From: Castor canadensis
Taxonomy: Eukaryota > Chordata > Mammalia > Rodentia > Castoridae
DNA: 64,000 nt
Assembly: GCF_047511655.1 (NCBI RefSeq)
Contig: NC_133386.1
Coordinates: 81,099,501-81,163,500 of the forward strand
Reading direction: 5' to 3'
The position numbers and the translations under genes were made by a program. The number at the start of each line of letters is the position of its first letter. Position 1 is the first letter of the stretch. Shown here one piece after another: positions 1 through 64,000 of the stretch. The notes beneath the pieces were generated by a model. The model saw nothing but the letters and a program-made list of their open reading frames with translations. It was not told the origin of the DNA and ran no database searches.

Positions 1-449
1 ACCTCAAGAAGCTTAATGCCTATTTGGGGAAACCAGATCAATAGAGGGAGAATGATGATTGTCAATGCAAGGTAGAATGAATAGGAACTAAGTGATGCAT
101 TGGACCATATAAATACATAAGCCCAGAATAGTTTGGAGGGAGGAAGTTCTGGACTGGGCTTAGAAGTACGGCAGATGCACAGGATATGAGTAAGTATAAA
201 GAGGATTGAGGGGAGGGAAATGGAATGGTAAGAACATCCAAAAAGAAGGAGTATGATTGGAGCAAAGGAAACACAGAAGGATGGGAGCTGCTATGATTGT
301 GGAGGGCCTGGAATTCCAGCTGAGCCCAGGATTAAGTTTGCACTAAGTCCTATAGCAAATAAGGAGCTTGTCAAGATTTGTAAGTTGAGAAGGAAACTGA
401 TGAAACTATATTTTTACAGATAAATCTGTTAAGATAATTTCAGTGATGC
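1..449. other. Unassigned AT-rich flank
   Basis: No gene, RNA or transposon family that I recognise. Short reading frames here are broken on all sides and show no known domain. Confidence 0.5.
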
Positions 450-606
450 AGAGGCTGTTGCTCAGAGCATTTGCTAAGATCAAGTTGCTGGGTCCAGCCC
501 AGAGTTCCTGATTCAGGCCTAGGATGAAGCCTGAGAGTGTGAATTTCTTACCAAGTTCCCAAGTGATACTAATGCTGCTAGTCCAGGGATCACACACTTG
601 GAGAAT
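450..606 (+). mobile_element. MER5A-like hAT-Charlie DNA transposon relic
   Basis: The stretch follows the MER5A consensus as I remember it: a 'ttgctgggtccagcccagag' block, then 'ctgattcagg', 'caagttcccaagtgat' and 'ctgctagtccagggatcaca' in the right order and spacing. This is a short non-autonomous element of old mammalian age. Terminal repeats are degraded, so the ends are approximate. Confidence 0.8.
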
Positions 607-1040
607 TAATTAGTATTGTACTCATTGGACTGGAGACAAGTACAAAGACTAATAACTAAGTGCCAGGATGAGAGTGGTGGTCTGAAAAGTAGAAACAAAG
701 AAATAGGAAGGAATCACGAAATGAAACTGGTGTGGCGGAATAGGTAGGGGAGAAGTAGGTAAAAGGGAAAATGCCTCAAAGCTCAAACTTGTGGGCAAGT
801 TTGCAAGAAAATAATAAAGGGAAATAGCAAGAAAAAAACAGGGAAAGTTTGATACTGTACTATCTAGGAAGATGAAAAGTTTAGTCTTTATCGCAGTGTA
901 TTACCAGTTGAACTGAATCTTCACTACCATGTTCCATGTTGCTCCTGGAACATGCCTGCAAGCAAGGCCCCAGTTGGTAAGAATGAAATGAAAGCAGATT
1001 GGCATGATGCAAGGAGTATGCTTTGGGCACTCATAGGATA
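607..1040. other. Unassigned non-coding sequence
   Basis: Ordinary AT-rich sequence with A-rich patches. I see no gene, RNA or recognised repeat. Confidence 0.5.
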
Positions 1041-1665
1041 GATTAGGCAAATTGTGATTAACAATGTCCTCCAAACTAATCTGACCCACTTTCATGCCTG
1101 TCCCAGCCTAAACCCTATAGCACTGTTTCAAATAAGCCATTTACACAGACTCCACACCCAAACCAGAAATTCCTGCTCAGAACCAAACCACAGCTGTTGT
1201 CAATGCCACCCCAACCCACCCTGGGGCTGGGAACTGTGACCCCTGATTCACAAAGCCACTGGCTTCCAAACATCTTAGCTAGGCAGCACCCTTCAGTACC
1301 TCTTGCTCTTACCATCAGGGGGCTCTTTCCAGCCCTATGGAAAATTTGGGTAAGCCTAAAATTAAAGAAGGAAGGACCCTACTGTGGGGTGGGGAGAATA
1401 GCCGATTATCATAGAGCTCTTGGGGGATCCCCACCAGAGAGGGGAGCCGGGGATGCCCCGAGTGATGGCAACAGAGTGTGGAGGGAGGGTGGCACTCTTG
1501 CATCCTGCCCTTACAGCCTCCCAGAACTGTGGCACACAAGGGAGCACCTGCTTGCTCCTGGCATCTTGTATACACTCCCATGGATCTGCTCTATCATCGT
1601 GTCAGCAAGAACCAGAGAGGGCAAATTAGAATTGTTTTCATGTAAACAAAGAGATAATTTTTGCT
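1041..1665. other. GC-richer unassigned stretch with an unsupported 156-codon frame
   Basis: Base composition is clearly more GC-rich than the flanks. A + strand frame runs 1197-1667, with overlapping minus frames at 1115-1315 and 1315-1581. None shows a known domain, signal peptide or repeat, and the frames overlap on both strands, as expected of GC-rich non-coding DNA. It could be an old transposon or LTR-like remnant that I do not recognise, or a diverged exon-bearing piece. I do not call a gene. Confidence 0.35.
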
Positions 1666-2089
1666 AAAGGGCACACTTCAAAAAGAGAGGAAATGATCCC
1701 TAAACAATATTCTGAGATATAAGGAATACATATAATAAAAATGTTTGTGTCAATCTAATAAGCATTATCTGTATGTTGTGTTGTCTTAAGGTATTGCTAT
1801 CTTTTAGGACTGTTGTAACTCATCCTGATTGATACTGATACTTGTTTAAGTTAATAAAAAATCCTGGCCGCCTCTGAGAATTCCATTGATTGGGATCAAC
1901 CAAATAGAACACAGACCAGCAAACTCACAAGAAAGCAAGTATATTTTAGAGTTAACATGGCAAGCCTGAGAATGGTATCTTTAATAAGGCTGTCTGTGGG
2001 GTTATAGGAAGATAAAACTAAAATACTGTAATGGCATATAAGTTATACTAATGCAATTAAAATATAATAATATCTTTATATTTTTGGCA
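1666..2089. other. Unassigned AT-rich sequence
   Basis: No recognisable gene or repeat. AT-rich with short A and T runs. Confidence 0.5.
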
Positions 2090-2535
2090 CCGCAGAGTGC
2101 AGTAAACAGTGACAAAAGCTGCCCGGTGGCCCTCGGATTACAGCAGCAGAGACTTGAAAGTCAAGGCCAGCTTGCTGTTGTGGGCATTAGCATGGCACGG
2201 AGTTCAGGAAAATAAAGAATTTTCCAGATTGCAGCCAAAAGTCTTCGAGAGCCTTTAATGACAAGCAAGGGATTTTTAGAAACAGATAAAGGACCGCCAT
2301 TTGGAGCATTTTTGAGCTGAGGTGTGACAGGAGGCTGCCTCTTCCTTAACCATGTGTTTACATGTGATTCAGAATGCCACTCCTAAAGCTGTCTGATGAT
2401 CCCATTGACAACACGACTGTCAATTAGACCCTACATCTGCAGACGGCTGGGTTTGTGTGCTGTCTATGCATTGGGGCACAATGACTCCTGATAGGGACTC
2501 ACCAGTGCACACCAGAGTTTGGCTTAGTCTTTCTT
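2090..2535. promoter_or_regulatory. Candidate conserved non-coding element (unproven)
   Basis: A block of balanced composition without repeats or open frames, set between AT-rich DNA and an old hAT relic. It is dense in transcription-factor-like words: a forkhead-type TGTTTACA at 2355-2362, GATAAAGG near 2285 and TAATGACA near 2259. This look is typical of developmental enhancers in gene-poor regions, but conservation cannot be judged from one sequence. It could equally be plain unique DNA. Confidence 0.25.
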
Positions 2536-2539
2536 TAAA

Positions 2540-2815
2540 GAAGCACGTAGGAAATAATTTAGGCTTTGTAGATCACACAGCCTCTGCTACACCTACTAAA
2601 CTATAGCCACAGACAGCTGTAAGCAAACCCACCCATCTGCATCCCACAAAACCATGGACACTGGAACAGGAATTTCCTGTAACTTTTCATGTGTCACAAA
2701 GTAGTCTTCTGATTTTTTTCCAACCATAAAAATGTAAAGCCATTCTTAGCTCACAGGCCTTGCAAACAAAACAAAACAAAACAGGCAGTTAGCTGGGTTG
2801 GCCATAGTTGTCAAT
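2540..2815 (-). mobile_element. hAT-type (Charlie-group) non-autonomous DNA transposon relic
   Basis: The order of 'atttaggctttgtagatcac', 'cctctgctacacctact', 'cacaaagtagtcttctgatt', 'tgtaaagccattcttagctc' and 'caggcagttagctgggttgg' follows a widespread mammalian hAT element whose termini read as variants of 'ggccaaatccggcccgc'. The exact subfamily is not certain. An AAAAC microsatellite sits at 2767-2782. Confidence 0.65.
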
Positions 2816-2878
2816 CTACATTAAATTTGTACTAAAGACCCTCAATTAACATTCGAGGGATATATATCACTCAAAGTT

Positions 2879-2908
2879 GTACATATATATATATAAATAT
2901 ATATACCT
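2879..2908. repeat. (TA)n-rich microsatellite
   Basis: An uninterrupted alternation of T and A with few other bases. Confidence 0.8.
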
Positions 2909-3259
2909 ACCTACACATTTAAATACAATTCTATGTTGATATTTATGTGTGTTTAGGTCACTCACTAGAAGGAATGTGGCATCTTTATTTTTTGGTGGCT
3001 TACCCTTCAAACCTATGACTTTTTTTAGAGAGACTTTTCCATTTCCCTAAAGAACAGACAAAAAGATGCTTAAGTTCAAATTCAAAGTCTGTCACTATGG
3101 TGTCTATCTTCTTTATAGAGTTTTCTATTTTTAAATATAGGCTCAAATTCATTTTAAAAAGTTGCAATGGAGAAAAAAGAAGATAGAAAGCTAAGAAAAG
3201 AACTATCTGATAGATGAAAAAAAAAGAAAGTTACACAATCCAAGATAAAATCCTCTTAA

Positions 3260-4410
3260 TCTTACTATCTTATTATTAATGAAAAAAAAACAAATTCAAA
3301 TAAAGATTTATTTTTTAATCTAAAAAAAAAGAAATCCACATATTTGAAGCATAATTAAAGATAAGAGGAAAAAACCAAACAAATGGTCAATAAAAAGTAT
3401 CAAATACAAAAGTTTGGTTCCTTGAAAATACTAATTAAGTAGATATCTGTTGAGATTAATAAAAGAGAAAATACAAATCAGTAATATCATAAATGACAAA
3501 AGAGAAAATAACTATATAAAGAGGAAATGAAAGAGTTAATTTGAAAGCAGGTGCGTACCTTTTTGCCTACAAATTTGAAAAATTTCATAGAGAGATTCCT
3601 ATACAAATAACTTAGTGAAAATTGGTTCAAGATGAAACAAAAAGCTGAGTCTTTCTATAGATAGTCAAGGAACTGAATCAGTACTAGAATTAAAAATATT
3701 TCCAAAACAATAACAACAAAAAATCAAGCCTAGACAGTTTCATAGGTAAATTCTACTAAGCTTTCAAGAATGAGATAAATCTAATTTTACACAAACTCTC
3801 CCGAGGGAGAAGAAACATTCTCCAAATCTCTCTATGAAGCTAGATCTAAAATCAGTATGAAAAAGAAAAATTATCTGGGTTCCAGAGGCTCACACCTGTA
3901 ATCTTAGCTACTTGAAAGGCTGAGTTTGGAAGGAGCAAGGTCCCAGGTGAGTCCAGGCAAAAAGTTAGTGAGATAGAATCTCAGTCAACAGCTGGGTGTG
4001 GTTGCATGCACCTATAATCCCAAGCAACATAGGACAGTTGAGATAGGGAGGATCATGGTTTCAGAACAGCCCAGGCAAAAAAGTTCTCAAGACTCCAGCT
4101 CAACAGAAAAAAACCTGGATTAAGTGGCATGTGCCTATCATCCCAGCAATGGTGGGAAGCATAAAATGAGAGGATCACAGTCCAGTCCAGCCTGGGCAAA
4201 AAAGGAAGACCCTATCTCCAAAAAAATCAGAGGAGAAAGGGTGTGCCTCAAGTGGTACAGTGCCTGCTTAGTAAATGCAAAGCCCTGAGTTCAAACCCCA
4301 GACCTGACAAAAAAAAAGAAAGAAAAAGAATAGAAAGATTACTGGCCAATGTCCTTCATGAATATCAATGTACAGATTCCAAACAATATTTTAAGTAAAA
4401 TGAATCTAGT
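3260..4410 (+). mobile_element. Old L1 (L1M-type) ORF2 fragment split by SINEs
   Basis: Despite many stops, the order of segments matches L1 ORF2 between endonuclease and reverse transcriptase: 'caaaagtttggttccttgaa' (the K-S-W-F/L motif region), then 'aaaagagaaaatacaaatca', 'gcctagacagtttcataggt' (the SPGPDGF equivalent), and, after a SINE cluster, 'ggccaatgtccttcatgaat' (the YRPISLMN equivalent) near 4344-4410. Continuity across the SINEs shows that the SINEs inserted into a pre-existing L1. Heavily decayed, so an ancient copy. Confidence 0.7.
3865..4325 (+). mobile_element. Cluster of B1-type SINE monomers ending in an ID-type unit
   Basis: Three 7SL-derived B1-like monomers can be read by their 'cacctgtaatc', 'cacctataatccc' and 'gcctatcatcccagc' A-box-side motifs and their 'cagcctgggcaaaa' ends. 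They are followed by a tRNA-like ID unit ('gagttcaaaccccag' is the B box) and an A-rich tail. The arrangement is the B1+ID fusion (B1-dID) seen in several non-murid rodents. It lies inside an old L1. Confidence 0.75.
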
Positions 4411-4454
4411 AGTTTGGTAATTATGAAACAAATGGTTATGAATTCTTTCTGTAT

Positions 4455-4690
4455 GTGTGGGTGTATGTGTGACTTTCACTTCTCCCACCGAGATGTGCAG
4501 TCTGTCTTCTAACCCCTGAATCTGGGCTTGACCACGTGGCTTGCTTTAGTCAGTGGGACATAAGCCAACATAAAACAGTCTTAGAATGCACTTCCACAAC
4601 ATGCCTTACTTATCTTTATGCTGCAGACCTTCTGCCACCATGAGAACAAGTCAGGGTCAGTATCTGGAGAGAACTTGGTAGACATGGAAA
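4455..4690 (+). mobile_element. MaLR/MLT1-like solitary LTR fragment
   Basis: Words such as 'gaccacgtggcttgctttag' and 'cagtgggacataagccaaca', followed by 'ccaccatgagaacaag', resemble mid-LTR sequence of the MLT1 group (ERVL-MaLR). It is an old, incomplete LTR. The palindrome arm boundary at 4589 falls inside it, and the LTR runs through that boundary without interruption here. In the right arm only the 4589-4690 part is present (55484-55585), so the right end cut the element. Confidence 0.5.
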
Positions 4691-4794
4691 TGCACTACCT
4701 CCAAAAAACTTATTGTCTCACTATAAAAAAAAACATGGTCAGCAGCCAGCCATCAGTCGCCAGCTCCTTCAGGGTCCACTCAGCTGCAGAGGGC

Positions 4795-7062
4795 ATACCC
4801 TTGCCAAAGTACACAGACTCTAACACAATAGTAGTGGAAGACTTCAATATCCCATTCTCATCAATAGATGGATCATCCAGACCCCTCCCACCCAAAAAAT
4901 AAACAAAGACACCAATAAACTAATTGACATGATAGACCAAATGGATTTAACAAGCATCCACAGAGTATTTCATCCAGCAGCTGCACAATACACATTCTTT
5001 TCAGCAGCCCATGGAATTTTCTCCAAAATAGATCATATTTTAGGGCACAAAGCAAATCTTAGCAAATGTAAAAAAGTCGAAATAACCCCGTGTATTCTAT
5101 CAGACCATAAGGGATAAAACTAGAACTCAACAACAAAAGAAATTAGAAACTATTTAAACACATGGAAACCGAACAACACATTATTGAATTACTAGCAGGC
5201 TATTGAAGAAATAAAGGTCAAGGGGGTGTGGATCAAAAAGTTCCTATATCTAATGAAAATGAAAACACAACCTACCTACTGCAAAGGCAGTGCTGAGAGG
5301 AAAGTTTAAAGATTTGAGTACCTAATTTTTAAAAAAAGAACTCAAATAACATAATTAACCTAATGATGGACCTCAAGCTCTTAGAATAAGAAGAACAAGT
5401 ACTGAAATTGTTAGCCAGACCAATAAGAAGCAAGAGAAAGAAATAAAAGGGACTCAAATAGGGAAGGAAGGAGACAAACTATCCCTAGTTTGCTCCTAGT
5501 TAGTATGCTCCTAGTTAGTATGCTCCTATACTTAAAAGACCCTTAAAACTTCACCAAAAAAATTTAGATCACATAAATACTTTCAGCAAAGTAGCAGAAT
5601 AAAAAATCAATATACAAAAATCAGAAGCTTTTCTATACACCATGAACAAGCAGAGAAAGAAATTAGGAAAACAATTACATTCACAAAAGCCTAAGAAAAA
5701 AATCTCGGAATAAATTTAATGAAGGAAGTGAAAGAAGATTGCAATGAAACTAATACAGATTTGAAAGAAATCTAAGAAGTCCTCAGAAGAAATACTTCAG
5801 ATCTCATGGATCTGCAGAATCAATGTGGGAAAAATGGCTATATTAATGAAAGCAACCTACATGTTTGATGAAATTCCCATCAAAATTGCAATGATATTCT
5901 TCACAGAGATAGAAAAATCAATCCTAAGGATCAAATACAAGCACAAAAGACCTCAAATAGCAAAAGCGATTCTGAGCAAAAAGAGCAACACTGGAGGTAT
6001 CACAATACCTGACTTCAAACTACAATATAGAACCATAATAATAAAAACAGCATGGTGCCAGGCAAAACCATACATGATTACCAATGGAACAGAAGACCCA
6101 GATTTGAATCCATGCAGCTACAGCTGTTTGATTTTTGACAAAGGAGCTCACAACATATGTTTGAGAAAAGAGCCTCTTCTTCAACAAACGGTGCTGGAAA
6201 AACTGTATTTCCACATGTAGAAGACTGAAATTAGATTTCTGTCTCTTATCCTGTACTTATATCAACTAAAAGTTGATCAAAGATCTTAAAGTAAGACCTA
6301 AAACTTGGAAAGTATTACAGGAGAGTAGGGGATACATTAGGATACATAGGCATAGGCAATAACTTTCTGAACAAATCTCTAATACCTCAACTATTAAGAG
6401 AAAGGATTGACAAATGCAACTTCATCAAACCAGAAAGCTTCTGCACAGTAAAGAAAACAGTCACTGGACTGAAGGGACAGCCTACAGAATGGAAGAAAAT
6501 CTCTGCCAGCTCTACAAGGAATCTGACAAGGGATTAGCAGCCAGAATATGCAAGGGGTTGAAAAACTAAGTTCCCAAAGACTCAACAGCCCAATTAATAA
6601 ATGAGCAAATGAACTGAACAGACAATTCTCAAAAGAAGAAGTACAAATGGCCAATAAATTCACAAAAAATGCTCAACATCCTTGACCAGAAAGGAAGTGC
6701 AAATCAAAATGACACTGAGACTTCACCTCACTCTAGTCAGAATGGCTATGATCAATAACATAAACAAGAACGAATGCTGACAAGGATGTGGGGGGGCGGG
6801 GTGGGGGGAAGAAACTATTGTACACTGTTGGTGAGAATGTAAATTAGTGTAACCACCTAAGTATGGCAGTTCCTCAAAACACTAAAAATAGAATCATCAC
6901 ATGATCCAGAGATACCATTTCTGAGCATATAGCTGAAGAAATGTATGTCAGGATACAAGAGACACCTTCACACCCATGTCCATTGCAGTGCTATTCACAA
7001 TAGCCAAGCCATGGAAACAGCCTAAATGTCCTATGACTGATGAATGGATTAAGAAAATGTGT
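4795..7062 (+). mobile_element. L1 fragment with ORF2 endonuclease and C-terminal pieces, left arm
   Basis: Endonuclease-domain words appear at 4810-5115: NTIVVEDFN, RVFHPAAAQYTFFSAAHG, KIDHILGHKANLSKCK and ITPCILSDH. A jump near 5480-5540, with a short triplicated 'gctcctagttagtat' motif, leads straight to 'ttaaaagacccttaaaact' of the reverse transcriptase end, so most of the RT domain is deleted. From 5825 the C-terminal part reads MGKMAILMKATYM... and [20 protein letters not shown]. Many stops; not functional. The 3' part ends near 7062, where a second L1 begins. The right-arm copy is at 53112-55379. Confidence 0.9.
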
Positions 7063-7985
7063 ATCTAATCGAGAACACCACCAACAATAAATGTTGGTGA
7101 GGATGCGGGGGAAAAAGGAGCCCTCATACACTGCTGGTGGGAAAGTAAGCTAGTACAACCACTTTGGAAAACAATATGGAGGCTTCTTAAAAAACTAAAC
7201 ACAGGTCTGCCATATGATCCAGAGCAGTCCCACTCCTAGGGATTTACCCAAAGGAATGTGACACAGGTTACTCCAGAGGCACCTGCACACCCATGTTTAT
7301 TGCGGCACTATTCAGAATAGTCAAGTTATAGAAACAGCCAAGATGCCCCACTACTGATGAATGGTTGAAGAAAATGCGGCATTTATACACAATGGAATTT
7401 TATTCAACCACAAAGAGTAATAAAATTTTGTCATTCGCAAGTAAATGGATAGAACTGGAGAACATCATCTTAAGCGAAGTTAAGTCAGGCTCAGAAGGCC
7501 AAAAATTGCATGTTCTCCCTCATATGTGGATTATAGACCTAAAACAAATGCAGTAATATTATTAGACATGGGTCACACACTAAGGGGAGAATGTGAATGG
7601 GTGGCACAGGGAAAGGGAAGGAACCCTAAAACTTGTATGTGGTAGATGTGCTCCCTGTTGAGGAGCAAATAAAGTAATCTTAAATTAGCAGAGGCCATTA
7701 GGGGAAGGGGACAAGAAAGTAGTGAAGGGTCTGGTAGAGATGAACCAATGTGGGTTACGATACACATGTGCATGGAGGCAATGCAAGGAATCTCTCTATG
7801 TAGCTATCTTTATCTCAAACTACCAAAAACACTATGTCTTTTTCTTATCTCCCATGTTTTCTCTTCAACAAAATTGGATACAAGAGGGCAAACAGGTTCT
7901 GTACAGTGGGGGTTGGGGAAGAAGTCCCAAACAATGTATATACATGTACACATGTAAGCAAATGTAAAAATGATAAAATAAAAGA
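7063..7985 (+). mobile_element. L1 3' end with 3'UTR, left arm
   Basis: It restarts the same L1 segment already passed at about 6775-7060 ('ggtgaggatgcgggggaaaa', 'actgctggtgggaaagtaag', 'tttattgcggcactattcag'), continues to the ORF2 C-terminal KMRHLYTMEFYSTTKSNKILSF, and then into a G-rich 3'UTR ending near an A-rich 'aataaaagaaagg'. It is a separate 5'-truncated insertion. The right-arm copy is at 52189-53111. Confidence 0.85.
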
Positions 7986-8745
7986 AAGGAAAGTGTGTAT
8001 TTATACATGGAGTATTTTTCAGCTATAAAAAGGTATAAAATTATGTCATTTTTCAGGTAAATTAATGGAGGTAGAGATCATCATGTTAAGCAAAGTTAGC
8101 CACGTCCAGAAGGACAAAGGTCACACATTTTCTCTCAGATGTGGAAGCTAGACCTATGTATGTATATATTAATACATACATGATTGTGTGTGTGTGTGTG
8201 TGTGTGTAAAAACATGTTTGCAATAGTGGGACTGTTTGAGGAGACTAGGGAAAGGCGAGAGAGGAAAAGAGATGATTGAAAGTGAATAATACAAAAATAT
8301 ATTGCTTCTGTGTGTGAAGATGGCAAAATGAAAGCTGTTGAGTAAAGGGGGTGGAGGGAGAGGGAAAGAGTAATAGAGGGGCTTAATGTGATCGAAGTAC
8401 GTCATATTCATGTGTGAAATACCACAGTGAAACCCCTTTGAACAATGAATATGCAGTTAAAAATGAAGGCCAGTGATGTAAAACAGGTCCTGTGCGTAGT
8501 GGGTATTCTGGGAGTGGGGAGGGGTGGACAGAAAGGTGAAGGAGAGCAAACATGGTAGGTGTACCTTTCATTCTTCTGTGAAAATAGAACAAGTAAACTG
8601 TTGACATTGTTCTAAGAAGAGGGGATGCGATGAGGGAGAAGAATGGAGAGGTGAATGCAATCAAGGAACACTGTAAGCACATGTGAAGTGTCACCACGAA
8701 CCCCCGTACAACTAACGTATGGCGAAAAAATATTAAATCAGTAAA
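7986..8745 (+). mobile_element. L1 3' end with long G-rich 3'UTR, left arm
   Basis: Starts with 'gtatttatacatggagtatt' and 'gttaagcaaagttagccacg', the ORF2 3' end, followed by a 3'UTR with repeated purine-rich tracts (8220-8700). A (TG)n run lies inside it at 8183-8207. This is a third 5'-truncated L1 tail in the same orientation. The right-arm copy is at 51429-52188. Confidence 0.75.
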
Positions 8746-9027
8746 TAGTTGACAAAATGCTCAACCTCACCACTGAACGGGAACATTGAATAGTAAACGT
8801 GTTTTAACTAATAACATTAACTCTAAGAGATGCTGAAGATTAGTAACTGTTCTTACACCAATAGTGGGAATATCCACATAAAACTTTGAAGAAAAGCCTT
8901 TTTCTTTTTGTCAGGATTTTGTAGTCAAATATCCACACAACCTACAACTTAACAATCCTCCTTCTAAACATATACCTTACAGAAACTTACACATGAGCCA
9001 TGAGGCACAAGTTTTTAAAAACAAAAA
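8746..9027. other. Unassigned spacer, left arm
   Basis: No feature recognised. It could be older L1-derived sequence ('atccacacaacctacaactt'). Mirrored at 51147-51428. Confidence 0.4.
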
Positions 9028-9180
9028 TAAGCTGAATATTGTGGTGCATGCATGTAATCCCAACACTCAGGAGGCAGAAGCAAGCAGATTGTCGTAAGTT
9101 CGAGGCCCCAGGTATATGTAGTGCGTTCCAAGTCAGCCTGGGCTACATAGCAAGACTCTGTCTCAAAAAACCAATAATTA
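9028..9180 (+). mobile_element. B1 SINE, left arm
   Basis: 7SL-type promoter word 'gcatgcatgtaatcccaaca', middle 'caggaggcagaagcaagcag', end 'gcctgggctacatagcaaga' and 'ctctgtctcaaaaaa', then an A-rich tail. The right-arm copy is at 50994-51146. Confidence 0.9.
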
Positions 9181-9893
9181 ATAAAAATAAAAACTGCAAG
9201 CTACAAATATCCACTGACAGGAGAATAAATTTTTGTAAGTTCATTGAATGAACAATTATACTATGATAGCATATGGTGTCATAGAACACTAGACTATAAA
9301 ATATGCCTGATAAGATATTTTTGAATTAAACTGAGTGAAGACTGAATGATAAAAGGCAGTCCCAGAAGAGTAAACAGTTTTATGACAGCGATTTTACAAA
9401 GCTCTGAAACTTCAAAATGCAAGCATACATATCTTCTGGTTAACATTCTTCTTGTAGAACACATCTTGGTTTTTACTATTCAGACTTCACAGGCTGTATA
9501 TATTTTAGGCGATGTTTCTATAGGGAAATTTTAAATAACTAAAATTCAATTTAAAAATTAGCATAAGTATGTATGGGGAAAACTCACATTTCATTCTGAT
9601 ACAATTGCAGGAATGCCAGGTTCAGTGGCACAGTTTGTCAAGCAAGACATTGCTGGTGCTGAGAGACAGTGTGATTAGGTTGTGAACTCATGTTCATTAT
9701 TTAGCAATCAGGAAGTGATTTTAAATATTGTTATTCTAACTTGACTGTCCCATTTTACTGTTTGGGAGACATGCAATACATTGTAATTTTTTCATTTAAT
9801 GTAATACAAAATAGTTCCCTCACAATCTTCTTATTTTCTTTTTGCACAGAACATCTGATTATTTAGGAATACCTTGAATAGGAGATTCTATGG
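9181..9893. other. Unassigned AT-rich sequence, left arm
   Basis: No gene or repeat that I recognise. The 62-codon frame at 9346-9534 has no domain and no supporting context. Mirrored at 50281-50993. Confidence 0.5.
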
Positions 9894-9978
9894 GTTGGAG
9901 GTGTGGCTCAAATGGTAGAGCCTAGCAAGCATGAAGCCCTGAGTTCAAACCCCAATACCACCATAAATAAATAAATAA
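9894..9978 (+). mobile_element. ID-type tRNA-derived SINE, left arm
   Basis: A box 'tggctcaaatggtagagc', anticodon-arm region 'ctagcaagcatgaagccc', B box 'gagttcaaaccccaatacc' and an (ATAA)n tail are all readable. tRNA-Ala-like ID lineage. The right-arm copy is at 50196-50280. Confidence 0.92.
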
Positions 9979-10164
9979 GGAGATGCCAGTATATTAGTAT
10001 ATTGTTTAAGAATGTGTACATATGTGGTAAAACTATCTTTAAAAAAACAAGGGAAAAGGTAATTTATACCAGCACTCCTGAGGATAAACAAAGTGGATAT
10101 GCAATAGAAAAATGAATCATGAGAGGAAAAGAGAGCCATCAGTTTGTGCCAAGAACCTCAGAGA

Positions 10165-10715
10165 TGGCCCATGATGATCTCTGCCTCCTACTAGTCACAT
10201 CGTGTGCTATTCCTTCCTCTTGTGTGTGGGTTAGCCTAGTGACTCACTTTTAACAACAAAACATGGCCAAAAGTGAAGGGATGTCACTTCCAAGATTAGG
10301 TTACAAATACACTAGATTCCATTTTGGGCACCAATTCTTTATGGCTTGCTCAGAGTGAAGTCAGCTAGCACACTGTGAGTTACTGTATGGAGAAGGTCAT
10401 CAGGCAAGAAACGTAAGGAGGACGTTTTCCAACAGCCAGAGAGGAGCTGAGGTCCTCAGTATAGCCCACAGGGAACTGCATCCTCCTGACAACCTCACGA
10501 ATGGACAGATCTTGTTGCTCCATGGGAGCCTTCAGGGAGACTGCATCCTGGTAACAGTCTGATGGAACACAAGAGGGTCCTTGACCAAGAGGCACCGTTT
10601 ACATCATACCAACATTCCTAACCTGCAGAAACTGTGAGACAATAAACGTTTGTGGTTTTAAAGCACAAAGTTTTAGGAGGTAAATCTGTTATGCAAGAAA
10701 AAGACGACTAAAAAG
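10165..10715 (+). mobile_element. MLT1A-like LTR (ERVL-MaLR), left arm
   Basis: A near full-length solitary MaLR LTR of old mammalian age. Characteristic words in order are 'gttagcctagtgactcactt', 'ctcagagtgaagtcagctag', 'cagaaactgtgagacaataa' and 'taaagcacaaagttttagg' near the 3' end. No internal region is attached. The right-arm copy is at 49459-50009. Confidence 0.8.
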
Positions 10716-10937
10716 CAATTGGTAAGATGATGGGATCAAAATACTGATGGAGGTGAAAACCCAGCGAAGCAAGCACAGCTGAGTATTTGCTAATTCAGAA
10801 GAAACATCTGTGAAACTGAGCTATAGGTTTGGCAATCTCATGGAGTATGATAAACAAGACTCAAAGTCCAGGAACTTCCCAACAACAGTCTTACATCCCC
10901 AACATTCACCATGAGGTGGAGCCCATGGTTTGCCAAG

Positions 10938-12561
10938 ATTCAATGCCCTTTCATGATAAAAGCACTGAAGAGCCAGGCACCAGTGGCTTATACCTGTAAT
11001 CCTAGCTACTCTGGAGGCAGAGATCAGGAGGATTGTGGTTCGAAGCCAGCCTGGGAAAATAGTTTGCAAGACCCTATCTTGAAAAAAACACATCACAAAA
11101 ATAGGGCTGATGGAATGGCTCAAGGTGAAGGTCCTGAGTTCAAACCCTAGTACCACAAAAAAAAAACTCTGAAGAAACTAGGAATAGAAGGAAAGTACCT
11201 CAAGATAATAAAGGTTATATATGACAAACCTACATCATACTAAATGGGGAAAAACTGAAGCCATTTCTTCTAAAGTTAGATTAAAACAAGCATGTCCACT
11301 CTCCCTTCTCTTATTCAGTACAGTACTGGAATTCCAACCAGAGCAATTACAAGCAAAAGAAATAAACAGGATTCAAGTAGGGGAGGAAGAAGTCAATTTA
11401 TACCTATTTGCAGATGACATGATTCTATACTTAAAAGACCCTAAAGATTCCACCTAAAAAGTTTCTAAATCTAAGTACTTTCAGCACTGTAGCAGGATAT
11501 AACATTAGCCTACAAAAATCAGTAGATTTTCTACATACCAAAAATGAACAGCTGAGAAAGAAATCAGGAAAACAATTCCATTCATAATATTCTCAAGAAA
11601 AAAAATTAGCATGAACTTAATCACACTGGTGAAAGACCTCTATGATAAACTTGAAGACACCAGAAGATGAAAAGCCCTGCCATGTTCATGGATTGACAGA
11701 AATATAGTGAAAATTGCTATACCACCAAAAGCAATCTAGATTCAACGCAATGCCCAGCAAGATCCCAATATCCTTCACAGAAAAATAAAAATCAATCCTA
11801 AAGTTCATATGAAAGCATAGAAAAGTAATTCTAAGAGAAAAGAGCAATGCTGTAGGTATCATAATATCAGATTTCAAATTATACTGCAGAGATATAGTAA
11901 CCAAAACAGCATGGTACCGACACAAAAATAGACACAGCTTCCAATGGAACAGAATAGAAGACCCAGAAATAAAAATACCACACAGCTACAACCATCTGAG
12001 CTTTGACAAAGGAGCCAAAATCATACACTGGAGAAAAGACAGCCTCTTCAACAAATGATACTAGAAAATTGGCTATCTATATACAGAAGACTGACCATTA
12101 CCCATTTCTTATCTTGTACAAAAAGCAACCCCAAGTAGATCAGAGATCTTTATATAAGATGGAAAACTGAAAACAATACAGGTTAAAAAAAAGGGAAAAT
12201 TCTAGAAGACATAGGTAATTATTTTCTGAATAGGACTTATTTGCCATGAATTAAGGGGAAAAACTTATTTTAAAAAAAGACTGCATCAAATTAAAGTCTC
12301 TGCCCAAAAAAGAGGAAACAATTATCAGAATGAAGAGACAACCCACAGAACAGGAGAAAATCTTCATTAGCTATTCAATATAGAAAGAGCTAAAAAAAAA
12401 AAAACTACAGCAGAACAAATCATTCAGTCAATAAATCGGCAAGTTGGACAGTTCTCTGAACTGAAATTCAAATGGCGAATAAATACATGAAAAAACGTTT
12501 AACATCCTTAGACATACAGGAAATGCACATGAAAACTACACTAAGATTTCCTCCGTCTAAC
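10938..12561 (+). mobile_element. L1 ORF2 reverse-transcriptase and C-terminal fragment, left arm
   Basis: Opens at the RT word MIKALK, is interrupted by a SINE, and resumes as KKLGIEGKYLKIIKVIYDKPT. It then carries the polymerase motif [16 protein letters not shown] (11407-11454; FADD is the usual L1 form) and C-terminal ITFLxFKL-like sequence. Several stops break it. It ends near 12561, where it abuts L2 sequence. The right-arm copy is at 47613-49236. Confidence 0.9.
10968..11165 (+). mobile_element. B1-dID SINE inserted in L1, left arm
   Basis: A B1 half ('cttatacctgtaatcctagc', 'ggttcgaagccagcctggga') joined to a short ID half ending 'ctgagttcaaaccctagtac' and a poly-A tail. It interrupts L1 ORF2. 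The flanks 'gcactgaag' and 'aactctgaag' may be the target-site duplication. The right-arm copy is at 49009-49206. Confidence 0.88.
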
Positions 12562-12563
12562 AC

Positions 12564-13395
12564 TGTGTTCTCAGAGGGCCTGGCTGCCCGGAGTGAAGAG
12601 GTCAGAGGGGTTCCTGGAGCCCAGGTCACTCAGGGCTTTGTAGATCATTATAAGTTGTTGATTTCAGTCAGAGTAAAGATGAGAGCCACTGTAGGGATTT
12701 GAATCAAGGAAAAATGGATCTAAGTGTGACTTGTTTTAAAATAGTCATTCTGGCTGTTAGGTTGAGGGTTAACTTTAAGGAGAAAAAATGTAGAATTCAG
12801 CAAGACCAGTTAGGAGGCTGTTACAGAAATACAAGTGACAGATGATACTCAGAACAGGGTAGCAGCGGTGAGATGGCAACAAGTGGTCAGATTGCAAATA
12901 TATTTAGAAAATAGGGCAAACATTTTCTGATGGAATGAATGAGGGTCCTAAGAAAAAAGTGAGGAGTTAAAGATGGATCCAAGATTTTATACCTGAGTAA
13001 TTGAAGGATGGAATTGACATCAGTTGAGATGGGGAAGAATTTGAAGGGAGCAGAGTTGGGTTTTTTGTTGTTGTTTTTTTGGTGTCTTTGATTTTTCGAG
13101 ACAGGCTTTTGCTGTGTAGCCCAGGCTGGCCCTCTTGAATGGCTGGGATTACAGGCATGTGTCACCATGCCTAGACTAAGAAGCAGGTTTCGACAAAGGC
13201 CAATTGTATTTTTGTACACATTGAGTTTGAGATGTAGGACATCCCAAGTGAAGATGACAAACAGCCAATTGAATGTATAAGTTCAAGAGATAAGTCTAGG
13301 TTGTAGATATAAATAGGGGAATTATCCACACATATGAGCTTTTAAATCATGTTAAGACAAGAGATGAAGAGATTGCATATTGATCTAGATCGCTC
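12564..13395 (-). mobile_element. L2 (LINE-2) 3' fragment, left arm
   Basis: On the minus strand the segment shows the L2 ORF2 end: 'ctcaccgctgctaccctgtt', 'agcctcctaactggtcttgc', 'agccagaatgactattttaa', 'atgatctacaaagccctgag' and 'gacctgggctccaggaaccc'. Upstream is 'ttcacttgggatgtcctaca'. Very old and decayed, with a B1 inserted. The right-arm copy is at 46779-47610. Confidence 0.85.
13055..13175 (-). mobile_element. B1 SINE inside L2, left arm
   Basis: The reverse complement reads 'catgcctgtaatcccagcca' then 'agggccagcctgggctacac' and 'cctgtctcgaaaaatc', with a poly-A tail (T-rich at 13063-13080). The right-arm copy is at 46999-47119. Confidence 0.9.
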
Positions 13396-14769
13396 TCTCA
13401 TTAGGCAGAAAGTTTCTAGAAAACATGGACTGAGGAGTTTACTGTTCAGATGTAAGCACTTGACCCAACTTTTGGTAGATGCTCAGTATTAAGATTTCTT
13501 ACCCACAATCTCAGCCTACTAAATACAGATAAAAAGCTAAAACTTCAAGACCTGATTAAATACCCAACCTAAGCCCACAGCAACACATTCTAAGTTTCAT
13601 GTACTCTTTCTCCTGTTGTGATTATAGATTCACTGAACCAGCAGGCAGAATAGGAGGGGATGAGGCCAGAATACCAAGTATTCCTATAGCCTTTCTCCGT
13701 GGAGGTGGAGAATGCCCAATACAGCAATAGTGGGGGCTAGGCTGGGCATAAGGACTATACCTAAAGATGAAAGATTGCCTCTTTCTTCTGTACATTCTTT
13801 GGGATGTCTCAAGCAAGGAAACTTCAGAACCCCAAATCTAGCTTCCTAATTGTGGACTCAAGCAGAAAAGTTGTCACCTCATAAATCTAAAGAATTTCTT
13901 TCCTGTTTCCCACCTAAATTTATTTTTCATGTAAGAGTTCACAGATTAAGTGAGACTGAGAGAAGACCTAGGAACTCATGTAACCCTTTGTTTTAATTGC
14001 ACTAATTAAGGATATCAAGTTTTGAAGTCACTCAGCAAGTGGCCCAGGCCCACAAGCTTACCAGAGAATGCTTCAAGCTGAGTCTTTCTCCTTCCTCCTG
14101 GCTAGACTGAATAGCTACAAGACAAAAGGTGCTCTTCTTAAACCCCAAGTAGGTTCAGAAGAAAAAAGTTTAACTGCAGAAAATCCTACTAAGGAGCATT
14201 ACTTTGTTTAGCCTAAGCAAGTAGAGGGGAACATAAAATTGCCAATGAAAATTCTTCTTACTGAATGCCAACATACACTAACTACTGAAATTCAGTGCAC
14301 ATAGATTATTTACTATAAAAGACTATCAAAGTAGGAGAGTACTGATGACACTCAAACTTGATGCCTCCGTCACAAAGCTGGGACATAGCTGATTCAATTC
14401 AGTTAAGATGGAACTTATGCTTGGAAATGTATGAATCTAGGTAAATTTTTCATTGCTTAACTTCAAAGGAAACAGTTGTTTTTCAATACTGAGATTGAAA
14501 GATTTTATTTATTCTAGGTTCACAAGTACTATTGTGAGGTGATAAGGAACACCTTTTCCAACTGAGAATCTTTATAACTCTTACTATGACAAGCATCAAA
14601 AAATTGATGGTAATTTCAAGATGATCTGAAAAAGAAAAAAAAAATAACAGTAGTTCTAAGGGGTAGATATGAGATAAATTTCTGACTTTGAGGTTGGATT
14701 TTTACTATGCTCTCTCCACCAGCAGGTTTACAGAACTTCAATTTAAATTTACTAACTATCTACTATGTT
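13396..14769. other. Unassigned unique sequence, left arm
   Basis: No gene is visible. A weak MIR-like stretch may lie at about 13960-14060 ('cactcagcaagtggcccagg'), but it is too diverged to call. Mirrored at 45405-46778. Confidence 0.45.
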
Positions 14770-15730
14770 AACTTAAAATTCCAAACCCCAAAAACCACAA
14801 AATTGAAGAAATATTTGCAAAAGACATACTTGAGAAAGGACTGCTATTCAAAAATATACAGAACTCTTAAACTTCTACAATAAAATGAACCAGATTAAAA
14901 AAATAGGCAGAAGACCACTGAACTGATACCTGACCAAGGGAGATAAGCACATGACAAATTAGCATATGAAAATGAAAATATGTCACGTCATTAAGGAAAT
15001 CAATACTATATACTTAATAGAACAACCAAAATTCAAAGCATAGATCACATCAAAGGCTAGTGAGGATATAGAATGAGAGGAATTCTCATTCATTGCTAGT
15101 GGGAATGTTAGACGGAACAGCCACTTTGGAAGAGTTTGATTGTTTCTTACAAAACTAAACACTCTTACCATAGAATCTAGCAATCATGCTCCTTAGTATC
15201 TACCAAAAGTAGTTGAAAATATGTCCACACAAAACCTATGGAGATCTTTATAGTAGCTTTATTCACAACTGCCCAAACTTGGGAGCAACCAAGATGTCTT
15301 TTAGTAGGTGACTGGATAAACAAAGTGTGATTCATCCCTACAATGGACTATTAATCGGCGTTAAAAAGAAATGAGCTATCAAGTCATAAAGACGTGGAGG
15401 AAGCTTACATGCATATTACTAGTGAAAGAAGTCACTATATGATTCCACCTATAACATTCATGGAAAAGAAAAATGACTAGAAGTTGCCAAGGGTTGAGGG
15501 GCAGGGAAGGAGGAGGAAGGGCAAGGGAATTATCAGGGAACTGAGACTACTTTGTAGGATATATGATGGTAGATACAAGTCATTCAACATATGAAAAGCC
15601 ATAGGACATACAGCACCAAGAATGCTAAAAGTGGTGGAGGCTGTCTGTGAATGAAGGTAAAGGATATACAGGAATTCTGTATTTTCTGCTTAATTTTGCT
15701 GTGAACATAAAACTGCTCTTAAAGAAAAAG
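14770..15730 (+). mobile_element. Old L1 (L1M-type) ORF2 3' end and 3'UTR, left arm
   Basis: Order of old-L1 words: 'tacagaactcttaaacttct', 'ccaaacttgggagcaaccaa', 'gtgactggataaacaaagtg', 'tgagctatcaagtcataaag' and 'agaagttgccaagggttgag', ending 'gtgaacataaaactgctctt'. This is the standard ORF2 C-terminus to 3'UTR of ancient L1s. The right-arm copy is at 44444-45404. Confidence 0.85.
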
Positions 15731-15797
15731 TCTATTAAAAATCTTTTTGAAAATTAACAGAGTAGTTTGTGATAACACAGATTTGACTATCCTTGCT

Positions 15798-16105
15798 GGA
15801 AATCTTGTGGACTAGCAGTGTTTTGGATTTTTTCTGATTTTGGAATATTTGCATGTACACAATGAAATTCTTGGGGATGAGACCCAAGTCCAAATACAAA
15901 ATCCATATATTTCACATACACCTTATACGTGTAGCCTAAAGGTCATTAAAAAATTTTTGTGTGTGTGCCTGTGTTTTGACTGCAATCTACCACAAGGGAT
16001 CAGTTGTAAACTTTTCCGCTTGTGGGTCACAGTGGTGCTCGAAGTTTAAAATTTTGAAGCATTTTGGATTTTCAGATTAGAGATGCTCAATTTGTACCTT
16101 TAAGT
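15798..16105 (+). mobile_element. Tigger-type (Tc/mariner) DNA transposon relic, left arm
   Basis: Begins with 'tgctggaaatcttgtggact', followed by 'ttttggaatatttgcatgta', 'cttggggatgagacccaagt' and 'ttcacatacaccttatacgt'. It closes with 'cattttggattttcagatta', near-inverse of its start. This matches a common non-autonomous Tigger element with internal deletion. The right-arm copy is at 44069-44376. Confidence 0.75.
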
Positions 16106-16137
16106 AAGTTATGAGACTGAGTCAAGAGACTCTAAGG

Positions 16138-16215
16138 AGGATTGGGGTTTAGTGCAGACCATTTGCCTAGCATGCACAAGGCCCTGGGTTTGAGCCCCAG
16201 CACTTAAAAAAGAGG
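16138..16215 (+). mobile_element. ID-type SINE, left arm
   Basis: 'ggttttagtgcagacc'-like A-box region (diverged), 'cctagcatgcacaaggccct', B box 'gggtttgagccccagcactt' and an A-rich tail. It directly precedes the FLOT2 pseudogene. The right-arm copy is at 43959-44036. Confidence 0.85.
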
Positions 16216-16249
16216 GGGGAGCAACAGATAAAGAAAACCAGGGGTGGCA

Positions 16250-17208
16250 GGATGGGCTGGGCGTCCCCCACTGCTACTGTCCAGGTCCGCGTGGCGAGGG
16301 CCTTCCCTCACACCAGCGCCATGGAAAATTACCACATGGTGGGGCCCAACGAGGCGCTGGCGGTTTCAGGGGGCTGCTGTGGTTCCATCTATAGACAGTA
16401 CATGTTTGGCGGCTGGGCCTGAGTCTGGTGGCGTTTCCCCGAGGCTCAGAGGAGTCCCCTAGAGATTGCTGGCATTGCAGCTCAGCTGTGAGGACACAGA
16501 GATGCGGAGGCATAGCCTTAACCCTGGAGGGGCATCTGCGCTCCATCCTTGGGGCCCTGACTCTGGAGCAGGTTTCTCAGGACCGAGACCAGTTTGCCAA
16601 GCTGGTGTGGGAGGTGCCAGCCCCTGACATTGGCCACATGGGCATCGAGACCCTCAGCTTTACCATCAGGGGCGTGTATGACAAAATGGACTATCTAAGC
16701 TCCCTGGGCAAGACACAGACTGCCGTGGTCCAAAGAGATGGTGACACTAGCGAGGCTGAGGCTGAACAGGAAGCAGGCATCTCTGTGAAGCTGAGTGCAA
16801 GAAGGAAATGCTGGACGTGAAATGCATGCAGCACAAAGATTGTTGACTCCAAGGGAGCCTTTAAACCGCAAAAGTCAGCGTTCAGTGAGGAGGTCAGCGT
16901 CAAGTCTGCTGGGGCCCAGTTGGCCTATGAACTGCAAGGAGGCCCTGAGCAGCCGAAGACAGGGGAGGAAGAGATTGAGATTGAGGGTCATGCAGCGTAA
17001 GAAGCAGACAGCTGTAGAGGCTCAGGAAGTCCGTGCACTGACAAGGAACTCATTGTCACAGGGCACTGGCCTGCTGAGGCCGAGGCCACTGCATCCAGCA
17101 AACCGCTGAGGGAGAAAAGGTGAAGCAAGTCCTCTTGGCACAAGCAGAGGCTGTGCAGAAGATCTGCAAAATTGGGGGGCGGGCAGAGGCAGCAGTAATT
17201 GAGGCGAC
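16250..17208 (+). pseudogene. FLOT2: Processed pseudogene of flotillin-2, left arm
   Basis: FLOT2 encodes a lipid-raft scaffold of the plasma membrane with an SPFH/PHB domain and an alanine-glutamate-rich coiled coil. An ATG at 16321 begins MENYHMVGPNEALAVSGG, close to the human start MGNCHTVGPNEALVVSGG. Further matches in order are EGHLRSIL, DRDQFAKLV, GIETLSFTI, LSSLGKTQTAVVQRD and, in shifted frames, the coiled-coil part with RKKQTAVEAQE and KVKQVLLAQAEA. No introns are present, so it is a retrocopy. It has a stop after FGGWA, an internal loss of about 40 codons before EGHLRS, several frameshifts, and it stops at the VIEA position, so the C-terminal third is absent. About 70 bp upstream look like retained 5'UTR. 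Its exact inverse copy is in the right arm. It has no coding role. Confidence 0.93.
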
Positions 17209-17397
17209 TTAAATTCATTGGGAATTTTATTTTTTACAAGTTCATTTACTAAGCTGAAGCTCATCTTAGTTAGATGAAGTTCATTTACTAAGCTTCAAGA
17301 CTTCCCTTAATCATTAAGAATTTTACTACCATGCTAACACTACATTTGCTTGAAGAAAATAACTTTACAATTTTGAAATTTTGGTGTCACTTAAAGC
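17209..17397. other. Spacer between FLOT2 and TTK pseudogene pieces, left arm
   Basis: Contains a short direct duplication: 'ttcatttactaagct' occurs near 17241 and again near 17281. Nothing else is seen. Confidence 0.5.
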
Positions 17398-17797
17398 TTT
17401 ATTTACATAGTTCTTGGGAATATATTTCAGTTGTCCACCCTCTTCCAAGTGGACAACTTGGTGGACTTGGAAATACTATCAAATAGATTAATTTACAGGA
17501 AAAAGCACAAAACAGATAAAAACTTATTTAATTTAATATATACAGTAACATTAGTGGTTATTTTTACAGTTTTGTTTTGCAGAAAATCTACTGATATTTT
17601 ACCGATAACATTTCAGAATAAAGTTGTTTTCAAGAGTAGATTTCCAGAGAATGAAGAATATAAAGGTTCAGTATATTTTATAGTGTCATTTGACAGCTTC
17701 TAAGTAGCTACATATCATTTTTTTCCAACTTTTTTTCAAATGTCTTGGATGCTGAAGAATCATGACTTTCACCACTACTGTACCGTTCATATAAAGT
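17398..17797 (-). pseudogene. TTK: Isolated TTK terminal exon and 3'UTR, left arm
   Basis: An exact inverse duplicate of the terminal exon in the right arm. The 30-codon coding part lies at 17708-17797 on the minus strand and begins TLYERYSSGES, with a splice acceptor just outside it. The 3'UTR follows down to a polyadenylation signal AATAAA (minus strand, 17398-17403). No upstream TTK exon lies on the minus strand beyond the CA tract, so this copy is an orphan exon. If a transcript covered both this copy and the right-arm one, the two would be complementary. Confidence 0.9.
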
Positions 17798-18182
17798 CTG
17801 TAATTTAAAAAGTTTGTTTTATAACTTTTTAGTTCATTGTATTATCTATCAGATTGAGTAAAGGTAACTTGGTATATTCCAAATATAATAAATTTCTCTT
17901 TTCTTATAATCAGAAAATTATCACACACTACTAGCTAAGAATTCTGAACGTTTAACTTGATATTATGAAATGCAGCTCAATACTCCCATAAGAGAAATAC
18001 AATATATTATTAATAAACAGGTATCAAACCTTCAACATATCCTCAAGTCCCTCACTTTTCCTCAAATATCAAGCTATACTTAGCTAAATTCCCATAGGTA
18101 AAGCATACTAGTATGAAACTTAGTATATATTTTCAGATGATATGTAAACTAATGATCAGAGGACATGGAAAATTATAATTAC
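17798..18182. other. Last-intron remnant of the TTK copy, left arm
   Basis: Reverse complement of 41992-42376, the 3' end of the last TTK intron including a polypyrimidine region before the acceptor. No other feature. Confidence 0.75.
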
Positions 18183-18259
18183 GGGCTGGGGGCAAGGCTC
18201 AAGAGCTAAACCCAGCAAGCCTAGCAAGCGCATGGCCTTAAGTTCAGCTCCAGTACAAC
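18183..18259 (+). mobile_element. ID-type SINE that abuts the CA tract, left arm
   Basis: A box 'ggcaaggctcaagagctaaa', then 'cctagcaagcgcatggcctt' and B box 'aagttcagctccagtacaac'. The giant CA tract starts exactly where its 3' tail should be, after a GC-alternating 'cgcgcacatgcgc', so the tract may have grown from the SINE tail. The right-arm copy is at 41915-41991. Confidence 0.88.
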
Positions 18260-18261
18260 GC

Positions 18262-18267
18262 GCACAT

Positions 18268-18309
<42 letters not shown>

Positions 18310-21300
18310 CCCACACATGCATACACAAGATACACACACCACACAAACACCAGACACACACATAAACACAATGCACACACACAATACACATACACATACA
18401 TACACACACCACATACACACACACATACACAAACACACACACACATGCATACACCACACACACACGTACATACATACACCACACATGCATACACAAACAC
18501 ATACACACACCACACACATACAGACAATGCACACACCACACACAAGACACACATACATACACCACACACACCACACACACAGCACACATACACACATACC
18601 ACACACAATCACACACCACACATACACATACATACACACACACCACACACACAACCTAAACACATACCACAGTACACACACACCACACACATACACAAAC
18701 ACACATGGCACATACGCACACCACAGACACACCCACACATATGCACACACAAATACATACCTACACACATACACACACGACACAGAAGCACATACACACA
18801 CTACACCCACCACACACATGTATGCATACATACACACCCACCACACACACAATCTACACACAGCACATACATACAATACACACACCACCTACATACAGAC
18901 ACACCCACCAAACACATACACACACACACCACACACATACACACACCACATACACATACACACAATACACACACAACACACATACACCACACACACATAA
19001 ACATAAACGCACAGCACACAGACATACACACAATACACACCACACCTACACACAATACACAAACACCACCTACAGACATATACTCACTACACACCACACA
19101 CACATACAGACACCACACACATTCATACACACAATACACACCCCCACACATACATACACACAATACACCCCCCACATACATACTCACATACCACACACAC
19201 ATAGAACCACACCACACACATGCACACAACACACACATACTCACATACACCACACACCACACACACCACATGCATACACCACACACACCACACACATACC
19301 CACACCCCCACAGAAACATACACCCCACACCCTTTCACACACTACACACTAATACAACACACATACAACACACACATATACACACCACACACACATACAA
19401 ATAATACACACACACCACCTACTCACATACACCCAGCACACATACACACACATGTACACACACAATACACAGACACCTACACATATACACAAACACCACA
19501 CACGCACATACATACACACAATATACCTGCCACACACAAAACACACACACATACACACAATACACACACGCTGCACATACACACAATACACACACACAAA
19601 TACCTACACACAATACCCCCCACACACCACACACACAAACACACACAAAACACCCACCACACACATACATACACACAATACAAACACCACACACACAGTA
19701 CACACCACACAAATAAACACAATACACACAAACACAGAAATACACACACCACACACATACACACAATGCACACACCACTCCCACTACACACTACACACAC
19801 ATACCCACCGTCCCACACATACACTCCACACACTTACACACTACACACTCACACAACACACACGCAAACAGTACGCACACACCATCTACACGCATACACC
19901 ACACACATACACACAGATATACACACAATATACCCACCACACACACACAAACACAAACCACACACTCATACAAACACTACACCCACATACATACACACAA
20001 TACACACAGAGCGCACATACACACCATATATACAACACACACAGACATACACAGACATACACACACAATGCACCCGCCACACACACTACACAAACACATA
20101 CATACACACAATACACACACACCACACACACTACACACACACCACCTACACACATACCCACACACCCACACCCCACACACACATCCATAATACACACACA
20201 TACAAACAATACACACACCACCTAAACACATACACACACATACACACACATGTACACACACAATACACATGCACCTACACACAAAATACACACAGCACAC
20301 TCACATACATACAACATACCCACCACACACATACACAAACCACACACGCTTACAAACAGTACACCCACACACATACACACAGTACACCCACCACACACAC
20401 ATACACACAAAAACCACAGACACATACAAAACACACACACACACATTCGCACAATACACTCACGCTGCACATACACACAATACACAAAAGCACACACACA
20501 TACCTACACACAATACCCCCACACACAACACACACATACGCAGAAAATACACACACCACACGCACACATACACACACCACACACACTACACACACAACAC
20601 ACAAACATGCATGCATGTACATACACACACCACACACATACACACAATACACGCACACACAAATACACACACCATACACAGACCACACACTACACACACC
20701 ACACACACACATACCCACACACACATACACACCACACACTTACATACACTACACACAACACACACATACACACACATGTACACACACAATACAGATGCAC
20801 CTACGCCCAAAATACACACACACCACACACTCACATACATACACACAATATACCCACCACACACACATACACAAACACACATAAACCACACACACACAAA
20901 CAATATGCCCACATACATGCACACAATACACACATGCTGCACATACACACAGTACACACAAACACACACAACCCTACACACAATATCACCCACACAGATA
21001 CACACACACCACACACATACACACACAATACACCCACCACATACACACCACACACATACATACACACATCACACACACAATACACAGCACACATAAACAC
21101 AATACACACAGATGCACACAAATACACACACCACACACATAATGCACGCACCACTCACACACTACCCACACTACACACACACATACACACTCCCCCCAAA
21201 TACACGCCCCCACACACTACCCACTCACACAACACACATACAACACACACATACTGACACCACACACACATACACACATGTACACACACAATACACACAC

Positions 21301-24300
21301 TCCTACACACAAAATACACACACGCACACACCACACACATATACACATACATGTACACACACAATACCCATGCACCTACACACAAAATACACACACCACA
21401 CTCACATACAAAGACACAATATACCCATCACACACATACAGAAACACACAAACCACACACACAAACAATACACCCACACACATACACACAATACACACAC
21501 GCCACACATACACACATTACACTCAAACACACACACACACACACACCTTTACACAATACCCACTCACACACATACACACACACCACACATACATACACAC
21601 CACACATACATGCATACACACATACACACACATACACAAAATACACCCTCCCACACACATACACACAATACACTCACCACACACTACACACACACAATGC
21701 ACACGCACCACTTACAAACACAATACACACACCACACATACATACTCATACCACAGACACACCCATACACAAACACCAAACAGAAACACATACACACACT
21801 ACAAACCACACGTACACACACCACACACACACAATACACATACACACACGACACACACAAATATACATAGAAATGATTAGTACATACACACCACACACAT
21901 TACACACACACGCATACACCACACACGCATGCAATCAATACACACAATCACACATACACACACCATCTACACACAATACACACACCACACACACAGACAT
22001 ACACACACACCACCTACAGACACACAATACACACACAATACATACACACACATACACACATACACGTACATACAAACATCTATACACACACCACACACAC
22101 ATGTATACACAAACATGCAGACACACATACACACACCACACAAATATATACACACAATACAACCCCCACATACACACACACACCAAACGCACCCCACCCT
22201 GCACATACATACACACAATACACACACCACACATGCAGACATACACACAATACACACACCACACACATACACACAATACACCCTCCACACACACACACAC
22301 CACAGACACACATACAAACAATACACACAATACACCCACAAAGATACTCACACATATACACACAGCCCACACACATACACCACAGACACACCCATACATA
22401 CACACAGTACACACATACACACACCATCTACACACAATACACACACCACACACACAGACATACACACCCACCACACACTCACACACAATACACCCACTGC
22501 ACACACATTACACACACACACGCATACACCACACACACATACAGTCAATACACACACACCACCTACACACATACACACACCACACACACATACACACAAT
22601 ACATTCTCAACTTCACACAAAATACACACACACAACACACACATACATACATGCAATATACCCACCACACACACATACACACAATACACACATGCCACAA
22701 ATACACATGCACACAAACACACACACCTACTCACAGTATCTCACACACACACATACACACCCACCACACACTCACACACAATACACCCACTGCACACACC
22801 AAACACATACATACATACACACAATACACACACCACACACAATACACACCACACACATAGACACAATTTACACACATACCCACACTCCCTACTCACATAC
22901 ACCCCACCACACACTACACACTCACAAAACCCAATTCAACACACACATACACACACCACACACACATAAACAAAATTCACGCTCCTCCTACACACATACA
23001 CACACCCAACACATATTCAAACACATTTATACACACAACACACACACTTACGCACAAAATGCACATACACACACCACACACACATACACACACAATGCAC
23101 ACACCTATACAGAAAATACACATACCACTGGCACATACATACACACAATATACACACACCACATACACACAAATACACACACATATCTATACACAATACC
23201 CCCCCACATACACACATACACAAAATATACCCACCACACACCACACTCACACACCACACACATATACATACACAACACACACACATACATACACCAAACA
23301 CACTACACACACACCACAGTCACCACAGATACACACCACACACAAAATACACACTGTATGCACACTACCCACACACATGCAGACACATACACAGATATAC
23401 ACACAATACACACATACACCAAACACATACATGTACACATTACACACATCCACACATATAAACACAATACACACCTTCACGCAGACACAATACACACAAA
23501 CCACACACACCACACATAGACACACCACACACAATACACACAAGTCTCACTCACCACCTACACACATGCACATACTACACAGATATTCACACATACACAC
23601 AATTCACATATACCCCCACACACAGTACACACAAATACACACAACACACATACATGTAAACAATACAAGCAGATTCATACATATACACACCATACACAAT
23701 CCACACAATCCATACACCTACACACATACACACAGATATATACACATGCACACAATACACACACCATACACACCCCCACACATACACAAGTACAGCACAC
23801 ATACACACACCACACACATACATATATACAATACAACCACATTCATACATATACACAACATACACAATCCACACAATCCACCCACCTACACACATACACA
23901 CAGATATACACACGTGCACACAATACACACACCACACACACCCCCACACATACACAAATACAGCACACATACACATACACCACACACATACATATACGCA
24001 AACATACACACACATAAACATGGATACACATACCACAAACACACCTACACACATACATACACACAACACACATACACACTACACACAGTACACACATACA
24101 CACACTACACACACCTTCACACAAAATACAAACATACATACAACACACACACATACACACACATATACACACACAATACACATGCAACTACACATAAAAT
24201 GCACACATACCACACACACATACATACGATATAACCACCACACAAATACACAAACACACACCAACCACACACATACAAACAACACACCCATACACATACA

Positions 24301-27060
24301 CACAATACACACAAGCTGCACATACACACAATACACACAAACACACACAAAATACCTCACACACATACACACACCCCACAGAGACACACACTACTCACAC
24401 AAGACAAACACACCACATGGTTACACACCACACACACAATACACACGAATCACCTGCAACCAACACACATGCACATACATGTACACAATACACACCACAC
24501 ACACAGAATACACACACCACACACATACACAAATGCCACACATACATACACACAATACACCCCCAACATACACACAAAACACACCCTACACACACATCTA
24601 CATACACACAATACACACACCACACAAATATACACACGCTACACATACATACACACAACACACATACATGCATACACACATACATGCAGACATACACACA
24701 CATACATAACACACCACACTCCAGACACACATACACACATTCACATACATACACGTACATACACACACTACACACCAAACAGAGTATACACACACCACCT
24801 ACACAAATAAACACACCGCACTCACAATACACACCGACCACACCCATACAATACACACACCACACACACAACACACACACTACACAAACAGATAACACAC
24901 ACCACACATATAGACACAAATGCACACCCCCCAAACATACACACAGAAATATTACATACAAACCACACAGACACACCCAAACATACACACAACACATTCA
25001 AACACATACACACAATTCACACACCACACACACTACCTACACACATACACACACCCAATTAATATACACACACAAAATACACCCCCCCACATACACACAA
25101 TACATGCCTCCACACACATGCACACAGCACAAATGCACACACTACACACACCACACACACATACACACATACATGACACACACACCAAACATACCGACAC
25201 GCATACACACACCACACACACACACACAATACACCCCACCACATGCACACACACATACATACAAAACACACTCCACACACACACATACATACATACAATA
25301 CACACACCACACATGCACATAAATACACGACACAGACACATACACACAATACACACACCACACACACTATACAGAAACACACCACACACATACATACACA
25401 CAATACACACCACACACACACACTACACACACACAGCACACACATATACACACAATACACCAGCAGCACAGACATACACACAATATGCGCACCACACACA
25501 TATACATACCGCACACATACACACATACACCATACAAACCACACACACATACATACTACACACACACCACCCACAAAATACACACACCAGACATACACAC
25601 ACCTACACACAAAATACACCGACTACACACACTACACACACACAGCACACACAATACACACACCTACTATACACATACACACAACCTCACACCCCACACA
25701 TACACACACACCACACACACACACCACACACTGCAAACACACCACATACACACACATACACACACCACACACATACACACACCACACCACACACATACAC
25801 ACACCACACCACACACACCACACACACAAAATACACACTACACACACAACCTACACACACCCCGCACATACACTACACACTTACTACACACACACCCCAC
25901 ACACATCCCACATGTACACACCACACACACAATACACACAAACCACACACACACCACACACAAAGTACACACACAACACTCACCACACACATACACACAC
26001 ACCCCACACACCACACACATACATATGCACACAAAAACCACACACACCACACACAAAATACTCACACCAGACGTACATATACAGACATACACACACAATA
26101 CACCCACCACACCCTGTACACACACATACATACACCACACTCATCACACACATACACACACCATACACAAAATACTACACACACACAACCCACACAGATA
26201 CACACACCCCACACACCCCACCACAGACACACTACACACACACAATACACACACTGCACACATACACACTACATGTATACACACGCACTACCTGCACACA
26301 ATACACACACAACATGCATGCACTTACATATACACAATACACACATTCCACACACACAATACACAAACCACACATATCCATACACCACACACAGACACAC
26401 CCATATATACACACACAAATATATACATACACACATACACACCAGACATACATACACACACTACACATACACAGCACATACACATACACACATATACACC
26501 ATACACAATCCACACATACCACACACACACAATACACACACCACCTACACACACATTGCACACGTACATACATGCTACACACACATACACACCACATGTA
26601 CCCACATCACACACACAATACACATGCACCACCTACACACACAATACACACCACACACACTCATACAATACACCACACACACATAAAATACACACACAAC
26701 ACACACATACACAAATACACACCACAGATACATACATACACCACACACAGACGCACCCATACATACACACAAACACATACATACAATACACACACCACAC
26801 ACATACATACACACATACACACCACACAGACATACACATAATACACACAGTACACACACACCACCTGCCAACACATACACACACTACACACACACATACG
26901 CACACCACATGCACATGCACATCCACCACACATACACACAATACACTCCCTCACACACGAATACACAAACCACACACATACACACAATACACACATCACA
27001 CACACACCATACACACATACATATACACAATGCACACACGACACACACACCACACACACA
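18262..27060 (+). repeat. Giant interrupted (CA)n tract with higher-order repeats (8.8 kb)
   Basis: Almost only C and A with sparse T and rare G. Basic words are CACACA, TACACACA, CCACACAC and 'caatacacac'. Longer units recur: 'gcacctacacacaaaat' near 20270 and 21372 and, diverged, near 20797 and 24185; 'gctgcacatacacacaatac' near 19570, 20463, 20936 and 24314. The spacing of about 0.4-0.9 kb shows tandem duplication of larger blocks. To 21944 it mirrors the right tract almost perfectly. Beyond that it is only related to it, with block order changed. Long stop-free frames in it are a property of CA repeats, not genes. Confidence 0.95.
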
Positions 27061-27255
27061 GTGTTCTCCGTTTCCCTATCTGCTTTTTCTCTGTAGCATA
27101 CCTTTTAACATGCTCTTATATTTATTTGATTTGCTTTTGTCCCTCTACACACGAATGTGAGCTCCATGAAGATAGCAGTGTTTGATTTGCTCAGTGATCC
27201 TAGCCCTGGTATCCAGAATACAACAGAATAGTAGCTGAATGAATAAACTGCCTCC
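27061..27255 (+). mobile_element. L2 3' end relic
   Basis: Typical L2 tail order: 'tgtgagctccatgaagatag', then 'agtgatcctagccctggtat', then 'agtagctgaatgaataaact'. It starts where the CA tract stops, so the junction at 27060/27061 may cut it. Confidence 0.7.
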
Positions 27256-27374
27256 CTCAGCAATTGTGCTGTGGGTAACATGAAACAAAGGCTACTGGAC
27301 TTATTTTAAGCTTTGCTATAGGTTTCTAAGTCAGCTAATAATGACTAGACTTATTGTGACTATCTTACTAATTT

Positions 27375-27695
27375 ATTAAAAATAAGGAAGTGCCAGTAAT
27401 CCTAGATATTTGGGAGGTGGAGATCAGGAGGATCAATGTTTGAGGCCATCCTGGGCAAAAAGTATGTGAGATGCATTTCAACCAATAAAACCTGGGCATG
27501 GTGGCATACGCCTGTCATCCCAGGTAGGTAGGAAGTGTAAATAGGATGATCTCAATCCAGACCAGCTCTGGCGAATAAATGTGAGACCCTATTCAAAAAA
27601 TAAGTAAGGCAAAAAAGGGTGGGGATGTGATTTAAGTGATGGAGCACCTGCATAGCAAGCATAAGGGCCTGAGTTCACACCCCAGTACTGCCAAA
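27375..27695 (+). mobile_element. B1-dID SINE with doubled B1
   Basis: Two B1-like halves ('gccagtaatcctagatattt'; 'acgcctgtcatcccaggtag') followed by an ID half with B box 'gagttcacaccccagtactg'. A-rich tail. Confidence 0.8.
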
Positions 27696-27704
27696 ATATA
27701 AATA

Positions 27705-27885
27705 AGTGTCTGCCTGATGGCATGTATCTATAATCTCAGTATTTAGAAGGCTGAGGCAGGAGGAGTGCAAGTTTGGGGCTAGTCTGGGTTATATGAGGCA
27801 TGTAGACTGTATGGATAGTGGTAGAACATGTGCTTAGCATGTGTGCAATTTGGGTATAATCTCTAGCACCACAGAAAACCCAATG
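27705..27885 (+). mobile_element. Second B1-dID SINE
   Basis: B1 half 'gcatgtatctataatctcag' with 'aggctgaggcaggaggagtg', then a decayed ID half 'gtggtagaacatgtgcttag'. A-rich tail near 27885-27905. Confidence 0.7.
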
Positions 27886-27905
27886 AATACAAAAAAAATA
27901 AATAA

Positions 27906-28463
27906 AGCCTGTACATTACCATGTAGAGCAATCTTCAATAAATATTTTATTTATACACTCCCTTTCTCCTCCTTATATCAAATTTCAGTCATGGGAATAA
28001 AGGAATCATTTTATTTAAATACCTGATTTAATTGCTTTTAGAGACATTCTTTGGTTAATATTTATTAGTTATTTTATTATGTTCCGTAACGTGAGGGTGT
28101 TGACACTTGTTACTTAGTGGCATGTTTTCAGAGATGAAGAATCATTTTAGTGGTGTTTTTTTCCCTTGTAGTATATTGAAGCTGTAAGCTTACTTAAGTC
28201 AAGGGCCAAGTGATAAAGCTATACTGGCCCATATTTTCTGAGTCCAATTAAATTATGATTCAACTTAATAATTATGGAGTTAAAAAACCAGCATGCCTTA
28301 GAAGAGGGTGAGTTTAGGCTGTTACCAACTTACACTGTATTTATTAAGAACATCTAGAATGGTCATGGAGCTCATGAACATGGTCAAGACACTGGTGTAC
28401 CCAATCTATTTCTACTTTATTAATTCCCTGTGAAATTGACAGAGCATATTTCTGACACTAACT
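27906..28463. other. Unassigned intron-like sequence
   Basis: AT-rich and without recognisable features. It probably belongs to the intron upstream of the first preserved TTK exon. Confidence 0.5.
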
Positions 28464-28570
28464 GGCCGCTGTCCTTGGGAGGCTGAGTCAGGATCATTTG
28501 AGCACAGGAGTTCAAGGTCAGGCAACATAATGAGACCCATCTCAAAAAAACCTCCAAAACCAAATAAACC
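28464..28570 (+). mobile_element. Partial B1/Alu-like SINE
   Basis: 'ccttgggaggctgagtcagg', 'cacaggagttcaaggtcagg' and 'agacccatctcaaaaaaa' show a 5'-truncated 7SL-derived monomer. Confidence 0.75.
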
Positions 28571-28844
28571 AAAGTAATTGACATCTCTGTGGTGAGAAAA
28601 TGAAGCCTACCCAGTCAAGACCATAGAGGTTATTTATTGCAAGAGTTTTGCCAAAATTAGGGATATTTGAGGGGTAATACATGCATACAAAAAGTTGAAA
28701 GTTTTCATTTACTGAAAAATTTTAGATCATACATATGTGTATTTCTATCTATAGTATCCTTCAAGTTTTTCTGATATATCCAACTTTAAATGTTTAAAAA
28801 TGTCTATTCTGTCCTGAATGTTTTTAATGATGATAGCAAACATT

Positions 28845-29030
28845 TGCTATACTATGGACACACTGTAGAATACTGGGCAAATGTCAGTCATCTCTGTCAT
28901 TTTTCAAACCCTGTGCAGTAGGTATTACTAACAGTATTTTATTTTTGAGAATTAAGAAACGTGTCCAAAGTTAGATTGCTGATGGAGTGAGCCGGAATTC
29001 AAATGCAGGTGCTTTCCTCTAGCCTTTTGT
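28845..29030 (+). mobile_element. MIR relic
   Basis: The core pattern of MIR is readable: 'tgtgcagtaggtattactaa', 'gagaattaagaaacgtgtcc', 'agttagattgctgatggagt', 'ccggaattcaaatgcagg'. Ancient tRNA-derived SINE. Confidence 0.75.
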
Positions 29031-30223
29031 AAGTTTTGTATGTTTTATTTGTATGTGTGTATGTACTTGTGTAATATTATCTATAATCTTTAAATTTTAC
29101 TGTTAGGCTACAAAGCTGTTTCACTGAATGAATATACTACCTCACATCTTATTAAACAGCATACACATAAAATTTAATCATTAGGTTTAGGGTTAGTAGT
29201 GTCGTATTGTACCACACAACAGTGCTTTCAATTCATTCAGCTTTGTGAGGCAATTTACCCTATACAAAATGGCTTTGTGCTGCTATTTTAAAATTCATTT
29301 TGTCCCTTTCATTGTTATTTTCTGCTATTACCCTACCACTGTTTTACATTCCATCTCCTAATTTTCCTGTGTCCAAATAAGCTCAACAATATTCATTTAG
29401 AGTTTTATACTTGAAGATGAAATGTAACTGAGTTGTACTTAAGGGTTTGTGATAGACCTTATTTATTAGTTTAGTTCTAACCCATGAGCCTCCCCCTTAC
29501 TTCTTTCCTGTATCTGCTGGGTAGTCAAGGTTAAGTGACTTTTTGCTTCAATGTGTCAAAGGGTATAAATGTATTTGTATTTGAATTTATGAAGTCTTGA
29601 AGGAGCACTATTGTTCCATGTTTGGTGAAAGTTAGGCACATTCTGATGTTTTGTTCTTAGAAATTGACTGTTCATTATAGCCAGAACTATTTCACCTTGA
29701 CACTAGAGATCCTGACAATGTAGTTATAAGAACATCTTGTTCTTGAAAATTGGACCTGTCCTTTTTTCCACAATCGAAATACACTGATAGCATATTATCT
29801 GTTACATGGATGAGCTTGTCAACATCAGGCACAGTGGGAAAACATCATCTATGAAGTGAATTTTCTGTTCATCACAGCCTTAGTCATCCTTAACATTTTT
29901 GAATGTGCTTTTCTGTATGTTAATTTTTCTGGTTAAGGCACCCAAAAGAGTATTATGAACATGTCAAATTTAAATTGTTTTTCTTTTGTGTTAACATAGA
30001 AAGTTTTGTGGTTTATATGTCTATGAGTTACTGAATTTCCATATGTGATTGGAAGTGGACTGTTATTCTTGTATCATGATTATTTTTTCCTTTTATATTC
30101 AAAGTAGACCCAGGATTTGTTTCAGAATTTTCTCAGCCTAAAATTCTGTCTAACAAGTTTAGAAGTATTGTGATAGTATACAGATAGTACATTCTAAACT
30201 TTCTTCTTTGTCATACTGTATAG
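29031..30223. other. Intron of the TTK copy, no other feature
   Basis: AT-rich. It ends with a pyrimidine-rich stretch and TAG acceptor at 30221-30223. I found no upstream TTK exon (the glycine-rich loop exon) between 27061 and here. Confidence 0.6.
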
Positions 30224-30381
30224 GTATTTCAGGTATTGAATGAGAAGAAACAGATATATGCTATAAAGTATGTGAACTTAGAAGAAGCAGATAACCAAAC
30301 TATCGATAGTTACCAGAATGAAATAGCATATTTAAATAAACTACAACAACACAGTGATAAGATCATCCAACTTTATGATTA
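30224..30381 (+). pseudogene. TTK: TTK exon with the ATP-anchoring lysine
   Basis: A 158-base exon, open throughout, with TAG acceptor and GTAAG donor. It reads [17 protein letters not shown], then NLEEADNQT, then [19 protein letters not shown]. The lysine of YAIK corresponds to the conserved ATP-binding lysine (K553 in human TTK). The glycine-rich loop would lie in the preceding exon, which is absent. Confidence 0.95.
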
Positions 30382-30496
30382 GTAAGAATTCTTTTTTCAA
30401 TTAAAAAAAAATTTTTTGCTATAGTTCTTCATGTAAGTGTTAAGTAAATCTTAATATAACCTAGCTATTTATTCTTTGGTTTGGTTTTAATTGCAG

Positions 30497-30649
30497 TGAA
30501 ATCACCGACCAGTATATCTACATGGCAATGGAATGTGGAAATATTGACTTGAATAGTTGGCTTAAAAAGAAAAAAATCCATCAATCCATGGGAACGCAAG
30601 AGTTACTGGAAAAATATGTTGGAAGCAGTGCACACAATCCATCAACATG
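30497..30649 (+). pseudogene. TTK: TTK hinge and early C-lobe exon, frameshifted
   Basis: After a TTGCAG acceptor it reads [26 protein letters not shown]. An extra A in the A-run after that shifts the frame. In the other frame the human-like [19 protein letters not shown] follows. Homology stops after CATCAACAT with no GT donor, so the original donor and following exons are gone. Confidence 0.92.
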
Positions 30650-30829
30650 ATATTAAAATCTCTTCCTGTGGGTAAAGTTATAATATTTGTTAAGGGCTAT
30701 AGGCTTGGCTCAAGCAGTAAAGTTCTGCCTGGCCTGATTCTACAGTTTATGCTCCTGGGTTTAGTGTTGCTCAGTTTAAACAACCTTTTTTATATAAGTA
30801 TGTGCTATGAATTTGCATACAAATTTATG

Positions 30830-30955
30830 TTAGTTGGGCATAGTGGCTCATGCTTGTTATCCTAGCACTGGAGAGGCTGAGGTGGAGCTACAAAGCAAGT
30901 TCAAGGTGAGCCTGGACTACATAGCAAGACTTTGTCTCAGAAAAACAACAAAAGA
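30830..30955 (+). mobile_element. B1 SINE in TTK intron
   Basis: 'gttgggcatagtggctcatg', 'ttgttatcctagcactggag', 'gagcctggactacatagcaa', tail 'ctcagaaaaacaac'. It sits where the missing catalytic-core exons would have been. Confidence 0.9.
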
Positions 30956-31240
30956 AGTTTATGGTTATGATTTTGAGTCTTGTATGTGCATAAGCTTAGA
31001 AGAATTTATTATTTGATCTCATTTGAAGTAATTATGAGTTTGTTGAAAGTGAAGCTCATCTCTTGATGAATAACTTATGAAAACTATAAAATGATGTTTT
31101 TCTTGTAAACATAATACAGTACTTTCACATTCATTGATATTTAATTATATTTGTATGATAATTATGACTTTAAATATCATTTTTATATTTTATATTAAAA
31201 TAAAACAGCTTGTTTTTTCTTTTTCTTTTCCCTTTCTTAG

Positions 31241-31417
31241 ATAAACCCCAAAAGTGATGTCTGGTCTTTAGGATGCATTTTGTATTATATGACTTATGGG
31301 AAAACACCATTTCAGCATAAAATTAATCAGATTTCTAAATTGCATGCCATAATAGATCCTAATCATGAAATTGAGTTTCCTGATATTCCAGAGAAAGATC
31401 TTCAAAATATATTAAAG
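31241..31417 (+). pseudogene. TTK: TTK C-lobe exon, intact frame
   Basis: 177 bases, in frame throughout, with TTAG acceptor and GTAACA donor. It starts [20 protein letters not shown] and ends [17 protein letters not shown] is the conserved subdomain IX helix of protein kinases. Confidence 0.95.
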
Positions 31418-31722
31418 GTAACATCAGTAGTACATGGATTGAAAGGAATGTTCTAGAAGAAATAGTTGAAACAATTGGAATTATGTAACTGGCTTGAATG
31501 TAACTGATCTGTTGAAGGAAATGGATGACAGGTTTTAGGGGATAGTTAGTTACTTTGAAGGTGTTTTAAAACAATTCATGTTGGGAATTTTACAAAAGTG
31601 ACTTGGAGTAAAAGCATCATTCTTTTGAGTGAATGTCTAGAATGGAACTTCTGTAATATGATGTGTCTGGAAAGTATCAAAGAAAATCTGCTTTAAAAAA
31701 AATTAATCATTATTTTTTATAG

Positions 31723-31807
31723 TGTTGTTTAATAAGGGACCCTAAACAGAGGATATCCATTCCTGAGCTCCTGGTACATCCATATGTCCAAATTCAAACT
31801 CATGCAG
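31723..31807 (+). pseudogene. TTK: TTK C-lobe exon, intact frame
   Basis: 85 bases between TATAG and GTACTG, reading [20 protein letters not shown] and then YVQIQTHA. It contains the subdomain XI arginine (RDPKQR). Confidence 0.95.
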
Positions 31808-31819
31808 GTACTGCTTCTT

Positions 31820-32208
31820 TAAAAATTACTTATTACTAGGTTCCTATGAACAGCCTATTAAGTGTAACAAAACTAGAATCTAAATTGGCTACTCTTTTGC
31901 TGCCTGCCCTCTTGCCAAACAGTAATGTAAATAAAAATGTCTTTCTTCATTGATGTCATTCAGTTTTAATTATCCTGCATAGGGGACAGTGATTGGTAGT
32001 AAATTTTAAGAATGCCATTCATTGTGTTGTTAAGCAGAGAATATATTTTTGTTGCTTTATTTTTTTGTCTTGAGACAGGAACTCACTTTTATGTATCCCA
32101 GGCTGGCCTCCAACTAATTATTTGCCTACCTAAGTTGCTAGAGTATGTACTTTTAATTGAATTTATATGTTTATTAGTATCACTGTGTTGATGATGTATA
32201 TTTTGTAG
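31820..32208. other. TTK intron with partial B1 (minus strand, about 32058-32150)
   Basis: The B1 remnant shows 'tgtcttgagacaggaactca' and 'tgtatcccaggctggcctcc', the inverse of a B1 3' half. The rest is featureless intron. Confidence 0.7.
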
Positions 32209-32304
32209 GTAACCAGATAGCTAAGGGAACCACTGATGAAATGAAATGTCCTGGGTCAACTTGTTGGTCTGAATTCTCCTAATTCTATTTTGAAAGCTGC
32301 TAAA
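32209..32304 (+). pseudogene. TTK: TTK C-terminal tail exon with frameshift
   Basis: TTTGTAG acceptor and a consensus GTAAGT donor. It reads NQIAKGTTDEMK, after which a 2-base loss relative to the human reading (EMKYVLGQLVGLNSPNSI) shifts the frame to an early stop. The remaining bases still match NSPNSILKAAK in another frame. Confidence 0.93.
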
Positions 32305-32464
32305 GTAAGTATGTTTGTTCTCTGTGTTAATTAACTATTTCAATATAGCTTAATTGGTTACACACTTAGAGAAACAGGTAACCCAAAGGAAAGTTGGGCC
32401 AGTGGTCTTGAAGTCTTTATTTCTGCGCTTAGGTATTCAACACATCCTATTTGACAAGTACCTG

Positions 32465-32575
32465 TCTTATTTATTTATTTATTTATTTTGGCAGGAGATG
32501 GGGGACACACAGTCTGGGGTTTGAACTTGAGGGCCTTGCTCTTACTAGTTACGTAATGAGCCATGCCCCCAGCCC
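32465..32575 (-). mobile_element. ID-type SINE with (ATTT)n tail on the + strand
   Basis: The reverse complement gives 'ggctgggggcatggctcatt', B box 'caagttcaaaccccagactg' and an (AAAT)n tail. It lies in the last TTK intron. Confidence 0.8.
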
Positions 32576-32589
32576 TTTTTTGCTTTCTT

Positions 32590-32815
32590 TATTTTTCTAA
32601 GAAGTTCTTGTTTTTATGCCTGTGTGTGCCTGGACTGCTCTCCTCCTATTTATACTTGCTGAGTAACTGGAGTGGCAGCATTGTGCCACCACACACAGCT
32701 TTTTATTGGTTGAGATGTGGTCTCGCCAGTCCACGCATGCTTCAAACCACAGACTTCCTGATCTCCACCTCCCAAGAACCTAGGATAATAAGCGTGAGCC
32801 ACCATGCCAGGCTTG
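32590..32815 (-). mobile_element. B1-type SINE in last TTK intron
   Basis: The reverse complement reads 'ggcatggtggctcacgctta' and 'ttctcgggagg'-like words, then 'gaagtctgtggtttgaagca' and 'gaccacatctcaaccaataa'. It is followed by a diverged second monomer. Confidence 0.75.
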
Positions 32816-33589
32816 ATTCCTGTTCTGTGCATATAGCACAGGTCAGAGTGGGTTTTCAAAAAAGGTACATTCAAAAGATTACTGTCAGGCCTCAGTTGGA
32901 TAAATTTAGTATAGCACTTTATCTTTTAAATCATTCTCAATACCATTCTTAACACAGCTTTTGAATTCATTCCTTCTAGTCAATTTCTTATGAAACTTTA
33001 GAGATACTATAGTATTTGCAGCACTTCTGTAAAGTTGTACGTAGCCATGAGCACATGCCTCAGGCTTTCAGACTCCCATTACCTATTTGTGTCTGCACTA
33101 TTATATTTGTCTTTCACTGTCTCAAACACCTAGTCATTTCTAGAATATTGTGAAAGTTCATTGATCAACTGGTTTAGCTGCCAAGAGATTACTAATGATA
33201 TATTTCAGTTACAACAGTATTATAAAATTATGGAAGTGTGAATTAACATTCTTAGCTCTCTGGCTCAATCTACGTTACTAAGAGCCTGGACACACGTCTG
33301 AATGAAATATTACATTTACATTCAAATAAGGTAAAATTTTTCTTAAACTTTCTCAAGTGCTTCTGGCTGAATCAGTGGCTTTAGGAATTAAGATTGGGCA
33401 CAGTGTGTTTTTTAATTGCTTTGTATTTTATATCTACACATTTAAAATTCATACCAATGTATTGTTCAAAACTTTTAAAAATAAAATTGAGATAATCAGT
33501 CACCTTTATCACTAAAAGGCAAAAATGTCATTTTCATAAATTAGATGTTGGCTAAGCCTTCAATCTTTTTATAATACATAGACTTTAAT
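32816..33589. other. Last-intron sequence, no feature
   Basis: AT-rich. No exon, RNA gene or transposon recognised. Confidence 0.5.
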
Positions 33590-33932
33590 ATATAGTTGGC
33601 CTTTTGTATCCATGAGTTCCACATCCATAGATTAAATAAAGTGCAATTCAAAAATATGCCCTCCCCCTCAAATTGCATGAGTAAAGAACATATATAAACT
33701 TTTTTCTTATTACTCCGTAAAAAATACAGCATAACAATGATTTATATCATGTTCACATTGTATTAGTTGTTATAAGTGATCTAGAGATTTTAAAGTATAC
33801 AGGAGGATATACATACATACATGCAAATAGTGTGCACTCTACATAAGAGACTAGAACATGTATGTTTTGGAATCTGTGGGGTGAAGATTTTTCAACCAGT
33901 CCCCCAGAGATACCAAGAACAACTGTACCTAA
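33590..33932 (+). mobile_element. MER2-like Tigger DNA transposon
   Basis: Nearly full length (about 340 bp). Opens 'agttggccttttgtatccat', contains 'aatacagcataacaatgatt', 'gtgatctagagattttaaag', 'gtatacaggaggatatacat' and closes 'agagataccaagaacaactg', the inverse of its start. It lies 35 bp before the TG tract. Confidence 0.85.
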
Positions 33933-33967
33933 TTATGTTTGTTTACATAATTATTTACTACTGGTTT

Positions 33968-36900
33968 GAGTGTGTGCATGCATGCGTGTATGTGTGCACA
34001 TGTGTATGTATGTCTGTGATGTGTGTGTATGTGAGATGCATGTGCATGTATGTGATGGGTGTATATATGTGTATGTGTGTCTATGTATGGGTGTGGTGTA
34101 TGTGTGTGATGTGTGTATGCATGTTTGTGATGTGTGTGTAGTGTGTGTGTAGTGTGTGTATGTGTGTGTATTGTGTGTATGTATGAGTGGTGTGTGTGTA
34201 TGATTGTGTGTGTATGTAATGTGTATGTATGTGCATGTACGTGTGTATTGTGTTTATTTGTGTGTGGTGTGTGTATGCGTGTGTGTATGTATGTTTGTAT
34301 GTGTGTGGGGTGTGTGCTGTATAAGTGTGTGTGGAGTTTGTGGATTATGTGTATTTGTGTGTGTGGTGTGTGTGCATGTGTGTAGGTGGTGTGTGTATTG
34401 TGTGTGGTGTGTGCATGTGTGTGTGTGTGCTGTGTGAATTGTGTGTGTAGTGTGTGTATTATATGTGTTTGTGGGGGGGTATGTGGTGTGTGTATTGTGT
34501 GTATGTGTGGTGTGTGTGTATGTCTGTGTGGGTGTATAGTTTGTATGTCTGTGTGTAGGGGTGTATTGTGTGTATGTATGTGTGTGTGGTGTGTGTATGT
34601 GTATAGATGGTGTCTGTATTGTGTGTGTGTGTGTGTGGTGTGTATTGTTTGAATGTATGTGTATGTGTGCGTGGTGTGTTTGGTGTGTGTGGTGTATGTT
34701 TTGTGTAGATGTAGGTGCATGTGGTGTGTGTATGTGTGTGTATGTGGGTTGTGTGGGGTGTGTGTATGTGTATGTACGTGTGTGGTGTGGATGTGGGTGT
34801 ACTGGGTATGTGTGTATGTATTTGTGTGTATGTATGGGTGTGTCTGTGGTGTGTGTATGTTGGTGGTGTGTGTGTATATACTTTGTGTAGTGCATGTATT
34901 ATGGGTATGTATGCATGTGTGGTGTGTATGTGTGTGTATATGTGTGTATGTCTGTATGGTGGGTATTTGTGTGTGCTGTGTATGTGTGTATATATGTGTG
35001 TGGTGTGTGTGGTGTGTGTGGGGGTGTGTGTGGTGTGTGTATTGTGTGTAAGTATGTAGTGTGTGTAGTGTGTGTAGTGTGTGTATGTGTGTGGTGTGTG
35101 TTTGGGGTGTATTGTGTGTATGTATGTATGTGGGGTGTATTGTGTGTATGTATGTGTATGGTGTGTATGTGTGTCTATGCATGTATGTTTTTGATGTGTG
35201 TGTATGTGGTGTGTGCATTGTGTATATGTATGTGTGTGTGTGGTGTGTGGATTGTGTATACCTGTGTGGTTTCTGTATTTGTGTGTGTGGGTGGTGTATT
35301 GTGTGTAGGTGTGGTGGGTGTGTATGTGCATATGGTGTGTGTATGTGTATGTGTGTAGTGTGTGTATGTGTCTGTACGTGGTGTGTGTTTATTGTGTATA
35401 GGTGTTGTGTGTATAATGTGTATGTCCGTGTGGGTTGTGTGTATGTGTTTGTGTGTGGTGTGTATGTGGGTATGTATTTCTGTTTATATATGGGTGTGTC
35501 TGTGTGTGGTGTGTGTATGTATGTGTGGTGTGTGTTTGTGTATGTGTGTGGTGTGTGTATTGAGTGTGTTGTGTATGTATTGTGTGTATGAGCCTGTGTG
35601 GTGTGTGTGTATTGTGTGTGTAGGTGGTGTGTGTGTGTGGTGTGTGTACAAGTGTGTATGTGTGTGTCTGGTGTATGTATGTGCATGCTGTGTGTAGTGT
35701 GTGTATGTGTGTGGGGTGTGTATATGTGTGTAGGTGGTGTGTGTAGTGTGTGGTGCGTGTATTTTATGTATATGTTTCTGTGTGTGTATGTACTTGTGTG
35801 GTATATGGTGTGGTGAGTGTATTGTATGTATGTTTGTGGTGTGTATGTGTGTGTGTAATGGGTGTAGGTGGTGTGTATATTGTGTGTGTGTGGCATGTGT
35901 GTATTGTGTGTGGTGTGCATGTGTGTATGTGTATGTGGTGTGTATGTGTGTATGTGTATGTGGGGTGCATGTGTAGTGTGTGTATGTATGTGTTTGTGGT
36001 ATGTGTGTATGTATGTGTTTGTGTATGTATGGGTGTGTCTATGTGTGGTGTGTGTATTGTGTGTAGGTGATACATGTGTATTGAGTGTGTGTTGTATATA
36101 AGTGTGATGTGGTGTGTATATGTGTGGTGTGTGTGCTGTGTGTGTATAGTGTGTCTGTGTGGGGTGTGTGTATATATGTAGGTTGTGTGTGAGTAGTATT
36201 TTGTGTGTGGTGTGTGTATGTGTGTGGTTTGTGTGTGCGTATGTATGTGTGTGGTTTGTGTGTGCGTATGTATGTGTGTGGTGTGTGTGTGGTGTGTGTA
36301 TAGTGTGTACAGTGTGTGCGCAGTGCAGGGTGGGTGTATTGTGTGTGTATGTCTGTGTATGTGTAGTGTGTGTGTATTTATGGGTGTGTGTGTATGGGTA
36401 TCTACATGAGTGGTATGTTTGGTATGTGTGTTTATTGTATGTGTGGTGTGTGTATTGTATGTGTATGGTCCGTGTATTGTGTGTGTGGTGTGTTGTGTGT
36501 GTATGTATGTGTATGCATGTGGGTGTGTGTATGTGTGTCTAGAGTGTGGTGTGTAGTGTGTGCAGGTATCTATATGCATGTGGGTGTGTGTATGTGTCTG
36601 GAGTGTGGTGTGTGGAGTGTGAATGTATGTGTGTGTGTCTGTGTGTATGTGTGTATGCATGCAAGTGTGTGGTATGTATATATGTGTGGGGTGTGTGTAT
36701 GTGTGTGGTATGTGTATTGTGTGTATGTATGTGCATGTGTGATGTGTGTATTGTGTGCAAGGGTGGGGTGCGTTTGGTGTGTGTGTGTATGTGGGGGTTG
36801 TATTGTGTGTATATATTTGTGTGGTGTGTGTATGTGTGTCTGTATGTTTATGTATACGTGTGTGTGTGGTGTGTGTATACATGTTTGTATGTACGTGTAT

Positions 36901-39900
36901 GTGTGTATGTGTGTGTGTGTATTGTGTGTGTATTGTGTGTGTAGGTGGTGTGTGTGTATGTCTGCATGTGTGGTGTGTGTATTGTGTGTAGATGGTGTGT
37001 GTATGTGTGTAGTGTGTGTATGTATGGGTGTGTCTGTGGTGTATGTGTGTGGGCTGTGTGCATATGTGTGGGTATCTTTGTGGGTGTATTGTGTGTATTG
37101 TGTGTATGTGTGTCTGTGGTGTGTGTGTGTGTGTGGAGAGTGTATTGTGTGTATGTGTGTGGTGTGTGTGTATTGTGTGTATGTCTGCGTGTGTGGTGTG
37201 TGTATTGTGTGTAGGTCGTGTGTGTGTATTGTGTGTGTATGTATGAGGTGTGTGTTGTGGGTGTGTATGTGTTTCTGTGCAGTGTGTGTATGTGTGTACG
37301 TTTGTGTATGTATGAGTGTGTCTGTGATATATGTGTGTGGGGTGTGTGTATGTGTGTGGGTATCTGAGTGTGGTGTGTGTGGTGGGTGTATTGTGTGTAT
37401 GTGTGTGTGGTGTGTGTTTATGTGTATGTTGGTAATGTGTGTAGATATGTGTGTGTGTTTGTGTGTATTGTGTGTATGTGGCGTGTGTATATTCTGTGTA
37501 TGTGTGTGGGTGTATTTGTGTGTGGTGGGTATATTGTACATATGTGCGAGTGGTATGTGTATTTTGTGTGTTGGTACGTGTGTATTGCATGTGTACATGT
37601 GTGTGTATGTATGTGTGGTGTGTGTATGAGTATTTTGTGTGTAGGTGCGTGTGTTCTGTGTGTACATGTGTTTGTATATGTGAGTTGTGTGTGCATGTGT
37701 GTAGGTGGTGCATGTATTTTGTGTATGTGTGTGTGGTGTGTGTATGTGTGTGTTGAATGTGTGTTGGGTGAGTGTGTAGTGTGGTGAGTGTATGTGATTG
37801 GGGAGTGTGTGTGTGTGTAGTGTGTGAGTGGTGTGTGTATTGTGTGTATGTGTGTGGTGTGTGTATTTGTGTGAATGTGTGTGTATTGTGTGTATGTGTG
37901 TGGTGTGTATGGTGTGTGGTGTGTGTATTGCGTGTATGTATGTCTGTGGTGTGTGCGGTGGATGTACTGCATGTGAGTGTGTGGTGTGTGTGAGATATTG
38001 TGTGTAGGTGTGTGTGTTTGTGTGCATTGTTTGTATGTGCAGCATGTGTGTTTTGTGTGTATGTACCTGGGTGTATTGTTTGTATGAGTGTGTGGTTTGT
38101 GTGTGTTTTTGGATGTGTGTGTGGTGGCTTTATTGTGTGTATGTGTGTGTAGGTGATGTGTGTATTGATTGCATGCGTGTGTGGTGTATGCGTGTGTGTG
38201 TAATGTGTGTGGTGTGTATGTACTAATCATTTCTATGTATATTTGTGTGTGTCGTGTGTGTATGTGTATTGTGTGTGTGTGGTGTGTGTACGTGTGGTTT
38301 GTAGTGTGTGTATGTGTTTCTGTTTGGTGTTTGTGTATGGGTGTGTCTGTGGTATGAGTATGTATGTGTGGTGTGTGTATTGTGTTTGTAAGTGGTGCGT
38401 GTGCATTGTGTGTGTGTAGTGTGTGGTGAGTGTATTGTGTGTATGTGTGTGGGAGGGTGTATTTTGTGTATGTGTGTGTATGTGTGTATGCATGTATGTG
38501 TGGTGTGTATGTATGTGTGGTGTGTGTGTATGTGTGTGAGTGGGTATTGTGTAAAGGTGTGTGTGTGTGTGTGTGTTTGAGTGTAATGTGTGTATGTGTG
38601 GCGTGTGTGTATTGTGTGTATGTGTGTGGGTGTATTGTTTGTGTGTGTGGTTTGTGTGTTTCTGTATGTGTGTGATGGGTATATTGTGTCTTTGTATGTG
38701 AGTGTGGTGTGTGTATTTTGTGTGTAGGTGCATGGGTATTGTGTGTGTACATGTATGTGTATATGTGTGTGGTGTGTGCGTGTGTGTATTTTGTGTGTAG
38801 GAGTGTGTGTATTGTGTGTGTACATGTGTGTATGTGTGTGTGGTGTCAGTATGTGTGTGTTGTATGTGTGTTGTGTGAGTGGGTAGTGTGTGGGGGCGTG
38901 TATTTGGGGGGAGTGTGTATGTGTGTGTGTAGTGTGGGTAGTGTGTGAGTGGTGCGTGCATTATGTGTGTGGTGTGTGTATTTGTGTGCATCTGTGTGTA
39001 TTGTGTTTATGTGTGCTGTGTATTGTGTGTGTGATGTGTGTATGTATGTGTGTGGTGTGTATGTGGTGGGTGTATTGTGTGTGTATGTGTGTGGTGTGTG
39101 TGTATCTGTGTGGGTGATATTGTGTGTAGGGTTGTGTGTGTTTGTGTGTACTGTGTGTATGTGCAGCATGTGTGTATTGTGTGCATGTATGTGGGCATAT
39201 TGTTTGTGTGTGTGTGGTTTATGTGTGTTTGTGTATGTGTGTGTGGTGGGTATATTGTGTGTATGTATGTGAGTGTGTGGTGTGTGTGTATTTTGGGCGT
39301 AGGTGCATCTGTATTGTGTGTGTGTACATGTGTGTGTATGTGTGTGTTGTGTGTAGTGTATGTAAGTGTGTGGTGTGTATGTGTGTGTGGGTATGTGTGT
39401 GTGTGGTGTGTGTAGTGTGTGGTCTGTGTATGGTGTGTGTATTTGTGTGTGCGTGTATTGTGTGTATGTGTGTGGTGTGTGTATGTACATGCATGCATGT
39501 TTGTGTGTTGTGTGTGTAGTGTGTGTGGTGTGTGTATGTGTGCGTGTGGTGTGTGTATTTTCTGCGTATGTGTGTGTTGTGTGTGGGGGTATTGTGTGTA
39601 GGTATGTGTGTGTGCTTTTGTGTATTGTGTGTATGTGCAGCGTGAGTGTATTGTGCGAATGTGTGTGTGTGTGTTTTGTATGTGTCTGTGGTTTTTGTGT
39701 GTATGTGTGTGTGGTGGGTGTACTGTGTGTATGTGTGTGGGTGTACTGTTTGTAAGCGTGTGTGGTTTGTGTATGTGTGTGGTGGGTATGTTGTATGTAT
39801 GTGAGTGTGCTGTGTGTATTTTGTGTGTAGGTGCATGTGTATTGTGTGTGTACATGTGTCTCTATGTGTGTGTGGTGTTGGTGTGTATTTTGTGTGTAGG

Positions 39901-41864
39901 TGTGTGTGTCTTGTGTGTGTACATGTGTGTGTATGTGTGTGTATGTGTTTAGGTGGTGTGTGTATTGTTTGTATGTGTGTGTATTATGGATGTGTGTGTG
40001 GGGTGTGGGTGTGTGGGTATGTGTGTAGGTGGTGTGTGTGTAGTGTGTGTGGTGTGTGTGTATTGTGTGTATGTATGTGTTTGTGTAGTGTGTGTGGCGG
40101 GTGCATTGTGTGTGTATGTCTGTGTATGTCTGTGTGTGTTGTATATATGGTGTGTATGTGCGCTCTGTGTGTATTGTGTGTATGTATGTGGGTGTAGTGT
40201 TTGTATGAGTGTGTGGTTTGTGTTTGTGTGTGTGTGGTGGGTATATTGTGTGTATATCTGTGTGTATGTGTGTGGTGTATGCGTGTAGATGGTGTGTGCG
40301 TACTGTTTGCGTGTGTGTTGTGTGAGTGTGTAGTGTGTAAGTGTGTGGAGTGTATGTGTGGGACGGTGGGTATGTGTGTGTAGTGTGTAGTGGGAGTGGT
40401 GTGTGCATTGTGTGTATGTGTGTGGTGTGTGTATTTCTGTGTTTGTGTGTATTGTGTTTATTTGTGTGGTGTGTACTGTGTGTGTGGTGTTTGTATTGTG
40501 TGTATGTATGTGTGTGGTGGGTGTTTTGTGTGTGTTTGTGTGTGTGGTGTGTGGGGGGTATTGTGTGTAGGTATTTGTGTGTGTGTATTGTGTGTATGTG
40601 CAGCGTGTGTGTATTGTGTGTATGTGTGTGTGTTTTGTGTGTGGCAGGTATATTGTGTGTATGTATGTGCGTGTGTGGTGTTTGTGTATATGTGTAGGTG
40701 TCTGTGTATTGTGTGTGTACATGTGTGTGTATGTGTGCTGGGTGTATGTGAGTAGGTGGTGTGTGTGTATTATTTGTATGTGTGTGTGGTGTGTATATGT
40801 GTGTGTTGTATGTGTGTTGTATTAGTGTGTAGTGTGTGAAAGGGTGTGGGGTGTATGTTTCTGTGGGGGTGTGGGTATGTGTGTGGTGTGTGTGGTGTAT
40901 GCATGTGGTGTGTGTGGTGTGTGGTGTATGTGAGTATGTGTGTGTTGTGTGCATGTGTGTGGTGTGGTTCTATGTGTGTGTGGTATGTGAGTATGTATGT
41001 GGGGGGTGTATTGTGTGTATGTATGTGTGGGGGTGTGTATTGTGTGTATGAATGTGTGTGGTGTCTGTATGTGTGTGTGGTGTGTAGTGAGTATATGTCT
41101 GTAGGTGGTGTTTGTGTATTGTGTGTAGGTGTGGTGTGTATTGTGTGTATGTCTGTGTGCTGTGCGTTTATGTTTATGTGTGTGTGGTGTATGTGTGTTG
41201 TGTGTGTATTGTGTGTATGTGTATGTGGTGTGTGTATGTGTGTGGTGTGTGTGTGTATGTGTTTGGTGGGTGTGTCTGTATGTAGGTGGTGTGTGTATTG
41301 TATGTATGTGCTGTGTGTAGATTGTGTGTGTGGTGGGTGTGTATGTATGCATACATGTGTGTGGTGGGTGTAGTGTGTGTATGTGCTTCTGTGTCGTGTG
41401 TGTATGTGTGTAGGTATGTATTTGTGTGTGCATATGTGTGGGTGTGTCTGTGGTGTGCGTATGTGCCATGTGTGTTTGTGTATGTGTGTGGTGTGTGTGT
41501 ACTGTGGTATGTGTTTAGGTTGTGTGTGTGGTGTGTGTGTATGTATGTGTATGTGTGGTGTGTGATTGTGTGTGGTATGTGTGTATGTGTGCTGTGTGTG
41601 TGGTGTGTGTGGTGTATGTATGTGTGTCTTGTGTGTGGTGTGTGCATTGTCTGTATGTGTGTGGTGTGTGTATGTGTTTGTGTATGCATGTGTGGTGTAT
41701 GTATGTACGTGTGTGTGTGGTGTATGCATGTGTGTGTGTGTTTGTGTATGTGTGTGTGTATGTGGTGTGTGTATGTATGTGTATGTGTATTGTGTGTGTG
41801 CATTGTGTTTATGTGTGTGTCTGGTGTTTGTGTGGTGTGTGTATCTTGTGTATGCATGTGTGGG

Positions 41865-41906
<42 letters not shown>

Positions 41907-41912
41907 ATGTGC
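33968..41912 (+). repeat. Giant interrupted (TG)n tract in the last TTK intron (7.9 kb)
   Basis: Strand-complement counterpart of the left CA tract. The inner part (33968-38158) is related to 21945-27060 in inverse orientation but diverged and rearranged. The outer part (38159-41912) is nearly identical to 18262-21944. It includes a 69 bp unit near 39856-39948 absent from the left arm. A TG-rich intron tract this size would make the last intron hard to transcribe and replicate. Confidence 0.95.
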
Positions 41913-41914
41913 GC

Positions 41915-41991
41915 GTTGTACTGGAGCTGAACTTAAGGCCATGCGCTTGCTAGGCTTGCTGGGTTTAGCTCTTGAGCCTTGCCCCCAGCCC
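41915..41991 (-). mobile_element. ID-type SINE, right arm
   Basis: Exact inverse of the ID at 18183-18259. It again abuts the dinucleotide tract at its 3' tail. Confidence 0.88.
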
Positions 41992-42376
41992 GTAATTATA
42001 ATTTTCCATGTCCTCTGATCATTAGTTTACATATCATCTGAAAATATATACTAAGTTTCATACTAGTATGCTTTACCTATGGGAATTTAGCTAAGTATAG
42101 CTTGATATTTGAGGAAAAGTGAGGGACTTGAGGATATGTTGAAGGTTTGATACCTGTTTATTAATAATATATTGTATTTCTCTTATGGGAGTATTGAGCT
42201 GCATTTCATAATATCAAGTTAAACGTTCAGAATTCTTAGCTAGTAGTGTGTGATAATTTTCTGATTATAAGAAAAGAGAAATTTATTATATTTGGAATAT
42301 ACCAAGTTACCTTTACTCAATCTGATAGATAATACAATGAACTAAAAAGTTATAAAACAAACTTTTTAAATTACAG

Positions 42377-42466
42377 ACTTTATATGAACGGTACAGTAGT
42401 GGTGAAAGTCATGATTCTTCAGCATCCAAGACATTTGAAAAAAAGTTGGAAAAAAATGATATGTAG
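42377..42466 (+). pseudogene. TTK: TTK terminal coding exon, right arm
   Basis: After a TTACAG acceptor, 30 codons read TLYERYSSGESHDSSASK, then TFEKKLEKNDM and a TAG stop. Human TTK has TLYEHYSGGESHNSSSSK and TFEKK at the same place. The frame is open. It is preceded by a 10 kb intron and followed by 3'UTR to the AATAAA at 42771-42776. Confidence 0.95.
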
Positions 42467-42770
42467 CTACTTAGAAGCTGTCAAATGACACTATAAAATA
42501 TACTGAACCTTTATATTCTTCATTCTCTGGAAATCTACTCTTGAAAACAACTTTATTCTGAAATGTTATCGGTAAAATATCAGTAGATTTTCTGCAAAAC
42601 AAAACTGTAAAAATAACCACTAATGTTACTGTATATATTAAATTAAATAAGTTTTTATCTGTTTTGTGCTTTTTCCTGTAAATTAATCTATTTGATAGTA
42701 TTTCCAAGTCCACCAAGTTGTCCACTTGGAAGAGGGTGGACAACTGAAATATATTCCCAAGAACTATGTA

Positions 42771-42776
42771 AATAAA
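42771..42776 (+). terminator. Polyadenylation signal of TTK copy
   Basis: AATAAA about 305 bases past the stop codon, with a T-rich stretch soon after. The mirror copy is at 17398-17403 on the minus strand. Confidence 0.6.
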
Positions 42777-42965
42777 GCTTTAAGTGACACCAAAATTTCA
42801 AAATTGTAAAGTTATTTTCTTCAAGCAAATGTAGTGTTAGCATGGTAGTAAAATTCTTAATGATTAAGGGAAGTCTTGAAGCTTAGTAAATGAACTTCAT
42901 CTAACTAAGATGAGCTTCAGCTTAGTAAATGAACTTGTAAAAAATAAAATTCCCAATGAATTTAA

Positions 42966-43924
42966 GTCGCCTCAATTACTGCTGCCTCTGCCCGCCCCCC
43001 AATTTTGCAGATCTTCTGCACAGCCTCTGCTTGTGCCAAGAGGACTTGCTTCACCTTTTCTCCCTCAGCGGTTTGCTGGATGCAGTGGCCTCGGCCTCAG
43101 CAGGCCAGTGCCCTGTGACAATGAGTTCCTTGTCAGTGCACGGACTTCCTGAGCCTCTACAGCTGTCTGCTTCTTACGCTGCATGACCCTCAATCTCAAT
43201 CTCTTCCTCCCCTGTCTTCGGCTGCTCAGGGCCTCCTTGCAGTTCATAGGCCAACTGGGCCCCAGCAGACTTGACGCTGACCTCCTCACTGAACGCTGAC
43301 TTTTGCGGTTTAAAGGCTCCCTTGGAGTCAACAATCTTTGTGCTGCATGCATTTCACGTCCAGCATTTCCTTCTTGCACTCAGCTTCACAGAGATGCCTG
43401 CTTCCTGTTCAGCCTCAGCCTCGCTAGTGTCACCATCTCTTTGGACCACGGCAGTCTGTGTCTTGCCCAGGGAGCTTAGATAGTCCATTTTGTCATACAC
43501 GCCCCTGATGGTAAAGCTGAGGGTCTCGATGCCCATGTGGCCAATGTCAGGGGCTGGCACCTCCCACACCAGCTTGGCAAACTGGTCTCGGTCCTGAGAA
43601 ACCTGCTCCAGAGTCAGGGCCCCAAGGATGGAGCGCAGATGCCCCTCCAGGGTTAAGGCTATGCCTCCGCATCTCTGTGTCCTCACAGCTGAGCTGCAAT
43701 GCCAGCAATCTCTAGGGGACTCCTCTGAGCCTCGGGGAAACGCCACCAGACTCAGGCCCAGCCGCCAAACATGTACTGTCTATAGATGGAACCACAGCAG
43801 CCCCCTGAAACCGCCAGCGCCTCGTTGGGCCCCACCATGTGGTAATTTTCCATGGCGCTGGTGTGAGGGAAGGCCCTCGCCACGCGGACCTGGACAGTAG
43901 CAGTGGGGGACGCCCAGCCCATCC
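42966..43924 (-). pseudogene. FLOT2: Processed pseudogene of flotillin-2, right arm
   Basis: Inverse duplicate of 16250-17208 with the same stop, frameshifts and truncation, so the retrocopy was already dead before the arm was duplicated. It lies tail to tail with the TTK copy (190 bases from the polyadenylation signal). Confidence 0.93.
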
Positions 43925-43958
43925 TGCCACCCCTGGTTTTCTTTATCTGTTGCTCCCC

Positions 43959-44036
43959 CCTCTTTTTTAAGTGCTGGGGCTCAAACCCAGGGCCTTGTGC
44001 ATGCTAGGCAAATGGTCTGCACTAAACCCCAATCCT
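43959..44036 (-). mobile_element. ID-type SINE, right arm
   Basis: Inverse copy of 16138-16215. Confidence 0.85.
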
Positions 44037-44068
44037 CCTTAGAGTCTCTTGACTCAGTCTCATAACTT

Positions 44069-44376
44069 ACTTAAAGGTACAAATTGAGCATCTCTAATCT
44101 GAAAATCCAAAATGCTTCAAAATTTTAAACTTCGAGCACCACTGTGACCCACAAGCGGAAAAGTTTACAACTGATCCCTTGTGGTAGATTGCAGTCAAAA
44201 CACAGGCACACACACAAAAATTTTTTAATGACCTTTAGGCTACACGTATAAGGTGTATGTGAAATATATGGATTTTGTATTTGGACTTGGGTCTCATCCC
44301 CAAGAATTTCATTGTGTACATGCAAATATTCCAAAATCAGAAAAAATCCAAAACACTGCTAGTCCACAAGATTTCC
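44069..44376 (-). mobile_element. Tigger-type DNA transposon relic, right arm
   Basis: Inverse copy of 15798-16105. Confidence 0.75.
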
Positions 44377-44443
44377 AGCAAGGATAGTCAAATCTGTGTT
44401 ATCACAAACTACTCTGTTAATTTTCAAAAAGATTTTTAATAGA

Positions 44444-45404
44444 CTTTTTCTTTAAGAGCAGTTTTATGTTCACAGCAAAATTAAGCAGAAAATACAGAAT
44501 TCCTGTATATCCTTTACCTTCATTCACAGACAGCCTCCACCACTTTTAGCATTCTTGGTGCTGTATGTCCTATGGCTTTTCATATGTTGAATGACTTGTA
44601 TCTACCATCATATATCCTACAAAGTAGTCTCAGTTCCCTGATAATTCCCTTGCCCTTCCTCCTCCTTCCCTGCCCCTCAACCCTTGGCAACTTCTAGTCA
44701 TTTTTCTTTTCCATGAATGTTATAGGTGGAATCATATAGTGACTTCTTTCACTAGTAATATGCATGTAAGCTTCCTCCACGTCTTTATGACTTGATAGCT
44801 CATTTCTTTTTAACGCCGATTAATAGTCCATTGTAGGGATGAATCACACTTTGTTTATCCAGTCACCTACTAAAAGACATCTTGGTTGCTCCCAAGTTTG
44901 GGCAGTTGTGAATAAAGCTACTATAAAGATCTCCATAGGTTTTGTGTGGACATATTTTCAACTACTTTTGGTAGATACTAAGGAGCATGATTGCTAGATT
45001 CTATGGTAAGAGTGTTTAGTTTTGTAAGAAACAATCAAACTCTTCCAAAGTGGCTGTTCCGTCTAACATTCCCACTAGCAATGAATGAGAATTCCTCTCA
45101 TTCTATATCCTCACTAGCCTTTGATGTGATCTATGCTTTGAATTTTGGTTGTTCTATTAAGTATATAGTATTGATTTCCTTAATGACGTGACATATTTTC
45201 ATTTTCATATGCTAATTTGTCATGTGCTTATCTCCCTTGGTCAGGTATCAGTTCAGTGGTCTTCTGCCTATTTTTTTAATCTGGTTCATTTTATTGTAGA
45301 AGTTTAAGAGTTCTGTATATTTTTGAATAGCAGTCCTTTCTCAAGTATGTCTTTTGCAAATATTTCTTCAATTTTGTGGTTTTTGGGGTTTGGAATTTTA
45401 AGTT
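44444..45404 (-). mobile_element. Old L1 3' end, right arm
   Basis: Inverse copy of 14770-15730. Confidence 0.85.
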
Positions 45405-46778
45405 AACATAGTAGATAGTTAGTAAATTTAAATTGAAGTTCTGTAAACCTGCTGGTGGAGAGAGCATAGTAAAAATCCAACCTCAAAGTCAGAAATTTAT
45501 CTCATATCTACCCCTTAGAACTACTGTTATTTTTTTTTTCTTTTTCAGATCATCTTGAAATTACCATCAATTTTTTGATGCTTGTCATAGTAAGAGTTAT
45601 AAAGATTCTCAGTTGGAAAAGGTGTTCCTTATCACCTCACAATAGTACTTGTGAACCTAGAATAAATAAAATCTTTCAATCTCAGTATTGAAAAACAACT
45701 GTTTCCTTTGAAGTTAAGCAATGAAAAATTTACCTAGATTCATACATTTCCAAGCATAAGTTCCATCTTAACTGAATTGAATCAGCTATGTCCCAGCTTT
45801 GTGACGGAGGCATCAAGTTTGAGTGTCATCAGTACTCTCCTACTTTGATAGTCTTTTATAGTAAATAATCTATGTGCACTGAATTTCAGTAGTTAGTGTA
45901 TGTTGGCATTCAGTAAGAAGAATTTTCATTGGCAATTTTATGTTCCCCTCTACTTGCTTAGGCTAAACAAAGTAATGCTCCTTAGTAGGATTTTCTGCAG
46001 TTAAACTTTTTTCTTCTGAACCTACTTGGGGTTTAAGAAGAGCACCTTTTGTCTTGTAGCTATTCAGTCTAGCCAGGAGGAAGGAGAAAGACTCAGCTTG
46101 AAGCATTCTCTGGTAAGCTTGTGGGCCTGGGCCACTTGCTGAGTGACTTCAAAACTTGATATCCTTAATTAGTGCAATTAAAACAAAGGGTTACATGAGT
46201 TCCTAGGTCTTCTCTCAGTCTCACTTAATCTGTGAACTCTTACATGAAAAATAAATTTAGGTGGGAAACAGGAAAGAAATTCTTTAGATTTATGAGGTGA
46301 CAACTTTTCTGCTTGAGTCCACAATTAGGAAGCTAGATTTGGGGTTCTGAAGTTTCCTTGCTTGAGACATCCCAAAGAATGTACAGAAGAAAGAGGCAAT
46401 CTTTCATCTTTAGGTATAGTCCTTATGCCCAGCCTAGCCCCCACTATTGCTGTATTGGGCATTCTCCACCTCCACGGAGAAAGGCTATAGGAATACTTGG
46501 TATTCTGGCCTCATCCCCTCCTATTCTGCCTGCTGGTTCAGTGAATCTATAATCACAACAGGAGAAAGAGTACATGAAACTTAGAATGTGTTGCTGTGGG
46601 CTTAGGTTGGGTATTTAATCAGGTCTTGAAGTTTTAGCTTTTTATCTGTATTTAGTAGGCTGAGATTGTGGGTAAGAAATCTTAATACTGAGCATCTACC
46701 AAAAGTTGGGTCAAGTGCTTACATCTGAACAGTAAACTCCTCAGTCCATGTTTTCTAGAAACTTTCTGCCTAATGAGA
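45405..46778. other. Unassigned unique sequence, right arm
   Basis: Inverse copy of 13396-14769. No gene seen. Confidence 0.5.
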
Positions 46779-47610
46779 GAGCGATCTAGATCAATATGCA
46801 ATCTCTTCATCTCTTGTCTTAACATGATTTAAAAGCTCATATGTGTGGATAATTCCCCTATTTATATCTACAACCTAGACTTATCTCTTGAACTTATACA
46901 TTCAATTGGCTGTTTGTCATCTTCACTTGGGATGTCCTACATCTCAAACTCAATGTGTACAAAAATACAATTGGCCTTTGTCGAAACCTGCTTCTTAGTC
47001 TAGGCATGGTGACACATGCCTGTAATCCCAGCCATTCAAGAGGGCCAGCCTGGGCTACACAGCAAAAGCCTGTCTCGAAAAATCAAAGACACCAAAAAAA
47101 CAACAACAAAAAACCCAACTCTGCTCCCTTCAAATTCTTCCCCATCTCAACTGATGTCAATTCCATCCTTCAATTACTCAGGTATAAAATCTTGGATCCA
47201 TCTTTAACTCCTCACTTTTTTCTTAGGACCCTCATTCATTCCATCAGAAAATGTTTGCCCTATTTTCTAAATATATTTGCAATCTGACCACTTGTTGCCA
47301 TCTCACCGCTGCTACCCTGTTCTGAGTATCATCTGTCACTTGTATTTCTGTAACAGCCTCCTAACTGGTCTTGCTGAATTCTACATTTTTTCTCCTTAAA
47401 GTTAACCCTCAACCTAACAGCCAGAATGACTATTTTAAAACAAGTCACACTTAGATCCATTTTTCCTTGATTCAAATCCCTACAGTGGCTCTCATCTTTA
47501 CTCTGACTGAAATCAACAACTTATAATGATCTACAAAGCCCTGAGTGACCTGGGCTCCAGGAACCCCTCTGACCTCTTCACTCCGGGCAGCCAGGCCCTC
47601 TGAGAACACA
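46779..47610 (+). mobile_element. L2 fragment with inserted B1 (46999-47119), right arm
   Basis: Inverse copy of 12564-13395. In this orientation L2 and the inserted B1 both read on the + strand. Confidence 0.85.
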
Positions 47611-47612
47611 GT

Positions 47613-49236
47613 GTTAGACGGAGGAAATCTTAGTGTAGTTTTCATGTGCATTTCCTGTATGTCTAAGGATGTTAAACGTTTTTTCATGTATTTATTCGCC
47701 ATTTGAATTTCAGTTCAGAGAACTGTCCAACTTGCCGATTTATTGACTGAATGATTTGTTCTGCTGTAGTTTTTTTTTTTTTAGCTCTTTCTATATTGAA
47801 TAGCTAATGAAGATTTTCTCCTGTTCTGTGGGTTGTCTCTTCATTCTGATAATTGTTTCCTCTTTTTTGGGCAGAGACTTTAATTTGATGCAGTCTTTTT
47901 TTAAAATAAGTTTTTCCCCTTAATTCATGGCAAATAAGTCCTATTCAGAAAATAATTACCTATGTCTTCTAGAATTTTCCCTTTTTTTTAACCTGTATTG
48001 TTTTCAGTTTTCCATCTTATATAAAGATCTCTGATCTACTTGGGGTTGCTTTTTGTACAAGATAAGAAATGGGTAATGGTCAGTCTTCTGTATATAGATA
48101 GCCAATTTTCTAGTATCATTTGTTGAAGAGGCTGTCTTTTCTCCAGTGTATGATTTTGGCTCCTTTGTCAAAGCTCAGATGGTTGTAGCTGTGTGGTATT
48201 TTTATTTCTGGGTCTTCTATTCTGTTCCATTGGAAGCTGTGTCTATTTTTGTGTCGGTACCATGCTGTTTTGGTTACTATATCTCTGCAGTATAATTTGA
48301 AATCTGATATTATGATACCTACAGCATTGCTCTTTTCTCTTAGAATTACTTTTCTATGCTTTCATATGAACTTTAGGATTGATTTTTATTTTTCTGTGAA
48401 GGATATTGGGATCTTGCTGGGCATTGCGTTGAATCTAGATTGCTTTTGGTGGTATAGCAATTTTCACTATATTTCTGTCAATCCATGAACATGGCAGGGC
48501 TTTTCATCTTCTGGTGTCTTCAAGTTTATCATAGAGGTCTTTCACCAGTGTGATTAAGTTCATGCTAATTTTTTTTCTTGAGAATATTATGAATGGAATT
48601 GTTTTCCTGATTTCTTTCTCAGCTGTTCATTTTTGGTATGTAGAAAATCTACTGATTTTTGTAGGCTAATGTTATATCCTGCTACAGTGCTGAAAGTACT
48701 TAGATTTAGAAACTTTTTAGGTGGAATCTTTAGGGTCTTTTAAGTATAGAATCATGTCATCTGCAAATAGGTATAAATTGACTTCTTCCTCCCCTACTTG
48801 AATCCTGTTTATTTCTTTTGCTTGTAATTGCTCTGGTTGGAATTCCAGTACTGTACTGAATAAGAGAAGGGAGAGTGGACATGCTTGTTTTAATCTAACT
48901 TTAGAAGAAATGGCTTCAGTTTTTCCCCATTTAGTATGATGTAGGTTTGTCATATATAACCTTTATTATCTTGAGGTACTTTCCTTCTATTCCTAGTTTC
49001 TTCAGAGTTTTTTTTTTGTGGTACTAGGGTTTGAACTCAGGACCTTCACCTTGAGCCATTCCATCAGCCCTATTTTTGTGATGTGTTTTTTTCAAGATAG
49101 GGTCTTGCAAACTATTTTCCCAGGCTGGCTTCGAACCACAATCCTCCTGATCTCTGCCTCCAGAGTAGCTAGGATTACAGGTATAAGCCACTGGTGCCTG
49201 GCTCTTCAGTGCTTTTATCATGAAAGGGCATTGAAT
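47613..49236 (-). mobile_element. L1 ORF2 fragment with inserted B1-dID (49009-49206), right arm
   Basis: Inverse copy of 10938-12561, including the FADD-bearing reverse transcriptase piece at 48717-48953. Confidence 0.9.
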
Positions 49237-49458
49237 CTTGGCAAACCATGGGCTCCACCTCATGGTGAATGTTGGGGATGTAAGACTGTTGTTGGGAAGT
49301 TCCTGGACTTTGAGTCTTGTTTATCATACTCCATGAGATTGCCAAACCTATAGCTCAGTTTCACAGATGTTTCTTCTGAATTAGCAAATACTCAGCTGTG
49401 CTTGCTTCGCTGGGTTTTCACCTCCATCAGTATTTTGATCCCATCATCTTACCAATTG

Positions 49459-50009
49459 CTTTTTAGTCGTCTTTTTCTTGCATAACAGATTTACCTCCTA
49501 AAACTTTGTGCTTTAAAACCACAAACGTTTATTGTCTCACAGTTTCTGCAGGTTAGGAATGTTGGTATGATGTAAACGGTGCCTCTTGGTCAAGGACCCT
49601 CTTGTGTTCCATCAGACTGTTACCAGGATGCAGTCTCCCTGAAGGCTCCCATGGAGCAACAAGATCTGTCCATTCGTGAGGTTGTCAGGAGGATGCAGTT
49701 CCCTGTGGGCTATACTGAGGACCTCAGCTCCTCTCTGGCTGTTGGAAAACGTCCTCCTTACGTTTCTTGCCTGATGACCTTCTCCATACAGTAACTCACA
49801 GTGTGCTAGCTGACTTCACTCTGAGCAAGCCATAAAGAATTGGTGCCCAAAATGGAATCTAGTGTATTTGTAACCTAATCTTGGAAGTGACATCCCTTCA
49901 CTTTTGGCCATGTTTTGTTGTTAAAAGTGAGTCACTAGGCTAACCCACACACAAGAGGAAGGAATAGCACACGATGTGACTAGTAGGAGGCAGAGATCAT
50001 CATGGGCCA
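49459..50009 (-). mobile_element. MLT1A-like LTR, right arm
   Basis: Inverse copy of 10165-10715, a solitary old MaLR LTR. Confidence 0.8.
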
Positions 50010-50195
50010 TCTCTGAGGTTCTTGGCACAAACTGATGGCTCTCTTTTCCTCTCATGATTCATTTTTCTATTGCATATCCACTTTGTTTATCCTCAGGAGT
50101 GCTGGTATAAATTACCTTTTCCCTTGTTTTTTTAAAGATAGTTTTACCACATATGTACACATTCTTAAACAATATACTAATATACTGGCATCTCC

Positions 50196-50280
50196 TTATT
50201 TATTTATTTATGGTGGTATTGGGGTTTGAACTCAGGGCTTCATGCTTGCTAGGCTCTACCATTTGAGCCACACCTCCAAC
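50196..50280 (-). mobile_element. ID-type SINE, right arm
   Basis: Inverse copy of 9894-9978. Confidence 0.92.
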
Positions 50281-50993
50281 CCATAGAATCTCCTATTCAA
50301 GGTATTCCTAAATAATCAGATGTTCTGTGCAAAAAGAAAATAAGAAGATTGTGAGGGAACTATTTTGTATTACATTAAATGAAAAAATTACAATGTATTG
50401 CATGTCTCCCAAACAGTAAAATGGGACAGTCAAGTTAGAATAACAATATTTAAAATCACTTCCTGATTGCTAAATAATGAACATGAGTTCACAACCTAAT
50501 CACACTGTCTCTCAGCACCAGCAATGTCTTGCTTGACAAACTGTGCCACTGAACCTGGCATTCCTGCAATTGTATCAGAATGAAATGTGAGTTTTCCCCA
50601 TACATACTTATGCTAATTTTTAAATTGAATTTTAGTTATTTAAAATTTCCCTATAGAAACATCGCCTAAAATATATACAGCCTGTGAAGTCTGAATAGTA
50701 AAAACCAAGATGTGTTCTACAAGAAGAATGTTAACCAGAAGATATGTATGCTTGCATTTTGAAGTTTCAGAGCTTTGTAAAATCGCTGTCATAAAACTGT
50801 TTACTCTTCTGGGACTGCCTTTTATCATTCAGTCTTCACTCAGTTTAATTCAAAAATATCTTATCAGGCATATTTTATAGTCTAGTGTTCTATGACACCA
50901 TATGCTATCATAGTATAATTGTTCATTCAATGAACTTACAAAAATTTATTCTCCTGTCAGTGGATATTTGTAGCTTGCAGTTTTTATTTTTAT

Positions 50994-51146
50994 TAATTAT
51001 TGGTTTTTTGAGACAGAGTCTTGCTATGTAGCCCAGGCTGACTTGGAACGCACTACATATACCTGGGGCCTCGAACTTACGACAATCTGCTTGCTTCTGC
51101 CTCCTGAGTGTTGGGATTACATGCATGCACCACAATATTCAGCTTA
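50994..51146 (-). mobile_element. B1 SINE, right arm
   Basis: Inverse copy of 9028-9180. Confidence 0.9.
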
Positions 51147-51428
51147 TTTTTGTTTTTAAAAACTTGTGCCTCATGGCTCATGTGTAAGTTTCTGTAAGGT
51201 ATATGTTTAGAAGGAGGATTGTTAAGTTGTAGGTTGTGTGGATATTTGACTACAAAATCCTGACAAAAAGAAAAAGGCTTTTCTTCAAAGTTTTATGTGG
51301 ATATTCCCACTATTGGTGTAAGAACAGTTACTAATCTTCAGCATCTCTTAGAGTTAATGTTATTAGTTAAAACACGTTTACTATTCAATGTTCCCGTTCA
51401 GTGGTGAGGTTGAGCATTTTGTCAACTA

Positions 51429-54400
51429 TTTACTGATTTAATATTTTTTCGCCATACGTTAGTTGTACGGGGGTTCGTGGTGACACTTCACATGTGCTTA
51501 CAGTGTTCCTTGATTGCATTCACCTCTCCATTCTTCTCCCTCATCGCATCCCCTCTTCTTAGAACAATGTCAACAGTTTACTTGTTCTATTTTCACAGAA
51601 GAATGAAAGGTACACCTACCATGTTTGCTCTCCTTCACCTTTCTGTCCACCCCTCCCCACTCCCAGAATACCCACTACGCACAGGACCTGTTTTACATCA
51701 CTGGCCTTCATTTTTAACTGCATATTCATTGTTCAAAGGGGTTTCACTGTGGTATTTCACACATGAATATGACGTACTTCGATCACATTAAGCCCCTCTA
51801 TTACTCTTTCCCTCTCCCTCCACCCCCTTTACTCAACAGCTTTCATTTTGCCATCTTCACACACAGAAGCAATATATTTTTGTATTATTCACTTTCAATC
51901 ATCTCTTTTCCTCTCTCGCCTTTCCCTAGTCTCCTCAAACAGTCCCACTATTGCAAACATGTTTTTACACACACACACACACACACACAATCATGTATGT
52001 ATTAATATATACATACATAGGTCTAGCTTCCACATCTGAGAGAAAATGTGTGACCTTTGTCCTTCTGGACGTGGCTAACTTTGCTTAACATGATGATCTC
52101 TACCTCCATTAATTTACCTGAAAAATGACATAATTTTATACCTTTTTATAGCTGAAAAATACTCCATGTATAAATACACACTTTCCTTTCTTTTATTTTA
52201 TCATTTTTACATTTGCTTACATGTGTACATGTATATACATTGTTTGGGACTTCTTCCCCAACCCCCACTGTACAGAACCTGTTTGCCCTCTTGTATCCAA
52301 TTTTGTTGAAGAGAAAACATGGGAGATAAGAAAAAGACATAGTGTTTTTGGTAGTTTGAGATAAAGATAGCTACATAGAGAGATTCCTTGCATTGCCTCC
52401 ATGCACATGTGTATCGTAACCCACATTGGTTCATCTCTACCAGACCCTTCACTACTTTCTTGTCCCCTTCCCCTAATGGCCTCTGCTAATTTAAGATTAC
52501 TTTATTTGCTCCTCAACAGGGAGCACATCTACCACATACAAGTTTTAGGGTTCCTTCCCTTTCCCTGTGCCACCCATTCACATTCTCCCCTTAGTGTGTG
52601 ACCCATGTCTAATAATATTACTGCATTTGTTTTAGGTCTATAATCCACATATGAGGGAGAACATGCAATTTTTGGCCTTCTGAGCCTGACTTAACTTCGC
52701 TTAAGATGATGTTCTCCAGTTCTATCCATTTACTTGCGAATGACAAAATTTTATTACTCTTTGTGGTTGAATAAAATTCCATTGTGTATAAATGCCGCAT
52801 TTTCTTCAACCATTCATCAGTAGTGGGGCATCTTGGCTGTTTCTATAACTTGACTATTCTGAATAGTGCCGCAATAAACATGGGTGTGCAGGTGCCTCTG
52901 GAGTAACCTGTGTCACATTCCTTTGGGTAAATCCCTAGGAGTGGGACTGCTCTGGATCATATGGCAGACCTGTGTTTAGTTTTTTAAGAAGCCTCCATAT
53001 TGTTTTCCAAAGTGGTTGTACTAGCTTACTTTCCCACCAGCAGTGTATGAGGGCTCCTTTTTCCCCCGCATCCTCACCAACATTTATTGTTGGTGGTGTT
53101 CTCGATTAGATACACATTTTCTTAATCCATTCATCAGTCATAGGACATTTAGGCTGTTTCCATGGCTTGGCTATTGTGAATAGCACTGCAATGGACATGG
53201 GTGTGAAGGTGTCTCTTGTATCCTGACATACATTTCTTCAGCTATATGCTCAGAAATGGTATCTCTGGATCATGTGATGATTCTATTTTTAGTGTTTTGA
53301 GGAACTGCCATACTTAGGTGGTTACACTAATTTACATTCTCACCAACAGTGTACAATAGTTTCTTCCCCCCACCCCGCCCCCCCACATCCTTGTCAGCAT
53401 TCGTTCTTGTTTATGTTATTGATCATAGCCATTCTGACTAGAGTGAGGTGAAGTCTCAGTGTCATTTTGATTTGCACTTCCTTTCTGGTCAAGGATGTTG
53501 AGCATTTTTTGTGAATTTATTGGCCATTTGTACTTCTTCTTTTGAGAATTGTCTGTTCAGTTCATTTGCTCATTTATTAATTGGGCTGTTGAGTCTTTGG
53601 GAACTTAGTTTTTCAACCCCTTGCATATTCTGGCTGCTAATCCCTTGTCAGATTCCTTGTAGAGCTGGCAGAGATTTTCTTCCATTCTGTAGGCTGTCCC
53701 TTCAGTCCAGTGACTGTTTTCTTTACTGTGCAGAAGCTTTCTGGTTTGATGAAGTTGCATTTGTCAATCCTTTCTCTTAATAGTTGAGGTATTAGAGATT
53801 TGTTCAGAAAGTTATTGCCTATGCCTATGTATCCTAATGTATCCCCTACTCTCCTGTAATACTTTCCAAGTTTTAGGTCTTACTTTAAGATCTTTGATCA
53901 ACTTTTAGTTGATATAAGTACAGGATAAGAGACAGAAATCTAATTTCAGTCTTCTACATGTGGAAATACAGTTTTTCCAGCACCGTTTGTTGAAGAAGAG
54001 GCTCTTTTCTCAAACATATGTTGTGAGCTCCTTTGTCAAAAATCAAACAGCTGTAGCTGCATGGATTCAAATCTGGGTCTTCTGTTCCATTGGTAATCAT
54101 GTATGGTTTTGCCTGGCACCATGCTGTTTTTATTATTATGGTTCTATATTGTAGTTTGAAGTCAGGTATTGTGATACCTCCAGTGTTGCTCTTTTTGCTC
54201 AGAATCGCTTTTGCTATTTGAGGTCTTTTGTGCTTGTATTTGATCCTTAGGATTGATTTTTCTATCTCTGTGAAGAATATCATTGCAATTTTGATGGGAA
54301 TTTCATCAAACATGTAGGTTGCTTTCATTAATATAGCCATTTTTCCCACATTGATTCTGCAGATCCATGAGATCTGAAGTATTTCTTCTGAGGACTTCTT

Positions 54401-55379
54401 AGATTTCTTTCAAATCTGTATTAGTTTCATTGCAATCTTCTTTCACTTCCTTCATTAAATTTATTCCGAGATTTTTTTCTTAGGCTTTTGTGAATGTAAT
54501 TGTTTTCCTAATTTCTTTCTCTGCTTGTTCATGGTGTATAGAAAAGCTTCTGATTTTTGTATATTGATTTTTTATTCTGCTACTTTGCTGAAAGTATTTA
54601 TGTGATCTAAATTTTTTTGGTGAAGTTTTAAGGGTCTTTTAAGTATAGGAGCATACTAACTAGGAGCATACTAACTAGGAGCAAACTAGGGATAGTTTGT
54701 CTCCTTCCTTCCCTATTTGAGTCCCTTTTATTTCTTTTTCTTGCTTCTTATTGGTCTGGCTAACAATTTCAGTACTTGTTCTTCTTATTCTAAGAGCTTG
54801 AGGTCCATCATTAGGTTAATTATGTTATTTGAGTTCTTTTTTTAAAAATTAGGTACTCAAATCTTTAAACTTTCCTCTCAGCACTGCCTTTGCAGTAGGT
54901 AGGTTGTGTTTTCATTTTCATTAGATATAGGAACTTTTTGATCCACACCCCCTTGACCTTTATTTCTTCAATAGCCTGCTAGTAATTCAATAATGTGTTG
55001 TTCGGTTTCCATGTGTTTAAATAGTTTCTAATTTCTTTTGTTGTTGAGTTCTAGTTTTATCCCTTATGGTCTGATAGAATACACGGGGTTATTTCGACTT
55101 TTTTACATTTGCTAAGATTTGCTTTGTGCCCTAAAATATGATCTATTTTGGAGAAAATTCCATGGGCTGCTGAAAAGAATGTGTATTGTGCAGCTGCTGG
55201 ATGAAATACTCTGTGGATGCTTGTTAAATCCATTTGGTCTATCATGTCAATTAGTTTATTGGTGTCTTTGTTTATTTTTTGGGTGGGAGGGGTCTGGATG
55301 ATCCATCTATTGATGAGAATGGGATATTGAAGTCTTCCACTACTATTGTGTTAGAGTCTGTGTACTTTGGCAAGGGTAT
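51429..55379 (-). mobile_element. Stack of three L1 3' fragments, right arm
   Basis: Inverse copy of 4795-8745. Boundaries between the three pieces fall at about 52188/52189 and 53111/53112. Confidence 0.88.
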
Positions 55380-55483
55380 GCCCTCTGCAGCTGAGTGGAC
55401 CCTGAAGGAGCTGGCGACTGATGGCTGGCTGCTGACCATGTTTTTTTTTATAGTGAGACAATAAGTTTTTTGGAGGTAGTGCA

Positions 55484-55585
55484 TTTCCATGTCTACCAAG
55501 TTCTCTCCAGATACTGACCCTGACTTGTTCTCATGGTGGCAGAAGGTCTGCAGCATAAAGATAAGTAAGGCATGTTGTGGAAGTG
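55484..55585 (-). mobile_element. MLT1-like LTR piece cut by the arm end, right arm
   Basis: Corresponds to 4589-4690 of the left flank LTR. The remainder of that LTR (4455-4588) is not present beyond 55585, where TG repeat starts at once. Confidence 0.55.
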
Positions 55586-55963
55586 AGTATGTGTGTGTTG
55601 TGTGTGTTGTGTGTATGTGTGTGGTGTGGTTCTATGTGTGTGTGGTATGTGAGTATGTATGTGGGGGGTGTATTGTGTGTATGTATGTGTGGGGGTGTGT
55701 ATTGTGTGTATGAATGTGTGTGGTGTCTGTATGTGTGTGTGGTGTGTGTAGTGAGTATATGTCTGTAGGTGGTGTTTGTGTATTGTGTGTATGTGTGGTG
55801 TGTATTGTGTGTATGTCTGTGTGCTGTGCGTTTATGTTTATGTGTGTGTGGTGTATGTGTGTTGTGTGTGTATTGTGTGTATGTGTATGTGGTGTGTGTA
55901 TGTTTGTGGTGTGTGTGTGTATGTGTGGTGGGTGTGTCTGTATGTAGGTGGTGTGTGTATTCT
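55584..55963 (+). repeat. TG-repeat stub duplicating part of the giant tract
   Basis: The stub follows 40931-41300 in the same orientation and order, including unusual words such as 'ggtgtggttctatgtgtgtg', 'atgtggggggtgtattg', 'tgtgctgtgcgtttatgttt' and 'tgtctgtatgtaggtggtg'. It differs by a handful of substitutions and short indels (for example gtgtgtagtgag for gtgtagtgag, and a missing T-G pair near 55926). It joins arm sequence on the left and unlinked unique sequence on the right. Confidence 0.93.
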
Positions 55964-56904
55964 GCATCTATGCAAAGAAAGATAGGAAGGAAATAATGGG
56001 CATTGTCCTGTCTTCTTACTGTTTACAATTTTAATGTAATTTACCTTAATACAGTCAGTTTGCTATTTTTTTCTCTCTAGCCTTTGTAATCAATTTTAAA
56101 AGTTATAATTATGTTAACTACACATAGGCATAAATAACAAATTAGTAGCATATATCTTAATGTTTGCCTCAGGCTGTGTTTTGGGAAGCCCAGTGTAAAG
56201 ATGTAGAGTCAATTTAACCAGAAAAATAATTTGTTGAAGACAGTAGGAATCTCACAGAATATCCTGGAGAGGCAGAGGGTCAGATGTAGACCCTGCAGCA
56301 TTGAGAATAAAACACCTATCATACTCTGGGGTGCCCTTTTAGAGATCTCATGGTTATTACCAGGCACAGACAGTGAGAGGCACACCACTGGATTTCTGCT
56401 TCTGAAAGCTGATTTATATGCCTCACCTTTAGTGGAACAAATCCTAGGAGGTGACCGCTTCGACACATTGCATTGGAACTGAAGCTTGGCAAGGGTGAAT
56501 CTGTTTGTTGCTTTTAAGTCATCTGTATGTTTGCTCTCTGACTACAGGAAAAATTGAGAAAATAACTCCCTGGCATGGACACAGAGCATGGGATATTTTC
56601 CAAGCAGAAGAAGAACTTTTAAAAGAACTGGTGGCCCAGAGATAAGAAAAATTTCTGCTGAAGTTTCCCTTTGGTTGGTCAATAGCAACATACCGTCTTT
56701 TTGAAAATTAAAGAAAATATGATAAAATAATGCAAAATTTACCATGTTAGCCATTTTATGCAATGATTCATCAGTGTTAAGCATAGTTACATTTTTGTGC
56801 ACTTATCCCAGTGAGTTTAAAATGAGCCAGTTCATTATTTTAAGGATTTCACTACTTGTACCAATTTTTATGTTAGACATGATTAGTAGCCAGGATTACT
56901 TTAT
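55964..56904. other. Unassigned sequence right of the palindrome
   Basis: No recognisable gene or family. The frames at 56209-56466 and 56231-56482 overlap on opposite strands and show no domain. Confidence 0.45.
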
Positions 56905-59900
56905 TCTTTTTTTTATTGTTTTATTATTCATATGTGCATACAAGGCTTGGGTTATTCTCCCCCCTGCCCCCACCCCCTCCCTTACCACCCACTCCTCTCC
57001 CTCCCTCTCCCCCCCCAATACCCAGCAGAAACTATTTTGCCCTTATTTCTAATTTTGTTGTAGAGAGAGTATAAGCAATAATAGGAAGGAACAAGGGTTT
57101 TTGCTGGTTGAGATAAGGATAGCTATACAGGGCATTGACTCACATTAATTTCCTGTGCGTGGGTGTTACCTTCTAGGTTAATTCTTTTTGATCTAACCTT
57201 TTCTCTAGTTCCTGGTCCCCTTTTCCTATTGGCCTCAGTTGCTTTTAAGGTATCTGCTCTAGCTTCTCTGCGTTAAGGGCAACAAATGCTAGCTAGTTTT
57301 TTAGGTGTCTTGCCTATCCTCACCCCTCCCTTGTGTGCTCTCGCTTTTATCATGTGCTCAAAGTCCAATTCCATTGTTGTGTTTGCCCTTGATCTAATGT
57401 CTACATATGAGGGAGAACACATGATTTTTGGTCTTTTGGGCCAGGCTAACCTCACTCAGAATGATGTTCTCCAATTCCATCCATTTACCAGTGAATGATA
57501 ACATTTCGTTCTTCTTCATGGCTGCATAAAATTCCATTGTGTATAAATACCACATTTTCTTAACCCATTCATCAGTGGTGGGACATCTTGGCTATTTCCA
57601 TAACTGGGCTATTGTGAATAGTGCTGCAATAAACATGGGAGTGCAGGTGCCTCTGGAGTAACCTGTGTCACAGTCTTTTGGGTATATCCCCAAGAATGCT
57701 ATTGCTGGATCAAATGGTAGATCAATATTTAGCTTTTTAAGTAGCCTCCAAATTTTTTTCCAGAGTGGTTGTACTAGTCTACATTCCCACCAACAGTGTA
57801 AGAGGGTTCCTTTTTCCCCGCATCCTCACCAACACCTGTTGTTGGTGGTGTTGCTGATGATGGCTATTCTAACAGGGGTGAGGTGGAATCTTAGAGTGGT
57901 TTTAATTTGCATTTCCTTTATTGCTAGAGATGGTGAGCATTTTTTCATGTGTTTTTTGGCCATTTGAATTTCATCTTTTGAGAAAGTTCTGTTTAGTTCA
58001 CTTGCCCATTTCTTTATTGGTTCATTAGTTTTGGGAGAATTTAGTTTTTTAAGTTCCCTATATATTCTGGTTATCAGTCCTTTGTCTGATGTATATTTGG
58101 CAAATATTTTCTCCCACTCTGTGGGTGCTCTCTTCAGTTTAGAGACCATTTCTTTTGATGAACAGAAGCTTTTTAGCTTTATGATGTCCCGTTTATCTAT
58201 GCTATCTATTAGTTGCTGTGCTGCTGGTGTTTCATTGAGAAAGTTCTTACCTATACCTACCAACTCCAGAGTATTTCCTACTCTTTCCTGTATCAACTTT
58301 AGAGTTTGTTCTCTGATATTAAGATCCTTGATCCATTTTGAGTTAATCTTGGTATAGGGTGATATACATGGATCTAGTTTCAGTTTTTTGCAGACTGCTA
58401 ACCAGTTTTCCCAGCAGTTTTTGTTGAAGAGGCTGCTATTTCTCCATTGTATATTTTTAGCACCTTTGTCAAAGACAAGTTGGTTATAGTTGTGTGGCTT
58501 CATATCTGGGTCCTCTATTCTGTTCCACTGGTCTTCATGTCTGTTTTTGTGCCAGTACCATGCTGTTTTTATTGTTATTGCTTTGCAATATAGTTTGAAG
58601 TCAGGTATTGTGATACCTCCAGCATTGTTCTCTTGACTGAGTATTGCCTTGGCTATTCGTGGCCTCTTGTGTTTCCATGTAAATTTCACGGTAGATTTTT
58701 TCAATCTCTTTAATGAATGTCATTGGAATTTTGATGGGAATTGCATTAAGCATGTAGATCACTTTTGGGAGTATCGACATTTTTACTATGTTGATTCTAC
58801 CAATCCATGAGCATGGGAGATCTCTCCACTTTCTATAGTCTTCCTCAATCTCTTTCTTCAGAAGTGTATAGTTTTCCTTGTAGAGGTCATTCACATGTTT
58901 TGTTAGGTTTACACCTAGGTATTTGATTTTTTTTTGAAGCTATTGTAAATGGAATTGTTTTCATACATTCTTTTTCAGTTTGCTCATCGTTAGTGTATAG
59001 AAATGCTAATGATTTTTGTATGTTGATTTTATATCCTGCTACCTTGCTATAGCTATTGATGATGTCTAGAAGCTCTGAGTAGAGTTTTTTGGGTCTTTAA
59101 GGTATAGGATCATGTCATCTGCAAATAGGGATATTTTGACAGTTTCTTTACCTATTTGTATTCCTTTTATTCCTTCTTCTTGCCTAATTGCTCTGGCTAG
59201 GAATTCCAGTACTATGTTGAATAGGAGTGGAGATAGTGGGCATCCTTGTCTAGTTCCTGATTTTAGAGGGAATCGTTTCAGTTTTTCTCCGTTAAGTATA
59301 ATGCTGGCTGTAGGTTTGTCATATATAGCTTTTATAATGTTGAGGAACTTTCCTTCTATTCCTTGTTTTCTTAGAGCTTTTATCATGAAATTGTGTTGGA
59401 TCTTATCAGAGGCTTTTTCTGCATCTATTGAGATGATCAAGTGGTTTTTGTCTTTGTTTCTGTTAATGTGGTTTATTACATTTATTGATTTTCGTATGTT
59501 GAACCACCCCTGCATCCCTGGGATGAAGCCAACTTGGTCATGGTGAATAATCTTTTTGATGTGTTGTTGAATTCGGTTTGCCATTATTTTATTGAGAATT
59601 TTTGCATCAATGTTCATTAAGGAGATTGGCCTATAGTTCACCTTTTTGGAGGTGTCTTTGCCTGGTTTTGGGATAAGTGTAATACTGGCTTCATAAAATG
59701 AGTTTGCCAGTTTTCCTTCCCTTTCTATTTTGTGGAACAGTTTAAGGGGGGTTGGTATCAGTTCTTCTTTAAAGGTCTGATAGAATTCAGCAGAGAGTCC
59801 ATCAGGTCCTGGACTTTTCTTTTTGGGGAGACTGTTGATTGCTGCTTCAATTTCATTTTGTGTTATAGGTCTATTCAGGTGATTAATTTCCTCTTGGTTC

Positions 59901-60240
59901 AGTTTTGGATGATCATATATATCTAGAAATCTGTCCATTTCTTTAAGATTTTCAAATTTATTTGAATATAGGTTCTCGAAGTTGTCTCTGATGATTTCCT
60001 GGACATCCATGGTGTTTGTTGTTATCTTCCCTTTTGCATTCCTGATTCTACTAATTTGGGTTTTTTCTCTCCTCAGTTTGGTCAGGTTTTCCAGGGGTCT
60101 ATCGATCTTGTTTATTTTTTCAAAGAACCAACTTTTTGTTTCATTAATTCTTTGAATTTTTTTTTGGTTTCTATTTCATTGATTTCAGCTCTTATTTTTA
60201 TTATTTCTCTCCTTTACTTTTTTCTTTATTACATTGTTTG
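56905..60240 (-). mobile_element. 5'-truncated L1 with long ORF2 remnant
   Basis: Reads on the minus strand. The 3'UTR lies at about 56905-57825 with the A-rich tail at the 56905 end. ORF2 frames cover 57826-58704, 58601-58894 and 59066-60010. The last shows [55 protein letters not shown] and [11 protein letters not shown], the ordered reverse-transcriptase motifs. DAEKAFD is changed to DAEKASD. The C-terminal part has [12 protein letters not shown] and [10 protein letters not shown]. The endonuclease domain and ORF1 are absent and at least two frameshifts separate the frames. It is less decayed than the other L1s here, so younger. Confidence 0.93.
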
Positions 60241-60724
60241 TTTATAACTCAAACTTGTTTAAGTCAAAACCACACATGCAAACCAACAAACTTTTACAGT
60301 TTAAGGCACAGATGGATTCAGATATGTTAATAATTTTACCAATTCTTTCTCCTTTTATCATTTTTCTGTCTCTCCCCTTTTCTTTTGCTTACTTGCTTCT
60401 GGGTTACTTTAACTCTCAGGCCAGCTTTCCCAACTTACACTTATTGAAAGATCACTAAGCTTACATCATCCTGAAAATGCTCCCCAGAAATAAGCATATA
60501 TCTCTGTTATGATTAAAAATGAAATAGTTTCTATTGTTGATTATCATGGATTTGGTGATTTGCTTGTACCTGACACAAGCTCTATGTCTGGACTGTACAA
60601 TGTCTATTTCTGGGGAAAGCAGAACCATGATATGGCACTCCATCATTGTGTTTATGTGTTGAAATCAGAGGGGAACTCCTAAAACAATTGCCTGAAACTT
60701 GATATTAGACTGTCAAGGCCATGT
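60241..60724. other. Unassigned sequence
   Basis: No gene or repeat recognised. Confidence 0.45.
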
Positions 60725-60816
60725 CTAGTTGAGTTTGTCTGATCCTTACTAAACATACCCTCCTTTTAGAAAGGAGGGATATTTTTCCCCTCTCCTTTTT
60801 AATATTTGCTTCCAAA
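60725..60816 (+). repeat. 92 bp direct repeat, copy 1
   Basis: Matches 61511-61602 with two substitutions and no gap. Contains a perfect 9-bp hairpin stem with a TAG loop at 60758-60778, followed by a T/C-rich run. Confidence 0.9.
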
Positions 60817-61510
60817 ATTTTAATCCAATTTCCAGTATTGACAACTGGCTACGGAAATTTCTAATCTTCTCAGAAGGAAATTCTCACCCCCAGTAAGATG
60901 GTTGTTTTCTGACCCTGTGGTCTCAGAATCTGACTTGAATGTATTCTCCAAAGTCAAGGGTAAACAATGTTAACTCCATGTATGGAAAAACCAGCTCTTT
61001 AGTCCATGTTTGCCTAGTTTAATTTTGGTCAATTTTCTATGTGTGGTTCCTCTGAAAATTTCTCTGTTTTACTAAAGTTAATGGATGCATTGTGTCAACT
61101 ATTCTGGTGAAAATGCAACTATAGGAGCATTCAGTAGGGTTGAGGAAGCAAAAAAAATAAAGACCAAATGGATAATCTCATCACACAAGTAAAAGTTAAT
61201 AAAATACACAAGTCCATAATTTAAAATATGCATAAAATAGCATAAAGCAAGATGCAATCATGAAGAACCAATTGAAATTCAGAATGTGAAAGATAAAATG
61301 AAACTCAAGCAATGAACTAACAAGATGGGGAAGCCATGGATGAAATTATCCAAGTAGAAATCAGGTTGAGATTTTTAATGTAGAAAATATATAATATTTT
61401 GGTTTTTCAAAATTTAATTATTTTTTTAAATTAAATCAAGAGAGTGGACTCTAAAAAAGTTGACCTCAGAAAAGGTGAGAGTAGATAGTGATTACCAGAG
61501 ATGGGGGATG
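60817..61510. other. Sequence between the 92 bp repeats, unassigned
   Basis: No gene. A-rich in the second half. It is not recognised as the body of a known element. Confidence 0.45.
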
Positions 61511-61602
61511 CTAGTTGAGTTTGTCTGATCCTTACTAAACATATCCTCCTTTTAGAAAGGAGGGATATTTTTCCCTTCTCCTTTTTAATATTTGCTTCCA
61601 AA
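61511..61602 (+). repeat. 92 bp direct repeat, copy 2
   Basis: Second copy. One substitution shortens the hairpin stem to 8 bp. The copies are spaced 786 bp start to start. Confidence 0.9.
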
Positions 61603-61664
61603 TTTGCAGATATGGGGAAAAGTTGATCATTGAGTATGAAGTATACTTAATAGAAACTGAGCAC

Positions 61665-61850
61665 TGATGCCCACACAGGCAGTCCTAACTACTAAGGAGG
61701 CAGAGTTCAGGAGAATTGAGATTTAAAGCCAGTCCAGGAAAATAATTTGTGAGACCCTATCTTGAAACTGCCAAACACCAAAAATGGCTGGTGGAGTGGT
61801 GAGCATGAGGCCAGGAGTTCAAACCCCCGTACCACAAAAAGTCGTACTTA
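61665..61850 (+). mobile_element. B1-dID SINE
   Basis: B1 half 'ggcagtcctaactactaagg' with 'gatttaaagccagtccagga', then an ID-derived half ending 'aggagttcaaacccccgtac' and an A run. Confidence 0.85.
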
Positions 61851-62539
61851 ACAGGGAAAATTTCCAGGGTGATTTACACAGTAGGATGGCTACAGGTAAT
61901 ACTAATGTACCATGTATTTCAAAAAGTTAGAAGAAAGAATTTTGAATGTTTTCATGACAAAGAAATGATAAATGTTTCCTGACATAAAAATGTTTACCCT
62001 GATTTAAACATTATACAAAATATAGATGCATCAAAACATATGACACTCTTTAAATAATGTTTACCTTTTGTTTTTCTATGTATCAGTTAAAAATAAGTTT
62101 ACACAAAAAATTTAAAGGAAAGGTGTTTGTTAGGCAATTCTCAGTGGGTGTGTATATGCTTACTTCTAAACTATGAGAGTATTTCTTTCACCAAGAGTTG
62201 TTTTCGTAGTCTTTATGTGGGTTCATGCACTGATGTGGAGGCCTATCTTTTAAGGTATCTTTGTAGTCCCCATGTGGAGATAGCTATTATGCGAAACTTG
62301 GTTAAAGGATCCATATATTTCTGGCAAGCATTTGCTATTTCTTCCTTGGAAAAATCATCAATCCAATGGAGAGAATCTGGATGTTAATTATATCCTAAGA
62401 TAGGTGGCACAGCTCACACTAGGAAAACAAGTATAATAACCCTTATTTTCATTAAACTGGTCTCATAAGTGTATTAGGGTTCCTGAATATTGTATGTTTT
62501 GCCCCTTTTTGTTAATATGTGCTTGTACTGATTATTACA
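61851..62539. other. Unassigned AT-rich sequence
   Basis: The 86-codon frame at 62127-62387 has no recognisable domain and no context supporting a gene. Confidence 0.45.
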
Positions 62540-62596
62540 TTATATACATATGTGTATATATATATGTGTGTATATATATATGTATATATACAAATG
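62540..62596. repeat. (TATG/TA)n microsatellite
   Basis: Alternating purine-pyrimidine run of TA and TG units. Confidence 0.9.
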
Positions 62597-63429
62597 TATA
62601 ACAAGTCCACTGCCAGGAAAAATATTTTAATGTAAGTATAACCATCTCTGTGTGAATCGCTGTATGCTCTTACATCATAATAAGCTTTCCTACAACCAGA
62701 AAACTGATGTTTTAGAAAATAACATTTTTCCCCTGGACTGAGTCGGTCTACTTACTATTTTTAATGTATTCCAAAAAGGTCATAAGTTATATAGGCCATG
62801 AAAAAAACATTAAATACATATTGAGTTTCATTTAAATTTAAAATTAGAATAGCATGAGTTAAATAAACTAAATTTATTTATAAATCTAGAATCATGAAAA
62901 GCTAAAAAATGCCATTAGAGGGGAAAGTAAGACAGAGGGGAGAAGGGAGGGTGGAAATGGTTAGTGCATGGTGTAGGCGTGTATGGGAATGTCAGAGAAA
63001 ACCTCCATTTGTAGAGTTAATATGTGTTAGCATGTAATTTTAGAAAGTGCAGTTTATGAAAGGAATGGCCTAGTTTTCTGTGTTAATTTATTTTAAATTG
63101 TCATGTTAAATTTTAGATGTGTTTTACTAATTTAATATTAATTTATCAAATATTAATTCAACATTAAACATTTATTTAATAAAAAATAAATAATAAAAAT
63201 GTTTCACATTTTTGTCATTGGAGTAAATTTTATTTCTTCTTTGTAATTTTCTTTCAGTAGTGATTAATCACCATCATGGAATGTCATTTTGGAGGGAAAA
63301 TGTTCTAGCTTGAAATTATAGCATCTAATTATTGTAAAGAAAGAGAAAAAGCAGAAAATTTTAATTTCTAAAATCTTATGCTACTTTTTACAATGTCCTA
63401 AGGAAAAACTTTTAAGCGTTTGTTGTAAA
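62597..63429. other. Unassigned AT-rich sequence
   Basis: Very AT-rich in 62800-63220. No gene or repeat recognised. Confidence 0.5.
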
Positions 63430-63840
63430 ACTAGTATGACTGGAAAATGCTCCTTTGCGTTGAGAGGACTGAACTGTTGAAATCATAACCCATAGTGGTG
63501 TGTGCAATCCTGGAGCATGACGTCACAAGGAAGGAAGGACAACCTGACAGGGACTGCAGCTCCATAGTGCCAGTGAAGAAGTGGTGGCAATGGTGACACA
63601 CAGTTTCGCCTTTGTCATTGGTTGTCACACATGGCGCATATTTGAAATCCTAAATCAGAAAGGTTTCCTGTTTTTAATTGTCCTGCATGTCTCTGACAAA
63701 ACACAAATCTGCGGTCAAGAATGCTTGGGTAGCATGCCCCAGGGAGCTGTGCAAGTACGGTAAGGCTCTCTGCTGGAATTTAGAAGTGTTGGAGGATCAA
63801 CCGACGGCTTAACCATCAGCGCGTCACTTGCACAGGTAAC
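63430..63840 (+). promoter_or_regulatory. Possible promoter and first exon (weak)
   Basis: In otherwise CpG-poor DNA this stretch holds a palindromic cAMP-response element TGACGTCA at 63518-63525, an inverted CCAAT (ATTGG, 63617-63621), several scattered CpGs and, at 63833-63838, CAGGTAAC, a good 5' splice donor. The layout would suit a CREB/CREM-driven TATA-less promoter with a non-coding first exon reading right. There is no coding evidence, and chance is a fair alternative. Confidence 0.25.
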
Positions 63841-63956
63841 AGGTTTCTGCATGTCATGTATTTTATTACACAAATATATGATGCACAGATACATAATATA
63901 ATATGTGGAGTCAGCTTAAGTGTCCATTAAGAGATGAATGACGAGAAATCTCTCCT

Positions 63957-63962
63957 TTCTCT

Positions 63963-64000
<38 letters not shown>
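63957..64000. repeat. (CT)n microsatellite running off the window
   Basis: Pure CT run at the window end, preceded by 'tctctcctttctctctcatt'. True length unknown. Confidence 0.9.

Follow-up and report, generated by a model that had tools for sequence, protein, structure and literature searches.

A large spaced palindrome with near-identical arms that end inside inverted CA/TG tracts

The window analysed here, a stretch of 64 kb represented by one assembled sequence from a single individual of a single species, contains a large palindrome of an already known kind, informative rather than unprecedented. A preliminary description had reported a palindrome-like locus with near-identical inverted arms, and this was borne out by arms of 17,358 bp (left) and 17,429 bp (right). 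To that description we add that the inner arm ends consist of kilobase-long inverted CA/TG tracts and that a stub beyond the right arm is a third copy of tract sequence. Our leading explanation, held tentatively, is that the locus is a real spaced palindrome, in which an inverted duplication arose by replicative template switching and the arms were later homogenised by gene conversion.

Self-comparison of the window yielded an inverted match of 4589-26161 with 55585-34002. Within it, chaining of unique 24-mers delimited near-identical arms at 4589-21946 and, as the reverse complement on the minus strand, 55585-38157. The outer bounds were as described before, while the inner ends, previously given as 21944 and 38159, moved to 21946 and 38157. 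The base-by-base alignment proposed earlier revealed a single substitution (G at 5436 versus A at 54738, in left-arm sense), and the right arm was longer by 69 bp and by 2 bp, one repeat unit in each case. Apart from position 5436, the three collinear blocks (15,666, 534 and 1,167 bp) matched at every base. The non-tract part of the left arm (4589-18270, plus strand, 13,682 bp), which is mammal-like sequence, and the reverse-complemented right arm aligned without gaps and with the one mismatch at 5436, and the arm match is therefore not due to chance. No third arm copy was found by masked self-comparison of the 64-kb window, which holds two copies only and contains no gap letters (N). Palindrover calls a palindrome large when its arms reach 8 kb or more at 98% identity or higher, the spacer does not exceed 500 kb and repetitive content stays below 80% (PMC11168930). 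The arms of 17.4 kb, with one substitution and two repeat-unit indels, and the 16.2 kb between them, 6.9 kb of which is non-tract, fall within these arm and spacer limits.

The left outer edge was sharp: when 100-bp pieces were compared with the reverse complement of 33970-64000, the best identity was 0.59 just ahead of 4589 and 1.00 beyond this position. In the masked self-comparison, the left flank (1-4588) matched no other place in the window at E 1e-5. At lower stringency, 4200-4390 gave repeat-like matches of 65-74% only, and the three 100-bp pieces of 4289-4588 reached at best 0.59-0.66 in the right half. At the right inner edge, the 200 bases inside 38157 showed the background similarity of the tract. 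GC content was 0.384 in the arms, 0.391 and 0.356 in the flanks and 0.341 in the spacer, and thus not clearly above the flanks, only above the spacer. Simulations of conversion-driven GC rise in palindromes gave a median of 0.68% in 29 Myr (PMC8981503), and at the values observed here GC was uninformative as a test of gene conversion.

The inner arm ends fall inside two degenerate tracts that lie in opposite orientation around the spacer. The CA tract (18271-27060, plus strand, 8,790 bp) consists of 63% AC/CA dinucleotides with a longest pure run of 36 bp; its portion within the left arm (18271-21946) recurs in the right arm except for the 69-bp and 2-bp units. The TG tract (33970-41911, minus strand, 7,942 bp) is of the reverse-complementary type, and the 6,909-bp spacer between them (27061-33969) has no inverted copy and gave short diverged repeat matches only. 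Tract pieces resemble one another at about 80% everywhere. Against this background, a block next to the left inner edge (21949-22529, plus strand) was homologous to 37213-36692 (minus strand), with 16 substitutions in 503 aligned bases (about 97% by substitutions only, 92-93% counting gaps) and a partly permuted order. On the left, this homology restarts at 21949, 3 bp beyond the arm edge at 21946. It resumes past a 1.15-kb length difference between left and right, the right tract containing 1,147 bp (37010-38156, minus strand) without an in-place left counterpart. By a post hoc estimate, a random edge in the 8,790-bp tract would lie within 6 bp of 21949 in 0.15% of cases, and of either block end in 0.30%. 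Inward of about 22,530 and 36,690 the similarity was mostly background and gave no fix on the first switch point. This and the permuted order in part of the block count against the explanation favoured here. So does an 82% match of 38149-37720 with 20832-21276, which lies in nearly the register of the block (the two coordinate sums being 58,981 and 58,958) and would suit an older TG tract already aligned with the CA tract, as in the insertion rival described below; similarity of this degree also occurs between different parts of the tract.

The extra stub noted earlier at one end is indeed present at 55586-55960 (minus strand). It is a copy of tract 18876-19244 with three substitutions and three short indels (a 9-bp indel being read by eye), and the tract piece 18876-19237 (plus strand) is 98% identical to it. 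The alignment scored 664 bits, compared with a maximum of 140 for simulated tract pairs (n = 30) and 277 for the best internal repeat of the left tract. A chance leftover of TG repeat was ruled out, since a single tract place matched the stub at 98% across 364 columns and the next best reached 0.77-0.81. The homology of stub and tract extends to the outer junction at 55585/55586. There, CAC at the outer duplication edge (4589-4591, plus strand) matches tract 19242-19244 and appears as GTG at 55583-55585, as read by eye. This 3-bp microhomology comprises a few bases, as in an MMBIR-like template switch, and is weak evidence when taken alone. Folding of 71 nt at the junction gave no hairpin (minimum free energy 0). 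The junction joins 19244 to 4589 head-to-tail, as a circle or tandem duplication might; however, the right copy continues unbroken to 21946, and a circle of 4589-19244 therefore cannot be the source.

Divergence differed sharply within the tract sequence: pieces lying beyond the arms had 19 substitutions in 863 aligned bp, and the part inside the arms had 0 in 3,676 (Fisher P = 2e-14, with pieces picked for aligning well). That the outside pieces stem from the same event as the arms is itself an assumption, which limits this contrast as a test of conversion. Stub and inner block also differed (3/360 versus 16/503 substitutions, P = 0.03), and the two may thus not be of the same age, a point that counts against our preferred explanation. 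One mismatch in 13,682 bp corresponds to an arm age of about 17,000 years (0.4-93 thousand) at an assumed rate of 2.2e-9 per site per year. Since gene conversion would reset arm divergence, we did not use this figure to date the structure itself.

Several features lead us to favour template switching followed by conversion: the arms are identical up to sharp edges, inverted kilobase-long CA/TG tracts coincide with the inner edge, the stub is a tract copy next to a junction with 3-bp microhomology, and homology restarts 3 bp past the edge with the divergence outside the arms contrasting with their interior. This two-age pattern of diverged outside pieces and identical arms points to duplication and then conversion. 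In or close to the TG tract on the right, a replication fork or a break would have switched template within the CA/TG repeat onto the inverted left CA tract. Copying would have proceeded outward, along the tract and then 13.7 kb of adjoining DNA, halting at 4589, whereupon the copied strand would have re-paired with tract sequence at 19244 over the three bases CAC and traversed the stub to reach the right flank. Conversion would since have kept the arms alike, ending inward at the 1.15-kb length difference, and the stub and inner-edge block would have escaped it and retained older divergence. From the observed anatomy, junction letters and divergence strata we infer the template switch, its direction (left original, right copy) and conversion instead of a second recent event. 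The direction rests on an MLT1-like LTR that we take to span 4588/4589 on the left. No second copy spanning 4588/4589 was found by a low-stringency search within the window or by a plasmid search with 4440-4760.

The proposal that the duplication is either very recent or maintained by conversion named the right pair of options, and the remnants outside the arms lean slightly to conversion. Its other half is a close rival that we consider quite possible: a very recent inverted insertion, without conversion, into a pre-existing older TG tract that was an inverted relative of the CA tract and had the stub as its outer end. Repair of a break in the TG tract would have copied left-hand sequence from 21946 to 4589, with an offset of about 1.1 kb, and then joined the stub through the 3-bp microhomology. 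The single mismatch in 13,682 bp and the young age calculated from it agree with such an event, as does the differing divergence of stub and inner block. The scheme also matches the two steps described at PLP1/MECP2, break-induced replication in inverted repeats and a microhomology junction (PMC4352052), and is slightly favoured by the right tract, where 38149-37720 and then 37009-36692 lie near one register with left 20832-22275. However, it accounts neither for the well-conserved homology that starts 3 bp past the left edge nor for the earlier origin of an inverted copy made up of tract alone.

An assembly error ranks after this rival, and we regard it as improbable. One arm, or two alleles, would have been placed twice in opposite orientation, the CA/TG tracts having confused the assembler; tract pieces are indeed about 80% alike everywhere, and the two length differences and one substitution might be allelic. 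Yet the outer junction shares just three bases and is hardly joinable by overlap, neither junction lies within a long near-identical overlap, and the window is free of gap letters. A chimeric read or gap-filling error would be required at the outer edge. One substitution per 13.7 kb would also be a very low heterozygosity for most mammals. Far less probable still is origin-dependent inverted-repeat amplification, or a fold-back or dicentric event like those behind terminal inverted duplications. The unduplicated spacer between inverted copies and the inverted homology at its edge recall the latter (PMC3907307), but 8 kb of right flank continue and no terminal loss is seen in the window. For amplification, the window lacks a third arm copy and has a single junction placed in inverted repeats, which sets it apart from the initiating product of PMC10766186, a source that does allow for secondary rearrangement.

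A link to sex chromosomes or ampliconic testis-gene regions, suggested earlier, is not supported by the present data. When 6 of the 73 listed ORFs were compared with Pfam, nothing gene-like was recognised in the arms except a flotillin-2-like fragment (16428-16820, plus strand; copy at 43354-43746, minus strand). It has a Band_7 match, its named relatives are flotillin or flotillin-2, its ORF is listed in both arms, and we take it as a pseudogene. No intact gene was recognised in this limited search of unspliced ORFs. The right flank (55961-64000) carries L1 ORF2 remains (59066-60010 and 57826-58704, both minus strand), including an L1-type reverse transcriptase. The ORF at 57826-58704 overlaps L1-like repeats shared with the arms, where older related L1-like stretches are 67-83% identical. 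Among the matches listed (120 of 7,998), L1 relatives were 67-88% identical, the three best being JGI proteins at 88%, 80% and 79%, and the named ones came from placental mammals of several orders. Scans of the window gave no tRNA or Rfam match, and a search with a set of short motifs for SINEs and telomeres gave only one telomere-like match, with three mismatches, at 29181.

The locus holds outer and inner edges within one 64-kb window, and its diverged remnants beside near-identical arms provide two clocks at one locus. The origin of palindromes is, according to PMC6790999, little studied relative to their upkeep. We entertain as a speculation, rather unlikely to be right, that inverted pairs of kilobase-long degenerate CA/TG tracts act as a standing palindrome-making engine, exchanging pieces repeatedly and now and then carrying adjacent single-copy DNA with them to form a new arm. 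A palindrome lacking intact genes could then arise and stay homogenised with no need for selection, perhaps also outside the sex chromosomes. This idea draws on three strata of similarity, at about 99%, at 97% counting substitutions, and at background level. Should the picture drawn for this locus be confirmed in related species, it would show that simple-sequence tracts suffice to seed a palindrome and that conversion can act on arms without recognised genes.

Among known systems, human Y P8 and the mammalian sex-chromosome palindromes likewise have long near-identical inverted arms, a short spacer and possible arm-to-arm homogenisation, and rearrangements around P8 have junctions with 2-6 bp of microhomology or longer homology (PMC6790999). 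In contrast to them, no testis or intact gene was recognised here (6 of 73 ORFs against Pfam), and degenerate CA/TG tracts form the inner ends of the arms. The DUP-TRP/INV-DUP rearrangements of PLP1/MECP2 share with this locus one junction inside inverted repeats and another at which a few bases are shared; this microhomology measured 1-4 bp in 14 of the 16 second junctions reported (PMC4352052). They differ in that their inverted repeats are low-copy repeats rather than simple-sequence tracts, and the 64-kb window shows two arm copies only, without a flanking duplication or triplication. Fold-back inverted duplications with a disomic spacer likewise show an unduplicated spacer of some kilobases with inverted homology at its edge, yet those described in PMC3907307 include some beside terminal deletions or translocations or in rings, whereas here further flank follows.

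Comparison of the window with itself returned an inverted match, 4589–26161 against 55585–34002, whose near-perfect part was delimited by chaining of unique 24-mers to 4589–21946 and 55585–38157 (the left and right arms). The arm coordinates of the preliminary description were thus correct within 2 bp, and the near-identity it had proposed was borne out by base-by-base alignment, which revealed one arm-to-arm substitution, at position 5436, and a right arm longer by 69 bp (one repeat unit, flanked by short direct repeat copies) plus 2 bp. With simple tracts masked, the 13,657 bp of 4592–18248 aligned without gaps to 55582–41926, a single base being mismatched; the whole non-tract arm part showed 1 mismatch in 13,682 bases. 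The arm edges are sharp: against the reverse complement of 33970–64000, the first 100 bases from 4589 had an identity of 1.00 and the 100 bases before 4589 a best identity of 0.59. Past the left flank come 13.7 kb of non-tract sequence, followed by the 8.8-kb CA tract (18271–27060) and a 6.9-kb spacer (27061–33969); on the other side of the spacer lie a 7.9-kb TG tract (33970–41911), the 13.7 kb in reverse, a 0.37-kb TG stub (55586–55960) and the right flank. No inverted copy of the spacer was found in the window self-comparison.

The two degenerate tracts, 8–9 kb each, are not pure microsatellites. AC/CA dinucleotides account for 63–64%, the longest pure run in the left tract is 36 bp, and larger units of ~460 bp are present (one Tandem Repeats Finder row, period 461). 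To our knowledge, such a length is unusual among mammalian dinucleotide-like arrays. The 500 bases past 21946 matched the right tract with identities of 0.88–0.97 per 100 bases, displaced 1.15 kb deeper, at 37213–36692, compared with a background of 0.77–0.87 between the inner tracts (40 random pieces). On the left, this block (21949–22529) starts 3 bp beyond the edge of identity; it is partly permuted relative to the right, like a tandem array of ~460-bp units read in a different phase, and deeper than the block the two sides are for the most part no more alike than tract pieces in general. The 200 bases within the right inner edge were at background (best 0.826, at left 20825–21026; second 0.807), as judged from 25 left pieces compared with the remainder of the left tract (0.744–0.861). 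A longer match, 38149–37720 with 20832–21276 (81.7%, 257 bits), exceeded simulated pairs but resembled repeats within the tract; its register is almost that of the block, with coordinate sums of 58,981 and 58,958, respectively.

The stub outside the right arm had earlier been taken as a sign of a real structure; it tells more than that, being a copy of a left-tract piece. It matched 18876–19237 with 98.1% identity over 364 columns (664 bits), while 30 simulated tract pairs reached at most 140 bits, the strongest repeat within the real left tract 277 bits, and the next-best places for the stub identities of 0.77–0.81. The differences comprise three substitutions and three short indels (a 9-bp indel was read by eye). 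Homology extends right up to the outer junction, where the tract (...TACTCAC, end 19244) joins the arm (CACTTCC..., start 4589) with three shared bases, CAC, likewise read by eye.

In tract pieces outside the identical arms, chosen for aligning well, 19 of 863 aligned bases were substituted (16 of 503 in the block, 3 of 360 in the stub), compared with 0 of 3,676 for the same type of tract within the arms (Fisher P = 2e-14, subject to that choice). Block and stub also differed from each other (P = 0.03), which is mild evidence that they are not of the same age. If 2.2e-9 substitutions per site per year are assumed, the outside pieces would be ~5 Myr apart (3.0–7.8) and the arms ~17,000 years (0.4–93 thousand). 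Since this rate is an assumption and tract substitutions may run high, only the contrast between the outside pieces and the arms is solid.

Replicative template switching is the simplest account of the locus, given the sharp edges, the opposite CA/TG tracts at the inner ends, the microhomology at the outer junction and the recurrence of a tract piece in the stub. At PLP1, the first switch is reported to occur via inverted repeats, and 14 of 16 second junctions showed 1–4 bp of microhomology (PMC4352052); around human Y palindrome P8, some rearrangement junctions are described with microhomology and others with longer homology (PMC6790999). An overlap-based misjoin in the assembly requires a long near-identical overlap, and neither edge has one. 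One arm has an entire repeat unit more than the other, so the two are not one sequence printed twice. An artefact arising from a chimeric read or from an error in gap filling is less likely than a real structure.

We tentatively favour the view that the arms were kept alike by conversion after a template switch. They would formerly have extended further inward and have been homogenised as far as the 1.15-kb length difference. The block start 3 bp past the edge, together with this adjoining difference, favours once-longer arms homogenised up to an obstacle, an argument framed after the data were seen. Slightly less probable is that the arms are alike because they are new, an older TG tract whose alignment with the CA tract predated the event having later received the arm: the near-register match of 38149–37720 favours such an insertion, more weakly than the block start favours homogenisation.

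The recognised gene remnant is a flotillin-2-like fragment, one copy per arm (16428–16820 and 43354–43746). A JGI protein, P0121 (110 aa, from a 1,839-bp contig; cluster of five members), covers 85% of this fragment with 99% identity, and a metagenome collection thus seems to contain DNA from Castor canadensis or a close species. A Pfam search with 6 of the 73 single-frame ORFs that reach 120 aa or more recognised no intact gene in the arms, and scans of the whole window yielded 0 tRNAs and 0 Rfam families. In the right flank, L1 ORF2 remains (57826–60010, minus strand) include fairly long open frames of 292 and 314 aa; the latter is the recognised reverse transcriptase remnant, with a match to RVT_1, its nearest relatives among the matches listed being JGI proteins (88%). 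The same flank holds a 95-bp direct repeat with three mismatches (60725–60819 and 61511–61605). A 156-aa open frame at 1197–1667 (plus strand) had no Pfam match.

The literature searched, mostly outside subscription journals, yielded neither an equal of kilobase-long CA tracts with inverted structure nor a described equal linking dinucleotide repeats, inverted duplication and break-induced replication. In arm size, arm identity and spacer length, the locus qualifies as a palindrome under the criteria used for ape sex chromosomes (PMC11168930).
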